A DNA stretch of 64,000 nucleotides. Origin: Pseudoroseomonas cervicalis (lineage in GTDB: Bacteria > Pseudomonadota > Alphaproteobacteria > Acetobacterales > Acetobacteraceae). Positions within the stretch are counted from its first letter, which is position 1, and each line of letters begins with the position of its first letter. Of this stretch, positions 1 through 64,000 are shown in pieces. The notes under the pieces are model-generated. The model searched no databases, was not told the DNA's origin, and saw only the letters and a program-made list of their open reading frames with translations. The position numbers and the translations under genes are program-made. The stretch lies in assembly GCF_030818485.1 (NCBI RefSeq), contig NZ_JAUTAJ010000004.1, positions 2,397,001 to 2,461,000 of the forward strand, written 5' to 3'.

Positions 1-920
1 ACCCCGTCGCCATCTCCGCCGAACATGGCGAGGGCATCGCCGATTTGCACACCACCGCCGCCGAGCTGCTGCCGGAGGAGGAGGACGAGGATGCGCGCGA
101 CCGCACCCGGCCGCTGCGCCTGGCCATCGTCGGCCGGCCCAATGCCGGCAAGTCCACCCTGCTGAACGCCCTGCTGGGCGAGGAGCGCATGATCACCGGC
201 CCCGAGCCCGGCCTGACCCGCGACGCGGTGGCCGTGGAATGGACCGACGAGACCGGCGGCAAGGTGCGGCTGGTCGACACCGCCGGGCTGCGCAAGAAGT
301 CCCGCATCGTCGAGGGGCTGGAGCAGATGTCGGTGGCCGCCACCATCGCCGCGCTGAAGGAGGCGGAGGCCGCCATCCTGGTGCTCGACGCCAATCTCGG
401 CATGGATGAGCAGGATCTGCGCATCGCCCGCCTGGCCGAGCGCGAGGGCCGCGCCGTCATCATCGCCTTCAACAAATGGGACGCCGTCGAGGACCGCGCC
501 GCCTGCCGCCGCAAGCTGGACGACGTGCTCGCCTCGTCGCTCGCCCAGCTCAAGGGCGTCGGTGTCGTCACCCTCTCGGCCATGACCGGGCGCGGGGTGG
601 ACCGGCTGATGCCGGCGGTGCGGCAGACGGTGGAGCGCTGGAACCGCCGCATCCCGACCGGCGAGCTGAACCGCTGGTTCGAGGCCGCCGTGGCGCGCCA
701 TTCCCCGCCGCTGGTCGATGGCCGCCGCATCAAGCTGCGCTACGCCACCATGCCGAAGGCGCGGCCGCCCACCATCGCCATCTTCGGCCCCCGCGCCGAG
801 GACCTGCCGGAAGATTATCGCCGCTACCTGGTGAACAGCTTCCGCGACGCCTTCGACATGCCGGGCGTGCCGATCCGGGTGAATGCCCGCGGCGGCAAGA
901 ACCCCTTCGTCGAGGAGTGA
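1..920 (+). CDS. der: GTPase Der (EngA), 3' part
   Basis: Ribosome-assembly GTPase that acts in 50S subunit maturation in the cytoplasm. The window opens inside the gene, with the reading frame starting at base 3; about 305 C-terminal residues are present. The first residues carry the G5 loop of the first G domain (SAEHGEG). The complete second G domain follows, with G1 GRPNAGKS, the G3 motif DTAGLRKKS, G4 NKWD and G5 SAMTGRG, and then the KH-like C-terminal domain ending in GGKNPF. Two G domains in tandem are diagnostic of Der. A strong hairpin just after the stop closes the transcription unit, so the downstream cold-shock gene is probably transcribed separately. Confidence 0.96.
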   Translation, partial: PVAISAEHGEGIADLHTTAAELLPEEEDEDARDRTRPLRLAIVGRPNAGKSTLLNALLGEERMITGPEPGLTRDAVAVEWTDETGGKVRLVDTAGLRKKSRIVEGLEQMSVAATIAALKEAEAAILVLDANLGMDEQDLRIARLAEREGRAVIIAFNKWDAVEDRAACRRKLDDVLASSLAQLKGVGVVTLSAMTGRGVDRLMPAVRQTVERWNRRIPTGELNRWFEAAVARHSPPLVDGRRIKLRYATMPKARPPTIAIFGPRAEDLPEDYRRYLVNSFRDAFDMPGVPIRVNARGGKNPFVEE

Positions 921-923
921 TCC

Positions 924-966
924 GGCGCCCCCGCGCGGCCGCCGCGCGGGGGCGCCCGGCATTTTA
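924..966 (+). terminator. Terminator hairpin after der
   Basis: A perfect 15-bp stem (924-938 pairs with 942-956) with a 3-nt loop starts four bases after the der stop. A short T run (963-966) follows. The stem is nearly pure G/C. It is likely the intrinsic terminator of der, although the T tract is short. Confidence 0.7.
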
Positions 967-1083
967 GGGTTGCACCCGCCCCCCGGCAGGACCATGTTGG
1001 TCGGGTCAGCTCGTTTGGTTCGGCCTGCTCCCTGCTCATTCGTGAGCGCCGAGCCCGGTGTCCGTCTCCCCGCGACGTTCGAT

Positions 1084-1120
1084 CCGCCCCGCGATGTCCG
1101 TGGGGCGGCCTTCTGTTTTT
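1084..1120 (+). promoter_or_regulatory. Hairpin plus T-run in the cold-shock gene leader
   Basis: CCGCCCC (1084-1090) pairs perfectly with GGGGCGG (1102-1108), and a T-rich tail CTGTTTTT follows, ending 15 bases before the cold-shock ATG. It has the form of an intrinsic terminator placed inside a leader. Cold-shock mRNAs of the CspA family are known for long structured 5' leaders, so this may be an attenuator or a temperature-sensitive structure. The function is inferred. Confidence 0.45.
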
Positions 1121-1135
1121 GAACGGAACAGCATC

Positions 1136-1342
1136 ATGGCTTTCGGCACCGTGAAGTGGTTCAACGCCACCAAGGGCTACGGCTTCATCCAGCCGGAAGA
1201 CGGCTCCAAGGACGTCTTCCTGCACATCTCCGACGTGCAGCGCTCCGGCCTGCGCGAGCCGCGCGAGGGCGAGCGTCTGCAGTATGACCTGCAGCAGGGC
1301 CAGCAGGGCAAGGTCTCCGCGACCAATCTGCGCCAGGGCTGA
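1136..1342 (+). CDS. Cold-shock protein (CspA family)
   Basis: A 68-residue single cold-shock domain protein, the standard size of the family. These proteins bind single-stranded RNA and DNA and act as RNA chaperones or antiterminators in the cytoplasm. The N-terminus MAFGTVKWFNATKGYGFI contains RNP1 (KGYGFI) and RNP2 appears as DVFLHIS. The ATG at 1136 is chosen because it gives the canonical family N-terminus; an in-frame upstream start would add an unrelated tail. The Shine-Dalgarno match is weak. About 215 bases of noncoding leader with a hairpin precede it, consistent with post-transcriptional control. Confidence 0.95.
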   Translation: MAFGTVKWFNATKGYGFIQPEDGSKDVFLHISDVQRSGLREPREGERLQYDLQQGQQGKVSATNLRQG

Positions 1343-1464
1343 AGCCCGCGCCCGGGCCTTGCGCCCGGGACCAGGCCGGGGCCTTGATGCCCCGTGCCGC
1401 CGGCCATGGCGGAACCCCGCCATGGCCCCTCCCCGACCGCGCCCCTGACGGCGAAGGAACAGAC

Positions 1465-1674
1465 ATGCCACCCCATGGCTTCTCGGTCGGGCAGATCGTC
1501 GAACTGGTTCCCGGCAAGTATGACGGCAACATCCCGCGCGGCGCCTATGCGGTGACGCGGCTGCTGCCGAATGATGGCAGCGACCGCGAGTATCGGGTGC
1601 GCAGCCAGCAGGACGGGCATGAGCGCGTGGTGCGCGAAAGCCAGCTGCGCCAGGGCGCCGGGGCGCCCCGCTAG
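1465..1674 (+). CDS. Small hypothetical protein, 69 aa
   Basis: I do not recognise a named family. The ORF starts at an ATG preceded by a good ribosome binding site (GAAGGA, 6 bases upstream) and encodes 69 residues. The composition (VGQIVELVPGKYDGN, then a basic segment with REYRVRSQQDGHERVVRE) looks like a small SH3-like beta-barrel, which is a guess. It lies 122 bases after the cold-shock gene in the same direction and may be co-transcribed. An upstream in-frame ATG at 1384 lacks a ribosome binding site. Codon use matches neighbouring real genes. Confidence 0.65.
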   Translation: MPPHGFSVGQIVELVPGKYDGNIPRGAYAVTRLLPNDGSDREYRVRSQQDGHERVVRESQLRQGAGAPR

Positions 1675-1820
1675 CCCGTCTTCCGGCTGGCGCCGCAGGG
1701 CGCCTGTCTCACCGCCGGCGCCGCAGGGTGTCCGGCCCGCCGCCCTCGCGCGGCCCTTTCACGACGCGCCGCTTCGGCCCGCCGCTCCCCCAGCCCCGGC
1801 AAACGCCGGCAGGAGCCCCC

Positions 1821-2021
1821 ATGTCCGACCTCCGCAAGAAACCCGCCATGGCCCCGCAGGCCGAGGCGCCGACCATGGTCTTCGACGAAGCCGAGGTGGA
1901 GTACCTGTCCAAGCGCCTCCGCGTCTCGGCCGCCATCATCCGCGAGATCATGCGCCGCATCGGCTCGGGCGAGCGCTCCGCCGTGGAGCGCGAGTTCCGC
2001 AAGGGCATGGCCCGGCGCTGA
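1821..2021 (+). CDS. Small hypothetical protein, possibly DUF3606-like, 66 aa
   Basis: Sixty-six residues starting at an ATG with a strong AGGAG site five bases upstream. After a short polar N-terminus the protein has the segment DEAEVEYLSKRLRVS followed by REIMRRIGSG and a basic C-terminus. This resembles the small helical DUF3606-type proteins of alphaproteobacteria (helix, turn, GVS-like loop, helix). The assignment is tentative and the role unknown. The stop is followed by a multi-hairpin repeat element. Confidence 0.6.
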   Translation: MSDLRKKPAMAPQAEAPTMVFDEAEVEYLSKRLRVSAAIIREIMRRIGSGERSAVEREFRKGMARR

Positions 2022-2036
2022 ACGGGCGGCGCTCTC

Positions 2037-2175
2037 GAGAGGAGCTTCGCCCCTCTCACTCCCACCAAAGGCCTGAGGCCTTTGGAAACCCATCTGTTTG
2101 AATTCTAAAACTGATGGCGGGTGCAGGGGACCCTGTACCCTGCTGGGGGAGTTTGAGGGGGCAAAGCCCCCTCAA
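2037..2175 (+). repeat. Palindromic intergenic repeat family A, copy 1
   Basis: One of three related elements in this window (others at 23918 and 45514). Order of hairpins: GAGAGGAGC with GCCCCTCTC (slightly degenerate here), CCAAAGGCC-TGA-GGCCTTTGG (perfect), a GCAGGGGAC / GTACCCTGC stem with one mismatch, and TTGAGGGGGC-AAA-GCCCCCTCAA (2153-2175, perfect). It sits between two convergent genes and ends 11 bases from the asnB stop. The stems without T tracts suggest a dispersed REP/BIME-like element rather than one terminator. Confidence 0.9.
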
Positions 2176-2186
2176 GCCGGTCGCGC

Positions 2187-3944
2187 TCAGCGCGCCGCCA
2201 GATACTCGAAGGTATCGCCCGCGGGCATCACGCCCTCCACATGCCGGCGGTGCCACAGCGCGTAGAACAGCAGGTGCCAGGCGGCGAAGCCCTCGCGCTT
2301 GCCGCCCGCCGCCTTGAACAGGGCGGCCACGCGGTCCGGCCGGGCGATCTCGGCCACGCCGGGCTGCGCCGCCACCAGCGGCCCCAGCCGCTCGCCCTTG
2401 GCGGCGATCCAGGCGCCGACCGGCACGGTGAAGCCCTGCTTCGGCCGATGCGGCTCGGCCGCCGGCAGATGCCGCGCCAGCCATTCGCGCAGCAGCCATT
2501 TGCCCGCACCGTTGCGCACCTTCAGCGCGTCCGGCAGGCGGAACACCGCCCCCGCCACGGCGCTGTCCAGGAAGGGGGTGCGCCCCTCCACCGCATGCGC
2601 CATCAGGCAGCGGTCCAGCTTCAGCAGCAGGTCATTGGGCAGCCAGTCGGCCACATCCAGCGCCTGGGCGGCCATCAGCCGGCTGCGCCCGGGCAGCGCC
2701 ACGGCGGCCTCGGCGGCGGCGATGCCGTCGCGCCAGCCGGTGGGGGGCGCGCGCAGCACCTCCAGCCGGTCGAAGGCGCCGCGGCTGCGCAGCGCCTTGC
2801 CGCCCAGCCACCAGGGCCGCATGGCGGCGCGGTAGCGGCCATAGCCGCCCAGCAGCTCATCCCCGCCCTCGCCCGAGAGCACCACCTTCACCTCCTGCCG
2901 GGCGCGGCGCGCCAGGAACCAGGTGGGGATGATGGCGTAATCCGCCGCCGGGTCGTCCATGGCGGCGACGATCTCCGGCAGATGCCGCCAGACCTCGGCC
3001 TCGGAGACGGTGATGCTCTCATGCCGGGCGCCGACGGCGCGGGCCAGCGTCGCGGCGCGCTCGCGCTCATCCGCGGCACCCGCCACGTCGAAGCCGGCGG
3101 TGTAGGCGCGCACCGGGCTGTCATTCAGCCGCGCCATCATCGCCAGCACGGCGGCGCTGTCGGTGCCGCCCGACAGGAACAGGCCGTAGGGCACGTCGCT
3201 GCGCTGGTGCAGATCGACGCTGGACTGGAAGGCGGCATCGAACGCCGCCAGCGCCGCCTCCTCGGTGGTCGCCACCGGCCCGCCCTCGGGCAGGGCGGCG
3301 CGGCGGCGGCGCTCCAGCACGCGGCCTTCCGAGATCGCCACCGTCTCGCCCGGCAGCAGGCGGGTGATGCCCTCGAAGATGGTCTCGGCGCCGGTGGTGA
3401 ACTGCATCTGCAGCAGCTCGGCGCGCGATTCGGCGCGGATGCGCGGCGCCACCAGACCGGCGCCGATCAGCGCCTGCGCCTCGGAGGCGAAGGCGATGCC
3501 CTCCGAGGTCTCGGCCAGGTAGAGCGGCTTGATGCCGAAGGGGTCGCGCGTCAGCACCACCTGCCGCGCCGCGCGGTCATGGATGGCCAGCGCATACATG
3601 CCACGCAGCCGGTCGGCGAAGCCCAGCCCGTCGCGCCGGTAGAGATGCAGCGGCGGCTCGCAATCGCTGCCGGTGGCGCAGCCGAGCTGGTTCTCCTCGC
3701 GCAGCTCGCGGTAGTTGTAGACCTCGCCATTGCCGACCAGCGCGGCGGGGCCGGCGAAGAGCGGCTGGTCGCCGGTGGCCAGGTCGATGATCGCCAGCCG
3801 GTTATGCGCCAGCGCCACCTGGCCGGCGACATGATGCCCCGAGCCGTCCGGGCCGCGATGCGCCAGCGCGCCGATCAGCCGCTGCAGCAGCGCCGCGTCG
3901 GGCGTGGCGCCGGGTTTCAGGATCAGGCCGGCAATGCCGCACAT
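2187..3944 (-). CDS. asnB: Asparagine synthetase (glutamine-hydrolysing) type amidotransferase
   Basis: Transfers ammonia from glutamine to an adenylated carboxylate; for true AsnB this makes asparagine. It has 585 residues. The start is fixed by the N-terminal nucleophile: Met is followed at once by Cys2 (MCGIAGLI), and HRGPDG completes the glutaminase signature. The synthetase half has the PP-loop SGGTDS near residue 258 and the GGDELLGGYGRY segment. The gene lies 6 bases downstream of a family 4 glycosyltransferase, which points to a surface-glycan role such as amidation of a uronic acid rather than general asparagine supply. The family call is secure, but the substrate is open. Confidence 0.9.
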   Translation of the reverse strand: MCGIAGLILKPGATPDAALLQRLIGALAHRGPDGSGHHVAGQVALAHNRLAIIDLATGDQPLFAGPAALVGNGEVYNYRELREENQLGCATGSDCEPPLHLYRRDGLGFADRLRGMYALAIHDRAARQVVLTRDPFGIKPLYLAETSEGIAFASEAQALIGAGLVAPRIRAESRAELLQMQFTTGAETIFEGITRLLPGETVAISEGRVLERRRRAALPEGGPVATTEEAALAAFDAAFQSSVDLHQRSDVPYGLFLSGGTDSAAVLAMMARLNDSPVRAYTAGFDVAGAADERERAATLARAVGARHESITVSEAEVWRHLPEIVAAMDDPAADYAIIPTWFLARRARQEVKVVLSGEGGDELLGGYGRYRAAMRPWWLGGKALRSRGAFDRLEVLRAPPTGWRDGIAAAEAAVALPGRSRLMAAQALDVADWLPNDLLLKLDRCLMAHAVEGRTPFLDSAVAGAVFRLPDALKVRNGAGKWLLREWLARHLPAAEPHRPKQGFTVPVGAWIAAKGERLGPLVAAQPGVAEIARPDRVAALFKAAGGKREGFAAWHLLFYALWHRRHVEGVMPAGDTFEYLAAR

Positions 3945-3950
3945 CGGGGT

Positions 3951-5015
3951 TCAGGCCGCTCCGCCCAGGGTTGAAGCACCGGTTGAGGCACTGGCTGCCG
4001 GAGCCACCTGTTGCAGGAAGCCGCGCCAGCGCGCAAGCACCGGCGCCTCGGCGAAGCCGGCCAGATAGGCGGCGCGCCCGGCCTCGGCCAGCGCCGCGCG
4101 CCGCTGCGGCGCCGCCAGCAGCCCGGCGATCGCCTGGCCCAGCGCCTCCGGCGCCTCCTGCGGCACCAGCAGCCCGGTCTCGCCCTCGCGGATCAGCTCG
4201 GAGGGGCCCTGCGCCGCGATGGCGACGACGGGGCGCGCCGCGCTCCAGGCCTCCAGCACGATATTGCCCAGCGGCTCGTGCCGGCTGGAGCAGACGAAGA
4301 CGTCGCAGGCCGCCAGCAGCGCCCCGGCATCCTGCCGCCAGCCGAGGAAATGCACTCGCTCGGCCACACCCAGCTCACGCGCCAGGGCTTCCAGCGTGGC
4401 GCGCTCCGGCCCCTCGCCGGCCAGCGCCAGATGGGCGCCGGGCACATGCGGCAGGGCGCGCAGCAGCGTGTCGAAGCCCTTGTTGCGGTGCAGCCGCCCC
4501 ATCGCCAGCAGGCGCGGCGCCTCGGCGGGCAGCGGCAGCTCGGCCGGCAGCACGCCGCCCATCTCCTCGACGAAATTGGGCAGGTAATGCACCCGCTCCG
4601 CCGGCTGGCCCTGCTCCACCATCCAGCGCACCAGGTCGCGCGTGTTGCCGACCAGATGGTCGCAATGGCGGTAATGCTTCAGGTCGTAATAGCCGCCCAG
4701 CCGCCCGACCAGCGTCCAGCCGCCGCGCGGCGTGAACAGCGTGGCGCGGTTCATCCAGGACACCACCACCTGGGGCTGGAAGCGGCGCAGCGCGGCGGAA
4801 AGGCGCGGCCGCGTCATCCAGTCGAGCCAGGGGCTGCCGAAGCGCAGCTGCAGCGGCGCGAGGCCGCGCACCGCCAGCCGCGCGGCGCGGCCCGGATCGG
4901 CGCGGATGACCGAGAGCACCTCCTCCCCCTCCGCATGCAGGGCGCAGGTCAGGCGCTCATAGAAGCCCTCGGCGCCGCCCATGCGGGCGCCGGCTATCAC
5001 CTGCGCGATCCTCAT
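3951..5015 (-). CDS. Glycosyltransferase family 4
   Basis: 354-residue GT-B glycosyltransferase. The N-terminus MRIAQVIAGARMGGAE is the usual GT4 acceptor-domain start with the GGAE loop. The C-terminal donor domain has LLAMGRLHRNKGFDTLL, then VCSSRHEPLGNIVLEAWSA, the EX7E-like nucleotide-sugar region. It probably transfers a sugar to a lipopolysaccharide or other surface glycan at the inner membrane face. It ends 6 bases before the amidotransferase and starts 70 bases after the heptosyltransferase-like gene, all on the minus strand, so the three probably form one operon. Donor and acceptor cannot be deduced. Confidence 0.88.
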   Translation of the reverse strand: MRIAQVIAGARMGGAEGFYERLTCALHAEGEEVLSVIRADPGRAARLAVRGLAPLQLRFGSPWLDWMTRPRLSAALRRFQPQVVVSWMNRATLFTPRGGWTLVGRLGGYYDLKHYRHCDHLVGNTRDLVRWMVEQGQPAERVHYLPNFVEEMGGVLPAELPLPAEAPRLLAMGRLHRNKGFDTLLRALPHVPGAHLALAGEGPERATLEALARELGVAERVHFLGWRQDAGALLAACDVFVCSSRHEPLGNIVLEAWSAARPVVAIAAQGPSELIREGETGLLVPQEAPEALGQAIAGLLAAPQRRAALAEAGRAAYLAGFAEAPVLARWRGFLQQVAPAASASTGASTLGGAA

Positions 5016-5085
5016 GCGGCATGCCCTTCCCGGCGGGTGCTTCCGGTCAATGCCGGGGCCGATGCGGGGTTGCCGCGCCGGGGGC

Positions 5086-6030
5086 TCACGCCGCCGCCTC
5101 CGCCGGCGTCCCGGCGGCCGGGCTGTCCAGCAGGGCGATGGCGGCCTGCAGCGCATCCTCGACCGGCAGCGCCGTCATCGGCGCCTGCCCCGCCGCCCCC
5201 TGCGCCAGCACGGCGCGGGCGCGCGGGCCGATGGGGGCGTATTCGCTGGCCGGGGTCGGGCCGAACAGGCCGAGCGTCGGCACCCCGGCGGCGGCGGAGA
5301 GATGCATCAGCCCCGAATCATTGCCGATGAACAGCGCGCAGCGGGCGAGCAGCGCCGCCGCCTCCGGCAGTTCCAGCCGGCCCACCAGGTCGATGGCGCC
5401 GGGCAGCGCCGCCAGCACCGGGGCGGCCATCGCGGCCTCGGTCGCGCCGGGGCCGGCCAGCACCACCGGGCGCGCGCCCTCCAGCCGGCCGCCCGGGCCG
5501 GACAGCGCCTGGAACAGGGCGACGAAACGCTCCGCCGGCCAGACCTTGCCGGCCCAGTTGGCGCTGGGGCCCAGGGCGATCAGCGGCGCCCCGCCCTCGG
5601 GCGGCAGCAGCGCGGCGGCGCGGGCGATGTCCTGCGCGCCATACCAGGCGACCGGGCGCGGCGCCGGCTTCAGCCCCAGCACGCCGGCCAGATGCAGCAG
5701 CTTATGCCCGGGGCGGCGGCCGCCGCGCATCACCGCGCGCTGGCGGGTCCAGACCAGCCAGGACAGGGCCGAGCCGCGCAGATCCACCACCAGGTCCCAG
5801 CGGCGGCCCACCACCCGGCTCCACAGCGCCAGCCAGTGCAGCGAATAGCGCCGCTTGGCCAGCACGATGGTCTCCTCCCGATTCGGCATGCGGGCGAAGA
5901 TGCCCTCCGCCACCGGGCCGCAGGCGATGGTGATGCGCGCCCCGGGATGGGCGCGCAGCAGATGGTCGAGCAGGCCGGTGGACAGCACCGCATCCCCGAT
6001 CCGGGTGGCGGTCACGAACAGGATGCGCAT
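5086..6030 (-). CDS. Glycosyltransferase family 9 (heptosyltransferase-like)
   Basis: 314 residues. The start MRILFVTATRIGDAVLSTGLL is the hallmark of ADP-heptose:LPS heptosyltransferases (family 9), with the D of IGDAVLS as the conserved acidic residue. The C-terminal half contains LIALGPSANWAGKVWP and the FIGNDSGLMHLSAAAGVPTLGLFGPT donor-binding motif (split here as GNDSGLMHLSAAAG and GLFGPT). It likely adds heptose or another sugar to the LPS core. It is the first gene of the three-gene minus-strand set and is divergent from ygfZ, with 165 bases between the starts that must hold both promoters. Confidence 0.88.
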   Translation of the reverse strand: MRILFVTATRIGDAVLSTGLLDHLLRAHPGARITIACGPVAEGIFARMPNREETIVLAKRRYSLHWLALWSRVVGRRWDLVVDLRGSALSWLVWTRQRAVMRGGRRPGHKLLHLAGVLGLKPAPRPVAWYGAQDIARAAALLPPEGGAPLIALGPSANWAGKVWPAERFVALFQALSGPGGRLEGARPVVLAGPGATEAAMAAPVLAALPGAIDLVGRLELPEAAALLARCALFIGNDSGLMHLSAAAGVPTLGLFGPTPASEYAPIGPRARAVLAQGAAGQAPMTALPVEDALQAAIALLDSPAAGTPAEAAA

Positions 6031-6195
6031 GGTTGCGGCGCGCTTAGCATGGTTTGGCGTCCCTGTCCGCTGCCGGCGCCCCGCGCGGGCCACGCCTGGC
6101 GAGAAAAGCCGCCCCCCGCCCGCCACCGCCGCGTGTGGCCGCTTCCGCCCCGGCGGCGCCTTGTCCGCGGCCATGCGGCGCCTCATCTTCCGGCC

Positions 6196-7056
6196 ATGCC
6201 CCTTTCTCCCCTCCCCGACCGGGCCGTGGTGGAGGTGACCGGCGAGGACCGCGTCGCCTTCCTGCAGGGCCTCGTCTCCAACGACGTGACGCAGGCCGCG
6301 CCCGGCCGCGCCGTCTGGGCCGCGCTGCTGACGCCGCAGGGCAAGTGGCTGGCCGATTTCTTCATCCTGGCGGGCGCCGACCGGCTGCTGCTCGACACCG
6401 CCGCCGGCCAGGCGGAGGCGCTGGCGCAGCGTCTGTCGCGCTTCCGCCTGCGCTCCCGCGTCGCCATCGCGCGGCGCGAGGATTTGGCCGTGCTGGCCGG
6501 CTGGGGCGAGTCGCTGCCGCCCGAGGGCGTGCTCTGCGCCGCCGATCCGCGCCTGCCGGAGGCCGGCTGGCGCGCCATCCTCAACGCCTCCGCCCTGCCG
6601 CCCGGGGATGGCGACTATGCGCTGCACCGCCTCAGCCTCGGCCTGCCGGATGGCGCGCCGGATCTGGAGCCCGAGAAATCCGTGCTGCTGGAGGCCGGCT
6701 TCGATGAGCTGGACGGCATCTCCTGGAGCAAGGGCTGCTACATGGGCCAGGAGCTGACCGCGCGCACCCGCTATCGCGGCCTGCTGAAGCGCCGGCTGGT
6801 GCCGGTGGCGGTGGCGGGCCCGCTGCCCGCCCCCGGCACGCCCGTGCTGCGCGATGGCGCCACGGTGGGCGAGATGCGCTCCGGCCACCCCACGGGGCTG
6901 GGCCTCGCCCTGCTGCGCCTGCCCATCCGCGAGGGCGAGGCGCTGTCCTGCGGCGAGGCCACCCTGACCCCGCGCCTGCCCGGCTGGATGCGCCTGCCCG
7001 AACCCGCCCCCTCCGCGGCCGAGTCGCCAGTCCCGGCGGGGGGAACCGTTTCTTAA
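6196..7056 (+). CDS. ygfZ: Folate-binding protein YgfZ
   Basis: 286-residue member of the GcvT-like YgfZ/CAF17 family, which helps assemble or repair certain iron-sulfur proteins using tetrahydrofolate. The family signature K-G-C-Y-x-G-Q-E appears as KGCYMGQE near residue 180, followed by LTARTRYRG. The N-terminal segment (EDRVAFLQGLVSNDV) is the GcvT-like fold start. The ATG at 6196 gives the typical N-terminus (LPDRAVVEVTGEDR). The gene is divergent from the heptosyltransferase-like gene and 24 bases upstream of a lysozyme-like gene. Confidence 0.92.
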   Translation: MPLSPLPDRAVVEVTGEDRVAFLQGLVSNDVTQAAPGRAVWAALLTPQGKWLADFFILAGADRLLLDTAAGQAEALAQRLSRFRLRSRVAIARREDLAVLAGWGESLPPEGVLCAADPRLPEAGWRAILNASALPPGDGDYALHRLSLGLPDGAPDLEPEKSVLLEAGFDELDGISWSKGCYMGQELTARTRYRGLLKRRLVPVAVAGPLPAPGTPVLRDGATVGEMRSGHPTGLGLALLRLPIREGEALSCGEATLTPRLPGWMRLPEPAPSAAESPVPAGGTVS

Positions 7057-7080
7057 CCCTGCCGCGTCACCTTGCCGGGC

Positions 7081-7944
7081 ATGATGGATGCCCTGCCGAT
7101 CGCGGTGAGAAGCGCCGCGTCGCCAGCCCCGGCCAGCGCGGCCGGGGCGGCGGTTCCGCAAGGGAGCCCGAAGCGCTCCTTCGCAGCCCTGCTGGAGGAG
7201 AAGCGCCTCGGCTTCAAATCCGCCGACGCCAAGCGGCCCGAGGTCCGCGCGCCGTCGCGATCCCCCGCCCTGCCCGGCGGCCTGGCCACCGAGCCCTTCC
7301 CCCGCCCCGACAGCCTGGCCCGCCGCACCGCCGCCCGCGCCCTGGGCGGTGACGCCCCCCTGCCCCTGCCGCCGCCCGCGCCACCCGCCGCGCCCGCCCC
7401 CGCCAGCGGGCCGAACGCCACCTCCACCCTGCGCGACCGCCTGGCCGAGGCCGAAGGCACCGCCGACGAACCCTGCCGGGGCTATGCCGTGCGCAACACG
7501 CGCTCCGGCGCGCTGGGGCGCTACCAGATGCTGCCCATCGCGCTGCGCGACATCGGCTGGATGGATGCGTCCGGCGGCTGGACCCCGCGCGCCGCCGCCG
7601 CCGGCGTGCGCAGCACCGCCGATTTCCTGGCCCGCCCCGCCGCCCAGGAAGCCGCCATGGCGGACTACCTCCACCGCGCCGAGCAGCAGCTTTCCGCCAA
7701 TGGCGCGCTGGACAAGGCCGGACGCCGGCTGCGCGGGCTGGACGGCCAGCCCATCCTGCTGACCCGCACCGGCCTGGTCGCCGCCGCCCACCGCCAGGGC
7801 GCCGGCGCCGTCGCCAAATGGCTGGAACATCGGATGGAACAGCCCGCCGCGCCGCTCAGCCCCGCCGAGCGCAGCCGTTTCCAGAGCATCGAGACCAGGC
7901 TGCGCAACTTCGCCAGCCTGCCGGCGCCGGAGCGCAACGCCTGA
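7081..7944 (+). CDS. Putative lysozyme-like domain protein
   Basis: 287 residues if started at the ATG at 7081; a second ATG follows immediately and a TTG lies at 7072, so the start is uncertain. Residues 1-115 are low-complexity Pro/Ala with several Arg/Lys and no clear signal peptide. Residues about 120-285 contain GYAVRNTRSGALGRYQM, where the G-A-L-G-x-Y-Q-M stretch is typical of lysozyme-like (transglycosylase or muramidase) folds. LTRTGLVAAAHRQGAGAV follows. A glutamate in AEGTADEP just upstream could be the catalytic acid. The role in peptidoglycan cleavage is an inference from these motifs. Confidence 0.6.
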   Translation: MMDALPIAVRSAASPAPASAAGAAVPQGSPKRSFAALLEEKRLGFKSADAKRPEVRAPSRSPALPGGLATEPFPRPDSLARRTAARALGGDAPLPLPPPAPPAAPAPASGPNATSTLRDRLAEAEGTADEPCRGYAVRNTRSGALGRYQMLPIALRDIGWMDASGGWTPRAAAAGVRSTADFLARPAAQEAAMADYLHRAEQQLSANGALDKAGRRLRGLDGQPILLTRTGLVAAAHRQGAGAVAKWLEHRMEQPAAPLSPAERSRFQSIETRLRNFASLPAPERNA

Positions 7945-7964
7945 GGCCGCCAGGTTTTTCTACC

Positions 7965-8066
7965 AGCTGCCGGTCAGGGCCGCGACGGGATTACTGCACT
8001 CACAACCACCGCGCCGGCCCAGCGCCGCGCCCCGCCTCTCAACAGGACGGCGGCAGCCCGAAAAAA
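7965..8066 (+). repeat. Intergenic repeat family C, copy 1a
   Basis: Begins GCTGCCGGTCAGGGCCGCGA and ends with AGGACGGCGGCAGCCCGAAA. The ends are imperfect inverted repeats (GCTGCCG with CGGCAGC). A second direct copy is at 8128-8227 and an inverted copy at 21790-21890. The last 24-bp segment (ACAGGACGGCGGCAGCCCGA with As) is repeated once more in tandem at 8067-8090. Confidence 0.85.
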
Positions 8067-8084
8067 CAGGACGGCGGCAGCCCG

Positions 8085-8124
8085 AAAAAAAGCCCGGGGG
8101 AATGAATTCCCCCGGACCTTTTTT
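8085..8124. terminator. Bidirectional terminator between the lysozyme-like gene and ppdK
   Basis: CCGGGGGAAT (8094-8103) pairs perfectly with ATTCCCCCGG (8106-8115) across a 2-nt loop. TTTTTT (8119-8124) follows on the plus strand. A run of seven A (8085-8091) precedes it, giving a T tract for minus-strand transcripts. It can therefore terminate both the plus-strand lysozyme-like gene and the minus-strand ppdK operon. A near-identical hairpin occurs at 21906-21935. Confidence 0.85.
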
Positions 8125-8127
8125 GTC

Positions 8128-8227
8128 GGCTGCCGGTCAGGGCCGCGACGGGATCGCTCCACTCACAACAGCCGCTCCGGCCCAGTGTCGCGACCCGCCT
8201 CCAAACCGGACGGCGGCAGCCCGAAAG
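8128..8227 (+). repeat. Intergenic repeat family C, copy 1b
   Basis: Direct repeat of 7965-8066 with scattered differences, including the shared GGTCAGGGCCGCGACGGGAT core and the GGACGGCGGCAGCCCGAAA end. It stops three bases before the ppdK stop codon. Two direct copies flanking a bidirectional terminator suggest a composite element. Confidence 0.85.
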
Positions 8228-8229
8228 AA

Positions 8230-10899
<2,670 letters not shown>

Positions 10900-10911
10900 C
10901 TCGGGTTTCCT

Positions 10912-13155
10912 TCAGCCTTCGATCTTGGAGAAGTCCGCAACCTGGTCGATCGCCGACCGCAGCCGGGCCAGCAGGCCCAGACGGTTGCGCCGGAGTTTCG
11001 CCTCCGGATCGTTTACCACCACCTTGTCGAAGAAGGCATCCACCGGCGCCCGCAGCGTGGCGAGCGCGGCCATGGCCGCGGTGTCGTCCTCAGCCGCCAG
11101 CGCCGCGCGGGCGCGCGGCAGCGCCTCGTCCAGCGCGGCGGAGAGCGCCTTCTCCTCCTCGGCCACCAGCAGCGCGGCATCGGTCTCGGGGCGGTGCGGA
11201 CCGTCCTTCTTGTCCTCGATGCGCAGGATGTTGGCGGCGCGGCGAGAGGCGGCCAGCAGATTGGCGCCGTCCTCGCCCTCCAGGAAGCCGCGCAGCGCGC
11301 TGGCGCGGGCCAGCAGGCGCACCAGATCGGCGCCACCGGCCGGCAGGACGGCAGCCAGCACGTCATGCCGCTCGCCCTCGGCGCGCAGCTGCACGCGCAG
11401 CCGCTCGGCCAGGAAGTCGAGCAGCCCGGCGGCGAAGGCCGCGACCATCGGCGGGTGGGCCGATTTCGGGTCGGGCTGGAAGCCGGCCTTCATCGCCTCC
11501 TGCGCCACCGCCATGCCGAATTCCGGCTCGGCGGTGCTGCCGACCGCCTGCGGGAAGCCGAAGAAGGCCTCGGCCAGCGCGTCGGCCAGGTCGAGTCGCA
11601 GCCCGTTCTCGCGCAGGATGCGGATGATGCCGAGCGCCGCGCGGCGCAGCGCGAAGGGATCGCCCGAGCCGGTCGGCTTCTCGCCCACCGCGAAGAAGCC
11701 GGCCAGCTGGTCCAGCTTGTCGGCCAACGCGACGGCGATCGCGACGGGCTCGGCCGGCACGGCGTCACCGGGGCCGGCCGGGCGGTAATGCGCCGCGATC
11801 GCCTCGGCAACTCGGGAGTCCTCGCCATCCTTCACCGCGTAGTAGCGGCCGATGATGCCCTGGAGTTCCGGGAATTCGCCCACCAGCCCGGTGGCGAGGT
11901 CGGCCTTGGCCAGTTTCGCCGCGCGGGCGGCGAGCGCCGCATCGGCGCCGAGCTTCGGCGCCAGCCAGGCGGCCAGGCGCTCCAGCCGCGCCACGCGCTG
12001 CCCCTGGGTGCCGAGCTTGGCGTGGAACACCACGCTGTCCAGCTTCGGCAGGAAGCTCTCCAGCGCCTGCTTGCGGTCGAGGTCCCAGAAGAAACGGGCA
12101 TCGGAGAGGCGGGCGCGCAGCACCCGCTCATTGCCGCCGGCGACCGCGCGGCCGCCATCGGTGGCGGCGATGTTGGAGACCAGGGCGAAGCAGGGCGCGG
12201 CCGTGCCATCGGGCCGGCGCAGGGCGAAATAGCGCTGGTTGACGCGCATGGTGGTGCGCATCAGCTCCGGCGGCAGATCCATGAAGGCGTCGTCGATGCG
12301 GCCGAGCAGCGGCACGGGCCACTCCACCAGACCAGCCACCTCCGCCACCAGCCCCTCGTCAGGCACCACCTCGACCCCCTCCGCGGCGGCCAGCGCCGCC
12401 ACGCCGTCACGCACCAGCTTGGCGCGCTCGACGGGGTCCAGAACGACATGGCGCGCCGCGAGTTGCGCCGCGTAATCGGCGAAATTGTGCACCGCGAAAT
12501 CCCCGGAGGAGAGGATACGGTGCCCCTCGGTGCGGTCGGCGCTGGAAAGGCCATGCCCGTCATCCTCGCCCTGCACCAGGGTGAAGGGGACGACGGCGCC
12601 ATCGAACAGGCAGAGGATGCGCTTCAGCGGCCGCACCCAGACGAAGTTGCTGGTGCCGCCCCAGCGCATCGATTTCGGCCAGGGGAAGCGGCGCAGGATG
12701 CCGGGGATGATCTCGGCCAGCAGCGCGCCGGTCGGCACCGCCGGGCGGGCGCTGCGGCCGAGCAGCTTGCCCCCCTTCTTCTCCCGCCGCAGCACCAGGG
12801 TCACGGCGCCCTCGGCATGCAGCAGCGTCTCGCCCTCGCCGGCCGTGGCGGCGGCCTCGCGCAGCTTCGGCACCAGCGCCTCGCCCAGGCCGAGCTTGCC
12901 CAGGAAACCGGCCAGCGCCCGGTCCGGCGCCTCCGGCGCGGGGCCGGCCAGCTCCTCCTGCACCGCCTCGGTGGCGGCGGGCAGCTCGGCCAGCAGGGTC
13001 AGCCGGCGGGGGCCGTGGAACACCCGCACGCCCTGCGGCGCCAGGCCCGCGCCCTTCAGCGCCTCGCCCATCAGGCGCGACAGATCCTCGGCCGCGCGCG
13101 CCTGCATGCGGGCGGGGATTTCCTCGGAGAAGAGTTCGAGCAGGAGTTCGGGCAT
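10912..13155 (-). CDS. glyS: Glycyl-tRNA synthetase, beta subunit
   Basis: Beta subunit of the bacterial heterotetrameric GlyRS, which carries tRNA recognition and charges tRNA-Gly together with GlyQ. It has 747 residues. The start MPELLLELFSEEIPARMQ is the canonical N-terminus, which fixes the ATG at 13155. Later segments include the conserved LPKSMRW-type motif (here WPKSMRWGG) and RTTMRVNQRYFAL. It lies between glyQ (85-base gap) and ppdK (12-base gap) in one minus-strand operon. Confidence 0.97.
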   Translation of the reverse strand: MPELLLELFSEEIPARMQARAAEDLSRLMGEALKGAGLAPQGVRVFHGPRRLTLLAELPAATEAVQEELAGPAPEAPDRALAGFLGKLGLGEALVPKLREAAATAGEGETLLHAEGAVTLVLRREKKGGKLLGRSARPAVPTGALLAEIIPGILRRFPWPKSMRWGGTSNFVWVRPLKRILCLFDGAVVPFTLVQGEDDGHGLSSADRTEGHRILSSGDFAVHNFADYAAQLAARHVVLDPVERAKLVRDGVAALAAAEGVEVVPDEGLVAEVAGLVEWPVPLLGRIDDAFMDLPPELMRTTMRVNQRYFALRRPDGTAAPCFALVSNIAATDGGRAVAGGNERVLRARLSDARFFWDLDRKQALESFLPKLDSVVFHAKLGTQGQRVARLERLAAWLAPKLGADAALAARAAKLAKADLATGLVGEFPELQGIIGRYYAVKDGEDSRVAEAIAAHYRPAGPGDAVPAEPVAIAVALADKLDQLAGFFAVGEKPTGSGDPFALRRAALGIIRILRENGLRLDLADALAEAFFGFPQAVGSTAEPEFGMAVAQEAMKAGFQPDPKSAHPPMVAAFAAGLLDFLAERLRVQLRAEGERHDVLAAVLPAGGADLVRLLARASALRGFLEGEDGANLLAASRRAANILRIEDKKDGPHRPETDAALLVAEEEKALSAALDEALPRARAALAAEDDTAAMAALATLRAPVDAFFDKVVVNDPEAKLRRNRLGLLARLRSAIDQVADFSKIEG

Positions 13156-13240
13156 TAGGGGCCTTGCGGGGATGGGGCCGGATGGAAGACTGGCGCGGGA
13201 TTCGGGCGCCAGCATGGCAGTTTTTCTGGGCTGCGCCGGC

Positions 13241-14137
13241 TCAGCCGCCGGCCAGCCAGGTCTCGCAGCAGCGCTTCGCCAGGGCGCGGACGCGGCCGAT
13301 ATAGGCGGCGCGCTCGGTCACGCTGATGGCGCCGCGGGCGTCCAGCAGGTTGAAGGCGTGGCTGGCCTTGATGCACTGGTCATAGGCCGGCAGGGCCAAA
13401 TTCTTCTCGACCAGCGCGGCGCATTCGCCTTCCGCGTCCTTGAAGTGCTGGAACAGCAGGGCGGTGTCGGCGTGCTCGAAATTGAACGCCGAGAATTCCT
13501 TCTCCGCGCGCAGGAAGACCTCGCCATAGGTCACGCCCTGGCCGTTGAAATCCAGGTCGTAGACGTTCTCGACGCCCTGGATGTACATGGCCAGGCGCTC
13601 CAGCCCATAGGTCAGCTCGGCGCAGGGCTTCTCCACCGGGATGCCGCCGACCTGCTGGAAATAGGTGAACTGCGTCACCTCCATGCCGTCGCACCAGACC
13701 TCCCAGCCCAGGCCCCAGGCGCCCAGCGTCGGGCTCTCCCAGTCATCCTCGACGAAGCGGATGTCATGCAGGGCCGGGTCGATGCCGAGCGCCTTGTAGC
13801 TCTCGATCAGCAGCGCCTGCGGGTCGGCCGGGCTCGGCTTCAGGATCACCTGGTACTGGTAGTAGTGCTGCAGCCGGTTCGGGTTCTCGCCATAGCGGCC
13901 ATCGGCCGGGCGGCGGGAGGGCTGCACATAGGCCGCCTTCCAGTCCTTCGGCCCCAGCGCGCGCAGCGTCGTCGCCGGGTGGAAGGTGCCGGCGCCCATT
14001 TCCATGTCGTAGGGCTGCAAAATCACGCAGCCCTGCGCGCTCCAGAAGCGGTGCAGGGTCAGGATGATGTCCTGGAAGCTGAGGGGCTTCCCGGGCTTCT
14101 GGGTGGGGAGTCCGGAGGTCTGCAGCGTCTCGGTCAT
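13241..14137 (-). CDS. glyQ: Glycyl-tRNA synthetase, alpha subunit
   Basis: 298-residue class II catalytic subunit that forms glycyl-adenylate. It contains [18 protein letters not shown] near the N-terminus, [16 protein letters not shown] (motif 2 region), and [20 protein letters not shown] further on, all highly conserved in GlyQ. The ATG at 14137 gives MTETLQTSG before the conserved core. It is the first gene of glyQ-glyS-ppdK and is divergent from the NTF2-like gene, with 80 bases between the starts. Confidence 0.97.
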
Positions 14138-14217
14138 GATGTCTTGGGCTTGCGGCCGTGTTATGCGCCGCACCATAAGACCCGCCCCACCCCCCGGCAA
14201 GGAAGGGCCCCGAGCAC

Positions 14218-14622
14218 ATGGCTGCCACCGAGACGCTGATCCGCTCCTACTACGCCGCGTTCAACGCCGGCGATGTCGAGGCGATGCTGGCCCTGCTGAC
14301 CGAGGATGTGGCCCATGACATCAACCAGGGCTCGCGCGAGACCGGCATCGCGGCCTTCCGCGCCTTCATGCTGCGGATGAATGCGCATTACCGTGAGCAG
14401 CTGCGCGACATGGTGGTGATGGTGGGCGAGAATGGCCGCCGCGCCGCCGCCGAGTTCACCGTGCATGGCGCCTACCTGGCCACCGATGCCGGCCTGCCCG
14501 AGGCCAAGGGCCAGGAATACATCCTGCCCGCCGGCGCCTTCTTCGAGGTGCGGGACGGCAAGATCGCGCGGGTGTCCAACTACTACAACCTGCAGGACTG
14601 GATTGCGCAGGTTGGGGGTTAA
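14218..14622 (+). CDS. NTF2-like (SnoaL/ketosteroid isomerase fold) protein
   Basis: 134-residue single-domain protein. The start [20 protein letters not shown] followed by LTEDVAHD is the usual opening of SnoaL-type NTF2-like proteins. The end [21 protein letters not shown] is the matching final strand of the cone-shaped fold. Members are small enzymes or binding proteins with varied ligands, so no substrate can be named. It stands alone: divergent from glyQ, with repeat B directly at its stop codon. Confidence 0.85.
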
Positions 14623-14748
14623 GTTCTTCTTTTTCTGAAGAAAAAGAAGCAAAAAGACTTCTTTCAGTTTGGTGTCCCGCATCAGGCCATCAGCGGGACG
14701 CCCACTGACAGAAGTTTTTTGGTTCTTTTTTTCAAAAAAGAACCCTTC
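14621..14748 (+). repeat. A/T-rich palindromic repeat family B, copy 1
   Basis: Unusually A/T-rich for this genome. Hairpins: CTTCTTTTTC-TGAA-GAAAAAGAAG (14626-14649), a central GTCCCGC / GCGGGAC stem around 14675-14700, and GGTTCTTTTTT-TC-AAAAAAGAACC (14721-14744). It fills the whole gap between the convergent NTF2-like gene and the HxlR gene. A second full copy is at 17786-17908 and a partial one at 33286-33331. Confidence 0.92.
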
Positions 14749-14750
14749 TC

Positions 14751-15128
14751 CTACTCTGCTGCCAGCTCCGGCACCGCCGCGTCATAGCGCCGCTGCGCCG
14801 CCAGCACGGCGCCGATCCGCGCCTCCGCCCAGTCGCGCAGCGTGTCCAGCGCCCGCGCCAGATCGGCACCCAGCGGGGTGATGGCGTATTCCACCGTCAC
14901 CGGCACGGTCGGGAAGACCTGGCGGCTGACGAAGCCATCCCGCTCCAGCCGGCGCAGCGCCTGGGACAGCACCTTCTGGGTGATGCCCGTGGCCCGCCGC
15001 AGCGCGCTGAAACGCTGCGGCCCGCCGCGCACCAGCAACAGCAGCAGCATCACCGTCCATTTGTCGGCGATGCGGTCCAGCACCAAGCGCGTCGGGCAGT
15101 TGGGGTCGAACAGATCGCCATTCTGCAT
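14751..15128 (-). CDS. HxlR-family transcriptional regulator
   Basis: 125-residue winged-helix DNA-binding protein. The N-terminal Cys (DPNCPTRLVLDRIADKWT), the segment RFSALRRATGITQKVLSQAL and the wing region (FVSRQVFPTVPVTVEYAIT) are the HxlR family pattern, and Cys11 could be a redox or electrophile sensor. It is divergent from an NAD(P)-binding reductase gene. In this layout HxlR proteins typically repress the neighbour, and inverted repeats lie in the 121-bp gap. The inducer is unknown. Confidence 0.9.
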   Translation of the reverse strand: MQNGDLFDPNCPTRLVLDRIADKWTVMLLLLLVRGGPQRFSALRRATGITQKVLSQALRRLERDGFVSRQVFPTVPVTVEYAITPLGADLARALDTLRDWAEARIGAVLAAQRRYDAAVPELAAE

Positions 15129-15158
15129 GGCGCGCCTCCGGGTCGGTTACCTTGGCCC

Positions 15159-15227
15159 TACCAGATAGGCCGAAAGTGCCTTCTTCCACATCCGGGCGGA
15201 TGTCGCATATCTGGTTTCCATCAGATA
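15159..15227. promoter_or_regulatory. Candidate HxlR operator between the divergent genes
   Basis: TACCAGATA (15159-15167) is repeated in inverted form as TATCTGGTT (15208-15216, eight of nine bases complementary). TATCTG (15208-15213) also forms an inverted pair with CAGATA (15222-15227). Clustered CAGATA/TATCTG half-sites in a divergent intergenic region fit binding by the dimeric HxlR protein encoded next door. Assignment to that regulator is inferred. Confidence 0.55.
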
Positions 15228-15249
15228 CCACCCTTCAGGACACCACGCC

Positions 15250-15861
15250 ATGCGCATCGCTCTCATCGGCGCCTCCGGCCAGGCCGGCAGCCGCATCCTG
15301 GCCGAGCTCTCCGCCCGCGGCCATCAGGTCACCGCCATCGCCCGCGACCCGGGCAAGATCGCCTCGCTGCCTGGCGTCACCGCCCAGGCGGGCGACGCCG
15401 CGGACCCGGCCGCGCTGGCGCCACTGCTGGCGGGGCATGACGCGGTGGTCAGCAGCATCCATTTCTCGGTGAGCGACCCGGAGAAGCTGATCGCCGCGGT
15501 GAAGCAGGCGGGGGTCGCGCGCTACCTGGTGGTGGGCGGCGCCGGCAGCCTGGAGGTGGCGCCGGGCGTGAAGCTGTTCGACACCCCCGATTTCCCCACC
15601 GCCTATCTGCAGGAGGCCCGCGCCGGCGGCGCCTTCCTCGACCGGCTGAAGCGGGAGGAGGCGCTGGACTGGACCTTCCTCTCCCCCTCCGCCTGGTTCG
15701 TGCCGGGCGAGCGCACCGGGCAGTTCCGCCTCGGCACCGACCAGCTGCTGGTGGATGCGAAGGGCGACAGCCGGATCTCCTTCGAGGATTACGCCATCGC
15801 GCTGGCCGACGAGATCGAGCAGCCGAAGCACATCCGGCGCCGCTTCACCGTGGGCTATTGA
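15250..15861 (+). CDS. NAD(P)H-binding protein (SDR/NmrA-like)
   Basis: 203-residue Rossmann-fold protein of the atypical short-chain dehydrogenase type. The start MRIALIGASGQAGSRIL carries the GxxGxxG dinucleotide motif, and YLVVGGAGSLEV and DWTFLSPSAWF are typical of NAD(P)H-binding NmrA/HSCARG-like proteins. It may be an NADPH sensor or a small reductase. It is divergent from the HxlR gene and overlaps the DsbA-like gene by one base (TGATG), so the two are translationally coupled and probably induced together. Confidence 0.87.
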   Translation: MRIALIGASGQAGSRILAELSARGHQVTAIARDPGKIASLPGVTAQAGDAADPAALAPLLAGHDAVVSSIHFSVSDPEKLIAAVKQAGVARYLVVGGAGSLEVAPGVKLFDTPDFPTAYLQEARAGGAFLDRLKREEALDWTFLSPSAWFVPGERTGQFRLGTDQLLVDAKGDSRISFEDYAIALADEIEQPKHIRRRFTVGY

Positions 15862-16463
15862 TGCCCGTTCTGCACTACATCCACGACCCGCTCTGCGGCT
15901 GGTGCTACGCGGCCTCCCCCCTGGTGGAGGCCGCGGCGGCGGCGGGCATCCCGGTGCGGCTGCATGGCGGCGGGCTGTGGCACAGCCCGACCGCCTTGCC
16001 GCCGGCCAAGCGCGCGATGATCGCGCAGGCGGATGCGCGCATCGCGGCGATGACCGGCCAGCCCTTCGGCGAGGCCTATCTCCAGGGGCTGCTGCAGGAC
16101 CCGGCGACGCGCTTCCACTCCCGCCCCATCATCGCCGCCCTGCTGGCGGTGCCGGAGGCGCAGGCCCTGCCGATGCTGCGCGCCATCCAGCGCGCGCATT
16201 ATGTCGAGGGGCAGGCTGTGATCGAGACGCCGGTGCTGGCGCGGCTGGCCGAGGGCCTGGGCGTGGCGCCGGCGGAATTCCTGCCGGCGCTGGAAGCCGC
16301 GCCGGTGGACCGTCACATCGAGACGACGCGCGGGCTGATGCAGCGCATCGGCGCCGGCGGCTTCCCGAGCTTCCTGGTGGAGCGCGACGGCGTGGCCCGC
16401 CCGCTGAACCACCAGGATTGCTATGGCCAGCCCGCGCTGTTCGTGCAGCGCATCCTGAACTGA
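15861..16463 (+). CDS. DsbA-family thioredoxin-like protein
   Basis: 200 residues with an N-terminal thioredoxin-fold strand and the motif DPLCGWCYAASP, giving an active-site C-x-x-C (CGWC). There is no signal peptide, so it is a cytoplasmic DsbA-like thiol oxidoreductase or glutathione-linked isomerase. A cis-Pro loop appears at GGFPSFLVE. The start codon overlaps the stop of the reductase gene. The pair under HxlR control suggests a response to electrophiles or disulfide stress, which is inference. Confidence 0.87.
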   Translation: MPVLHYIHDPLCGWCYAASPLVEAAAAAGIPVRLHGGGLWHSPTALPPAKRAMIAQADARIAAMTGQPFGEAYLQGLLQDPATRFHSRPIIAALLAVPEAQALPMLRAIQRAHYVEGQAVIETPVLARLAEGLGVAPAEFLPALEAAPVDRHIETTRGLMQRIGAGGFPSFLVERDGVARPLNHQDCYGQPALFVQRILN

Positions 16464-16525
16464 AGGCGGGGTCCGGGGTGGCCCTGCCACCCCGGCGGGG
16501 TCAGGGGCAGAGCCCCTGACTTTTT
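16464..16525 (+). repeat. Palindromic intergenic repeat family D, copy 1
   Basis: Contains GGGGTGGC-CCT-GCCACCCC (16475-16493) and the terminator hairpin at 16500-16520. The inverted copy at 54248-54309 matches almost base for base. It begins directly after the stop codon of the DsbA-like gene. Confidence 0.85.
16500..16525 (+). terminator. Intrinsic terminator after the DsbA-like gene
   Basis: GTCAGGGGC (16500-16508) pairs perfectly with GCCCCTGAC (16512-16520) over a 3-nt loop, and TTTTT (16521-16525) follows. It is the second hairpin of the family D repeat and lies between convergent genes. Confidence 0.85.
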
Positions 16526-16531
16526 CCTGGC

Positions 16532-17761
16532 TTAAACCCACTCCCCCCTGCGCATCACCGGCTCCCGCCCGCCATCGAAGCGGATGCCGTCCACATCCAC
16601 TTCGGCCGAGCCGATCATCCAGTCCACATGGATCAGGCTGGAATTGCCGCCGCGCGCGGCGAAGTCGGCGTCGCTCATGCTCTCGGAATCGGTGAAGCAC
16701 TTCTTGTAGGCCTGGCCGAGGGCGATGTGGCTGGCCGCGTTCTCGTCGAACAGCGTGTTGAAGAAGAGCAGCCCACTCTGCGAGATCGGCGAGGAATGCG
16801 GCACCAGCGCGACCTCGCCCAGGCGGCGGGCGCCCTCATCGGTCGAGATCATCTTCTGCAGCACCGCGTCACCGGCGCTGGCCTGCGCCTCGACGATCTT
16901 GCCCTCCGCAAAGCGCACGCGGATGTCGCGGATCAGCGTGCCCTGATGCGCCAGCGGCTTGGTGGCGGAGACGGTGCCCTCCGTCATGCCGGCATGCGGG
17001 GTGGTGAACACCTCCTCGGTCGGGATGTTCGGGTTGCCGGTGATGCCGTTCGCCGCCTTGGAGGAGCCGCCCATCCAGGCGTGGTTGTCGGCCAGCCCCA
17101 CCGTCAGATCGGTGCCGGGGCCGGAGAAATGCAGGGCGCGGAAGCGCTTCTCGTTCAGCATGCGGCGGCGGGTCATCAGCGCCGCGTTGTGCGCCGCCCA
17201 GGCGGCCTTCGGGTCGGGCTGGTCGACGCGCGTGCTGGCGTAGAGCGCGTTCCACAGCTTCTCGACCGCCTGGTCCGGTGTGGCGTCGGGGAAGACGGCG
17301 CGGGCCCAGGCGGCGGAGGCGAAGGGCACCAGCGTCCAGTTGATGGCCGAGGCGGTGATCAGCTCCAGCGCCGGGCGATAGGCCTGGGAGCGGGCGCGGT
17401 TGGCGCGCGCCACCTTCTCGGCATCCTGGCCGGCCAGCAGGTTCGGGTCCTCCCCCACCACGGCCAGCCGCGCGGCGCCGCCGCGGAAGGCGGCCGCCAT
17501 GCCCTCGAACATCCAGCCCGGGGCAACGTCGAAGCTGCCATCGGCGGCGAAGCGGTAGCGCGCCAGGCTGCATTCATCGTCGGAGAACAGCGTCGTCACC
17601 AGCGAGGCACCGGCCTTGTAGGCATGCTCGGTGATGCGCCGCACCAGCGGCAGCGCCTCCACCGAGGCGGTCATCACCAGCTCCTGCCCGGGCTTCAGCC
17701 CGCCGAGACCGACATGGACAGCAATCTCGGCCAAGCGGTCGAGGCGGGGATCAAGCGGCAT
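16532..17761 (-). CDS. Aminopeptidase, M29 family
   Basis: 409-residue metallo-aminopeptidase of the thermophilic-type M29 family, releasing N-terminal amino acids from peptides in the cytoplasm. Diagnostic segments are VGLGGLKPGQELVM near the start, NIPTEEVFTTPHAGMTEGTV (metal-ligand Glu residues), LGEVALVPHSSPIS, and SLIHVDWMIGSAEVDVDGI near the end. I prefer the ATG at 17761, which has AGGA at good spacing. The ATG at 17779 would add six residues but lies next to repeat B without a clear ribosome binding site. Confidence 0.92.
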   Translation of the reverse strand: MPLDPRLDRLAEIAVHVGLGGLKPGQELVMTASVEALPLVRRITEHAYKAGASLVTTLFSDDECSLARYRFAADGSFDVAPGWMFEGMAAAFRGGAARLAVVGEDPNLLAGQDAEKVARANRARSQAYRPALELITASAINWTLVPFASAAWARAVFPDATPDQAVEKLWNALYASTRVDQPDPKAAWAAHNAALMTRRRMLNEKRFRALHFSGPGTDLTVGLADNHAWMGGSSKAANGITGNPNIPTEEVFTTPHAGMTEGTVSATKPLAHQGTLIRDIRVRFAEGKIVEAQASAGDAVLQKMISTDEGARRLGEVALVPHSSPISQSGLLFFNTLFDENAASHIALGQAYKKCFTDSESMSDADFAARGGNSSLIHVDWMIGSAEVDVDGIRFDGGREPVMRRGEWV

Positions 17762-17785
17762 GGGTTTTTCCTGTGTCATTCAAGA

Positions 17786-17908
17786 ATCTTCTTTTTCTGA
17801 AGAAAAAGAAGCAAAAAGACTTTTTCAGTTTGGCGTCCCGCTTCAGGCCATAAGCGGGACGCCAATGAACAAAAGTTTTTTGGTTCTTTTTTTCAAAAAA
17901 GAACCCTT
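17786..17908 (+). repeat. A/T-rich palindromic repeat family B, copy 2
   Basis: Same architecture as 14621-14748: CTTCTTTTTC-TGAA-GAAAAAGAAG (17788-17811), a central GGCGTCCCGCTT / AAGCGGGACGCC stem, and GGTTCTTTTTT-TC-AAAAAAGAACC (17882-17905). Here it lies between two minus-strand genes, after the S49 peptidase stop and before the M29 start. The central stem differs from copy 1 by paired changes that preserve base pairing. Confidence 0.92.
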
Positions 17909-17913
17909 AATTT

Positions 17914-18711
17914 TTACAATCCTATACTCCCCCAGGCCATCCGCTCCTCCACCACCGCCATCGCCCCGCGCAGCAGGCGCATGGGCAAGGGCGGGCGTTT
18001 CGGGCCGAAGGGGATGACCGGGGTCTTCTCACCGAAGCGGCGACGGATCTCGGATTGCGCATCGCCCAGCCGGTCAATCAGGCCGAGCGGCAGCGCCTCC
18101 CGCCCCGTCCAGAAGCGGCCATTGAACAGTGCCTCCTCCGGCGCCGCCAGATGGGCGGCGCGGCGGCCGCGCACCCAGGCCTTGAACTCCTCGTGCAGCG
18201 CGGCGAGCAGCTCCTCCAGCCGCGCCTGCTGCCAGGGCTCCACCGGGCGGAACGGGTCGAGGAAGGATTTCTGCCCGCCCGCCGTGGTCAGCCGCCGCTC
18301 GACGCCGAGCTTGGCCGCCAGCTCCTCCAGCCCGAAGCTCGCCGAGATGACGCCGATCGAGCCCACGATGCTGGAGGGGTCGGCGACGATCTCATCCGCC
18401 GCGCAGGCCAGCCAGTAGCCGCCCGAGGCCGCCGCATCCTCGACGCAGGCGATGACCGGGACCTTCTTCTCCTCGGCCAAAGCGCGGATGCGGGCGGCGA
18501 TCAGGCTGGACTGCACCGGCGAGCCGCCGGGCGAGTTGATGACCAGCACCACGCCGGCCAGCCGCTTCAGGGCGAAGGCGCGCTCCAGCACGGGGGCCAC
18601 GCCCTCCAGGCTGAGCCCGGCGGGGCCGATTCCGCCGCCGCGCGCCGCGATCAGCCCGGAAAGCCGCACCAGCGCCACGCGCGGGCGGCGGTCGAGAAAG
18701 GGGATTCGCAT
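17914..18711 (-). CDS. Peptidase S49 (SppA-like signal peptide peptidase)
   Basis: 265 residues. The catalytic-Ser region DAAASGGYWLACAADEI and the upstream VVLVINSPGGSPVQSS, followed by GSIGVI, define S49 peptidases. A Lys in TTAGGQKSFLDPF is the likely general base, as in short-form SppA enzymes. The N-terminus shows no convincing membrane anchor, so it may be soluble. The ATG at 18711 is preferred over a GTG at 18729. It is divergent from the formaldehyde dehydrogenase gene (98-base gap). Confidence 0.9.
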   Translation of the reverse strand: MRIPFLDRRPRVALVRLSGLIAARGGGIGPAGLSLEGVAPVLERAFALKRLAGVVLVINSPGGSPVQSSLIAARIRALAEEKKVPVIACVEDAAASGGYWLACAADEIVADPSSIVGSIGVISASFGLEELAAKLGVERRLTTAGGQKSFLDPFRPVEPWQQARLEELLAALHEEFKAWVRGRRAAHLAAPEEALFNGRFWTGREALPLGLIDRLGDAQSEIRRRFGEKTPVIPFGPKRPPLPMRLLRGAMAVVEERMAWGSIGL

Positions 18712-18809
18712 ACCGGAAAAGATGACCACCTTCCTCGCCGGAACAAGACGTGCGAGGACACGCGCGATACCCGTACCCTGATCTTTCCCCTGGCCGAGGA
18801 GAACACCCC

Positions 18810-19919
18810 ATGAAGACCCGCGCCGCCGTCGCCTGGGAAGCCGGCAAGCCGCTGTCGATCGAGGAGGTCGATCTGGAAGGCCCGCGCGAGGGCGAGGTGC
18901 TGGTGGAGATCAAGGCCACCGGCCTGTGCCACACCGACAAATACACCCTCTCCGGCGCCGATCCGGAGGGCATCTTTCCGAGCATCCTGGGCCATGAGGG
19001 CGCCGGCATCGTCGTCGATGTCGGCCCGGGGGTGAAGTCGCTGCGCAAGGGCGACCATGTCATTCCGCTCTACACGCCGGAATGCCGCGAATGCGACTAC
19101 TGCCTCAGCCAGAAGACCAATCTGTGCCAGAAGATCCGCGTGACGCAGGGCCGCGGCCAGATGCCGGACGGCACCAGCCGCTTCTCCTGCAACGGCAAGC
19201 CCATCCACCACTACATGGGCACCAGCACCTTCGCGAACCACACGGTGGTGCCTGAGATCGCTCTCGCAAAAATCCGGGAAGACGCGCCCTTCGACAAGGT
19301 CTGCTACATCGGCTGCGGCGTGACCACCGGCCTCGGCGCCGTGCTGTTCACCGCCAAGGTGGAGGCGGGCGCCAATGTCGTGGTGTTCGGGCTCGGCGGC
19401 ATCGGGCTGAACGTCATCCAGGGCGCCAAGATGGTCGGCGCCAACATGATCGTCGGCGTCGACATCAACCCCGAGCGCGAGGCGATGGCCCGCCGCTTCG
19501 GCATGACGCATTTCGTCAACCCGAAGGAGGTGCAGGGCGACCTGGTCGGCCACCTGGTCGAGCTGACCAAGGGCGGCGCCGACTATTCCTTCGAATGCGT
19601 CGGCAACACCACGCTGATGCGCCAGGCGCTGGAATGCTGCCACAAGGGCTGGGGCGTCTCGACCATCATCGGCGTCGCGGCGGCGGGGCAGGAGATCTCG
19701 ACCCGGCCCTTCCAGCTGGTCACCGGCCGGCGCTGGATCGGCTCGGCCTTCGGCGGCGCGCGCGGCCGCACCGACGTGCCGAAGATCGTCGACTGGTACA
19801 TGGACGGGAAGATCAACATCGACGAGCTGATCACCCACACCATGCCGCTCGAGAAGATCAATGAGGGCTTCGACCTGATGACGCGGGGCGAGAGCATCCG
19901 CGGCGTCGTCCTCTACTGA
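18810..19919 (+). CDS. frmA: S-(hydroxymethyl)glutathione dehydrogenase / class III alcohol dehydrogenase
   Basis: 369-residue zinc-dependent medium-chain dehydrogenase that oxidises S-hydroxymethylglutathione (from formaldehyde plus glutathione) with NAD. Catalytic zinc ligands lie in [12 protein letters not shown] and GHEGAGIV. The structural zinc cluster is [16 protein letters not shown]. The NAD site is [10 protein letters not shown] followed by the acidic GVDIN. The C-terminus SIRGVVLY is typical. The ribosome binding site is GAGGAG, 7 bases before the ATG. No dedicated FrmR-type regulator or S-formylglutathione hydrolase is next to it. Confidence 0.96.
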
Positions 19920-20046
19920 TGGCAGGCGGGCGCGGGATGGCCAGCCGGCCGGCCCCGCGCCCCCTGCCGCCGGCATGGCGGGTGGCCCGGCGCCCTTCGC
20001 CACGCCCGCGCTCAACCCGCGGCGGCGCCGCGCGTTGGGCTCGGCG

Positions 20047-20442
20047 ATGATCACCCGTATCGCCCTCGCCCTGCTGCTGCTGGGCACCCCCGCCGCGGCC
20101 CTGGACGCCCCGGAGCCGGAGGCGCGCAACCGCCTCGGCGCCGCCTTGCGCAATCTCGGCTATACCGAGTTCGGCGCCATCAGCGGCGAGGAGGGGTTCT
20201 GGAAGGTCCAGCGCGCCCGCGCCGGCGATGGCCGCCACTACACGCTGACGGTGGAGCCCGACACGCTGCGCATCCTCTATCGCGAGCCCGCGGCCGAGGG
20301 CGAAACCCCGGCCCTGCCCGGCCCGGACCAGGCCCCGGCCCGGCCGGCCACGCCCCGGCCCGCGCCGGACGCCGCCCCGGCGGCGCCCGCCCCTTCTCCC
20401 TCCACGCCCCCGGCCGCGCCGGGCGCGCCCCGCCAGGAATGA
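20047..20442 (+). CDS. Secreted hypothetical protein with PepSY-like region
   Basis: 131 residues. An N-terminal signal peptide (MITRIALALLLLGTPAAA, cleavage near residue 18) is followed by a short domain with FWKVQRARAGDGRHYTLTVEP, which resembles the strand-turn-strand of PepSY-type domains. The last 50 residues are Pro/Ala-rich and probably unstructured. It probably lives in the periplasm. The stop overlaps the start of the CoA-binding protein gene (ATGA), so the two genes are coupled. The specific function is unknown. Confidence 0.7.
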   Translation: MITRIALALLLLGTPAAALDAPEPEARNRLGAALRNLGYTEFGAISGEEGFWKVQRARAGDGRHYTLTVEPDTLRILYREPAAEGETPALPGPDQAPARPATPRPAPDAAPAAPAPSPSTPPAAPGAPRQE

Positions 20443-20879
20443 CCGCCATGCCGATCGACGGCCTCAGCGACGACCAGATCCGCAAGCTGCTGCTGGACAC
20501 GCGCCGCATCGCCGTGGTCGGCGCCTCGGCCAATCCGGCGCGGCCATCCAATGGTGTCACCGGCTTCCTGGTCGGGCGCGGCTTCGATGTCACGCCGGTC
20601 AATCCGGGCCTGGCCGGGCAGCGGCTGCATGGCAGCCCGGTCGCCGCCAGCCTGGAGGCCGCGGCGCCGCTCGACCTGGTCGACATCTTCCGCCGCAGCG
20701 AGGAGGCCGGCGCGGTGGTGGACGAGGCCATCCGCCTCGGCGCCCGCGCCGTGTGGATGCAGCTCGGCGTCATCGACACCGCGGCGGCGGAGCGCGCCCG
20801 CGAAGCCGGGCTGGTCGCGGTGATGGATCGCTGCCCGGTGATCGAATGGGGGCGGCTCGGCCTGTCCCAGGGGGCCTGA
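20439..20879 (+). CDS. CoA-binding protein (YccU-like)
   Basis: 146-residue single Rossmann CoA-binding domain protein of the YccU type. It has IAVVGASANPARPSNGV near the N-terminus, FDVTPVNPGLAGQRLHG, and AVWMQLGVIDTAAAERARE, followed by MDRCP, which contain the conserved family residues. Members bind CoA, but their role is not established. The ATG at 20439 overlaps the previous stop; an ATG three codons later is also possible. Confidence 0.88.
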   Translation: MTAMPIDGLSDDQIRKLLLDTRRIAVVGASANPARPSNGVTGFLVGRGFDVTPVNPGLAGQRLHGSPVAASLEAAAPLDLVDIFRRSEEAGAVVDEAIRLGARAVWMQLGVIDTAAAERAREAGLVAVMDRCPVIEWGRLGLSQGA

Positions 20880-21053
20880 ACCCTATCGTGACCGATCCTG
20901 GCGGCGGGATCCGTGACAAAACATGTCCGGATTTTCATCTCCGCTTGAAAGCGGGCCAGGGCTGAGCCAGATGCGATGCTCGCGCCCGGTCGCAGCGAAT
21001 CGGCGGGGTGCGGGACGCAACCGTTCTGGGAAAGGCCCCATCGGGGATCCGAC

Positions 21054-21782
21054 ATGACCGAAGAAGAACGCCGCATCATTACCGCCTTCGTGGAGCGCAT
21101 GGCCGGGGTCAGCGCCCCGCAGCCGGCGGCTTCGCCCTGGGGTGGCAGCAGCGTGCCGGCCACCCAGTCCCGCCCGCCGCTGCCGCCGGTCGATCCTGAG
21201 GCGGACCGGCTGATCTCCGAGCTGTTCACCCGCTATCCCGAGGCGCGCTACCGCCTGACCCAGACCGCCTTCGTGCAGGAGCACGCGCTGGTCCAGGCGC
21301 AGAACCGTATCCAGGAGCTGGAGTGGCAGCTGGAGAACACCCAGCGCCAGGCCGAGGCCGCGCAGCAGAGCCGTGGCGGCCTGTTCGGCGGCATGTTCGG
21401 TGGCGGCGCGCAGCGCCCGGTGCCGATGTCGCCGCGGCCGCAGCCGATGCAGCCGCCGCAGCAGGTGCCGCCCGGCATGATGCAGCAGCGCAGCGGCCCG
21501 GGCTTCCTCGGCACCGCGCTGACCACCGCGGCCGGCGTCGCCGGTGGCATGGTGCTCGGCAACATGCTGATGAGCGCCTTCTCGGGCGGCGGCGCCGCCA
21601 TGGCGAGCGAGGCGGCCAATGCCGCCGGCGCGGTCGGCGATTTCGCCCAGGAAGCGGTGCCCGCCAGCAGCCCCTGGACCGATCCGGGCGCCGCGCCGCA
21701 GGACGCCTTCCCGGCCGATGACCAGTCCGGCTTCGCCGACGACGCCTTCGCCGACGACACCGGCTTCGACGACGAGATTTAA
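21054..21782 (+). CDS. DUF2076 family protein
   Basis: 242 residues. The start MTEEERRIITAFVERM and the conserved DRLISELFTRYPEARYRLTQTAFVQEHALVQAQNRIQELE segment (residues about 45-90, a helical coiled region) define the DUF2076 family common in alphaproteobacteria. A Gly-rich hydrophobic stretch (GTALTTAAGVAGGMVLGNML) could be a membrane-associated segment. The C-terminus is acidic (DDAFADDTGFDDE). The molecular role is unknown. It ends 4 bases before repeat C and a strong terminator. Confidence 0.85.
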   Translation: MTEEERRIITAFVERMAGVSAPQPAASPWGGSSVPATQSRPPLPPVDPEADRLISELFTRYPEARYRLTQTAFVQEHALVQAQNRIQELEWQLENTQRQAEAAQQSRGGLFGGMFGGGAQRPVPMSPRPQPMQPPQQVPPGMMQQRSGPGFLGTALTTAAGVAGGMVLGNMLMSAFSGGGAAMASEAANAAGAVGDFAQEAVPASSPWTDPGAAPQDAFPADDQSGFADDAFADDTGFDDEI

Positions 21783-21789
21783 CTTTTGT

Positions 21790-21890
21790 CAGGCTGCCGC
21801 TGTCCTGTTCAGAAGCGGGACACGGCGCTGGGCCGGAGTGGCTGCTTTGAGGGTAGCGATCCCGTCCCGGCCCTGACCGGCAGCTGACAG
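21790..21890 (-). repeat. Intergenic repeat family C, copy 2 (inverted)
   Basis: Reverse complement of the elements at 7965 and 8128, sharing CTGCCGGTCAGGGCC, GGGACGGGATCGCT, CTCCGGCCCAGCG and GACAGCGGCAGCC when read on the minus strand. As at 8.1 kb, it lies beside a CCGGGGGAAT-type terminator. Confidence 0.85.
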
Positions 21891-21905
21891 AAACAAGATG
21901 GGGGT

Positions 21906-21935
21906 CCGGGGGAATTCATTCCCCCGGCCTTTTTT
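21906..21935 (+). terminator. Intrinsic terminator after the DUF2076 gene
   Basis: CCGGGGGAAT (21906-21915) pairs perfectly with ATTCCCCCGG (21918-21927) over a 2-nt loop, and TTTTTT (21930-21935) follows. It is almost identical to the terminator at 8094-8124, and both accompany repeat family C. Confidence 0.88.
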
Positions 21936-21966
21936 CATTCAGGCGTCTTTCTTCAAACCCTGCGCC

Positions 21967-22605
21967 TCAATCCGGATAATCCCGCCCCGGCCGCGGCTTG
22001 TAGGCCGGCAGCGACCAGCCGCGTTGCAGCGCCGCGGCGCGGATGGCGAAGCCCAGCGCCATGCCGGCCAGCACGGCGGGGCCGCGCTCCATGCCCAGCA
22101 GCGTCAGCGCCACGAACAGGGCGGCGCCGGCGGCGGCGGCGGTGGCATAGATCTCCTTGCGCAGGATCAGCGGCAGCTCGCCGCAGATGACGTCGCGCAG
22201 CGCGCCGCCGAAGGTGGCCGTCATCATGCCGAACAGGATCGCCGCCCAGGGGCTGGCGCCGGCGGAGAGCGCGGCTTCCGCGCCGCTGACGGCGAAGACG
22301 GCCATGCCCACCGCATCCGCCCAGAGCAGCGCGGTGAAGCGGCGTTCCAGCCGGTGCGCGGTGAAGAACAGCACCAGGGCGACGAGGGCCGCCATCAGCA
22401 CCAGGCCCGGCGTGTTCAGCCAGGCGACGGGGCGGCCCAGCAGCAGGTCGCGCACCGTGCCGCCGCCAAAGGCGGTGGTGGCGGCGATCAGCACGAAGCC
22501 CACCGGGTCCATCTGCTTGCGGGAGGCCACCAGCGCGCCCGAGGCGGCGAAGGTGGCCGATCCGGTCCAGTTCAGCGCTTCCAGCAGGAAGCCGAGGCTC
22601 GGCAT
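21967..22605 (-). CDS. Trimeric intracellular cation channel (TRIC/UPF0126) family protein
   Basis: 212-residue inner-membrane protein with about seven hydrophobic segments arranged as two internal repeats. Each half has the family glycine motif: AFGGGTVRDLLLGRP in the first and TFGGALRDVICGELP in the second. Prokaryotic TRIC proteins form trimeric potassium-permeable channels, and the physiological role in bacteria is not settled. It begins 12 bases after the MFS exporter stop on the same strand, so the two are likely co-transcribed. Confidence 0.92.
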   Translation of the reverse strand: MPSLGFLLEALNWTGSATFAASGALVASRKQMDPVGFVLIAATTAFGGGTVRDLLLGRPVAWLNTPGLVLMAALVALVLFFTAHRLERRFTALLWADAVGMAVFAVSGAEAALSAGASPWAAILFGMMTATFGGALRDVICGELPLILRKEIYATAAAAGAALFVALTLLGMERGPAVLAGMALGFAIRAAALQRGWSLPAYKPRPGRDYPD

Positions 22606-22617
22606 GGCGGGGCCAGG

Positions 22618-23841
22618 CTATTCCGCCGGCTGCGGCTGCGGCCCGCCGGCGCGGGCGCTGCCGCGCGCGCTGCCCATGCAGAGCAGCGACAGCGCCAGCA
22701 CGCCGGCCACCAGCGGCAGCACCCAATGGGCGAGCCCGGCATCCAGCAGCAGGCCGAAGACCGGCGTCAGCGTGCCGCCCAGCGGCAGGCCGGAGGAGAT
22801 GAAGCCGAACACCTTGCCGATCTGCCCCGGCGGCGCCGCGTCCTTCACCATGACGTCGCGCGGGGTGCGGCTGGCACCCAGCGCCAGGCCCGCGCCGAGG
22901 GCCAGCAGCGCCATGGCGAACCAGGGCAGCGGCAGCAGGCCGAGCAGCAGGATCAGCGCCACCGCGACCAGGGTGAGGCCAACGACGAAGGTGCCGTGGC
23001 GGCGCGAGCGGTCGGCGAACCAGCCGCCCACCAGCACGCCCGCGGTGGCGCCGGCCATGTAGCCGGTGAGCGACCAGGCGCCCTGGGCGGGCGGGATGGC
23101 CCAGAGCTGGTCGAGCACGGCGATGACGTAGCTCTGCATGCCGGAGCCCGCCATGGCGGAAAGCAGGAAGAAGGCGAAGAACAGCAGCATCGGCCGGGTC
23201 ATCAGGGCGCGCACGCCATCCTCGGCCGTCTTGCCGCGGGGCTTCGGCTGGTCGGAGAGCACGCGGCTCTGCAGCAGGATGGCGCCCACCACCGGAACGC
23301 CGATCAGCCCCACCATCAGCAGGGCGGAGCGCCAGCCGAGCAGCGCGGTCAGCGCCAGGATCACCGGCGGGGCCAGCGCGAAGCCCAGATTGCCGGTGAA
23401 GGTGTGCATGGCGAAGGCGCGGCCCATGCGCGCCTTGTTGATGCTGCCCGCAAGGATGGCGTAGTCGGCCGGGTGGATGACGGAATTGCCGAGGCCTGAC
23501 AGCACGGCCAGGCCCAGGATGACCCAGTAATTGGGCGCGAACGCCATGGCGGAGATCGACAGCGCCATCAGCAGCGTGCCGCCCACCAGGTAGCGCCGCG
23601 CCCCCTGGCGGTCGACCAGAAAGCCCACGGGCGTCTGCAGCACCGCGGTCACCGCGCCCATCAGCGCCACCGACAGGCCGAGCTCGAAATAGGAGACGCC
23701 GAACTCCTCCTTCCAGAGCGGGAAGAGCGGCGCCAGGCAGAGCATGTAGAAATGCGACAGGAAATGCCCGGTGCCGATCAGGCCGATGATGCGCCAATCC
23801 TTGCTGGGCGGCGGGGCGGCTTCGGTGCCGACGGGAAGCAT
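22618..23841 (-). CDS. MFS transporter, fosmidomycin-resistance-like
   Basis: 407-residue transporter with 12 predicted membrane helices. GHFLSHFYMLCLAPLFPLWK and the motif A region LVDRQGARRYLVGG place it in the major facilitator superfamily. The N-terminal pattern resembles the Fsr (fosmidomycin resistance) subgroup. The substrate is unknown. The ATG at 23841 has an AGAGGA site about 10 bases upstream, and longer in-frame upstream sequence runs into repeat A and is not coding. Confidence 0.88.
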   Translation of the reverse strand: MLPVGTEAAPPPSKDWRIIGLIGTGHFLSHFYMLCLAPLFPLWKEEFGVSYFELGLSVALMGAVTAVLQTPVGFLVDRQGARRYLVGGTLLMALSISAMAFAPNYWVILGLAVLSGLGNSVIHPADYAILAGSINKARMGRAFAMHTFTGNLGFALAPPVILALTALLGWRSALLMVGLIGVPVVGAILLQSRVLSDQPKPRGKTAEDGVRALMTRPMLLFFAFFLLSAMAGSGMQSYVIAVLDQLWAIPPAQGAWSLTGYMAGATAGVLVGGWFADRSRRHGTFVVGLTLVAVALILLLGLLPLPWFAMALLALGAGLALGASRTPRDVMVKDAAPPGQIGKVFGFISSGLPLGGTLTPVFGLLLDAGLAHWVLPLVAGVLALSLLCMGSARGSARAGGPQPQPAE

Positions 23842-23917
23842 GGGCAGGGGTCCTCTCGCAGAGGCGAAAAGCTGCGCCCGGCCTGGCGGCCTGTCAAACA
23901 CCGGCGGGGGCGCTCTT

Positions 23918-24053
23918 GAGAGGGGCTTTGCCCCTCTCACTCCCCACCAAAGGCCTGAGGCCTTTGGAAACCCATCAGTTGGGACCCCACTGATGGCGGG
24001 TGCAGGGGACCCTGTCCCCTGCTGGGGTGCTTGAGGGGGCAAAGCCCCCTCAA
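23918..24053 (+). repeat. Palindromic intergenic repeat family A, copy 2
   Basis: The best-preserved copy. Hairpins: GAGAGGGGC-TTT-GCCCCTCTC (23918-23938), CCAAAGGCC-TGA-GGCCTTTGG (23947-23967), CCATCAGT / ACTGATGG flanking a short spacer, GCAGGGGAC-CCT-GTCCCCTGC (24002-24022), and TTGAGGGGGC-AAA-GCCCCCTCAA (24031-24053). The last arm overlaps the stop codon of the LysR gene. Confidence 0.93.
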
Positions 24054-24901
24054 CCACCGGCGATGCTGTCGCGGATCAGCTCGATCAGCGGCTCGACCAG
24101 CTGGGTCTGGCCGGTGGCGTCGCCGAACACCGCCATCTCGGCCACCCCCAGCGGCGGCAGGCCGGGATGCTCGACCAGCCCGGCCGGCAGGCCGGAGCGG
24201 CCGAGCACGGTGGCCGCCAGCCCCGCCTGGGCGGCGGCGGCGACGCCCAGCAGGCTGGCCGAGGTATAGACCACCTCGAACCCCATCCCGGCGCGGGCCA
24301 GCGCGGCGAGCGCGCGGTCGCGGAACATGCAGCCCTGCGGCAGCATGGCCACCGGCAGCGGCCGGCCGGTCGGCGCCTCCCAGCCCGGCGGCGCCACCCA
24401 GACGATGGTCTCGGTCCAGATCGGGTGGCCCTCGGTCTCGCCATCGCGGCGCTTGCCCAGCACCAGGTCGAGCGCGCCGCGCTCCTGCGCCGCGCGCAGC
24501 TCGTGGCTGCGGCCGACCTCGATCTCCAGCCGCAGCTCGGGGAAGGAACGGGCGAAGCGGGCCAGGATCGGCGCCAGGTTGCGCGGCACGAAATGGTCGG
24601 CGACGCCAAGCCGCAGCCGCCCGCGCACCGGCGGCGCCACCAGCCGGCGCACCGCCTCATCATTCAGCGCCAGCATGCGGCGGGCATAGGCGAGCAGCGT
24701 CTCGCCCTCCCGCGTCAGCGCCACGCTGCGGCTGGTGCGCTCGAAGACGCGCTTCTGCAGCAGCTCCTCCAGCCGCTTCACCTTCAGGCTGACGGCGGAT
24801 TGCGTCAGGCCGAGTGCTGCGGCGCCGGCGGTGAAGCCGCCACGCTCGGCCACCTGCACGAAGCAGCGCAGCAGATCGAGGTCGAGATCGGGGATACGCA
24901 T
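24050..24901 (-). CDS. LysR-family transcriptional regulator
   Basis: 283 residues. The N-terminal winged helix has LDLLRCFVQVAERGGFTAGAAALGLTQSAVS (helix-turn-helix residues about 20-40), followed by the linker helix and a periplasmic-binding-protein-like effector domain. The ATG at 24901 gives MRIPDLDLDLL, the normal LysR start, and an ATG 12 codons upstream is less likely. The stop codon lies inside the terminal hairpin of repeat A. It lies 125 bases after the threonine-synthase-like gene on the same strand. The target is unknown. Confidence 0.9.
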   Translation of the reverse strand: MRIPDLDLDLLRCFVQVAERGGFTAGAAALGLTQSAVSLKVKRLEELLQKRVFERTSRSVALTREGETLLAYARRMLALNDEAVRRLVAPPVRGRLRLGVADHFVPRNLAPILARFARSFPELRLEIEVGRSHELRAAQERGALDLVLGKRRDGETEGHPIWTETIVWVAPPGWEAPTGRPLPVAMLPQGCMFRDRALAALARAGMGFEVVYTSASLLGVAAAAQAGLAATVLGRSGLPAGLVEHPGLPPLGVAEMAVFGDATGQTQLVEPLIELIRDSIAGG

Positions 24902-25026
24902 GGGGCGGGGCGGCCTTCGGGCGAGGAAGTCGCCCATGGGTCGCGGATATTCCAGGCGCGGGCAGGGAAAAGCAAATCCGCCCGCGCCGCGGGCGCAGCC
25001 GGGCGGGGCGAGGCCCCGCCCCGCCC

Positions 25027-26154
25027 TCAGCCCAGCGTCAGCCCGGCCAGCTCGGCATGGCGCTGCGTCGCCTTCAGGCCGGAGCCGGTCAGCACCACCA
25101 CGCTGGTCTCGCCCTCGCGGATCTCGCCGCTTTCCAGCAGCCGGGCGAAGGCGGCCGCCGCCTGGGCGCAGGTCGGCTCGACATAGAGGCCGCGCTCGGC
25201 CAGCCCCCGCGTGGCGCGGGCGATCTCGCTCTCGCTCAGCAGCACGGCGCCACCCTGGCTGTCGCGCAGGGCGCGCAGCACCTCGGCCCGGCGGATCGGG
25301 CGGGCGATCGCGGTGCCCTCGGCGATGGTGGGCATCGGCTCGGCCGCATCCTCGCCCAGCCATTCGCGGGCGATCGGGCCGCAATTCTCCGGCTGCGCCG
25401 CGAACAGCCGCGGCAGGCGGCGGATCTGCCCCGCCCGCAGCAGCTCGCCGAAGCCGATGGCGCAGCCCAGCACGTTGGAGCCGGCGCCGCAGGGGATGAT
25501 GACATTGTCCGGCGCGCGGAAGCCTAAGTCCTCCCACAGCTCATAGGCCAGCGTCTTGGTGCCCTGCAGGAAGAAGGGGTGCCAGTTGTGGCTGGCATAG
25601 AAGATGTTCGCGGCTTCCGCCTCGGCCGCGTCGGCGCAATCCTGGCGGCTGCCCGGCACCAGGGTGATCTCGGCGCCGAGGCTGCGCGACTGCACCGTCT
25701 TGGCCGGGCTGGTGGAGGCCGGGACCATGATCTTCGCCCGCATGCCGCCGGCCGCCGCATAGGTGGCGATGGCGGCGCCGCCATTGCCGGAACTGTCCTC
25801 CAGCACCGCCTCGATGCCCTGGTGGCGCAGCAGGGAGAGCATCACCGAGGCGCCGCGATCCTTGAAGCTGCCGCTCGGCATGAACCATTCGCATTTGAAG
25901 CGCACCGGCGCGCCGGCCCATTCCTGCGCCAGCAGCGGCGTGCAGCCCTCGCCCAGGCTGATGCGCGCATCGGGCAGGAAGGGCAGCGCCGCGGCGTAGC
26001 GCCACAGGCTGCGCTCACCGGCGGCGATGTCGGCGCGGCCGATGCCGGGCAGGTCGGTCAGCAGCAAAGGCTGCCCCTCCGGCCCGCACCAGCGCGGCTC
26101 GGAGAGCGGCCAGGTACGGCCGGAGCGGGGGTCGAGATAGGCGGGGTGATGCAT
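25027..26154 (-). CDS. Threonine-synthase-like PLP-dependent enzyme
   Basis: 375-residue fold-type II PLP enzyme. The N-terminus HHPAYLDPRSGRTWP is unlike short threonine synthases, but SLGEGCTPLL, FMPSGSFKDRGASVML (Lys as PLP Schiff base) and EDSSGNGGAAIATYAA match the threonine synthase/threonine dehydratase superfamily. PCGAGSNVLGC follows as the phosphate-binding loop. It may be a second threonine synthase or a lyase with a different substrate. It is divergent from an M20 hydrolase gene (51 bases apart), so the two may share regulation. Confidence 0.82.
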   Translation of the reverse strand: MHHPAYLDPRSGRTWPLSEPRWCGPEGQPLLLTDLPGIGRADIAAGERSLWRYAAALPFLPDARISLGEGCTPLLAQEWAGAPVRFKCEWFMPSGSFKDRGASVMLSLLRHQGIEAVLEDSSGNGGAAIATYAAAGGMRAKIMVPASTSPAKTVQSRSLGAEITLVPGSRQDCADAAEAEAANIFYASHNWHPFFLQGTKTLAYELWEDLGFRAPDNVIIPCGAGSNVLGCAIGFGELLRAGQIRRLPRLFAAQPENCGPIAREWLGEDAAEPMPTIAEGTAIARPIRRAEVLRALRDSQGGAVLLSESEIARATRGLAERGLYVEPTCAQAAAAFARLLESGEIREGETSVVVLTGSGLKATQRHAELAGLTLG

Positions 26155-26205
26155 GGCGCGCCACCCTGGCTTGCCGAGGCCAGCGCGGCAAGATACCCCG
26201 GAGCC

Positions 26206-27318
26206 ATGCCCTGCACCGACGCCATCGCCCGCCTCGCCACCGACCTGGTCCGCCTGGACAGCCGCAGCTTCGTCTCCAACCGGGCGGTCGCCGACCGCAT
26301 CGCCGCCGAGCTGGACGGCTTCCAACTGGAGCGGCTGGACTACACGGACTCGGCCGGGGTGGCGAAGCAGGTGATCGTGGCGCATCGCCCGGCGGTGGGG
26401 GGCGCCTCCACGGGCGGCATCGCCCTGTCCGGCCATATGGACACGGTGCCCGACACCGGCTGGACCGAGGACCCCTTCGCGGGCCGCGTCGATGACGGGG
26501 GCGTGCTGCACGGGCTGGGCGCCGTCGACATGAAGGGGCCGCTCGCCGCCTGCATCATCGCGGCCAAAACCCTGCCGGCGCATCGTCCGGCGACGCTGCT
26601 GATCACCACCGATGAGGAGACGACCAAGCAGGGCGCCCGCGCCATCGCCGACCGTTCGGCGCTGGCCCGTCAGGCGGGTCTCGCCGGCATCGTCGTGGCG
26701 GAGCCCACGGGCATGCTGCCGGTGCGCGGGCATCGCAGCAATATCGACTTCATCGCGGTGGCGGAGGGGGTGCAGGCGCATTCCTCGCTGGGCACCGGGC
26801 GCAACGCCAACTGGGCGCTGATCCCCTATCTCGCCGAGATGAAGGCGCTGGCCGAGCGGCTGCGCAGCGACGAATCGCTGCATGACGCGGCCTATGCGCC
26901 GCCCTTCTCCGACTTCAACCTGGTCCTCGACAATCATGGCGCGGCGGTGAATGTGACGGTGCCGAAGGCCACCGCGCGCATCAAGTTCCGCTACAGCCGC
27001 AGCATCGATCCGAGCCCGGTGGTCGCGGCGGTGGAGGCGGCGGCGCAGCGCGCCGGGCTCCAGCTCACCATCCTGCGCCAGGGCCGCCCGCCCGAGATGC
27101 CGGCCGACCATCCGCTGGTGCGCGCCGCCGCGGCCGCCACCGGCCATGCCGCCGAGACCCGACCCTTCGGCACCGATGCCAGCGAGCTGCAGGAGATCGC
27201 GCCCTGCCTGATCCTCGGCCCCGATGTGATGGACACGGCGCATTCGCCGCGCGAATGCGTGCATCTGGACCGGCTCGCCGCCGCGGTGTCGGTGTTCCAC
27301 AGGCTGATGGGCGGCTGA
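26206..27318 (+). CDS. M20 family hydrolase (ArgE/DapE-like)
   Basis: 370-residue zinc-dependent amidohydrolase related to acetylornithine deacetylase and succinyl-diaminopimelate desuccinylase. Metal-binding motifs are SGHMDTVPDTG (His and Asp), GAVDMKGPLAA (bridging Asp), TTDEETTKQGAR (catalytic Glu) and the late AHSPRECVHLD. The dimerisation domain carries AHSSLGTGRNANW. The exact N-acyl substrate cannot be read from sequence. It is divergent from the threonine-synthase-like gene and 63 bases ahead of an EEP-family gene. Confidence 0.85.
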   Translation: MPCTDAIARLATDLVRLDSRSFVSNRAVADRIAAELDGFQLERLDYTDSAGVAKQVIVAHRPAVGGASTGGIALSGHMDTVPDTGWTEDPFAGRVDDGGVLHGLGAVDMKGPLAACIIAAKTLPAHRPATLLITTDEETTKQGARAIADRSALARQAGLAGIVVAEPTGMLPVRGHRSNIDFIAVAEGVQAHSSLGTGRNANWALIPYLAEMKALAERLRSDESLHDAAYAPPFSDFNLVLDNHGAAVNVTVPKATARIKFRYSRSIDPSPVVAAVEAAAQRAGLQLTILRQGRPPEMPADHPLVRAAAAATGHAAETRPFGTDASELQEIAPCLILGPDVMDTAHSPRECVHLDRLAAAVSVFHRLMGG

Positions 27319-27381
27319 ACCGGCCGCTGGCCGCGGCGCCACGGCCCCGCCCGCCCTTGCCCCGACGCGGGGCCGCATGAC

Positions 27382-28377
27382 ATGCCAGGCGCCATGCCGA
27401 TCACCGACACCACGCTGTGCCTGTCCGAGATCCCCGAAGCCGAGCGCCAGGCGCTGCGGGACGGGCCGGCGAGCAGGGCCGCGCATGACGCGGCGCTGGC
27501 CGCCCTGCCCGCCTTCGGCCAGATCGAGCTGGGCGGCGTCTCTGCCAGCCCCGCCCCGACGGGTCCCTTGCGCATCGCCGCCTGGAACCTGGAGCGCGGG
27601 CTGTTCCCGGCCGAGAGCGCGGCGCTGCTGCGGCGGGAGGGCGCGTCCCTCTCCCTGCTGACCGAGCTGGACCAGGGCTGCCACCGCACCGGCCAGCGCC
27701 ACGTCACCCGCCTGCTGGCCGAGGCGCTGGGCCAGCGCTACGCCTATGGCGTCGAGTTCCTGGAACTCGCCACCATGCCGGCCCCGGTCGAATTCCCCGA
27801 CAACCCGCCGGGCAACGCGCTGGGCTTCCATGGCAATGGCTTCCTCTCCGCCCTGCCCTTCCGCGATGTCCGGCTGATCCGCCTGCCGGCGGAGGCCGAC
27901 TGGTTCGTCTCGCCGCGCGGCGGGCAGCAGCGGATCGGCGCGCGCATGGCGCTGGCCGCCATCTTCCGCCATGGCGAGCAGGAATTCGTCGGCTGCGGCG
28001 TGCATCTGGAAAGCGACACCGATGTCGCCGGGCGGGCGCGGCAGATGGCGGCGCTGCTCGACGAGCTGGACGATCTGGCCGGCGGCCTGCCGGTGGTGCT
28101 GGGCGGCGATTTGAACACCCCGGTCGGCCCCGGCGGGCAGGACGACCCTGGGGAGGCGCTGTTCGGCCTGGCCCGTTCGCGCGGCTATGACTGGTCCGGC
28201 AACCTGCCGCAGATCAGCACGCGCCCCAGCCTGTGGAGCGAGGGCAAGCCGCGGCAGCTGGACTGGCTCTGCGCCCGGGGCTGCCGGCTGAGCGCGCCGC
28301 GCATGACCGCCGCCCTTGGCCCGGACGGCGTGGCGCTGAGCGACCATGAGCTGATCAGCGCCACGGTGGAGTTCTGA
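27382..28377 (+). CDS. Endonuclease/exonuclease/phosphatase (EEP) family protein
   Basis: 331 residues. The EEP fold is shown by LRIAAWNLERGLFP (first metal-site strand), LTELDQGCHRTG, VVLGGDLNTPVGP (catalytic Asp-Asn) and LSDHELI (terminal Asp-His pair). The substrate may be a nucleic acid, phospholipid or small phosphodiester. No signal peptide is seen, so it is probably cytoplasmic. Starts at 27382 and 27394 are both possible. It is convergent with the Kef-type antiporter. Confidence 0.83.
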   Translation: MPGAMPITDTTLCLSEIPEAERQALRDGPASRAAHDAALAALPAFGQIELGGVSASPAPTGPLRIAAWNLERGLFPAESAALLRREGASLSLLTELDQGCHRTGQRHVTRLLAEALGQRYAYGVEFLELATMPAPVEFPDNPPGNALGFHGNGFLSALPFRDVRLIRLPAEADWFVSPRGGQQRIGARMALAAIFRHGEQEFVGCGVHLESDTDVAGRARQMAALLDELDDLAGGLPVVLGGDLNTPVGPGGQDDPGEALFGLARSRGYDWSGNLPQISTRPSLWSEGKPRQLDWLCARGCRLSAPRMTAALGPDGVALSDHELISATVEF

Positions 28378-28407
28378 CGGCGCGCGCCTGAGGCGGGGCG
28401 GCCGGCC

Positions 28408-30198
28408 TCAATCGGCCCCGGCCGGCACCTCCTCCGGCGCGCCCCCCGGCGCCCGGCGCGGGCGCGGCGGGGTCAGCGGCTCGGGCGTCGCCTGCAGCCC
28501 GCCCAAAGCCTGCGCCGCCGCCAGCCGGTCGCGGTCGCGCTGGCGCACCTGCTGCTCCACCGCCTCCGCCTCCTCGCGCGGCAGGCCGAGCGCCAGCAGC
28601 GCCTCCCGCCCCAGCAGCAGGGCGGATTCCACCGTCTCGCGCACCGGGCGCTCGACGCCCTGGCGCATCAGCGCCAGCGCGTGCACGCGGTCATAGGCGC
28701 GCGCCAGGCAGGGCGTGCCGGGAAAGGCCTCCTGCACCACGCCGACGATGCGGTCGGTGGCCTCGCGCCGGTCGGTGCAGACCAGGATCAGCCGCGCCCG
28801 CCCGGCGCCGGCGGCGCGCAGCACCTCGAGCCGGGTGCCGTCGCCATAATGCACCCGGGCGCCGAAGCGCGCCGCCTCCTGGATGCGGTGCACGTCATTG
28901 TCGAGCAGGGTCAGCGAACAGCCCTGGCGCAGCAGCACCTGGGAGACCAGCTGGCCGAAGCGGCCGAAACCCACCAGCAGCACATCGCCCCGGGCATCGG
29001 AGAAATCCTCCTCCGCCGGCATCGGGCGGCCGCAGCGCTGCAGGATCACCGGCCCCAGGCGCAGCAGCGGCGGCGTCACCGCCATCGACAACACGACCAT
29101 CGCCACCAGCAGCGAGGCCAGCTCCGGCCGCATCACCCCGGCCGCCACGGCGGTGGCGTAGAGCACGAAGCCGAACTCGCCGGCCTGGGAGAGCAGCAGC
29201 GCGTTGCGGAGCGCGGTCGCCGGCTTGTGGCCGAAGCCGCGCGCCAGCAGATGCGTGGCCAGCGCCTTCAGCCCGACCAGCAGCAGCGTCCCCAGCAGCA
29301 GCAGCGGCGCCTGCGCCAGCACCAGCCGCAGGTCGAGCCCCATGCCGACGGTGAGGAAGAACAGGCCGAGCAGCAGGCCGCGGAAGGGCTCGATATCCGC
29401 CTCCAGCTCGTGCCGGTAATTCGATTCGGCCAGCAGCAGCCCGGCCAGGAAGGCGCCCATCGCCATGGACAGCCCGGCCAGCGCCATCACCGCGGCGGCG
29501 CCCAGCACCACCAGCAGGGCGGCGGCCGTCATGATCTCGCGCGCGCCGGAGCGGGCCAGCAGGGCGAAGAACGGGTTCAGCAGGTAGCGCCCGGCCAGCA
29601 CCACCACGGCGACGGCGCCCACCCCCAGCGCCACCGACACCCAGGCCGGATGCGCCGCCGCCACCGCCCGCGGCGAGAGGAAGGCGACGAGGGCCAGCAG
29701 CGGCACGATGGCCAGGTCCTGCAGCAGCAGGATGGCGAAGGCGGTGCGGCCATGCGGCGTCTCCAGCTCGCCCCGCTCCTCCAGCAGCGGCATCACCAGG
29801 GCGGTGGAGGAGAGGGCGAGGCCCAGCCCCGCCACCAGGCTGGCGCGGAAGGTCTCGCCGGCCGCCCAGGGCAGCAGCGCCAGCACCAGGCCGCAGCCCA
29901 GCACCTGCGCGGTGCCCAGGCCGAAAATGTCGCGCCGCAAGGCCCAGAGCCGGCCGAGATTGAGCTCCAGCCCGATGATGAAGAGCAGCAGCACGACGCC
30001 GAGCTCGGCGATGCCGGAGAGCCGGGCCGGGTCGTCGGCGAACAGGCCGAGTCCCGACGGGCCGATGACGATGCCGCCGGCGATGTAGCCGAGCACCGAG
30101 CCGAGGCCGAGCCGCTTGGCCAGCGGCACGGCGAGCACGGCGGCGCCCAGGAACAGCATGGGTTGCAGAAGGGGGGCGAGGTGGCTGGCCTCGGCCAT
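28408..30198 (-). CDS. Kef-type cation:proton antiporter (CPA2) with TrkA-N domain
   Basis: 596-residue inner-membrane transporter. Residues about 1-380 form 12 or so transmembrane helices of the sodium/proton exchanger fold (LGYIAGGIVIGPSGLGLF, LLLFIIGLELNL). The cytoplasmic part contains a nucleotide-binding TrkA-N domain (DVLLVGFGRFGQLVSQVL, near residue 405). The final 80 residues are polar with a Pro/Arg-rich tail. This is the KefB/KefC plan, potassium efflux gated by glutathione adducts or NAD(H). No KefF/KefG partner is adjacent. Confidence 0.92.
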   Translation of the reverse strand: MAEASHLAPLLQPMLFLGAAVLAVPLAKRLGLGSVLGYIAGGIVIGPSGLGLFADDPARLSGIAELGVVLLLFIIGLELNLGRLWALRRDIFGLGTAQVLGCGLVLALLPWAAGETFRASLVAGLGLALSSTALVMPLLEERGELETPHGRTAFAILLLQDLAIVPLLALVAFLSPRAVAAAHPAWVSVALGVGAVAVVVLAGRYLLNPFFALLARSGAREIMTAAALLVVLGAAAVMALAGLSMAMGAFLAGLLLAESNYRHELEADIEPFRGLLLGLFFLTVGMGLDLRLVLAQAPLLLLGTLLLVGLKALATHLLARGFGHKPATALRNALLLSQAGEFGFVLYATAVAAGVMRPELASLLVAMVVLSMAVTPPLLRLGPVILQRCGRPMPAEEDFSDARGDVLLVGFGRFGQLVSQVLLRQGCSLTLLDNDVHRIQEAARFGARVHYGDGTRLEVLRAAGAGRARLILVCTDRREATDRIVGVVQEAFPGTPCLARAYDRVHALALMRQGVERPVRETVESALLLGREALLALGLPREEAEAVEQQVRQRDRDRLAAAQALGGLQATPEPLTPPRPRRAPGGAPEEVPAGAD

Positions 30199-30379
30199 GC
30201 GCGCGCTCCGCGGGGCGGGGGCCGGCGGCGCCCGCCCCGCGCGGGCCGGCCGTCAGGCGGCGCTGGAAGCCGCGCCGCGCGGCAGCGGGGCGGGCCCGCT
30301 CAGCCCCGTTCTAGCGCGCGGGCGGGGGTGGCGGGATAGTCCCTCGCGGAGACGGGAAGCCCGGGCACCCCCGGCCGGC

Positions 30380-31516
30380 TCAATCCCCCAGCGTCTCCAA
30401 GAGCTCGCACAGCGTGCCGCAGCGCGCCGCCAGCTCCGGCCACAGGATGTGCTCGAACTCGGCATGCGCGCCGGCGCCGGAACAGCCGAGGCCGTCCAGC
30501 GTCGGCACACCCAGCGCCGCGGTGAAATTGCCGTCCGAGCCGCCGCCGCGATGCTGCTTCGGCAAATCGTAGCCGAGCTTCGCCGCGATCTCCTTCGCCC
30601 GGGCGTAGAGCGCCAGATTGCCCGGCCCCTCCTCCATCGGCGGGCGGTTCATGCCGCCGGTGATGGCGACCTTCGTGCCCTCGGGCTGCGGCCCGGCCAT
30701 GGCGAGGATGGCGGCCTCGATGCGCGCCCCGTCCTCGGCGGTGGCGACGCGGAAATCCACCTCGCAGCCGGCCTCGTTCGGGATCACGTTGGGGCGGGTG
30801 CCGCCCCAGATCGGCGCGCAATTCGTCGTGGTGCCGCCGGGCAGGTCGACCAGCGCGTGGATCTGGGTGATCAGCCGCGCCAGGGTGACGATGGCACTCG
30901 CACCGTCCTGCCAGTTGCCGCCGGCATGCGCACTCTGCCCCGTCACCTTCACGGTGAAGCGGCCGACACCCTTGCGCGCGGTGACGCAGCATTTCTGCGG
31001 CCCGCCGGCGGGCTCGGGGATCAGCACGGCGCAGGCGCCGGCCGCCTCGCGCTCGATCAAAGCGCGGCTGGTCGGGCTGCCCACCTCCTCATCCGAGGTC
31101 AGCAGCAGGGTGATGGGCGCGCGCGTCGCGGTCTTCTGCCGCAGGACCTCGCGCACCGAGTGGAAGGCGAAGAAGCTGCCCGCCTTCATGTCGTAGATGC
31201 CGGGGCCATAGGCCTTCTCGCCTTCCAGGCGGAAGGGGATGGTCTTGGCCAGGGTGCCGTGGTCCCACACCGTGTCGAGATGGCCGGCCACCAGCACGGG
31301 GCGGCCCTGGCCGGGGGTGCGGGCCACCAGCTGGTCGCCATAGCCGTCGCGGCCGGGGATGCGCTCGATGCGGGCGCCGACGGCGCGGAGTTCGGCCTCG
31401 GCCTTGTCCATCAGCCCGTTGATGGCGGCGGCGTCGGTGGTCGGCGTCTCATGCTCGACCCAGCCGCGCAGCTCCTCCAGCAGGGTTTCGCTGCTGCCGA
31501 GTTGGGTGACGGGCAT
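30380..31516 (-). CDS. M20 family metallopeptidase (carboxypeptidase G2-like)
   Basis: 378 residues. Metal ligands lie in VAGHLDTVWDHGTL (His-x-Asp), GPGIYDMKAGSFFAF (bridging Asp), LLTSDEEVGSPTSR (catalytic Glu-Glu) and the terminal AHAEFEHI. The GHLDTVW and CCVTARKGVGRFTVKVTG segments resemble glutamate carboxypeptidase/CPG2-type M20 enzymes, which hydrolyse C-terminal glutamate or related amides. The ATG at 31516 is chosen; the upstream in-frame stretch is Arg/Pro-rich noncoding sequence. No obvious operon partner. Confidence 0.88.
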   Translation of the reverse strand: MPVTQLGSSETLLEELRGWVEHETPTTDAAAINGLMDKAEAELRAVGARIERIPGRDGYGDQLVARTPGQGRPVLVAGHLDTVWDHGTLAKTIPFRLEGEKAYGPGIYDMKAGSFFAFHSVREVLRQKTATRAPITLLLTSDEEVGSPTSRALIEREAAGACAVLIPEPAGGPQKCCVTARKGVGRFTVKVTGQSAHAGGNWQDGASAIVTLARLITQIHALVDLPGGTTTNCAPIWGGTRPNVIPNEAGCEVDFRVATAEDGARIEAAILAMAGPQPEGTKVAITGGMNRPPMEEGPGNLALYARAKEIAAKLGYDLPKQHRGGGSDGNFTAALGVPTLDGLGCSGAGAHAEFEHILWPELAARCGTLCELLETLGD

Positions 31517-31742
31517 GGGCAAGATTCCTTCTTTGGCGCGATCGCAGGGTCGATCCGGACGCGTCGGGTTGTCGCCCCGGGGGCGGCGCTTGTCCACCGG
31601 GCGGCAGGGAACGGGGGGGGGCGCCCAGGACGGGCCAGGGCCGATGGCGCCGGTCCCGCTTGTCCCTCCCCCGCCGCGCGGCTAAGCCCGAGGGCGGGGC
31701 CGGCCGCTTCCTGGCCGCGCCAGATCCCCGGGGTCCGTGTCG

Positions 31743-32324
31743 ATGAAGCGTGTCTGTGTGTTCTGCGGTTCCAACCCCGGCAACAACCCCGCCTATGCCG
31801 AGGCGGCGCGCGCCATGGGCCGCGCCATCGCCGCGCGCGGCCTTGGCCTGGTCTATGGCGGCGGGCATGTCGGGCTGATGGGCATCGTGGCCGACGCCGC
31901 CATGCGCGACGGCGCCGAGGTGATCGGCATCATCCCCGAGACGCTGATGCGGCGCGAGGTCGGCCATGGCGCCATCACCGAGCTGCGGGTCGTCGCCACC
32001 ATGCATGAGCGCAAGGCGATGATGGCCGACCTCTCGGACGGCTTCGTCGTGCTGCCCGGCGGCATCGGCACGCTGGAGGAGGCGGTGGAGGCCTTCACCT
32101 GGACGCAGCTCGGCATCCACGACAAGGGGCTCGCCTTCCTCGACACCGAGGGCTACTGGCAGCGCCTGGCCGGCGTGCTCGACCACATGGTGGGCGAGGG
32201 GTTCCTGCACGCCAAGCACCGCGCCATGGTCGGCTTCGCCGCGACGCCCGAGGCGGCGCTGGACGCGCTGGCCGGCTTCACTCCGGTCGAGGTCGAGAAA
32301 TGGGTGGAGAAGGAGGGGCGGTGA
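31743..32324 (+). CDS. LOG family protein (TIGR00730, Rossmann fold nucleotide hydrolase)
   Basis: 193 residues. MKRVCVFCGSNPGNNPAY, GLVYGGGHVGLMG and the catalytic motif PGGIGTLEEAVE define the LONELY GUY family. Characterised members remove ribose 5-phosphate from cytokinin nucleotides or from AMP-like purine nucleotides; the bacterial role varies. The ATG at 31743 is used, and a GTG two codons upstream is possible. The stop overlaps the GTG start of ribF, so the two genes are translationally coupled. Confidence 0.92.
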   Translation: MKRVCVFCGSNPGNNPAYAEAARAMGRAIAARGLGLVYGGGHVGLMGIVADAAMRDGAEVIGIIPETLMRREVGHGAITELRVVATMHERKAMMADLSDGFVVLPGGIGTLEEAVEAFTWTQLGIHDKGLAFLDTEGYWQRLAGVLDHMVGEGFLHAKHRAMVGFAATPEAALDALAGFTPVEVEKWVEKEGR

Positions 32325-33253
32325 CCCCGACGCCGGTGCTGCACAGCGATTGGCGCGGCCTGCCCGAGGCGGCGTGCGGCGCCACCCTGGCGCTGGGCAA
32401 TTTTGACGGCGTGCATCTCGGCCACCGCGCCGTGCTGCGCGCCGCCCATGCCGGGCGGCCGGAGCTGAAGCTGGCCGCGCTGACCTTCGAGCCGCATCCC
32501 CGCGAGCATTTCCGCCCCGACGACCCGCCCTTCCGCCTGACGCTGTCGGCCGCCAAGGCGGCGGCGCTGGGGGCGGCGGGGGCCGACCTGGTCATCGCCC
32601 TGCCCTTCGACGCGGCGCTGGCCGCCATGCCGGCCGAGGATTTCGTCACCGAGGTGCTGCATCGCGGCCTGGGGGCGAAGCATCTGGCCTGCGGCGCCGA
32701 TTTCGCCTTCGGCCACCGGCGCGGCGGCGATGTCGGCTTCCTCGCCGCGCGGGCCGAGGCGCTGGGCATCGGGCTGACCGTGGTGCCGCCGGTGGCGGAT
32801 GAGGCGGGGCCGATCTCCTCCTCCCGCATTCGCCGGGCGCTGCAGGATGGCTATCCGGAGCGCGCGGCGGCGGCGCTGGGCCGCCCCTGGGCCATCGCCG
32901 GCGTGGTGAGCCATGGCGACAAGCGCGGCCGCAGCATCGGCTTCCCCACCGCCAATGTGCCGCTGGGGCGGCATCTGGAGCCGGCGCGCGGCGTCTATGC
33001 GGTGGAGGTGCGGCTGGCCGATGGCGCCACGGTGCCGGGCGTCGCCAATATCGGGCTGCGCCCGACCGTCGGCGGCAGCGAGAGCCGGGTGGAGGCGCAT
33101 CTCTTCGACTATGCCGGCGATCTCTATGGCCAGGAGGTCAGCGTGGCGCTGCGGCATTTCCTGCGGCCGGAGCGCAAATTCGCGGGCCTGCCCGAGCTGG
33201 TGGCGCAGATCGGCGCCGATGCCGCCGAGGCGCGGCGCCTGCTGGCGGTCTAG
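32321..33253 (+). CDS. ribF: Bifunctional riboflavin kinase / FAD synthetase
   Basis: 310 residues making FMN and FAD from riboflavin. The N-terminal adenylyltransferase half has LGNFDGVHLGHRAVLR and SSSRIRRALQ. The C-terminal kinase half has KRGRSIGFPTANV and GVANIGLRPTV. The start is probably GTG at 32321: an AGGAGG site lies about 7 bases upstream and the codon overlaps the LOG stop (GTGA). An ATG at 32300 lies inside the LOG gene and has no such site. In many alphaproteobacteria ribF precedes ileS and lspA; here a hydrolase gene lies between. Confidence 0.95.
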   Translation: MTPTPVLHSDWRGLPEAACGATLALGNFDGVHLGHRAVLRAAHAGRPELKLAALTFEPHPREHFRPDDPPFRLTLSAAKAAALGAAGADLVIALPFDAALAAMPAEDFVTEVLHRGLGAKHLACGADFAFGHRRGGDVGFLAARAEALGIGLTVVPPVADEAGPISSSRIRRALQDGYPERAAAALGRPWAIAGVVSHGDKRGRSIGFPTANVPLGRHLEPARGVYAVEVRLADGATVPGVANIGLRPTVGGSESRVEAHLFDYAGDLYGQEVSVALRHFLRPERKFAGLPELVAQIGADAAEARRLLAV

Positions 33254-33285
33254 GCGGGGCGCCCGCCTCGCCACCAGCGCGCGCC

Positions 33286-33331
33286 AAACGGACAAAAGTT
33301 TTTTGGTTCTTTTTTCCAAAAAAGAACCCTT
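33286..33331 (+). repeat. Repeat family B, partial copy 3
   Basis: Only the right-hand part of the B element is present: CCAAACGGACAAAAG followed by GGTTCTTTTTT-CC-AAAAAAGAACC (33305-33328). The loop changed from TC to CC while all stem pairs remain. It lies in the 202-base gap between ribF and the hydrolase gene. Confidence 0.85.
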
Positions 33332-33455
33332 CCGAGGCCTTTTTCGCTTCTGCCTCTCCCCGCCACGCTCCCGTCTTGCCACCGCCCTGGCGCGGGTGTG
33401 TGCTGCCCTCCACCGCAGTGCCCGGCAGATGGCGCGCGGGGGAGGATGAGACAGG

Positions 33456-34475
33456 ATGCGCGCAAGGATTCTGGCCGCGATGCTGGCCCTGGGGCTCGGC
33501 GGCGGCGCCGCGGCCGAACCGCTGGCGCTGGAGCGCTGGGGCAGCTTCCATGTCGGCGGCCGGAGCGTCGAGGTTACCGGCCAGCCGGTGCGGGAGATGC
33601 TGTTCTCCCCCGGCGGGGTGCCGACGCGGATCGACCCCAACGGCACCTATCTGATGGGCGGCATGTATGCGCAGTACATGATCCCGGCCGCGCCGCGCGG
33701 CCAGGTGCCGCTGCTGCTGTGGCATGGCGGCGGCCTGACCGGGGTGAGCTGGGAGACGACGCCGGATGGCCGCGAGGGCTGGCAGCATTTCTTCCTGCGC
33801 CGCGGCTGGCCCGTCTATGTCTCGGATGCGGTGGAGCGTGGCCGCGCCGGCTGGGGCATGATCCCGGAGCAGACCGGCGGGGTGGCGGTGGTCAACCCGG
33901 TCTCCAACCCGTGGGAGCGTTTCCGCATCGGCCCCGGCCCCGGCAGCTACGCCCGGGGCGAGCTGCTGCCCGGCAGCCAGTTCCCCGCCGACCGGGAGAG
34001 CTATCTGAACTTCATCCGCCAGAACGTGCCGCGCTTCACCACGACGGACGGGCTGACGCTGGAGGCCTATCTGGCGCTGCTCGACCGGGTGGGGCCGAGC
34101 GTGGTGGTGGCGCACAGCCAGGCCGGGCTGTTCGGCTGGCGCGCGGCGCAGGAACGGCCGGACAAGGTGCGCGCCCTGGTGCTGGTGGAGCCCGCCACGG
34201 TGGGCGACCCGGCCAAGCTGGCGGCGCTGAAGGACATCCCGGTGCTGATGGTCTATGGCGACCACATCGCCCAGGATTCGCGCTGGCCGGCGATCCGCGC
34301 CAATGGGCTGCGCTTCGCCGAGGCGGTGCGCCAGGCGGGCGGCAGCGTGGAGGTGGTGGACCTGCCGGAACGCGGCATCACCGGCAACAGCCACATGGTC
34401 ATGATGGACCGCAATTCGGACCAGGTGGCGGCGCTGGTGCAGGACTGGCTGGCGGCGAAGGGGCTCTGGCGCTAG
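33456..34475 (+). CDS. Secreted alpha/beta hydrolase
   Basis: 339 residues with an N-terminal signal peptide (MRARILAAMLALGLGGGAAA, cleavage near residue 20). The mature part has LLLWHGGGLTGVSWE (oxyanion-hole loop) and the nucleophile elbow VVAHSQAGLFGW with Ser near residue 220. GNSHMVMMD supplies the terminal His. These are the features of periplasmic esterase-like alpha/beta hydrolases, also seen in proteins annotated as poly(3-hydroxybutyrate)-depolymerase-like or esterases. The substrate is unknown. It has no obvious operon partner and is followed by a noncoding repeat array. Confidence 0.82.
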   Translation: MRARILAAMLALGLGGGAAAEPLALERWGSFHVGGRSVEVTGQPVREMLFSPGGVPTRIDPNGTYLMGGMYAQYMIPAAPRGQVPLLLWHGGGLTGVSWETTPDGREGWQHFFLRRGWPVYVSDAVERGRAGWGMIPEQTGGVAVVNPVSNPWERFRIGPGPGSYARGELLPGSQFPADRESYLNFIRQNVPRFTTTDGLTLEAYLALLDRVGPSVVVAHSQAGLFGWRAAQERPDKVRALVLVEPATVGDPAKLAALKDIPVLMVYGDHIAQDSRWPAIRANGLRFAEAVRQAGGSVEVVDLPERGITGNSHMVMMDRNSDQVAALVQDWLAAKGLWR

Positions 34476-34483
34476 CGGCGGGC

Positions 34484-34701
34484 CGGCAGCTTGATCGGTG
34501 CCTGGGCCGCGAACGCGGCCCGGCAGCTTGACCGGTGCCTGGGCCGCGAACGTGGCCCGGCGGTTTAACCGGTGCCTGGGCCGCGACCCTGCGGCCCGGC
34601 AGTTTGAGCGCTACCTGGGCCGCGACCCTGCGGCGCGGCGGTTTGACCGGCGCCTGGGCCGCGGCCGCATGGCCAAGCGGCTTGACCCGTGCCCGGACGC
34701 G
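34484..34701 (+). repeat. Tandem array of 37-39 bp units upstream of ileS
   Basis: About 5.7 contiguous units: 34484-34520 (37), 34521-34557 (37), 34558-34596 (39), 34597-34635 (39), 34636-34674 (39), and a degenerate last unit from 34675 to 34701. The consensus opens with CGGCAGCTTGACCGGTGCCT and continues GGGCCGCGAACGCGGCC. The last part of each unit is a hairpin (GGCCGCG-AA-CGCGGCC in unit 1). A 37-bp unit shifts the reading frame, so the array is unlikely to be coding. There are no unique spacers, which rules out CRISPR. Confidence 0.9.
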
Positions 34702-34876
34702 CCGCAAAACCCCGCCATGTCCCGGATGCAGCCTCGGCCGCAGGCATTCCTGCTGGCGGCGCGAATTAGCGGCCCGGTTCTCGACCAGCTCCCCTGGCGA
34801 GGGCCGGGTTGCCCGATGCGCGCCGCCTTCTCCATGCCCTGAAGCCCGCCCATCCTGGCGGCATGTGGACCTCCCG
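34702..34876 (+). other. Leader region before ileS
   Basis: Noncoding sequence between the tandem array and the ileS ATG. I see no clear sigma-70 promoter, T-box or terminator hairpin. A 41-codon ORF (34717-34842) is open here but has no good ribosome binding site and only one isoleucine codon, so I do not call it a leader peptide. Confidence 0.5.
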
Positions 34877-37705
34877 ATGACCGACGCTTCCGGCCGCGAC
34901 TATCGCGGCACCGTTTTCCTGCCCCAGACCCCCTTCCCGATGCGCGGCGACCTGCCGAAGCGCGAGCCCGGCTGGCTGGAGCGCTGGGAGAAGATCGGGC
35001 TGTGGGACCGGCTGCGCGCCCAGTCCGCGGGCCGGGAGAAATTCGTGCTGCATGACGGCCCGCCCTACGCCAATGGCGCGCTGCATATCGGCCACGCCCT
35101 GAACAAGGTGCTGAAGGACGTCGTCAACCGCGCCGCACAGATGAGCGGGCGGGACGCCAACTACATCCCCGGCTGGGACTGCCACGGCCTGCCGATCGAG
35201 TGGAAGGTCGAGGAGGAGTACCGCAACCCCAAGGGCAAGTACCAGGGCGGGCGGGACAAGGATGCGGTGCCGGTGCTGGAATTCCGCGCCGAATGCCGCG
35301 CCTATGCCGCGCATTGGCTGGATGTGCAGCGCGAGGAGTTCAAGCGCCTCGGCGTCGCCGGCGACTGGACCGGCCGCTACGCCACCATGGACTTCCCCTC
35401 CGAGGCGGCGATCGCCGGCGAGATCGGCAAGTTCCTGATGAACGGCTCCCTCTACCGCGGCCTGCGCCCGGTGATGTGGAGCCCGGTCGAGAAGACCGCG
35501 CTCGCCGAGGCCGAGGTCGAGTATCACGACCACAAATCGGCCATCCTCTACACCGGCTTCCCCATCCTGGCGGCGCCGGCCAGCGCGGCCGGCGACCTGG
35601 CCGGCGCGCTGGCGGTGATCTGGACCACCACCCCCTGGACCATCCCGGCCAACCGCGCCATGGCCTATGGGGCGGAGATCGACTACGCGCTGGTCGAGGT
35701 CGAGGCCGCCGAGGAAGGCGCCCTGCCGCGTCCCGGCCAGCGCCTGATCGTGGCCGAGGCGCTGCTCGGCGCCTTCGCCAAGGAGGTGGGGCTGGCCCGC
35801 TTCCGCGTCGCCCGCATCTTCAAGGGCACCGAGCTGGAGGGGGCGCTGGCCGCCCACCCGCTGCGCGCCTGGGAGGGTGCCGGCGAGGGCTACCAGTTCC
35901 AGGTGCCGCTGCTGGCCGGCGACTACGTCACCACCGAGGCCGGCACCGGCCTGGTGCACATCGCCCCGGCGCATGGCGAGGAGGATTTCAACCTCGCCCG
36001 CGCGCATGGCATCGCCGTGCCGGAATGCGTGGGCGATGACGGCACCTACACGGTGCAGACCCCGGGCTTCGTGGGCCTGCATGTGTTCAAGGCGCATGAG
36101 GCGGTCTGGGCGGCGCTGCAGGCCACCGGGCTGCTGCTGGGGAAGGGCTTCATCACCCACAGCTACCCGCATAGCTGGCGCTCGAAGAAGCCGGTGATCT
36201 ACCGGGCGACGCCGCAATGGTTCATCGCCATGGACGATGCCAACCAGATCCGCGCCAAGTCGCTCCAGGCCATCGCCGAGACGCATTTCGTCCCCGATAT
36301 GGGCCGCAACCGCATCGGCTCCATGGTGGCGGCACGGCCGGACTGGTGCATCAGCCGCCAGCGCGCCTGGGGCGTGCCGATCGCCGTCTTCGTCGAGAAG
36401 AAGACCGGCGAGGTGCTGCGCGACCAGGCGGTGCTGGACCGGGTCTGCGCCGCCTTCGCCGAGGAAGGGGCGGATGCCTGGTACAAGCCCGGCGCCGCCG
36501 CCCGCTTCCTGGGCAATGGGCGGAACCCGGACGATTACGAGCAGGTGATGGACATCGTCGATGTCTGGTTCGAATCCGGCTCGACCCATGCCTTCGTGCT
36601 GCGCGACCGTGGCCTGCCGGTGCCGGCCGATCTCTACCTCGAGGGCTCGGACCAGCATCGCGGCTGGTTCCATTCCTCGCTGCTGGAGAGCGTCGGCGCC
36701 AATGGCCACGCCCCCTTCAAGGCGATCCTCACCCATGGCTTCGTGCTGGATGAGACCGGCCGCAAAATGTCGAAGTCGCTCGGCAATGTCACCGCGCCGC
36801 AGGAGGTGACCAAGCAGTATGGCGCCGACATCCTGCGCCTCTGGGTGATGAATTCCGACACCGCCGACGATCTGCGCATCGGCAAGAACATCCTGGCGCA
36901 GCAGGCGGAGCTGTACCGGCGCATCCGCAACACGCTGCGCTGGCTGCTGGGCAGCCTGGAGGGCTTCGCGGAGACCGAGAAGCTCCCCTATGCCGAGCTG
37001 CCGGAGCTGGAGCGCTGGGTGTTGCACCGGCTGACCGAGCTCGACGCCCGGATGCGCAAGGCGGTGGCCGATTACGACTGGAACGGCGTCTATCCCGAGC
37101 TGCACGCCTTCTGCGCCACCGACCTCTCGGCCTTCTATTTCGACATCCGCAAGGACAGCCTCTATTGCGACGCGGCGGACAGCCCGCGCCGCCGCGCCGC
37201 CCGCACCGTGCTGGACGCGCTGCATCGCTGCCTGACCACGTGGCTGGCGCCGGTGATGCCCTTCACCGCCGAGGAGGCCTGGCTGGCCCGCTTCCCCTCC
37301 GAGGATGGCTCGGTGCATCTGCAGCTCTTCCCGGAGATGCCGGCCGAGTGGCGCGACGCCGCGCTGGCCGCCAAGTGGGAGCGGGTGCGCGAGGCGCGCC
37401 GCGGCGCCACCCAGCTCCTGGAGCAGGACCGCAAGGAGGGGCGCATCGGCGCCTCGCTGCAGGCCCGCGTGACCTTCGCCGCCGATAGCGACGCGGCCTC
37501 GCTGCTGCCGCCCGAGCTATGGGAGGAGGTGCTGATCGTCTCCGAGGTGGCGCTCGGCGCCGCCGAGGGGGGGGTGGCCACCGACCTGGCCCCGGGCCAG
37601 AAATGCGAGCGCTGCTGGCGCGTGCTGCCCGAGGTCGGCGCCTCGGCCGCCCATCCGACGCTGTGCCGCCGCTGCGAGGCGGTGGTGGAAGGCGCCGCCG
37701 CATGA
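34877..37705 (+). CDS. ileS: Isoleucyl-tRNA synthetase
   Basis: 942-residue class I synthetase that charges tRNA-Ile and edits valine. Signatures: ANGALHIGHALNK (HIGH), PGWDCHGLPIEWKVE, the editing domain with WTTTPWTIPANRA, and GRKMSKSLGN (KMSKS). The C-terminal zinc finger is present with CERCWRVLP and CRRCE. The true start is taken as the ATG at 34877 (MTDASGRDYRGTVFLP); the frame stays open upstream only because of the tandem array. The stop overlaps the lspA ATG. Confidence 0.97.
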   Translation: MTDASGRDYRGTVFLPQTPFPMRGDLPKREPGWLERWEKIGLWDRLRAQSAGREKFVLHDGPPYANGALHIGHALNKVLKDVVNRAAQMSGRDANYIPGWDCHGLPIEWKVEEEYRNPKGKYQGGRDKDAVPVLEFRAECRAYAAHWLDVQREEFKRLGVAGDWTGRYATMDFPSEAAIAGEIGKFLMNGSLYRGLRPVMWSPVEKTALAEAEVEYHDHKSAILYTGFPILAAPASAAGDLAGALAVIWTTTPWTIPANRAMAYGAEIDYALVEVEAAEEGALPRPGQRLIVAEALLGAFAKEVGLARFRVARIFKGTELEGALAAHPLRAWEGAGEGYQFQVPLLAGDYVTTEAGTGLVHIAPAHGEEDFNLARAHGIAVPECVGDDGTYTVQTPGFVGLHVFKAHEAVWAALQATGLLLGKGFITHSYPHSWRSKKPVIYRATPQWFIAMDDANQIRAKSLQAIAETHFVPDMGRNRIGSMVAARPDWCISRQRAWGVPIAVFVEKKTGEVLRDQAVLDRVCAAFAEEGADAWYKPGAAARFLGNGRNPDDYEQVMDIVDVWFESGSTHAFVLRDRGLPVPADLYLEGSDQHRGWFHSSLLESVGANGHAPFKAILTHGFVLDETGRKMSKSLGNVTAPQEVTKQYGADILRLWVMNSDTADDLRIGKNILAQQAELYRRIRNTLRWLLGSLEGFAETEKLPYAELPELERWVLHRLTELDARMRKAVADYDWNGVYPELHAFCATDLSAFYFDIRKDSLYCDAADSPRRRAARTVLDALHRCLTTWLAPVMPFTAEEAWLARFPSEDGSVHLQLFPEMPAEWRDAALAAKWERVREARRGATQLLEQDRKEGRIGASLQARVTFAADSDAASLLPPELWEEVLIVSEVALGAAEGGVATDLAPGQKCERCWRVLPEVGASAAHPTLCRRCEAVVEGAAA

Positions 37706-38205
37706 GCACGCCGCTGCGGCTCGGCCTGCCCTTCGCCGCCGCGCTGCTGGTGGCGGACCAGCTGAGCAAATGGTGGATCCTGGAGGTGCTGCGCCTGCCG
37801 GAGATCCGCCAGGTGAAGCTGCTCGATCTCGGCGTCGCCGGCTTCGACCTGACCATGGTGTGGAATCGCGGCGTCACCTTCGGCCTGCTGGCCGGCGACA
37901 CCCTGCCGCACCGGCTGATGCTGGCCGGCCTGGCCCTGATCGTCTGCGCCGTGCTGCTGCGCTGGATGGCCCGGGCCGAGAACCGGCTGACCACCCTGGC
38001 GCTCGGCGGCATCGTCGGCGGGGCCATCGGCAATGTCATCGACCGCCTCCGCTTCGGCGCGGTGGTCGATTTCGCCGATGCCTGGGTGGGCAGTTTCCAC
38101 TGGTACGTCTTCAACCTGGCCGATGCGGCCATCGTCCTCGGCGTGGTGGCGCTGATCGGCGATGCCTTGTTCCGGCCACGCGCCACGGCTAAGGAATCGC
38201 CATGA
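37702..38205 (+). CDS. lspA: Lipoprotein signal peptidase
   Basis: 167-residue polytopic inner-membrane aspartic protease (signal peptidase II) that cleaves prolipoprotein signal peptides after diacylglyceryl transfer. Four transmembrane segments are visible. Catalytic aspartates lie in GNVIDRLRFGAVVDF and FNLADAAI. The ATG at 37702 overlaps the ileS stop (ATGA), and its own stop overlaps the next lipoprotein gene, giving a tightly coupled ileS-lspA-lipoprotein unit. Confidence 0.96.
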   Translation: MSTPLRLGLPFAAALLVADQLSKWWILEVLRLPEIRQVKLLDLGVAGFDLTMVWNRGVTFGLLAGDTLPHRLMLAGLALIVCAVLLRWMARAENRLTTLALGGIVGGAIGNVIDRLRFGAVVDFADAWVGSFHWYVFNLADAAIVLGVVALIGDALFRPRATAKESP

Positions 38206-38777
38206 GGCAGCTTCCCTTCCGCATCCCGGCCCGCGCCGCGCTCCTGCCGATGGCCTGCACGCTGCTGCTCGCCGGCTGCGGCGGCGACACGGCGCGCACG
38301 CTGGGCTTCACCCGCGACGCGCCGGACGAGTTCAGCGTGGTCACCCGCGCGCCGCTCTCCCTGCCGCCGACGCTCGGCAACCTGCCGGCGCCGCGCCCCG
38401 GCGCGCCGCGCCCGCAGGAGCTGCGCGGCCGCGCCGCCGGCGAGGCGGTGCTGGCCCCCGGCGCCGCCTTCGGCGTGGGCGCCGCCTCCGCCCCCTCGCG
38501 CGGCGAGAGCGCGCTGCTGGCCCAGGCCGGCGGCGGCGCCTCCCCCGACATCCGCTCGCGGGTGGATGAGGAGAGCACGCGGCTGGAGCAGCCCGACCGC
38601 TCCGTGGTCGACCGGCTGATGTTCTGGCGCGAGACCCCGCCGCCGGGCACCGCCCTCGACCCGCAGCGCGAGGCGCAGCGCCTGCGCGAGAATGCCGCCC
38701 TCGGCCGCAGCGTGGAGGATGGCGAGACGCCGATCATCCAGCGCCGCCGCCAGGGCCTGTTCCAGGGGCTGTTCTGA
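38202..38777 (+). CDS. DUF3035 lipoprotein
   Basis: 191 residues. The signal peptide ends in a lipobox (MACTLLLAGC, Cys near residue 26), so the protein is a substrate of the LspA encoded immediately upstream. The following RDAPDEFSVVTRAPLSLPPTL is the conserved core of the DUF3035 family, which sits beside lspA in many alphaproteobacteria. The rest is low complexity with a polar C-terminal helix. It is probably an envelope lipoprotein facing the periplasm; the function is unknown. Confidence 0.88.
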   Translation: MRQLPFRIPARAALLPMACTLLLAGCGGDTARTLGFTRDAPDEFSVVTRAPLSLPPTLGNLPAPRPGAPRPQELRGRAAGEAVLAPGAAFGVGAASAPSRGESALLAQAGGGASPDIRSRVDEESTRLEQPDRSVVDRLMFWRETPPPGTALDPQREAQRLRENAALGRSVEDGETPIIQRRRQGLFQGLF

Positions 38778-39037
38778 GCGCCCTGCCGAGCGGCGCCGCC
38801 CCGCAAGGCGCGGCGGCGCCCCCCTGCCCGGCCGGGGAGGTGGCGGAGGCCCCGCCACCGCACTGTCCCGCCGACGCGCCGCCGGAGGCCGGGCCCGGCC
38901 CGGCACAGGCGCCGGCAGCCGCGCGGGCAGCCGCGCCGGCATTGCTGGCCCCCCTGGCCCCCTCCCCGGCTGACGTCTCCGCCATGGCCGGTTTTTTCCC
39001 TGGCGCTGCCCTGCCCGCCGACCCATGTGAGGACGGC

Positions 39038-40462
39038 ATGTCCGCGCTCACCCGCCGCGCCGCGCTCGGCGCCGCCGCCGCCCTTCCCGCGCTTGCCCTG
39101 CTGCCGCCCGGCGCGGCGGCCCAGAGCGCGCCCGCCGCCCCGCCGCCGCCGCGCTTCGCCCCGCCGCCGGGCGAGCGCCCGCTCTTCGGCGCCAGCCAAT
39201 GGACCCTGCCCAACGGGCTGACCGTGCTGCATGCCGAGAACCGGCGCGCCCCGGTCGTGGCGCATTACGTCTTCTACAGCGCCGGCGCCGGCGAGGATCC
39301 GGAGGGCAGGTCGGGCCTGGCCCATTTCCTCGAGCACATGATGTTCAAGGGCAGCCGGAACGTCCCCTCGGGCGTGTTCTCGCGCCGCGTGGCGCGGGAG
39401 GGCGGGCAGGACAATGCCTTCACCTCGCGCGATGTCACCGCCTATCACCAGCATGTGGAGGCCACGCGGCTGGCGCTGGTGGCGGGCATGGAGGCGGACC
39501 GCATGGCCACCGCCCTGTTCCCCGCCGACGAGATCGAGGCCGAGCGCCAGGTGGTGCAGGAGGAGCGCCGCCAGCGCACCGAGAGCACGCCGCGCGGCCG
39601 CTTCCGCGAGGCCTGGGACGCCGCCTTCTGGGGCCGCCAGCACTGGCGCGGCCGGCCGCTGATCGGCTGGCCCGACGAGATCGCAGCGCTGTCGCGCGAC
39701 GACATGCTGGAATTCTACCGCCGCTACTACACCCCGGCCAATGCCACGCTGGTGGTCACCGGCGCGATCGCCCGCGAGGAACTCGCGAAGCTGGCCGAGC
39801 AGGATTACGGCGGCATCCAGGGCCGCCCGGCCCCCTATGACAAGGCGCGGCGCGAGCGGGCCCCCGCCCCCTCCGTGCCGCAGGATGACCGGCTGGTGCA
39901 GCGCGACCCGAGCGTGCGCGAGGCGGTGTTCCTGCGCGGCTGGATCGCCCCGTCGCTCCCCGCCGGCGGCGAGGCGGCGCGGCATTGCGACCCGCTGGAG
40001 GTGCTCTCCCACCTGCTCGGCGGCGGCCAGGGCTCGCGCCTGCACAGGGCGCTGGTGGAGGCCGGCCTCGCCGTCTCCGCCGGCTGCGCCTATGACGGCG
40101 ACGCCATCGGCATCGGCAATCTGGAAATCTATGTGACGCCGCGGCGCGAGGCCTCGACCGCCGCGATCGAGGCCGCCGTCACGGCCGAGATCACCCGCCT
40201 GCTCGACCAGGGCGTGACCGAGGCCGAGGTGGCGCGCTCCAGCCGCCAGCTCACCGCCGGCACGCTGCTGGCGCTCGACAGCCTGGGCACCGCGCCGCGC
40301 ATCCTGGGCAGCGCGCTGGCCAATGGCATGCCGCTGGAGAGCATCGAATACTGGCCGGCGCGCATCCGCGCCGTCACCCGCACCCAGGTGGAGGCCGCCG
40401 CCCGCCATGTGCTGGCCCGCCCGGCGATGAGCGGCTGGCTGCTGCCGGAGGGCGCGGCATGA
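39038..40462 (+). CDS. M16 zinc peptidase, catalytic member
   Basis: 474 residues. The signal-like N-terminus with a twin arginine (LTRRAALGAAAALPALALL) suggests export to the periplasm. The inverted zinc motif HFLEH (H-x-x-E-H) is near residue 96, with the third ligand Glu about 75 residues later (EAERQVVQEE). It degrades or processes peptides. The ATG at 39038 has an AGGA site. It is the first of an active/inactive pair, the usual M16 arrangement in alphaproteobacteria after lspA. Confidence 0.92.
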   Translation: MSALTRRAALGAAAALPALALLPPGAAAQSAPAAPPPPRFAPPPGERPLFGASQWTLPNGLTVLHAENRRAPVVAHYVFYSAGAGEDPEGRSGLAHFLEHMMFKGSRNVPSGVFSRRVAREGGQDNAFTSRDVTAYHQHVEATRLALVAGMEADRMATALFPADEIEAERQVVQEERRQRTESTPRGRFREAWDAAFWGRQHWRGRPLIGWPDEIAALSRDDMLEFYRRYYTPANATLVVTGAIAREELAKLAEQDYGGIQGRPAPYDKARRERAPAPSVPQDDRLVQRDPSVREAVFLRGWIAPSLPAGGEAARHCDPLEVLSHLLGGGQGSRLHRALVEAGLAVSAGCAYDGDAIGIGNLEIYVTPRREASTAAIEAAVTAEITRLLDQGVTEAEVARSSRQLTAGTLLALDSLGTAPRILGSALANGMPLESIEYWPARIRAVTRTQVEAAARHVLARPAMSGWLLPEGAA

Positions 40463-41748
40463 GCGGCAGCGCCCCCACCCCGCAGGCCGCCGGGACCAGC
40501 GGCTTCTCCCTGCCGATCCAGGTGGTCGAGGGGGGCGGCTTCACCGCCTGGCTGGCCGAGGATCATTCGGTCCCCGTGGTCAGCCTGGCCTGGTCCTGGC
40601 CGGGCGGCGCCGCGCTGGACCCCGCCGGGCAGGAGGGCGCCTCGGCGCTCGCCGCCGCGCTGCTGACCGAGGGCGCCGGCGATCTGGACGCGCTGGCCTT
40701 CGCCGACGCGCTGCGCGACGAGGGCATCGGCCTGGATTTCGGCGCCGACCGCGACAGTTTCAGCGGCAGCCTGCGCGCCCTGGCCCCGGCCCTGCCGGAG
40801 GCGGTGCGGCTGGCGCGGCTGGCGATGACCGCGCCGCGCCTGGCCGAGCCCGATGTGGCGCGGCTGCGGGCGCAGGCCATCGCCCGTGCCCGGCAGGCGC
40901 TGGAAGGGCCGCGCGGCCGCGCCGCCCGCGCCTTCTGGGCCGAGGCCTATCCCGACCACCCGGCCGGCCGCCCCGCCGCCGGCACCGAGGAGAGCCTGGC
41001 CGCGCTGACCGTCGAGCAGCTGCGCGCCGCGCTCGCCCGCCCGCTGCATCGCGGCCCCGGCCTGCTGGTCGCGGCGTCGGGGGCCATCGACGCCGCCGGC
41101 CTCGCCCGGCTGCTGCCCGAGCTGTTCGGCGCCCTGCCCGAGGGCGCGGTGCCGCCAGCGCCGCCCCTGCCGGAATTCCGCCGCTTCGGCACCCAGGTGG
41201 TGCCGGTGGCGGCCTCGCAATCGACCATCCTGTTCGGCCAGCAGGGCATCCCGCTGAACGACCCGGATTGGGAGACGGCGCAGATCGTGCTGCGCATCCT
41301 CTCCGGCGGCGGCTTCACCGCCCGCCTGACCCGCTCGATCCGCGAGGCGCGCGGCCTGACCTATGGCATCTCGGCGGGGCTCGACAGCATCTTCGCGCAG
41401 AGCGTGCTGGTGGGCGGCTTCGCCACCGCCAATGCCCGGGTGGGCGAGGCGCTGGCGCTGCTGCGCGAGGAATGGAAGCGCATGGCCGATGCCGGGCCGG
41501 AGGCGGCCGAGATGGAGGAGGCCGTCGCCTACATGACCGGCAGCCAGCCGCTGCAATTCACCGACAGCCGCCGCATCGCGGCGACGCTGCTGGCGATGCG
41601 GCGCAATGGCCGCCCGCTGGACTGGCTGGAGAAGCGGCCCGCCCGGCTGGCCGCGGTGACGCAGCCGGCGGCGGCGAAACTCGCGGCGCGGCTGCTCGTT
41701 CCCGACCAGCTTTCGATCACTGTCGCAGGGCAGCCCGAAGGTCTCTGA
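40459..41748 (+). CDS. M16 peptidase-like, non-catalytic partner
   Basis: 429 residues of the M16 fold without the zinc motif: at the position of HFLEH it reads GASALAAALL. The conserved R/Y pair region REARGLTYGI is retained, as in non-catalytic beta-like subunits. It overlaps the catalytic gene by four bases (ATGA), which supports a heterodimer. It lacks an evident cleavable signal peptide, so how it reaches the partner (if the partner is exported) is unclear; either the pair is cytoplasmic or its N-terminus is atypical. Confidence 0.88.
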   Translation: MSGSAPTPQAAGTSGFSLPIQVVEGGGFTAWLAEDHSVPVVSLAWSWPGGAALDPAGQEGASALAAALLTEGAGDLDALAFADALRDEGIGLDFGADRDSFSGSLRALAPALPEAVRLARLAMTAPRLAEPDVARLRAQAIARARQALEGPRGRAARAFWAEAYPDHPAGRPAAGTEESLAALTVEQLRAALARPLHRGPGLLVAASGAIDAAGLARLLPELFGALPEGAVPPAPPLPEFRRFGTQVVPVAASQSTILFGQQGIPLNDPDWETAQIVLRILSGGGFTARLTRSIREARGLTYGISAGLDSIFAQSVLVGGFATANARVGEALALLREEWKRMADAGPEAAEMEEAVAYMTGSQPLQFTDSRRIAATLLAMRRNGRPLDWLEKRPARLAAVTQPAAAKLAARLLVPDQLSITVAGQPEGL

Positions 41749-41913
41749 GCCCGGGCGGCGCGCCGCCCGCCGGCCGGGACCCTGGGGCCGGCCGGGGGTC
41801 GCGGCGCCGCCCGGCTGCTGGCCGGGCCGTGATCCGTCCCCGCCGCCGGGGGCCTTGCCGTTTGCGGCAGGGCCTCTAGCCTGCGGCGCACACGCCGTGA
41901 GGGGGATGACGGG

Positions 41914-43575
41914 ATGACCACAGCGCGCGAGACGGCCTGGAGCCGGGTCGAGGAACTGGCGCGCCGGCCGGGGGCGGGGGCGATCCGTGCCCTGTTCGCC
42001 GCCGATCCGCAGCGTTTCGAGCGGTTCCACCGCGAGGCCTGCGGCATCCTGCTCGACCTCTCCAAGACCTCGATCGACGACCAGGCGATGGCCGGGCTGC
42101 TGGAGCTGGCCCAGGCCTGCGACGTGCTGCCGCGGCGCGACGCCATGGCGGCGGGCGAGATCGTCAACACCACCGAGAAGCGCGCCGTGCTGCACATGGC
42201 GCTGCGCGCGCCGCGCGGCGCCGGCTATCGCGCGCGGCTGCCGGAGGGCGGCACCGAGGATGCCTCGGCCTCGGTGGACGAGACGCTGGCGGCGATGAAG
42301 CGCTTCACCCGCGCCATCCATCGCGGCGAGATCCGCGGCGCGACGGGCGAGACCTTCACCGATGTCATCAATATCGGCATCGGCGGCTCCGATCTCGGCC
42401 CCTACATGATCGGCCGGGCGCTGTGGAACGCCCGCTCGCCGATGCGGCCGCTCTATCTGGCCAATGCCGATGCGCACAATTGGGAGGCGATCCGGCCGCG
42501 GCTGAACCCGCACCGCACCCTGGTGCTGATCGCGTCGAAGACCTTCACCACCGCCGAGACCATGGCCAATGCGCGCATCGTGCGCGGCTGGCTGGAGCAG
42601 AATCTGGGCGAGATGGGCGCCCGCCGCCATCTGGTGGCGCTGTCCACCAACCATGAGGCGACGGCCGCCTTCGGCGTGGCGCCGGAGCGCGTCTTTGGCT
42701 TCCATGACTGGGTCGGCGGCCGCTTCTCGCTCTGGTCGGCGATCGGGCTGTCCATCGCGCTGTCCTGCGGCTGGACCGCCTTCTCCAACCTGCTGGCCGG
42801 CGCGCGCGCCATGGACGAGCATTTCCTGACCGCGCCGCCGGAGCGCAACCTGCCGCTGCTGCTGGCGCTGACCACCATCTGGCATGTCAACGGGCTCGGC
42901 CTGCGCAGCCAGGCCATCCTGCCCTATGACCACCGCCTCTCCCGCTTCCCCGCCCATCTCCAGCAGCTGGAGATGGAGAGCCTGGGCAAGAGCGTGACGC
43001 TGGACGGCCACAAGGTGGCGCGCGAGACCGGCCCGGTGATCTTCGGCGAGCCCGGCACCAACGCGCAGCATTCCTTCATGCAGCTGCTGCACCAGGGCAC
43101 CACCCCGGTGCCGGCGGATTTCGTGCTGGTCGCCAATCCCGACCATCCCTTTGCCGAGAATCACCGCCTGCTGCTCTCCAACGGCCTGGCCCAGGCCGAG
43201 GCGCTGCTGCGCGGCCGCTCGACCGAGGAGGTGGAGCAGGAGATGCGCGCCGCCGGCGTGGCCGAGGCGGAGATCCGCCGCCTCCTGCCGCACCGCCTGT
43301 TCCCGGGCGACCGGCCCAGCACCACCCTGCTGCTCGACAAGCTCGACCCCGCCTCGCTCGGCGCGCTGGTGGCGCTGTATGAGCACAAGGTGTTCTGCCT
43401 GGGCGCGCTGTGGGACATCGACGCCTTCGACCAATGGGGCGTCGAGCTGGGCAAGCAGCTGGCCAAGTCGATCCTGCCGGAGCTGGAGCCGGAGGGGCAG
43501 ATCGGCCGCCACGACCCCTCCACCGCCGGCCTCATCACCCGCATCCGCGACCTGCAATACGCCGCCGCCGACTGA
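41914..43575 (+). CDS. pgi: Glucose-6-phosphate isomerase
   Basis: 553 residues converting glucose 6-phosphate to fructose 6-phosphate. Conserved stretches: INIGIGGSDLGPYM (sugar-phosphate loop), SKTFTTAETM, ALSTNHEA, and the PGI signature around GGRFSLWSAIGL. The active-site Glu lies in FGEPGTNAQHSFMQLLHQG. The C-terminal Lys lies in QWGVELGKQLA. The start lies 165 bases after the M16 pair; the gap holds a perfect GGGCGGC/GCCGCCC palindrome near 41754-41769 and may contain the promoter. Confidence 0.97.
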   Translation: MTTARETAWSRVEELARRPGAGAIRALFAADPQRFERFHREACGILLDLSKTSIDDQAMAGLLELAQACDVLPRRDAMAAGEIVNTTEKRAVLHMALRAPRGAGYRARLPEGGTEDASASVDETLAAMKRFTRAIHRGEIRGATGETFTDVINIGIGGSDLGPYMIGRALWNARSPMRPLYLANADAHNWEAIRPRLNPHRTLVLIASKTFTTAETMANARIVRGWLEQNLGEMGARRHLVALSTNHEATAAFGVAPERVFGFHDWVGGRFSLWSAIGLSIALSCGWTAFSNLLAGARAMDEHFLTAPPERNLPLLLALTTIWHVNGLGLRSQAILPYDHRLSRFPAHLQQLEMESLGKSVTLDGHKVARETGPVIFGEPGTNAQHSFMQLLHQGTTPVPADFVLVANPDHPFAENHRLLLSNGLAQAEALLRGRSTEEVEQEMRAAGVAEAEIRRLLPHRLFPGDRPSTTLLLDKLDPASLGALVALYEHKVFCLGALWDIDAFDQWGVELGKQLAKSILPELEPEGQIGRHDPSTAGLITRIRDLQYAAAD

Positions 43576-43633
43576 GGCGCTTGCCGCCCCCCTCCCCTGG
43601 CGAAACCGGGGGGGGCGGCGCTACATCCTGGGC

Positions 43634-45496
43634 ATGGACCGCATCCGCCTGCTTTCCGCCACCACCGCCGACCGCATCGCGGCCGGCGAGGTGGTCGAGC
43701 GCCCCGCCGCCGCGGTGAAGGAGCTGGTGGAGAACGCGCTGGATGCCGGCGCCACCCAGATCGTCGTGGCGCTGGAGGGCGGCGGTGTCGGCCGCATCCT
43801 GGTCGAGGATGACGGCCAGGGCATGAGCCCGGCCGATCTGGCGCTGTGCATCGAGCGCCACGCCACCTCCAAGCTGCCGGAGGAGGCGGCGCTGTTCCGC
43901 ATCGCGACGCTGGGCTTCCGCGGCGAGGCGCTGCCCTCGATCGGCGCGGTCGCGCGGCTGACCCTGACCAGCCGCGTGCCGGGTGGCGAGGCCTTCCGCA
44001 TCGATGTCGAGGGCGGCGCCAAGAGCGAGATCCGCCCCGCCGCCGGCGCGCCCGGCACCCGTGTCGAGGTGCGCGACCTGTTCTATGCCACCCCGGCGCG
44101 GCGCAAATTCCTCAAGACGCCGGCCACCGAATCCGGCCATGCGGTGGAGGCGGTGAAGCGCCTGGCGCTCGCCTGGCCCGAGGTCGGCTTCCGCATGGAG
44201 GTCGAGGGGCGGACGGTGCTGAACCTGGCCGCCGGCGACCGCCGCACCCGGCTGCAGGCGCTGCTCGGCCCGGATTTCGCCCGCGCCGCCGTGCCCGTCT
44301 CCGGCGGGCGGGAGGAGCTGGCCCTGCAGGGCTTCGCTGGCCTGCCGACCCTGACCCGCGCCACGGCGGCGGAGCAGCATCTGGTGGTCAATCGCCGCCC
44401 GGTGCGCGACCAGCTGCTGCGCGCGGCGCTGCGCGTCGCCTATCGCGACCTGATCGCCCCCGGCCGCCACCCGGTCGCCGCCCTGTTCCTGGAGCTGCCG
44501 CCCGAGCTGGTGGATGTGAATGTCCACCCGATGAAGACCGAGCTGCGCTTCCGCGACGCCGCCGCGGTGCGCGGCGCGCTGATCTCGGCGCTGCGCCGGG
44601 CGCTGGCCATCGGCGCCGCCGATTCCCCCACCGCCACGCCAAGGGACGAGAATGAGGAGGAGGGCCCGGCCTGGCCGGTGGCGGGCCGCGGCTGGCCGGG
44701 CCCCGCCGGCCCCATGGCCGGCGAGCCCGCCGGGTCCTGGGCCGCGCCGCCAGGCGACGACCCCGCCCCCTTCCCCGGCTTCGCCGAGACCGCGCCGCCG
44801 CCGGGCGAGCCGCGGATGCATGGCTTCTCCTGGCAGCCCGGCCTGCGCCTGCCCGCCCCCCGCCCGCGCCCCGAACCCCCGCTCCAGGCGCCGCTGCCCT
44901 CGCCGGAGGAGGAAGGTCCGCTCGGCCGCCCGGTGGCGCAGCTGCTGGAGACCTACATCCTGGCCGAGGCGCCCGATGGCGCCCTGGTGCTGGTCGACCA
45001 GCACGCGGCGCATGAGCGGCTGACCCATGAGCAGCTGAAGACCCAGCTGCTGGAGGGCGGGGTGCGCACCCAGCCTTTGCTGATCCCGGCCGTGGTCGAA
45101 CTGCCCGCCACCGACGCCGCCCGCCTGCTGGAAGCGGCGCCGACCCTGGCCCGGCTCGGCCTGGAGATCGAGGATTTCGGCGCGGCGACGCTGCTGGTGC
45201 GCTCGCTGCCCGCCCTGCTCGGCAATCCCGACCCGGCGCCGCTGCTGCGCGACCTCTGCGCGGAACTTGCCGAATGGGAGGAAAGCACGGCGCTGGAACG
45301 CCGGCTGGACGCGGCCATCGCAAGGCTGGCATGCCATGGCTCGATCCGCGCCGGGCGCCGCCTCAACCCGGCCGAGATGAGCGCCCTGCTGCGCCAGATG
45401 GAGGCGACACCGCGCGCCTCCACCTGCTCCCACGGGCGGCCGACCTGGCTGCGCATGGGCAAGGCCGAGCTGGAAAAGCTGTTCGGGCGGCGCTGA
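43634..45496 (+). CDS. mutL: DNA mismatch repair protein MutL
   Basis: 620 residues. The N-terminal GHKL ATPase has ELVENALDAGA, DDGQGM and GFRGEALPSIGAV. A Pro-rich linker (about residues 330-420) leads to the C-terminal dimerisation domain. That domain carries DQHAAHERLTHE, an exact DQHA(x)2E(x)4E endonuclease metal motif, so this MutL should nick DNA itself as in bacteria without MutH. It starts 58 bases after pgi, and repeat A begins 17 bases after its stop. Confidence 0.96.
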   Translation: MDRIRLLSATTADRIAAGEVVERPAAAVKELVENALDAGATQIVVALEGGGVGRILVEDDGQGMSPADLALCIERHATSKLPEEAALFRIATLGFRGEALPSIGAVARLTLTSRVPGGEAFRIDVEGGAKSEIRPAAGAPGTRVEVRDLFYATPARRKFLKTPATESGHAVEAVKRLALAWPEVGFRMEVEGRTVLNLAAGDRRTRLQALLGPDFARAAVPVSGGREELALQGFAGLPTLTRATAAEQHLVVNRRPVRDQLLRAALRVAYRDLIAPGRHPVAALFLELPPELVDVNVHPMKTELRFRDAAAVRGALISALRRALAIGAADSPTATPRDENEEEGPAWPVAGRGWPGPAGPMAGEPAGSWAAPPGDDPAPFPGFAETAPPPGEPRMHGFSWQPGLRLPAPRPRPEPPLQAPLPSPEEEGPLGRPVAQLLETYILAEAPDGALVLVDQHAAHERLTHEQLKTQLLEGGVRTQPLLIPAVVELPATDAARLLEAAPTLARLGLEIEDFGAATLLVRSLPALLGNPDPAPLLRDLCAELAEWEESTALERRLDAAIARLACHGSIRAGRRLNPAEMSALLRQMEATPRASTCSHGRPTWLRMGKAELEKLFGRR

Positions 45497-45513
45497 AGGC
45501 CGGGCGCGGGTTC

Positions 45514-45656
45514 TTGAGAGGGGCTTTGCCCCTCTCAAACTCTCCCCACCAAAGGCCTGAGGCCTTTGGAAACCCATTTGTCGGGACCCAACTGAAGGCG
45601 GGTGCAGGGGACCCTGTCCCCTGCTGGGGGTGTTTGAGGGGGCAAAGCCCCCTCAA
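45514..45656 (+). repeat. Palindromic intergenic repeat family A, copy 3
   Basis: TTGAGAGGGGC-TTT-GCCCCTCTCAA (45514-45538), CCAAAGGCC-TGA-GGCCTTTGG, GCAGGGGAC-CCT-GTCCCCTGC and TTGAGGGGGC-AAA-GCCCCCTCAA (45634-45656). Same orientation as the other two copies. It fills the gap between convergent mutL and pheT, ending at the base before the pheT stop codon. Confidence 0.93.
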
Positions 45657-48125
45657 TCAGCGCAGCGTGGCGCCGGTCGCCTTGGCCACGGCGGCGACGA
45701 TCCTGGCGCCCACCGCCTCGATCTCCGCATCCGTCAGGCTGGCCTCGCGCGGCTGCAGCGTCACCTCCAGCGCCAGCGACACCTTGCCCTCCGGCAGCTT
45801 CTCGCCCGCATAGCGGTCGAACAGCGCCACATCGACGATCAGCGCCCGCTCGGCGCCGCGCGCGGCGCGGACCAGGTTCTCCGCCGGCACGCCGGCATCG
45901 ACCAGGAAGGCGAAATCGCGCTTCAGCGGCTGGAAGGCCGGCAGATCGGGCACCGCCTTCTTCTTGCGCTTGGGCTCGGGCACGGCGTCCAGGAACACCT
46001 CGAACCCCGCCGCGGCCCCGGCCAAACCGAGTTCCTCGCGCAGCTTCGGATGCAGCTCGCCGAAATGGGCCAGCACCGTCTTCGGCCCCTGCCGCACCAC
46101 GCCCGAGCGGCCGGGGTGGTAATGCCCCGGCGCGTCCGCCGTGACCGTCAGCGCCGCCATCGGCACGCCGAGCGCCGCCAGCACCGCCAGCGCATCGCCC
46201 TTGGCGTCCATCGCATCGACGGCCCGCGCCGGCTCGGCCCAGTGGCGCGGCGTCTCGCCCAGGCGCAGCCCGGCGGCGACCGCCTTCTGCCCCTCGGGCG
46301 AGGCGTCCAGATAGGCGGCGCCCAGCTCGGACAGCGCCACATCCGGATAGCCGCGCGCCGCGTTGCGTGCCGCCGCCTGCGCCAGGCTGGCCAGCGGCGT
46401 CGGGCGCATCTGGTCCAGATCGGCGGCGATCGGATTGTCGAGGCGCAGCATGGCCGGGGTCTCGCCGAAGCGGGCGGCGGTCACGCTGTCCAGGAAGCCG
46501 AAGGAGACGCAATCCAGCATGCCGCGCGCCGCCATGACGCGCCGCGCCAGGCTGGCCCGCGCCTGCTTCGGCGTCAGCGCCGGGCGCGGCACCGGGGAGG
46601 CCACCGGCAGCGACACCGGCGGGATGCGGTCCAGCCCGGGGATGCGCAGCACCTCCTCCAGCAGATCGCATTCCGGCTCGATCACCGCGCAGCCCTCGGC
46701 GGCGGCCTGGGCACGCTCGGGCGACAGGCCAGGGCCCTGCGCCAGCGCGCCGGGGGAAGCGATGTCGTTGCGCCAGGAGGGGACGGAAACCGTGACCTTC
46801 TCCGCATCCCGCGCCACCACGCCGAAGCCCAGCCGCTCCAGGATGGCGACCGCCTCATCGGCGGACAGATCGCTGCCGCCAAGCCCGGCGATGCGGGCGA
46901 AGCGCAGGCTGGCCTGGCGCTGCCAGGCAGGCTCGGCCCCGGCCTCGGTCACTTCGGAGGGCTCGCCGCCGCAGAGTTCGATGACCATGGCGGTGGCCGC
47001 ATCCAGCGCCGTCGGCAGCAGCGCCGGGTCGATACCGCGCTCGAAGCGGGCGCGGGCGTCGGAGCGGAGGTCGTGCCGCCGGCCCGAGAGCGCGATGCGC
47101 ACCGGGTCGAACAGCGCGCATTCGATGAAGACCTCGCGGGTCGCCTCGTCGGAGCCGGAATGCTCGCCGCCCATGATGCCGGCCAGGCTCTCGACCGCCT
47201 CGGCATCGGCGATCACCAGATCCTCCGGCGTCACGGCCACGTCCTTGCCGTTCAGCGCCAGGAATTTTTCGCCGTCGCGGCCACGGCGCAGGAACAGCTC
47301 GCTGCCCTTCACCTTCGCCACGTCGAAGACGTGCAGGGGACGGCCGAGGTCATAGGTGAAGAAATTGGTGATATCGACCAGCGCGTTGATCGGGCGCAGC
47401 CCGATCGAGACCAGCCGGTCCTGCAGCCATTTCGGCGAGGGGCCGTTCTTCACCCCGCGCACGGCGCGGCCGACCACCCAGGGGCAGCTTTCCGCATCCT
47501 GCAGCACCCAGCGCAGCGGCGAGGGATACACACCCTCGACCTTCGCCGGGGCGAAGGGCTTCAGTGTGCCGAGGCCCGCGGCCGCCAGGTCGCGCGCGAT
47601 GCCGCGGATCGACAGCGCATCGCCCCGGTTCGGCGTGACCGAGATCTCGACCACCGGATCGTCCAGCCCGGCCCAGCGCGCATAGACCTCGCCCACCGGC
47701 GCGTCCTCGGGCAGGTCCAGGATACCCTCATGGTCGTCGCCGAGGCCGAGCTCGCGGGCGGAGCACAGCATGCCCTCGCTCTTCACGCCGCGGATTTCTC
47801 CCACTTTCAGCACCATGCCGTTGGCGGGGACAACCGCGCCGGGCAGGCCGAGCACGGCCTTCATGCCGGTGCGCGCATTCGGCGCGCCGCAGACGACGGA
47901 ACGGATCACGCCATCGCCGACATCCACCTTGCAGGCGCGCAGGCGGTCGGCATTCGGGTGCTGCACCGCCTCGATGACATGGGCGATGCGGAAGGGCGCC
48001 AGCGCCGCGCCGCGATCCTCGACGCCCTCGACCTCCAGGCCGATGGTGTTCAGCGCGGTGGTGATCTGGTCGAGGCTCGCCTCGGTCTCGAGATGCTGCT
48101 TCAGCCAGCTGACAGAGAACTTCAT
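45657..48125 (-). CDS. pheT: Phenylalanyl-tRNA synthetase, beta subunit
   Basis: 822 residues, the full bacterial length. The N-terminus MKFSVSWLKQHLE is typical. An OB-fold tRNA-binding domain follows (about residues 40-150, with ADRLRACKVDVG), then the B3/B4 and B5 domains and a C-terminal ferredoxin-fold anticodon-binding domain (PAFQPLKRDFAFLVD onward). It partners PheS in the (alpha-beta)2 enzyme. It starts 3 bases after the pheS stop. Confidence 0.97.
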   Translation of the reverse strand: MKFSVSWLKQHLETEASLDQITTALNTIGLEVEGVEDRGAALAPFRIAHVIEAVQHPNADRLRACKVDVGDGVIRSVVCGAPNARTGMKAVLGLPGAVVPANGMVLKVGEIRGVKSEGMLCSARELGLGDDHEGILDLPEDAPVGEVYARWAGLDDPVVEISVTPNRGDALSIRGIARDLAAAGLGTLKPFAPAKVEGVYPSPLRWVLQDAESCPWVVGRAVRGVKNGPSPKWLQDRLVSIGLRPINALVDITNFFTYDLGRPLHVFDVAKVKGSELFLRRGRDGEKFLALNGKDVAVTPEDLVIADAEAVESLAGIMGGEHSGSDEATREVFIECALFDPVRIALSGRRHDLRSDARARFERGIDPALLPTALDAATAMVIELCGGEPSEVTEAGAEPAWQRQASLRFARIAGLGGSDLSADEAVAILERLGFGVVARDAEKVTVSVPSWRNDIASPGALAQGPGLSPERAQAAAEGCAVIEPECDLLEEVLRIPGLDRIPPVSLPVASPVPRPALTPKQARASLARRVMAARGMLDCVSFGFLDSVTAARFGETPAMLRLDNPIAADLDQMRPTPLASLAQAAARNAARGYPDVALSELGAAYLDASPEGQKAVAAGLRLGETPRHWAEPARAVDAMDAKGDALAVLAALGVPMAALTVTADAPGHYHPGRSGVVRQGPKTVLAHFGELHPKLREELGLAGAAAGFEVFLDAVPEPKRKKKAVPDLPAFQPLKRDFAFLVDAGVPAENLVRAARGAERALIVDVALFDRYAGEKLPEGKVSLALEVTLQPREASLTDAEIEAVGARIVAAVAKATGATLR

Positions 48126-48128
48126 TGC

Positions 48129-49217
48129 TCAGACCCCTTCGGCCAGGGTGGCGGGGGAGAGCACGGGCGCGCCGTAATGGCGCAGCCAGCGGACATCGCT
48201 CTCATAGAAGGGGCGCAGATCCGGGATGCCGTGCTTCAGCATGGTGATGCGCTCGATGCCCATGCCGAAGGCGAAGCCCTGCCACTCGCGCGGGTCGATG
48301 CCGCAATTGGCCAGCACCTTCGGGTGGACCATGCCGCTGCCCAGGATCTCCAGCCAGTCGCCGCCGCGGCCGAGCTCGCCGGTCTTCCGGTTCCAGCCGA
48401 TATCGACCTCCATGGAGGGCTCGGTGAAGGGGAAGTAGGAGGAGCGGAAGCGCACCGGCAGGTCGGAGATGCCGAAGAAGGCGCGGAGAAAATCGATCAG
48501 GCAGCCCTTCAGATGGCCGAGGGTGATGCCGCGGTCGATCACCAGCCCCTCCACCTGGTGGAACATCGGGCTGTGCGTCGCGTCATGGTCGGCGCGCCAG
48601 GTGCGGCCGGGCACGATGACGCGGATCGGCGGCGGCTGGTCCAGCATGGTGCGGATCTGCACCGGGCTGGTGTGGGTGCGCAGCACCGGGCGCGCCTCGT
48701 TCGCGCCGGGGCGGGCGGGCAGGTAGAAGGTGTCGTGGTCCTGCCGCGCCGGGTGGTGGCTCGGGATGTTCAGCGCGCTGAAATTGTACCAGTCGCCTTC
48801 GATATCCGGCCCCTCGGCCAGGGCGAAGCCCATGGCGCCGAAGATCGCCACGATCTCCTCGACCGTGCGGGCGATCGGGTGGATGGCGCCCTGCTCGGGC
48901 CCGGCGGGGGGGAAGGGGCGCGGCGGCAGCGTCACATCCAGCCGCTCGGCGGCCAGGCGGGCCTCGAGCGCGGCGGCGTCGAGGGCGACACGGCGCGCCT
49001 CGATGGCGCCTTCCAGCGCGGTCTTCAGCCGGTTCAGCGCGGCGCCGCGCTCCTTGCGCGCCTCGGCGGGCACGCCGCCCAGACCCTTCAGCAGGGCGGT
49101 CAGCTGGCCGTTCTTGCCCAGCACGCCCACCCGCACCGCATCCAGCGCGCGCAGATCGGCGGCCTGGGCCAGCGCGGCCTCGGTCTCCGCCTGCAGGGTG
49201 GCGAGGTCATCCGTCAT
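48129..49217 (-). CDS. pheS: Phenylalanyl-tRNA synthetase, alpha subunit
   Basis: 362-residue class II catalytic subunit. Motif 2 appears as GRTWRADHDATHSPMFHQVEG, and motif 3 as FAFGMGIERITML. HPARQDHDTFYL and RTHTSPVQIRTM are further conserved blocks. The N-terminal coiled coil (residues about 1-80) contacts tRNA. The start is the ATG at 49217 (MTDDLATLQ). Its leader contains a terminator-like hairpin, so expression may be attenuated. Confidence 0.97.
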   Translation of the reverse strand: MTDDLATLQAETEAALAQAADLRALDAVRVGVLGKNGQLTALLKGLGGVPAEARKERGAALNRLKTALEGAIEARRVALDAAALEARLAAERLDVTLPPRPFPPAGPEQGAIHPIARTVEEIVAIFGAMGFALAEGPDIEGDWYNFSALNIPSHHPARQDHDTFYLPARPGANEARPVLRTHTSPVQIRTMLDQPPPIRVIVPGRTWRADHDATHSPMFHQVEGLVIDRGITLGHLKGCLIDFLRAFFGISDLPVRFRSSYFPFTEPSMEVDIGWNRKTGELGRGGDWLEILGSGMVHPKVLANCGIDPREWQGFAFGMGIERITMLKHGIPDLRPFYESDVRWLRHYGAPVLSPATLAEGV

Positions 49218-49260
49218 CGGTTCGTCCCGTCCGTGGCAGACCGTATCGGCGATCGATACG

Positions 49261-49303
49261 AAAAAAGCCGCCGGACGCCCTGGTGACCCAGGGCGGCGGC
49301 GGC
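49261..49303 (-). terminator. Terminator or attenuator hairpin between rplT and pheS
   Basis: On the minus strand a long stem (CGCCCTGG with CCAGGGCG around a 4-nt loop, extended by GCCGCC/GGCGGC pairs past one bulge) is followed by TTTTTT (49266 down to 49261). It lies 44 bases before the pheS ATG. It either ends rpmI-rplT transcription or acts as a pheST attenuator. Confidence 0.85.
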
Positions 49304-49319
49304 TCGTTCTATCCGTCAT

Positions 49320-49341
49320 CCCCCTGGTTCGCACCAGGGGG
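49320..49341 (-). promoter_or_regulatory. Second leader hairpin upstream of pheS
   Basis: A perfect 9-bp stem (CCCCCTGGT with ACCAGGGGG) closed on the minus strand by GCGA, a GNRA-type tetraloop. It lies between the rplT stop and the terminator hairpin. Its downstream arm contains CCAGGG, which could pair instead with CCCTGG in the upstream arm of the terminator, giving a possible antiterminator. Confidence 0.5.
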
Positions 49342-49349
49342 CGCAGACA

Positions 49350-49721
49350 TTACGCCTCGGCCGAAGCCGGCAGCGCCGCCTTGGCCTTCTCGACCAGGGC
49401 GCCAAAGGCAGCGGCGTCATCGAAGGCGATGGTGGCCAGCACCTTGCGGTCCAGCTCGATGTTCGCGGCCTTCAGGCCGGCGATGAACTTCGAGTAGGTC
49501 AGGCCATGCTCGCGCACGGCCGCGTTGATGCGCTGGATCCACAGGCCGCGGAACTCACGCTTCTTAACGCGACGGTCGCGATAGGCGTATTGCAGGGCCT
49601 TCTCGACGCGCTCCAGCGCGGGGCGATAGGCCTTGGAGGAACGGCCCACATAGCCCTTGGCGAGCTTCAGGACCTTCTTGTGGCGGGCATGGGCGGCAAC
49701 GCCGCGCTTAACACGAGCCAT
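49350..49721 (-). CDS. rplT: 50S ribosomal protein L20
   Basis: 123 residues. [16 protein letters not shown] and [14 protein letters not shown], then [16 protein letters not shown], are invariant L20 features. L20 binds 23S rRNA early in assembly and can repress its own operon in other bacteria. It follows rpmI by 18 bases. Confidence 0.98.
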
Positions 49722-49739
49722 GGGTTCAGATCCTCTGTC

Positions 49740-49946
49740 TTACCGGGCCGAACCGTACGGCATCCACTGCTTCACCGTGTCACCATCCTGCTTCTCCAGC
49801 ACGAAGGTGCCGCGGTTCTGCCGCTTCATCTTGTTCGTCTTGGCGGTCAGCATGTGGCGCTTGTTGCCGGCGCCAGCCTTCACCTTGCCGGTCGCCGTCA
49901 GCGTGAAGCGCTTCTTGACGCTCGACTTCGTCTTCATCTTGGGCAT
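49740..49946 (-). CDS. rpmI: 50S ribosomal protein L35
   Basis: 68-residue basic protein. The start [14 protein letters not shown], and the segments GKRH-like NKRHML and KMKRQNRGT, are L35 hallmarks. The ATG at 49946 is the canonical start. The usual upstream partner infC is not adjacent; instead dapF lies divergently 276 bases away, so the rpmI promoter should be in that gap. Confidence 0.97.
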
Positions 49947-50222
49947 TTCGGTCTCCTGGTCATCGAGGTCCCCGCCCCGGAAGGAGGCGGGCACGAAACC
50001 GCGGCCGGGCATGCCCTACAGGCCCGGACGCGCGGGAAGGAGCGCGCCTATAGCGGGAGTCGCGCCGCGACGGCAAGGCTCATTCGCCCTGCCCCGGCGC
50101 GGCCCTGCCGCGCGCCCTGATGCAGGTCGGTTCCAAGCACGGCCTTGGGGCGCGGCAGGCACGGCGCCCGCGCATGCGCGCGCCCCTTCATTTGCGTCGC
50201 ACAACGGGGCATATCCTGCTGC

Positions 50223-51053
50223 ATGATCCCGTTCCGGAAGATGCACGGTCTGGGCAACGACTTCATCGTGGTCGATGCCCGCCCCGCCCCGCTGAAGCTG
50301 AGCCCGACCCGCATCGCCGCCCTGTCGGACCGGCACCGGGGGATCGGCTGCGACCAGTTCATCACGCTGGAGACCCCCGAGGCGGGCGCCGATGTCTTCA
50401 TGCGCATCCACAACCCGGACGGGTCGGAGGCCGAGGCCTGCGGCAATGCCACGCGCTGCATCGCCTGGCTGCTGATGGCCGAGACCGGCCGCGACCAGGT
50501 GGTGGTGCGCACGGTGCGCGGCGACCTGCCCTGCGAGCGGCTGGCGGACGGCACCATCCGCGCCGATATGGGCCCGCCTTCGCTCGCCTGGCAGGAGGTG
50601 CCGCTGGCCGAGGCGATGGACACCACCCATCTGCCGATCGATCTCGGCGCGGTGGCCGACCCGGCCGCCTGCTCGATGGGCAATCCGCACGCCACCTTCT
50701 TTGTCGAGTCGCTGGACGGGCTGGACTGGCAGGCGCTGGGGCCGGTGGCCGAGCACCACCCGCTGCTGCCGCAGCGCGCCAATATCGGCTTCGCCGAGGT
50801 AGTCTCGCCCGAGCATATCCGGCTGGCCATCTGGGAGCGCGGCGCGGGGCCGACGCTGGCCTGCGGCTCCGGTGCCTGCGCCACGCTGGTGAACGCGCAT
50901 CGGCGCGGCCTGGCCAGCCGGCGCGCCCGCATCGACCTGCCCGGCGGCACGCTGGAGCTGGAATGGCGGGTCTCGGACAATCACGTGCTGATGGGCGGGC
51001 CGGTGGCCACCGCCTTTCTCGGCCAGTTCGACCCCGATTCCTTCCCGGCATGA
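50223..51053 (+). CDS. dapF: Diaminopimelate epimerase
   Basis: 276 residues, converting LL- to meso-diaminopimelate for lysine and peptidoglycan synthesis. The start FRKMHGLGNDFIVVDAR is canonical. The two catalytic cysteines are in EACGNATRC and ACGSGACAT. Substrate contacts appear in SMGNPHATFFV. The ATG at 50223 gives the family N-terminus. The stop overlaps the mtaB ATG (ATGA). Confidence 0.97.
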   Translation: MIPFRKMHGLGNDFIVVDARPAPLKLSPTRIAALSDRHRGIGCDQFITLETPEAGADVFMRIHNPDGSEAEACGNATRCIAWLLMAETGRDQVVVRTVRGDLPCERLADGTIRADMGPPSLAWQEVPLAEAMDTTHLPIDLGAVADPAACSMGNPHATFFVESLDGLDWQALGPVAEHHPLLPQRANIGFAEVVSPEHIRLAIWERGAGPTLACGSGACATLVNAHRRGLASRRARIDLPGGTLELEWRVSDNHVLMGGPVATAFLGQFDPDSFPA

Positions 51054-52420
51054 GCGCGGCGCGTCCCGCGCCTGAGACCCCGGTTCCGGAGATCCTGGCG
51101 CCGGGCCCCGGCGCGCAGCAAGGCGGCGGGGAGGAGGAATCGCCGGGGGGCGGGCTGGAGGATGGCCCGGTCCGCGTGCTGAGCTTCGGCTGCCGGCTGA
51201 ACACCTATGAGAGCACGGCGATGCGGGCGCTGGCGCTGCGCGCCGGGCATCGCGACGCCGTGCTGGTCAACACCTGCGCCGTCACCGCCGAGGCCGAGCG
51301 CCAGGCGCGCAAGGCGATCCGCCGCGCGCATCGCGAGCAGCCGGGGGTGCCGATCCTGGTCACCGGCTGCGCCGCGCAGATTTCTCCCAGTTCATGGGCC
51401 GCTCTGCCTGGTGTCACCCGCGTGATCGGCAATGCCGACAAGCTGAAGCCGGAGGCCTGGGCGCCCGGGGTCATCCCCGCCCCGGTCACCGACATCATGG
51501 CGGCGACCGAGACGGCGGCGCATCTGGTGACCGATTTCGCCGGCCGCGCCCGCGCCTTCGTCCAGGTGCAGCAGGGCTGCGACCATCGCTGCACCTTCTG
51601 CGTCATCCCCTATGGCCGCGGCCCCTCGCGTTCCGTCCCCATGGGCGCGGTGGTGGAGCAGGCGCGCGCCCTGGTCGCGCGCGGCTACAATGAGCTGGTG
51701 CTGACCGGCGTCGACATCACCAGCTACGGCCCCGATTTGCCGGGCCGGCCGACGCTGGGCCAGCTGGTGCGGCGGCTGCTGGCGCTGCTGCCGGAACTGC
51801 AGCGGCTGCGCCTCTCCTCGCTCGACCCGGTGGAGATCGACGAGGATCTCTGGCGGCTGATCGCCGAGGAGCCCCGGCTGATGCCGCATCTGCATCTCTC
51901 GCTGCAGCATGGCGACGATGTGATGCTGAAGCGCATGAAGCGCCGCCACAGCCGCGCCGACGCCCTGGCCTGCGCCCGCCGCGCCCGCGCGTTGCGGCCC
52001 GGCATCGCCTTCGGCGCCGATCTGATCGCCGGCTTCCCGACCGAGACCGAGGCGCATTTCACCCGCATGCTGGAGATGGTGGAGGAGGCGGGGCTGCATT
52101 TCCTGCACGTCTTCCCTTATTCGGAACGGCCGGGCACCCCCGCCGCCCGCATGCCGCAACTGCCGGTGCCGCTGCGGCGCGAACGCGCGACCCGGCTGCG
52201 CGAGGCCGGCGCCGCCGCCGCGCGGCGCTTCTACGAATCCCGTCTGGGGCAGGAGGAAACCGTGCTGCTGGAACGCCGCGACCGAGGCCATACCGAGCAT
52301 TTCTGCCCGGTCCGGGTGGAGCTGCCCGCCGGGCTGGAGCCTGACGCCCTGCACGGCGCGCTGCTGCGGCTACGCCCGCATGCGGCCAGCGCCGACGGCC
52401 TGCTGGCGCGGGTGGCCTGA
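51050..52420 (+). CDS. mtaB: tRNA (N6-threonylcarbamoyladenosine 37-C2)-methylthiotransferase MtaB
   Basis: 456-residue radical SAM methylthiotransferase that converts t6A37 to ms2t6A in tRNA. The N-terminal domain holds the auxiliary cluster cysteines (SFGCRLNTYES, NTCAVTAEAERQARK, VTGCAAQ). The radical SAM cluster is CDHRCTFC, followed by VIPYGRGPSRS. A TRAM-like C-terminus is visible (GQEETVLLERRDRG). The NTCAVT form distinguishes MtaB from MiaB. An Ala/Gly/Glu-rich 40-residue N-terminal extension is unusual. ftsY starts 2 bases after the stop. Confidence 0.93.
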   Translation: MSAARPAPETPVPEILAPGPGAQQGGGEEESPGGGLEDGPVRVLSFGCRLNTYESTAMRALALRAGHRDAVLVNTCAVTAEAERQARKAIRRAHREQPGVPILVTGCAAQISPSSWAALPGVTRVIGNADKLKPEAWAPGVIPAPVTDIMAATETAAHLVTDFAGRARAFVQVQQGCDHRCTFCVIPYGRGPSRSVPMGAVVEQARALVARGYNELVLTGVDITSYGPDLPGRPTLGQLVRRLLALLPELQRLRLSSLDPVEIDEDLWRLIAEEPRLMPHLHLSLQHGDDVMLKRMKRRHSRADALACARRARALRPGIAFGADLIAGFPTETEAHFTRMLEMVEEAGLHFLHVFPYSERPGTPAARMPQLPVPLRRERATRLREAGAAAARRFYESRLGQEETVLLERRDRGHTEHFCPVRVELPAGLEPDALHGALLRLRPHAASADGLLARVA

Positions 52421-52422
52421 CC

Positions 52423-54246
52423 ATGGCGCTGCGTGATCTCTGGGCCCGGCTGACCGGCCGCGAGAAGGAGCGGCCCGCCGAGGAGACCCCGGCCGCCGAG
52501 AGCCCGGCCGAGGCCCTGGCCCCGCCCGCGCCGGAACCGGCACCGGCATCCGAGCCGGAGCCCGAGCCGGCCCCGCCCCCCGCCGCGCTGAGCCCCGCCG
52601 CCAACGCCCCGGCCCCGGCCGAGACGCGCAGCCCGGCGCCCGAGCCGCCGCCGCCGCCGCATCTGCCGCCCGAGACGGTGGCGCCGCCCGAGACCCGCTC
52701 CGACGCGCTGGAGGAGGCCGGGGACCGCCTGGCGCCCGAGCCGCGGCCGGAGCACGCCGCCACCCCGCCGCGCGGCGACAATGCCGAGCATCCGCCCGCC
52801 TCCTGGCAGCCGCCCGAGGCCGAGGAGGAGGAGGCACCGCCCGAGCCCGCGCCGGCCCAGCCCGCGCCGGCCCAGCCTGCACCGGCCCAGCCTGCACCGG
52901 CCCAGCCTGGCCCGGGCGATCTGCCGCCGCGCCTGCCCGAGCAGCCGCCGCTGACCCCGCCCATGGCGCCGCCCCCGCCGCCCGAGCTGCCGCCCGCCGA
53001 GCAGCCCGAACCGCCGCCGGTGCCGCCCGAGACCCCGCCCCCCGCCCCCGCGCCGCGCCCCGGCCTGCCGGAGGCGCCGCCGGGCTGGCAGCCCTCCCCG
53101 CCCGAGATGCCGGTGCCGGGCCGCCCGGACGGCATCCCGGTGCCGCCGCCGGAACTGCCCCCGGCCGCCCCGCCCGAGCTGCCGCCGGAGCGGCCGCTGG
53201 AGGTGCCGCCGCCACCCCCCGCTCCGCGCGCCGAGGCGCCCGCCCCGCAGCCCTTCGCCGCGCCGCCGATCGCCCTGGCGCCTAGCCCTGCTGCCGATGC
53301 CCCCGAGGCGGAGGCCGAGGAAGCGCCGCGCGGCGGCTTCTTCGCCCGGCTGAAGGCCGGCCTGTCGCGCTCCACCGCGCGGCTGACCGATGGCCTCACC
53401 GGCCTGTTCACCAGGCGCAAGCTGGACGAGGCGGCGCTGGAGGAGCTGGAGGAGGCGCTGATCACCGCCGATCTCGGCGTCGCCGCGTCGCAGCGCATCG
53501 TCGAGCGCTTCCGCAAGACCCGCTTCGGCAAGGAGGTCTCCGACCTCGAGGTGAAGGAGGCGCTGGCCGAGGAGATCGCCGCCATCCTGGCCCCCGTGGC
53601 GAAGCCGCTGGAGATCGATGCCGCGAAGCGCCCGCATGTCGTGCTGGTGGTCGGCGTCAACGGCACCGGCAAGACCACCACCATCGCCAAGCTCGGCCAG
53701 CAATTCGGCGAGCAGGGGAAGAAGGTGGCCTTCGTCGCCGGCGACACCTTCCGCGCCGCCGCGGTGGAGCAGCTGCAGATCTGGGGCAACCGCACCGGCG
53801 CCCAGGTGCATGCCCCGGCGAAGCAGGGGGCGGATGCCGCCGGCCTGGCCTTCGACGCGCTGAAGGCGGCGCAGGAGGACGGCACCGAGATCCTGCTGGT
53901 CGACACCGCCGGCCGCCTGCACAACAAGGGCGCGCTGATGGAGGAGCTGCGCAAGGTGGTGCGCGTCATGCAGCGCGTCGACCCGACCGCGCCGCATTCC
54001 GTGCTGCTGGTGCTGGACGCCACCACCGGCCAGAACGCCACCCAGCAATGCAAGGTCTTCGCCGAGATGGTGAATGTCACCGGGCTGGTCGTTACCAAGC
54101 TGGACGGCTCGGCCAAGGGCGGCATCGTCGTGGCGCTGGCCCAGGAATTCGGCCTGCCGGTGCATGCCGTCGGCGTCGGTGAGAAGGCGGCGGATCTGCG
54201 GCCCTTCTCGGCGCGGGACTACGCCCGGTCGCTGCTCGGGCTTTGA
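52423..54246 (+). CDS. ftsY: Signal recognition particle receptor FtsY with long acidic Pro-rich N-terminus
   Basis: 607 residues; the SRP receptor GTPase that docks ribosome-nascent chains at the inner membrane. The N and G domains occupy residues about 305-607: FFARLKAGLSRSTARL, GVNGTGKTTTIAKLG (G1), DTFRAAAVEQL, DTAGRLHNKGALMEEL (G3), TKLDGSAKGG (G4) and GVGEKAADLRPF. The first about 300 residues are a Pro/Glu/Ala-rich low-complexity A domain, longer than in most homologues, with four exact PAPAQ repeats at residues 142-161. The first residues (ALRDLWARL) may form the membrane-binding helix. A family D repeat follows the stop. Confidence 0.95.
   Translation: MALRDLWARLTGREKERPAEETPAAESPAEALAPPAPEPAPASEPEPEPAPPPAALSPAANAPAPAETRSPAPEPPPPPHLPPETVAPPETRSDALEEAGDRLAPEPRPEHAATPPRGDNAEHPPASWQPPEAEEEEAPPEPAPAQPAPAQPAPAQPAPAQPGPGDLPPRLPEQPPLTPPMAPPPPPELPPAEQPEPPPVPPETPPPAPAPRPGLPEAPPGWQPSPPEMPVPGRPDGIPVPPPELPPAAPPELPPERPLEVPPPPPAPRAEAPAPQPFAAPPIALAPSPAADAPEAEAEEAPRGGFFARLKAGLSRSTARLTDGLTGLFTRRKLDEAALEELEEALITADLGVAASQRIVERFRKTRFGKEVSDLEVKEALAEEIAAILAPVAKPLEIDAAKRPHVVLVVGVNGTGKTTTIAKLGQQFGEQGKKVAFVAGDTFRAAAVEQLQIWGNRTGAQVHAPAKQGADAAGLAFDALKAAQEDGTEILLVDTAGRLHNKGALMEELRKVVRVMQRVDPTAPHSVLLVLDATTGQNATQQCKVFAEMVNVTGLVVTKLDGSAKGGIVVALAQEFGLPVHAVGVGEKAADLRPFSARDYARSLLGL
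52846..52905 (+). repeat. Coding tandem repeat (4 x 15 bp) in ftsY
   Basis: Four in-frame 15-bp units (52846, 52861, 52876, 52891), each encoding PAPAQ. Units 1-2 are identical to each other, as are units 3-4, which differ by two synonymous changes. This points to recent slippage duplication within the disordered A domain. Confidence 0.92.
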
Positions 54247-54247
54247 G

Positions 54248-54309
54248 ACAGGGGGCTCCGCCCCCTGCACCCCCGCCGGGGTGGCAGGGCCACCCCGGAC
54301 CCCGCCTTC
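54248..54309 (-). repeat. Palindromic intergenic repeat family D, copy 2 (inverted)
   Basis: Reverse complement of 16464-16525. Hairpins on the plus strand: CAGGGGGC-TCC-GCCCCCTG and GGGGTGGC-AGG-GCCACCCC. It begins directly after the ftsY stop. This copy lacks the T tract that makes copy 1 a terminator. Confidence 0.85.
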
Positions 54310-54495
54310 CGTTCAGAAAGCCTCAACCGGGCTGGGGCAGGGTCGCCCCGCCGGCAGGGCAGCGCCCCGTCCGGTGCGGTGCAACAGGCTTGGAAACCAT
54401 GGCTGCGCTTCCTAGGTTTTTCCCCAGGCGGTGCCACGCTGCCGCCATTCCACCAGGCGGAGGGCAGCACCGATGAGCAACCGGACCACCAGCGC

Positions 54496-55332
54496 ATGAG
54501 CAGCCCGCAGCGGCAGGAAGCGGGGCTGGCCGGGCTGCGGCAGGCGCATGGCATTCCCGCCCTGCCCGCCATCGCGCCCGCCCCCGCCAGCACCGCGCCG
54601 ATCACCGTCGCCTCCTACAATGTGCACAAATGCGTCGGCCTCGACCGCCGCTTCGACCCCTCGCGCATCGCCCGCGTCATCGCCGAGATGGCGCCCGACC
54701 TGGTCGCGGTGCAGGAGGCCGATCGCCGCTTCGGCCGCCGCATCGGCCTGCTCGACACCGACGCGCTGGGCGAGATCGGGCTCAGCCTGGTGCCCGTCTC
54801 CCGCCTGCCGGACGGGCATGGCTGGCACGGCAACGCGCTGCTGGTGCGGCAGGGCACGCCGCTTTCGGTGCAGCGCCTGGCCCTGCCGGGGGCGGAGCCG
54901 CGGGGTGCCGTGATCGTCGAGCTGGAGCTGCCCTCGGGCAGGCTGCGGGTCGTCGCCGCGCATTTCGGCCTGCTGCGCCGCTGCCGCGCCCGCCAGGGCG
55001 CCGCCATCCTGGAGGCGATCGCCGCCGGCCCGGCCATGCCGACGCTGATGATGGGCGACCTGAACGAATGGCGGCCGGGCCGGCGCTCCTCGCTGCGCGC
55101 GCTGGAGCCCTTCTTCGGGCCCACCATCGGCTTCGGCCCGGCCAGCTTCCCCTCGCGCATGCCCGTCTTCGCGCTCGACCGCATCCTTGGCTGGCCGCAG
55201 GGCGTTGTCCGGGATGTGCAGGTCCATGACACCCCGCTGGCGCGCATCGCCTCCGACCATCTGCCGCTGAAGGCCCGGCTCAGCCTGGCCCCGGCCCAGG
55301 CGCTCGGCCCCGGCGTGTCGGTCGCGGCATGA
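54496..55332 (+). CDS. Endonuclease/exonuclease/phosphatase (EEP) family protein
   Basis: 278 residues. The EEP motifs are VASYNVHKCVG, AVQEADRRFGRR (metal Glu), MMGDLNEWRPG and ASDHLPLKA. The NVHKC form is typical of the bacterial group that sits beside cardiolipin-synthase-like genes. The start is uncertain: the ATG at 54496 overlaps the end of a tiny 8-codon frame beginning at 54473, and the sequence further upstream looks like repeat-derived noncoding DNA. It overlaps the PLD gene by four bases. Confidence 0.85.
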   Translation: MSSPQRQEAGLAGLRQAHGIPALPAIAPAPASTAPITVASYNVHKCVGLDRRFDPSRIARVIAEMAPDLVAVQEADRRFGRRIGLLDTDALGEIGLSLVPVSRLPDGHGWHGNALLVRQGTPLSVQRLALPGAEPRGAVIVELELPSGRLRVVAAHFGLLRRCRARQGAAILEAIAAGPAMPTLMMGDLNEWRPGRRSSLRALEPFFGPTIGFGPASFPSRMPVFALDRILGWPQGVVRDVQVHDTPLARIASDHLPLKARLSLAPAQALGPGVSVAA

Positions 55333-56843
55333 CCGCGCCGATCGCCCCGGAAGCGCTGCGCGATGCCCCCCCGCTTCCCCCGCCGCCGGAGGTCCCGCTG
55401 ATGGCCCCCGTGCTGGCCGGCGCCGCCCCGCTGCCCTCCACCGCCGATGCCTGGGCCGATTCGCTGCCCGAGGGCGCCGAGACCGGCCTGGCCCTGGTCA
55501 GCGACGGGCTGGAAGGCTTCATGCTGCGCGCCGCGACGGCCCGCGCCGCCGGCCGCACCCTGGACCTGCAATATTACCGCTGGTCGGACGACATCACCGG
55601 CGGGCTGCTGGCGCGCGAGGTGCTGCGCGCCGCCGATCGCGGCGTGCGGGTGCGCATGCTGCTGGATGACAGCTACGCCCTGGGCGCCGAATGGCGCATC
55701 ACCCTGCTGGCGGCGCATCCGCGCATCGAGGTGAAGCTGTTCAACACGGCGCGGCTGCGCTGGCTCGGCCAGTTTGGCCTCGGCGTGGAATTCGCCCTGG
55801 GCGGCTGGCACCTGAACCACCGCATGCACAACAAGAACTGGGTGGCCGATGGCCGCCTGGCGCTGGTCGGCGGCCGCAACATCGCCGATGCCTATTTTGA
55901 CGCCGCCGGCGATTTCAACTTCCGCGACCTCGACATGCTGATCGCCGGTCAGGCGGCGCGCCAGGCGCAGGATGCCTTCGGCGCCTATTGGGCCAGCAGC
56001 CTGGCCCGGCCGGTGGAACAGTTCCGGAAGGTCGCCGGCATCTCGCCCGAGGCGCTGGAGGATTTCCGCGCCGAGCTGGAGGCGATGCCGGATTCCGACA
56101 AGGCGCGGCCCTATCTGCAGGCGCTCGCCGCGCGCCGCTCGGCGCTGCTCGACCCCGGCCGCGCCCTGCTGCCGGCGGAGGGCGAGGTGCGCGTGCTGGC
56201 CGACCCGCCGGCCAAGGCGCAGGGCCGCGGCATTGGCGGCGGCATGGCCCCGGCCGTCGAGGCGCTGCTGCGCGGCGCCGAGCGCGAGGCGGTGCTGATC
56301 TCGCCCTATTTTGTGCCCGGCCGGCACGGGCTGCGGCTGATCGGCCAGCTGCGCCGCCGCGGCGTGGCGGTGACGGTGATCACCAATTCGCTGGCGGCGA
56401 CCGACGTGGTCGCGGTGCACAGCGGCTATGCCCGCTACCGCAAGCACCTGCTGCGCTTCGGCGTGCGGCTCTACGAGCTGAAGCGCAGCGGCGACCATGG
56501 CAGCGGCGTGTTCGGCTCGCGCGGCGCCAGCCTGCACACCAAGGCGATGCTGGTGGATGGGCAGGCGGTGTTCGTGGGTTCCTTCAACCTCGACCCGCGC
56601 TCGGCCAATCTGAACACCGAGATGGGCGCCTTCGCCCGCCACGCGGCGCTCGGCGCGCAGCTGCGGCAGGAGGCGGAGCGGCTGACCGATCCCTGCCGCT
56701 CCTACCGCCTCGGCCTCGGCCGGCTGCGCCGCCTGTCCTGGACCGACGAGACCGGCACGGTGCATGCCGAGCCCGATGCCTCCTGGAGCCGCCGGCTGAT
56801 GGCCCGCGCCATCCGCTATTTCCCGCTGGAGGCGCAGCTCTAG
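55329..56843 (+). CDS. Phospholipase D-like / cardiolipin synthase-like protein
   Basis: 504 residues with two HKD motifs, both intact: HNKNWVAD in the first half (near residue 167) and HTKAMLVD in the second (near residue 404). Each is followed by a GG/GS-N motif (GGRNIAD, GSFNLDPRS). This is the phospholipase D superfamily plan used by cardiolipin synthases and phosphatidyltransferases. No N-terminal transmembrane pair is visible, unlike classical ClsA. Overlap with the EEP gene (ATGA) suggests a joint lipid or phosphodiester function. Confidence 0.88.
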   Translation: MTAPIAPEALRDAPPLPPPPEVPLMAPVLAGAAPLPSTADAWADSLPEGAETGLALVSDGLEGFMLRAATARAAGRTLDLQYYRWSDDITGGLLAREVLRAADRGVRVRMLLDDSYALGAEWRITLLAAHPRIEVKLFNTARLRWLGQFGLGVEFALGGWHLNHRMHNKNWVADGRLALVGGRNIADAYFDAAGDFNFRDLDMLIAGQAARQAQDAFGAYWASSLARPVEQFRKVAGISPEALEDFRAELEAMPDSDKARPYLQALAARRSALLDPGRALLPAEGEVRVLADPPAKAQGRGIGGGMAPAVEALLRGAEREAVLISPYFVPGRHGLRLIGQLRRRGVAVTVITNSLAATDVVAVHSGYARYRKHLLRFGVRLYELKRSGDHGSGVFGSRGASLHTKAMLVDGQAVFVGSFNLDPRSANLNTEMGAFARHAALGAQLRQEAERLTDPCRSYRLGLGRLRRLSWTDETGTVHAEPDASWSRRLMARAIRYFPLEAQL

Positions 56844-56978
56844 CGGCCGGCGGGCCGCGCTTCCGGGCTGCTGGCCGGACGGCTCCCGAGGGGCAGGGGC
56901 GCCCGGCGGCCCCCCTCCACACCCCGCCAAACCGGCAGGCTGCTGCGGCGGGTGCCCGCCCCGGGCCGGGCCCCGGGC

Positions 56979-57821
56979 TCAGCCGAAGCGGCGCGCCAGC
57001 TGTTCCTGCCAGTGCGGCAGCGCCCGGCCGGCCAGCGGCGTGCCGGCGCGCAGCTGCCGCGCCGCCCAGGTCGGGTCCAGCGTGGCGCAGCCCTGGGCGC
57101 GCAGCCGGATGGTCAGCGCGTGCTCGTTCAGGATCGCCATGGTCTTGGCGCGGAAGCGCGGCAGCGTCTCGGCCGTCAGGTCGAAGCGCGAATGCCAGGC
57201 GGTGCCCTGGCCGGTGCCGGCGCCGGTCAGCCAGCCCAGGATGTTCTGCTGGTACTCCCTGTCCAGCGGCGCGTCGTCGCGGAACGGGTTCGCCGGGTCG
57301 TCGGTGAAGAAGGGCGCCGGGTCGCGCAGCGACACCAGCGAGCCCAGCAGCATCAGCTCCGCGGGCGGCAGGAACAGGTAGGAGGTGCGGATCCAGCTCT
57401 GCGAGCGCCGCCCCATCAGCGTCACCGGCGCGCCATACTGGTCGATATGGCCGAGCGCCAGCGACCGCCCGCGCAGCGCCGTCAGCAGCGCCGTGTCGCA
57501 GAGCGGGATGTAGTCATTGTACAGCTCGCGATAGGCCGAGGTGACCAGCTGCACCAGGTCGAAGCGCCGCAGCCCGGCGCCGTAATGGGCGAGGCCGCTG
57601 TCCCAGGCGGAGAATTCCCAATGGGTGTTGGCGCCGCCGATCAGCGTCACCCCCGGCTGCAACGCCTCGCGATGCGTCTCCGGCAGGGCGTTGTCGATCA
57701 CCAGCACCTCGCGCTCGGTGCCGGCCAGGCTGCGGGCCTGCTGCTCCAGCAGGGCCTCCAGCGAATCGGTGTATTTCTCCACGCCATGGCGGATGAAGAG
57801 CGTGGCGATACGAAGCGTCAT
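56979..57821 (-). CDS. Putative glycosyltransferase-like protein of the glycan operon
   Basis: 280 residues, not firmly assigned. The N-terminus RIATLFIRHGVEKYTDSLEA followed by REVLVIDNALPE resembles the first strands of GT-A glycosyltransferases (a family 2 or rhamnan-type start with a VxDN segment). The DTALLTALRGR and GHIDQYGAPVTLMGR segments are unlike common families. It lies 11 bases after a family 4 glycosyltransferase on the same strand, so a role in glycan assembly is likely by context. No membrane segments are seen. Confidence 0.6.
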   Translation of the reverse strand: MTLRIATLFIRHGVEKYTDSLEALLEQQARSLAGTEREVLVIDNALPETHREALQPGVTLIGGANTHWEFSAWDSGLAHYGAGLRRFDLVQLVTSAYRELYNDYIPLCDTALLTALRGRSLALGHIDQYGAPVTLMGRRSQSWIRTSYLFLPPAELMLLGSLVSLRDPAPFFTDDPANPFRDDAPLDREYQQNILGWLTGAGTGQGTAWHSRFDLTAETLPRFRAKTMAILNEHALTIRLRAQGCATLDPTWAARQLRAGTPLAGRALPHWQEQLARRFG

Positions 57822-57832
57822 CGGTGCTGTCC

Positions 57833-59701
57833 TCAGCCGGCCAGGGGGGTGAGGACGAGGTCCCGCTCATACCAGGCCTGGCGCGCGCCGGGCAGCAGGC
57901 TGGCCTCGATCTGCCGGACGATGCGGTCGGCGCATTCCGCCCAGTCGGGCGGCGGCGGCGAACCCTCCGGGCGGCGCGGCAGGCCCTTCGGCGGCTCGCC
58001 ATGCAGGGCGCGGCCCACCGCCTCGATCAGCGTGGTGTCGCAGCCATAGCAGACCAGGCTGCCGGGCAGGTCGGCCAGGCCGATGATCTCCTCCCAGAGC
58101 GGCGAGTGGCGGGTGATGACGGTGCGGCCGCGCGCCAGCCCCTGCACCACCGGCAGGCCGAAGCCCTCGTAGAAGGAGGGGAAGATGACGGCCTCCGCAT
58201 GCGCCTCGAGCGCGACGATCTCGGCGGCGTCGAGGAAGCCGCTCGGCATGGCGGTGACGCGCGGATTGCGCGTGGCGCTGGCGCCGATGGTGACGATGCG
58301 GGTGTAGGGGAAGGCATCCGCCAGCCGCGCCACCGTCGCCGCCGTGTCCTTGTGGTCGTAATCATTGCCGACCACCAGCAGATAGGGCTCGGCGAAGCGG
58401 GAGGGGCCGGGCTCGGCCAGGTTCAGCTCGGCCGGGGCCATGCTGTGATGCGTCACCACCAGGGGCATGTCGGCCGCCACGCGGAAGCGGAAGCGGAAGC
58501 GATCGCGGGTGAAGGCCGAGTTGAAGAACAGCATGTCGGACAGCGCAGCGGTCCAGCGCCAGACCTGGTCCAGCCCGTCGCCCGCGGCATAGACGACATC
58601 CCAGGCGATGCTGTCGAGGATGTTGAAGCCGAGCAGGAAGGCGCTCTGGTGCAGCTCGCGCAGGCGCTGCGGGTCCCAGGGCTGGTTCAGCAGCACGGCG
58701 GCGAGATAGGCGCCGGCGGGGCGGTCGTAATGCAGCTGCAGGCCGGAGAGCCGCCGCTCCAGCCCGTGGAAGCCCGCGGCCTCGCGCATCGCCACCACAT
58801 GGAACTCGATGCCGGCGCGCGGCAGCCGGGCGAAGCCGTCGAGGAAGCCCAGGATCGCCTGGGCGGTGCCATTGTGGATCGGCGCCAGGCCGCGCGCGTC
58901 GAGCAGGATGCGCTGCTGCCCGGCGGGGGTGAAGGCGCCGGCCAGCAGCTCCTCCAGCCGCCGCTCGGGAAGCTGCGCCAGCCAGGCGCGGCCGCGGCGG
59001 ATATCCGGCCCCCAGGCGGCGGCGGGGCCGGCCAGGCTGTCGGGCGCCGGGTAGATGGCCGCCGCCGGCAGCGGGCATTCGACGGCGACGCGGTTGCTCA
59101 CCAGGTTGCGGAAGCCCTTGCGGCGCAGCCCGGCCAGCAGCGCCAGCAGCGCGCCGCGCAGCGGCGCGTCCGGCGGCGCGCCGGCGGCCAGCACGGCGTG
59201 GCGCGGCAGCACCAGCAGCGGCGCCGGCAGCTCGGCCGTCAGCAGCGTCTCGGGCAGCAGCGGCAGGGCGGCGCGCGGCAGCATCGGGCCGGCGCCGCCG
59301 GCCGCGGGCAGGCCCAGCACCCGGTCATCCTGCGGCGCCTGGAAGCGCGGCTGCAGGCTGCCGATCATCGGGTCCAGCCCGGCCAGCGGCAGCAGCGCCG
59401 CCACCGCCTCATTGCCCGGCAGCCAGGCGCCCTGCAGCAGCACCAGCGCCCGGCCGGCGCCGCCGGCGGCCAGCAGCGCGGTGCCGAGCGCGGTGCCGGC
59501 GCTGCCGGACAGCGCCACCAGCCCCGGCCGCGCCGCCGCCGCCACGCCGCGCGGCGGCAGCAGGAACAGGCGCGCCCCCGGCCGCAGCAGCCCGGCGCGG
59601 TCGCGCAGCAGGTCGAGATGCGCCTCCAGCGCATCGGGCTTCAGCACCTCCTCCGACAGGTCCAGGAACAGGTCGAAGGCATCAGGCAGCAGCATCGTCA
59701 T
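57833..59701 (-). CDS. Large family 4 glycosyltransferase with extra N-terminal domain
   Basis: 622 residues. The C-terminal about 360 residues are GT4: ILLDARGLAPIHNGTAQAIL opens the acceptor domain. YLLVVGNDYDHKD, PRVTAMPSGFLD and FPSFYEGFGLPVVQGLARG form the donor domain. The first about 255 residues are Leu/Ala-rich, contain no second GT motif I recognise, and may be a distinct domain. It starts 10 bases after the fusion gene and ends 11 bases before the next gene, in a compact three-gene operon. Donor and acceptor are unknown. Confidence 0.82.
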   Translation of the reverse strand: MTMLLPDAFDLFLDLSEEVLKPDALEAHLDLLRDRAGLLRPGARLFLLPPRGVAAAARPGLVALSGSAGTALGTALLAAGGAGRALVLLQGAWLPGNEAVAALLPLAGLDPMIGSLQPRFQAPQDDRVLGLPAAGGAGPMLPRAALPLLPETLLTAELPAPLLVLPRHAVLAAGAPPDAPLRGALLALLAGLRRKGFRNLVSNRVAVECPLPAAAIYPAPDSLAGPAAAWGPDIRRGRAWLAQLPERRLEELLAGAFTPAGQQRILLDARGLAPIHNGTAQAILGFLDGFARLPRAGIEFHVVAMREAAGFHGLERRLSGLQLHYDRPAGAYLAAVLLNQPWDPQRLRELHQSAFLLGFNILDSIAWDVVYAAGDGLDQVWRWTAALSDMLFFNSAFTRDRFRFRFRVAADMPLVVTHHSMAPAELNLAEPGPSRFAEPYLLVVGNDYDHKDTAATVARLADAFPYTRIVTIGASATRNPRVTAMPSGFLDAAEIVALEAHAEAVIFPSFYEGFGLPVVQGLARGRTVITRHSPLWEEIIGLADLPGSLVCYGCDTTLIEAVGRALHGEPPKGLPRRPEGSPPPPDWAECADRIVRQIEASLLPGARQAWYERDLVLTPLAG

Positions 59702-59711
59702 GTCCGTGGTC

Positions 59712-62372
59712 TTATCCGGCCGGGGCGGCGGCGGGCGCCGGCCGGACGGGGGAGGCTTCGAGGGCCTGGCGCAGCGGGCCATAGGCGGCGTCGGCGGAGA
59801 GCAGTTCGGCGATGCGGGCGCGGTCGCGGCGCAGCGCCGCATCCGGCGCCGCCTCGCCCAGCAGGCGGATCGCCGCCTCGCCGAAGGCGTACCAATCCTT
59901 CGCCAGGGTGCAGTAGCCGCGCAGCTCCGGGCTGATGCCGTCGACGCCGCTCGGCCAGAGCACGATGGGCTTGAGATGCGCCAGCGCCTCCAGCGTCTTG
60001 ATCTTCAGGCCCGTGCCGGCGACGGCGGGGTTGATGACCAGCCGCGCCGCGGCATAGGCGGCCGCCAGGTCGTCGACGCGGCCGAGGCGGCGCACCCCCT
60101 CGACCTCGCCGGGCAGCGCATCGCCCACCGAGCCCACCACGTCGAGCCGCGCCCCGGGCATGGCGGCGCGGATGCGCGGCCAGGCGAAGCGCAGGAAATC
60201 CTGCAGCCCCTTGACGTTCATGGCGTTGCCGGAGGCGACCAGCAGCAGCACCGGCGCCTCGACCACCGGCGGCTCGGCCGGCATCGGCATGTCGACGCCG
60301 ATGGTCAGCACCTCGACGCCCGGGGCGATGCGGCGCAGCGTCTCGCTCTCCTCCGGCTGGATGCCGAGCACGATGTCGGCGCGGCGCAGCAGCGCCCCCT
60401 CCTCCGCCCCGTTCATCGCCAGGTCGTCGCGGATGCCGAAGGCCGAGACCTTCTCCGCCTTGGTCGAGAACACGTCATGCGTGTCGACGATCTTCAGCAC
60501 GCCGTCGCGCAGCAGCGGCAGGCCGCGCGTCATGAAGATGTAGTTGGCCAGCACGGCGCGCGGCTGCAGCGCGGCCTCCAGCGCCAGCAGCGTCTCGACC
60601 AGCGGGTCGGGGCTGAACACCCGCACCAGGCCGAGCAGCCGCGCCGCCTCGCCGGGCGATTCCTCGTCCAGACGCGCCGCGAAATCGGCGCTGCTGCGCC
60701 CCTCCAGCGCCTGCAGCGCCTGCTCCGCCCGCGGGTCGGAAAGCTGGTGGCGCAGCCGCCCGTCGCGGCCGACCAGCACCAGATCGGCATAGTCGGAGGC
60801 GAGCCGCCCCAGCGCCTCCTCCGACGGCTCCTCGCCCGGCAGCGGGCAGTAGAGCAGCACGACGCGCCAGCCTTCCTCGCGCAGCCAGCTCAGCATGCGG
60901 TGGATGCGGTACTCATTGCCGGCGCGCGGCGGATAGGGCGCCACATGGCTGAGGCAGAGCAGCGTGCCGCGCGGCGCGGCGGGCGCCGCCGGGCGGGGGC
61001 CGGCGGCCAGCGGCTCGGGCCGCAGCTTCACCGGCACGGTGGGGCCGGCCTGGGGCAGCGGGGCGGGCGGCGCCTCGGCGGCCGGGGCGGCGCCGGCGGG
61101 GGCGGCCAGCGGCCGGCCGGTGCGGCGGATCTGCCAGTATTCGCGCAGCCGGCGCGGCGCCTGCAGGGTGACGATCCACCAGGCCAGCCGGGCGCTGCGG
61201 CGCAGCATCCGGCGCAGCACCGGATGCCGGCTGAGGCTGTTGCGCAGCTGCGCGGTGGCGCGCCAGCTGGTCGAGTGCAGCACGGTGTCGAGCTGCGCCT
61301 GCGCCGCCTCGCGCCGCGCCGCGGCTTCGGCCAGGGCCTGCTCGGTCTCGGCCAGGCGGTGCTGCAGCAGCGCGGCCTGGGAGCGCTCGGCGGCCAGCAT
61401 GGTCTCCAGCGCCTCGGCCGATTGCTGCTCGGCCTGCTGGGAGACCTGCTGCTGCGCCTGCAGCGCCGCCTGGCTGCGATGCGCGGCTTCCTCCGCCGCC
61501 GCCAGCCGCGCGGCCAGCGCCGTGCGCTCGGCCTCGGCCTGCTGGAAGGCGGTCTCGGCGGCCGCCTTCGCCTGCTGCGCCGCCTGCCGGCCCTGCTCAG
61601 ACTCCTGCAGCGTCTGGCGCGAGGCGTTGAGCAGGATGTCGCGCATCAGCGGCTCGCCCAGCCGGGCGAAGCGGTTGCGGATCAGGCCGAGGCCTTCCGG
61701 CGTGCGCGCCGTCTCGAAGAGCGGGCGCAGCGCCTCGGGCATGTCCGGGCCGATGGCGGCGACGCCCAGGCCATGGCCGTGCAGGAATTCGAAGGCCGGG
61801 TATTCGGCCGACAGCTCGGCCCAGAAGCGCCAGACGCCGAAATCGCGCTCGCGCACATTGGTGTCGTGGAACAGCACGATGGCGCGGCGCGACAGCAGCG
61901 GCTTCCAGGTGTCGAAATCGTGCTTCACCGCCTCGTAGCTGTGCATGCCGTCGATATGCAGCAGGTCGACCGAGCCGGGGGCGAAATGCGTCGCCGCCTC
62001 GTCGAAGGTGGCGCGCACCAGGCGGGAGAAATCGGCGTAGCGCGCGTCATGCCAGCGCGAGAGATCCTCGAAGATCTCCTCGCTGTAGAAGCCGGCATGC
62101 GGGTCGCCGGCCCAGGTGTCGACGCCGTAGCAGCGGGTGGGCAGGCCGAGATGGCGCACCGCCTGGCAGAAGGCGGCGTAGGAATTGCCCGAATGCACGC
62201 CGAGCTCGACCAGCCGCTCCGGCCGCAGCCGCTGCACCAGCCAGAAGGCGAAGGGGATATGGGCGACCCAGGAATTCGGCCAGACCAGGCGTTCCGGGTG
62301 CCACAGGCTGGGCTCCAGCCCCGGGGCGGTCATCCATTCCAGCCCGGAACTCTGCCGGCTCGCCTCGTCCAT
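59712..62372 (-). CDS. Methyltransferase / coiled-coil / glycosyltransferase fusion protein
   Basis: 886 residues with three parts. Residues about 1-230: a class I SAM-dependent methyltransferase of the Methyltransf_24 type (LVELGVHSGNSYAAF, VDLLHIDGMHSYEAVKHD, VLFHDTNVRERDFG). Residues about 240-350: a Gln/Ala/Glu-rich coiled coil. A Pro/Ala linker follows. Residues about 465-880: a GT4-like glycosyltransferase (LSHVAPYPPRAGNEYRIHRM, VDTHDVFSTKAEK, AGTGLKIKTLEALAHLKPIV). It is first in the glycan operon. The ATG at 62372 has AGGGAA at good spacing; an ATG at 62393 is possible. It probably modifies or extends a surface polysaccharide. Confidence 0.88.
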   Translation of the reverse strand: MDEASRQSSGLEWMTAPGLEPSLWHPERLVWPNSWVAHIPFAFWLVQRLRPERLVELGVHSGNSYAAFCQAVRHLGLPTRCYGVDTWAGDPHAGFYSEEIFEDLSRWHDARYADFSRLVRATFDEAATHFAPGSVDLLHIDGMHSYEAVKHDFDTWKPLLSRRAIVLFHDTNVRERDFGVWRFWAELSAEYPAFEFLHGHGLGVAAIGPDMPEALRPLFETARTPEGLGLIRNRFARLGEPLMRDILLNASRQTLQESEQGRQAAQQAKAAAETAFQQAEAERTALAARLAAAEEAAHRSQAALQAQQQVSQQAEQQSAEALETMLAAERSQAALLQHRLAETEQALAEAAARREAAQAQLDTVLHSTSWRATAQLRNSLSRHPVLRRMLRRSARLAWWIVTLQAPRRLREYWQIRRTGRPLAAPAGAAPAAEAPPAPLPQAGPTVPVKLRPEPLAAGPRPAAPAAPRGTLLCLSHVAPYPPRAGNEYRIHRMLSWLREEGWRVVLLYCPLPGEEPSEEALGRLASDYADLVLVGRDGRLRHQLSDPRAEQALQALEGRSSADFAARLDEESPGEAARLLGLVRVFSPDPLVETLLALEAALQPRAVLANYIFMTRGLPLLRDGVLKIVDTHDVFSTKAEKVSAFGIRDDLAMNGAEEGALLRRADIVLGIQPEESETLRRIAPGVEVLTIGVDMPMPAEPPVVEAPVLLLVASGNAMNVKGLQDFLRFAWPRIRAAMPGARLDVVGSVGDALPGEVEGVRRLGRVDDLAAAYAAARLVINPAVAGTGLKIKTLEALAHLKPIVLWPSGVDGISPELRGYCTLAKDWYAFGEAAIRLLGEAAPDAALRRDRARIAELLSADAAYGPLRQALEASPVRPAPAAAPAG

Positions 62373-62798
62373 GGTCTCGTTTCCCTGATTCATCTCAATG
62401 GCCTGGAAGGGAAGCGCTCTGGGAGACCATTCTCCGAAACGCCCCCGCGGCGCGGGACATAACAGAAGCCCAGGGCCAAGTCATTTCTGACCCGGCACGA
62501 AACCCCGCTGCGGTGGAGAACAACGAAATCGCCGGCACGAAGGGCGGCGGAGGGCCTTATACACGCGCGAAAGCAGGCCAGGCTCTGGTCTAATTTTTTT
62601 AATCCCCGCTTAGGAATTCGCGCGCGACAGACACCGGTACACTCCGTTGCCTATATCTGCCCCGGAGAGCTTGGCAAGCCGCTTTGTGCGGCCCGATCAC
62701 GCAACCGGCATCCCGGCCGGGCGCCGACCCTCCCCCCCTTGGCCTGCCACGCGCGAAGGCCGAGCATGCCGGCGCCACAGGGACAGGGAGCCGGGCCG
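62373..62798. other. Intergenic region between the glycan operon and the creatininase-like gene
   Basis: 426 bases with divergent genes on both sides, so promoters for both should lie here. The segment around 62590-62606 (TAATTTTTTTAAT) is locally A/T-rich and a TATAAG lies on the minus strand near 62556, but I cannot pair it with a convincing -35 box. No member of repeat families A-D and no RNA gene are visible. Confidence 0.5.
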
Positions 62799-63629
62799 AT
62801 GCCACAGAATGCCGACCATCGCTGGGAGAGGCTGACCGCGCCGGAGCTGCGCGCGCTGGCCGCGCGCAACGCGCTGGTGCTGCTGCCGGTCGCCTCGCTG
62901 GAGCAGCACGGGCCGCATCTGCCGGTCTGGACCGACAGCCTGATCGGCCATTCCGCCTGCCTGCGCGCCGCCGCCCTGGCCAGCGATGTGCCGTCGGTGG
63001 TGCTGCCGCCGATGTGGCTCGGCCTGTCCGAGCATCATCTGCCCTTCGGCGGCACCATCAGCCTCGACTACGACACGATGCACCGGGTGCTGCGCGGCGT
63101 CTGCCGCTCGCTGAAGGCGCAGGGCTTCGGCCGGCTGTTCCTGGTGAACAGCCATGGCGGCAATATCGACCCGCTGGCGGTGGCGGCGCGCGAGCTCTGC
63201 GCCGAATTCGCCATGCCGGTGGTGGCCGGCACCGTGTTCCGCCTGGACATGCCGGGCATCGCCGCGCTGCTCGACACCCAGCCGGGCGTGCAGCATGCCT
63301 GCGAGGCGGAGACCAGCCTGGTGATGCATCTGGCGCCCGAGCTGGTGCGGCGGGAGCAGATCGCCCATTCGCTCTCCGACCCCGCTTTGCCCACGCCGGA
63401 GGGGCTGCACCGCTTCTGGTCCTTCGCCGAGCGGGCGCCGGCCACCGGGGTGATCGGCGACCCGCGCGCCGCCACGGTGGAGAAGGGCGAGAAGCTGCTG
63501 GAGGTGATGGCCGCCTCGCTGGTGGCGGCGATGCGCGACCCGGTGGCCTGGCGCCGGCCGCATGCCGTCTGGCAGGGCGGCGCGGCGGAGCCCTGGGGCA
63601 ACACCCCGCCGCCGCCGGCGCAGGGCTGA
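62799..63629 (+). CDS. Creatininase family protein
   Basis: 276 residues. VLLPVASLEQHGPHLPVWTD carries the conserved Glu, His and Asp metal ligands, and LFLVNSHGGNIDPL is the second family motif. Members are zinc or manganese amidohydrolases acting on cyclic amides such as creatinine and formamidopyrimidine-type compounds; others cleave peptides. The ATG at 62799 has a GGGAG site. It is divergent from the glycan operon and no creatine-pathway gene is nearby, so the substrate is probably not creatinine. Confidence 0.88.
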   Translation: MPQNADHRWERLTAPELRALAARNALVLLPVASLEQHGPHLPVWTDSLIGHSACLRAAALASDVPSVVLPPMWLGLSEHHLPFGGTISLDYDTMHRVLRGVCRSLKAQGFGRLFLVNSHGGNIDPLAVAARELCAEFAMPVVAGTVFRLDMPGIAALLDTQPGVQHACEAETSLVMHLAPELVRREQIAHSLSDPALPTPEGLHRFWSFAERAPATGVIGDPRAATVEKGEKLLEVMAASLVAAMRDPVAWRRPHAVWQGGAAEPWGNTPPPPAQG

Positions 63630-63729
63630 AAGCGCGCCACCGCCACGCCGATAAGTTGAAAAATTCCTGGAGGGTCCGCGCCTAACCAGTTATAAACTTT
63701 TCGTGATGCCACTTCCGGGGTCGAAGGAC

Positions 63730-64000
63730 ATGGCTCTGCCGCGCGTGCTGCCCCTGCTGCTGCCCAGCCTGCTGTTGCCCAGCCTGCTGGCGCTGGCCCT
63801 GCCCGCCGCCGGCGCCGCCCTGCCGGCGCCGGAGCATGATCCGGCCGGCGAGACCGCCCTGGCCGGCCCGCCCCTGGCGGAGGCAGTGATCCTGCCCGTC
63901 CTGGAGCGGGCCGCGGAGGCGCTGGCCGAGGCCGCGCCGGGCAAGGGCAAGCCGGTGGAGTCGGGCGGGCCGGGCCTCGCCACCGCCCTTGCCTCGATGG
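63730..64000 (+). CDS. Secreted hypothetical protein, 5' part
   Basis: The window ends inside this frame, which stays open from 63730 to the end (90 codons). The N-terminus MALPRVLPLLLPSLLLPSLL continues to ALPAAGAALPAP, a typical signal peptide with cleavage near residue 27. The visible mature part is Ala/Glu-rich with no recognised motif. An in-frame ATG at 63706 would add eight residues. TATAAA at 63691-63696 lies a short distance upstream, but no matching -35 box is clear. Confidence 0.55.
   Translation, partial: MALPRVLPLLLPSLLLPSLLALALPAAGAALPAPEHDPAGETALAGPPLAEAVILPVLERAAEALAEAAPGKGKPVESGGPGLATALASM

Follow-up and report, generated by a model that had tools for sequence, protein, structure and literature searches.

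Three intergenic copies of an element, here called Family A, lie in the 64,000-nucleotide stretch of Pseudoroseomonas cervicalis DNA analyzed in this work (the window), and an earlier note made from the letters alone described them as a mobile or domesticated REP-like element. REPs are usually explained by their RAYT transposase. The locus raises the question of how to understand REP-like repeats whose stems are compensated, whose tag recurs and which sit tightly at stop codons, in a genome where a RAYT search finds nothing. The answer to which we incline, with some reserve, is that Family A is a head-to-head dimer drawn from a large REP/BIME-like population, whose hairpins would stand at stop codons and mark transcript ends from both directions.

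Anatomy of Family A and its units

The three copies noticed earlier are homologous, with whole-query identities to copy 2 of 89, 100 and 92% for copies 1, 2 and 3, and together with two single, diverged units they make up the five unit places of the window (Table 1). The ordered hairpins with three-nucleotide loops TTT, TGA, CCT and AAA are present as described, except that the first loop of copy 1 reads TTC; this copy carries the mismatch reported in its third hairpin, and another in its first stem (GAGAGGAGC). A fifth stem had been overlooked: stem C, formed in copy 2 by CCATCAGT...ACTGATGG around a variable loop, sits between hairpins B and D. The copies do end at or within 11 nt of minus-strand stop codons, the distance being 11 nt for asnB and 0 nt for pheT, while the lysR stop (24050-24052) lies inside copy 2 and is built by the copy itself. 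Among the gene names proposed, asparagine synthase and pheT exceed the NCBIfam cut-off, whereas lysR is called LysR-type from many NCBIfam matches that all fall under their cut-offs. Copy 2 folds into a closed multi-arm structure on the plus strand (-101.1 kcal/mol, z -7.2) and equally well on the opposite strand (-101.9 kcal/mol, z -7.35); pairing is possible between the terminal hairpin segments A and E as well. Rfam gave no match at gathering score in the whole window, the best sub-threshold match in copy 2 having E 0.025 and 22.2 bits against a gathering score of 38.

Table 1. Family A copies, their parts and single units in the window
Feature	Position	Strand	Context or basis
Composite copy 1 (Y then Z, head to head)	2037..2175	+	between short + ORF (stop 2021) and asnB (-, stop 2187)
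Single diverged unit	16460..16520	-	convergent gap 16464-16531
GTTTGACA box, promoter-like	23892..23899	-	upstream of the gene after lysR; slot marker in congeners with or without element
Composite copy 2	23917..24053	+	between lysR (-) and next - gene (MFS-like, start 23841)
Copy 2 hairpin A (outer hairpin of unit Y, loop TTT)	23917..23939	+	sequence and covariation
Copy 2 hairpin B (inner hairpin of unit Y, loop TGA)	23947..23967	+	sequence and covariation
Copy 2 stem C (two unit tags paired across variable linker)	23972..23996	+	sequence and folding
Copy 2 CTGATGG tag of unit Z	23990..23996	+	
Copy 2 hairpin D (inner hairpin of unit Z, loop CCT)	24002..24022	+	sequence and covariation
Copy 2 hairpin E (outer hairpin of unit Z, loop AAA)	24031..24053	+	sequence and covariation; supplies lysR stop codon
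Composite copy 3	45514..45656	+	between mutL (+, stop 45496) and pheT (-, stop 45657)
Single diverged unit	54248..54306	+	directly behind + gene stop (54246)

Family A consists of two units, Y and Z, joined head to head; the halves are alike, and stem C is the pairing of their two tails. Read from the outside in, unit Y comprises TTGAGAGGGGC-TTT-stem, CTCCCC, CCAAAGGCC-TGA-stem and AAACCCATCAG, and unit Z, on the other strand, TTGAGGGGGC-TTT-stem, ACTCCCCC, GCAGGGGAC-AGG-stem and ACCCGCC[AT]TCAG. In both, an outer hairpin is followed by a C-rich spacer, then by an inner hairpin and finally by a tag that stays unpaired and reads CTGA[AT]GG outward. Single Z units and one single Y unit also stand alone. 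Two perfect stems of at least six pairs occur in 110 of 118 own-genome units, and these 110 contain 65 different outer and 29 different inner hairpin strings, while the tail ACCC(C)GCC[AT]TCAG recurs; CC[AT]TC.G is found in 80 of the 110 while the stems differ. The tail belongs to the element. In its exact form the tag is intact in 60 of 116 units overall, with [AT]TCAG preserved in 17 of 36 units in composites, 23 of 37 single units with the tag turned towards a nearby stop and 20 of 43 others.

Changes in the stems are compensated, a feature that the earlier note had proposed to look for. The 28 Y units, taken from this genome and its relatives, have standard pairs in 93.1% of pair cells and two-sided change in 11 of 19 pairs, with 40 cells showing it against a shuffled mean of 9.1; the corresponding values for Z units (n=26) are 95.7%, 8 of 19 pairs, and 20 cells against 3.2. 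Both measures drop for Y and Z when the partner columns are slid by 1-3 positions. The count of further pair types is less telling, being matched by 96 (Y) and 17 (Z) of 500 shuffles. Departures from standard pairing among 2142 pair cells of 116 units comprise 10 G-U and 11 A-C, and because these are about equal, DNA-level palindrome upkeep (quasi-palindrome correction, gene conversion) may be a source of the covariation. On the transcribed strand of tandem loci the ratio of G-U to A-C departures is 7 to 2, too few to decide, and folding energies show no difference between the sense and antisense strands (p 0.42). The missing G-U excess suits the view that these repeats are neutral, with template-switch repair and gene conversion keeping the palindromes perfect and with gene ends as harmless insertion spots.

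Copy number, placement and stop codons

BLAST of copy 2 against the genome returned 42 matches, the best other copies having E 1e-52 to 1e-43. Covariance models were built for unit Y and unit Z, the genome was searched with each, and the best 150 candidates per model (of 2797 and 5265) were scored, yielding at least 99 and at least 111 matches at E up to 0.1. After merging, these correspond to at least 122 units at no fewer than 104 places (E up to 0.1), of which the weakest (24-28 bits) may be false, and 118 units at 100 places were retrieved; the merged list omits most weaker opposite-strand or other-model matches at the same place, a few weak matches and one weak separate site, C4:19113-19177. 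The REP-like population suggested by three copies is thus found genome-wide. Inverted pairs account for at least 18 of the 100 loci (16 Y/Z and 2 Y/Y), and since further partner units at L149, L150, L159 and L168 stand outside this count, composites are undercounted. Along contig C4, no unit among the merged matches falls between 740 and 1350 kb, over ~600 kb, and the region 2.0-3.6 Mb is dense. At L168 (C4:3245326-3245473), a further unit (1422-1499) lies within the 3' end of a called plus-strand gene, whose C-terminal tail may be translated element.

Genes were called by a custom codon-usage script, and the 2 of 100 loci inside called genes were left out of the placement counts. The other 98 lie in 45 convergent, 52 tandem and 1 divergent gaps, compared with 27, 106 and 41 among 174 reference gaps of at least 64 nt (from the window and 335 kb of the relative G010), giving a depletion in divergent promoter gaps (Fisher, p 4e-8) and a convergent enrichment (p 1.4e-7). 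An element end is found within 15 nt of a stop at 85 of 98 loci, where random placement in non-divergent gaps would give 14%; 8 of these 85 overlap a called gene by 11-80 nt and are possible miscalls, leaving 77 of 98 without them. Median distances in tandem gaps are 6 nt to the upstream stop and 56.5 nt to the downstream start, and both stops are at most 15 nt away in 30 of the 45 convergent loci. Location at gene 3' ends, seen by the earlier reader in three copies, therefore extends to the population. Their shared orientation does not: counted composites are split 8 Y+/Z- to 8 Z+/Y-, so that an orientation bias is rejected, and no orientation rule appears in the single units, of which 27 are outer-first and 20 inner-first in tandem gaps.

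Convergent enrichment and closeness to stops, along with terminator-like hairpins in the same slot of relatives (below), point to a two-way transcript-end role. According to the favored reading, the tagged end would be joined at or beside a stop codon with the gene left working, so that very stable hairpins come to lie a few nucleotides from the stop on one or both transcripts. These hairpins could then act as a two-way block at transcript ends, setting the point where trimming by 3' exonucleases halts after termination of the Rho-dependent or U-poor kind, and might also insulate the convergent or downstream gene. The role of transcript 3'-end stabilizer proposed earlier is plausible. Bidirectional transcription terminators copied around the genome, stopping RNA polymerase from both sides, would likewise be enriched in convergent gaps, and we regard them as quite possible, if short of probable. 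Hairpins with T-runs occupy the same slots in some congeners, and T-runs end some units of this genome, for example at 16460-16531, where the tag TGA of the unit is the stop of a plus-strand DsbA-like gene and the outer hairpin is followed by TTTTT. However, most units have no U-tract: at least 5 T in 8 nt are present at 13 of 110 transcript ends, and at 3 of 40 ends scored for Family A proper, so the hairpin with U-tract of ordinary intrinsic termination is not the general case, although a U-poor type is described elsewhere (PMC8269248).

Stable hairpins at most 15 nt from a stop might also stall ribosomes and lower output, an effect reported for REPs of E. coli. Such translational damping would agree with the proximity at 85 of 98 loci, and in E. 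coli 446 of 4072 predicted REPs are reported at most 15 nt from a stop, with 260 of 496 in an earlier study cited there (PMC12306157). Elements are also found behind housekeeping genes such as pheT, which argues against damping, and we rate it as rather improbable.

The tag itself can be the stop codon. Where a tag end faces a gene (53 cases), C.GA[AT]GG is matched by 36, and at 18 of these 36 the TGA of the gene is exactly that of the tag; at the other strict-tag ends the stop lies 4-14 nt before the tag TGA (8) or at least 31 nt away (10), and none of the 36 has a stop further inside the unit. Among the 17 non-strict ends, CTGACGG coincides with the stop at L090, L095, L135 and L155, bringing coincidence to 22 of 53 in all. 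A stop stands directly before the tag or a tag variant at 6 of 53 ends (L075, L102, L129, L136, L139 and L171), the junction at L136 reading CTGA-CTGA. Outer ends are diffuse, 71 of 89 lying between -4 and +15 of the stop. Eight of the 18 coincident genes end in Asn (AAC-TGA), compared with 6 of 313 background genes, an excess indicating that the element probably supplies the last codon too in those eight. Stops in a CTGA context are common in general, at 147 of 312 genes.

Two coincident genes can be followed through the genus. In 17 of 17 congeners a dGTPase-like protein has a similar C-terminus (RLRGL*), and a dehydrogenase-like protein has a C-terminus of equal length in 16 of 16, element present or absent; by eye, only the own genome (G000) and G010 carry the element at these sites. 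These conserved C-termini indicate that the stop position is old. The dehydrogenase site likely read CTGA before the element, to judge from a CTGA context in 8 of 14 others, G006 among them. For the dGTPase, CTGA is seen in 3 of 15 others, and the nearest, G006 and G009, have TAG. The exact dGTPase match is found in G000 only, the stop of G010 lying just before the tag (CTGA-CCGAAGG), and the G010 dehydrogenase stop is TAA in the tag position; both G010 cases argue against a fixed tag-stop rule.

Mobilization and slot history in relatives

Mobilization by a genome-encoded Y1 tyrosine transposase, with the units as non-autonomous transposons (RAYT-mobilized REPINs), would account for three traits known from GTAG REPs (PMC3733652): inverted dimers of BIME type, a tag at the foot and the provision of stop codons. 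The earlier note had placed such an enzyme elsewhere in the genome, but its profile, PF01797, has no match in the own genome (95% complete) and, among 33 other genomes of the family, 16 congeners included, only a 36-position fragment in G006, while 5 of 14 control genomes match, E. coli and Caulobacter included. Moreover, the tag is neither GTAG nor GTGG, and all 15 comparable own loci are occupied in G010 too, in stretches chosen where copies were known. RAYT mobilization is largely refuted for the present day, and we consider this explanation very unlikely. For the Y2 (IS91-type) transposase PF04986, no match was obtained in 17 genus genomes; this is a weaker negative, as the controls gave 0 of 14. 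A transposase between neighboring inverted units was also considered and rejected, the genes between seven close pairs resembling, as judged from their sequences, ordinary genes of the host. Neither PLSDB nor INPHARED contained a plasmid or phage carrier at E 1e-5.

Counting the own genome, 26 of 98 genomes gave matches to copy 2; all 26 belong to one family, and none of 40 genomes from other families of the class gave a match. In a pattern scan, the matches listed came from Roseomonas/Pseudoroseomonas, Gluconacetobacter, Asaia, metagenome bins and one Methylobacterium. The latter (L217, Methylobacterium symbioticum) is a single exact match to the Y-unit core, the only one outside Acetobacteraceae among the matches listed, and is possibly due to transfer or chance.

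PheT of G010 is 97% identical to the own PheT. The 15 own loci with both flanks in the compared G010 stretches are those found occupied above (by eye; one partly masked), a biased figure because the stretches, a 335-kb tract and three others, were picked where copies were known, 10 of the 15 coming from the tract. One candidate G010-only element, of 7 sites tried, proved to be shared with the own genome. Between the two genomes, a Z spacer of ~14 nt was gained or lost at L126, L127, L147 and L170, the Y half is missing at L118 in the own genome and at L145 in G010, linkers were replaced, and both inner-hairpin arms switch together between two common types at L123, L145 and L169. These differences fit conversion between copies plus deletion, without showing fresh transposition, and present copies would evolve mainly in this way and not through active transposition. 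In the G010 orthologue of copy 2 (L198:5446-5625), the Y spacer contains an additional small hairpin, CTGCGCGGC...GCCGCGCAG, at the place of ACTCC in the own copy.

The same slots hold different hairpins in different species. Behind lysR, the GTTTGACA box is common to 10 of 15 orthologues; 7 of these 10 are without a double-hairpin unit by eye (5-106 nt gap), and 3 are occupied, by Family A in G000 and G010 and by another subtype in G006. The subtype at one site thus differs between species, and over longer times sites are gained or lost. Behind pheT, a hairpin is seen by eye in 17 of 17 congeners and is of at least four kinds: Family A in 3, a different double-hairpin element of the same layout in 5 (degraded in G015), GGGGGAATTC-type palindromes with T-runs in 4, and terminator-like or simple hairpins in 5, those of G011 and G012 being terminator-like by eye. 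Behind asnB, Family A is present in G000 and G010 and a hairpin with a T-run in G016, and four congeners have 7-22 nt between convergent stops. A base-exact, clean empty site was not found in a close relative, and inspection of the lysR slot by eye showed no clear target-site duplication of the kind expected of a MITE. Neutral repeats would also produce the swaps of subtype and linker at orthologous sites. However, harmlessness alone poorly explains the exact tag-stop coincidence (18 of 36), and stop distances are far tighter than random placement in the same gap kinds, making neutrality a doubtful account.

Other repeats share the intergenic space of the window. One is A/T-rich, with T-runs around GTGTCCCGC...GCGGGACGCC, and lies in convergent and tandem gaps (14623-14750, 17762-17913 and partly 33254-33479); by eye, an element like it occupies the dGTPase slot in G006 and, in G016, the slot of the DsbA-like gene. 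Another, at 7945-8229 and 21783-21966, is a GGGGGAATTCATTCCCCCGG-type hairpin (either strand) followed by TTTTTT, and related hairpins occupy the pheT slot in four congeners by eye. Imperfect tandem copies of a GC-rich unit of ~40 nt (CGGCAGCTTGACCGGTGCCTGGGCCGCGAACG-like) are found in a tandem gap at 34476-34864.

Comparison with known systems

Family A units are REP/BIME-like by architecture and placement and stand outside the GTAG/RAYT and CGTC groups by tag and enzyme. Inverted pairs as composites, the mark of REP/BIME in the broad sense, occur at the 18 or more loci given above, and the ~100 or more extragenic palindromic copies typical of GTAG REPs are present, but the GTAG/GTGG tag and PF01797 are not. 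Counts over both flank windows of 118 units are 4 for GTAG and 15 for GTGG, not as the recurring tail, and 16 for CGTC, outside it. With the GTAG REP/BIME (REPIN) repeats that accompany RAYT in gammaproteobacteria, Family A shares short palindromes with a conserved unpaired tag at one foot, high copy number, occurrence as singles or inverted pairs, convergent and tandem gaps and frequent stop provision (PMC3733652, PMC2817692). Unlike them, it has the tag CTGA[AT]GG, two hairpins per unit instead of one, and a genome in which no Y1 transposase was found. The CGTC REPs of alphaproteobacteria are also tagged palindromes in tandem and convergent gaps (PMC3733652), but Family A units have no CGTC tag, and CGTC repeats are reported as missing in Acetobacteraceae (PMC3733652). 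GTAG and CGTC REPs are described as behaving likewise, the GTAG end giving the stop codon (Di Nocera et al. 2013, PMC3733652).

No published description of this family was found, as judged on titles and the opening lines of abstracts. Lichenicola cladoniae is another member of the Acetobacteraceae. A survey from 2025 predicts many hairpins in this species, 1,369 according to its text and 6,569 according to its table, and its passages on the species give no tag (PMC12306157). Bidirectional or I-shaped terminators, U-poor forms that occur in GC-rich genomes, resemble Family A as stable hairpins at transcript ends without a U-tract; unlike Family A, they are not presented as a tagged dispersed repeat family in the sections of the source on this type (PMC8269248).

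With the tag-equals-stop cases and the swapping of hairpin families within a slot, two old questions become testable, namely how REPs reach gene ends and whether a particular sequence is needed there or any hairpin. Rhizobial intergenic mosaic elements (RIME) are alphaproteobacterial and contain two large palindromes, and in this description they resemble Family A. A CTGA tag that rebuilt C-TGA stops would parallel GTAG rebuilding TAG. Tentatively, and as a possibility that falls somewhat short of an even chance, Family A may represent a third tagged REP superfamily beside GTAG and CGTC, with two-hairpin units, a CTGA tag placed on or rebuilding C-TGA stops and non-Y1 spread, in which several unrelated hairpin families compete for, and replace each other in, the same gene-end slots.
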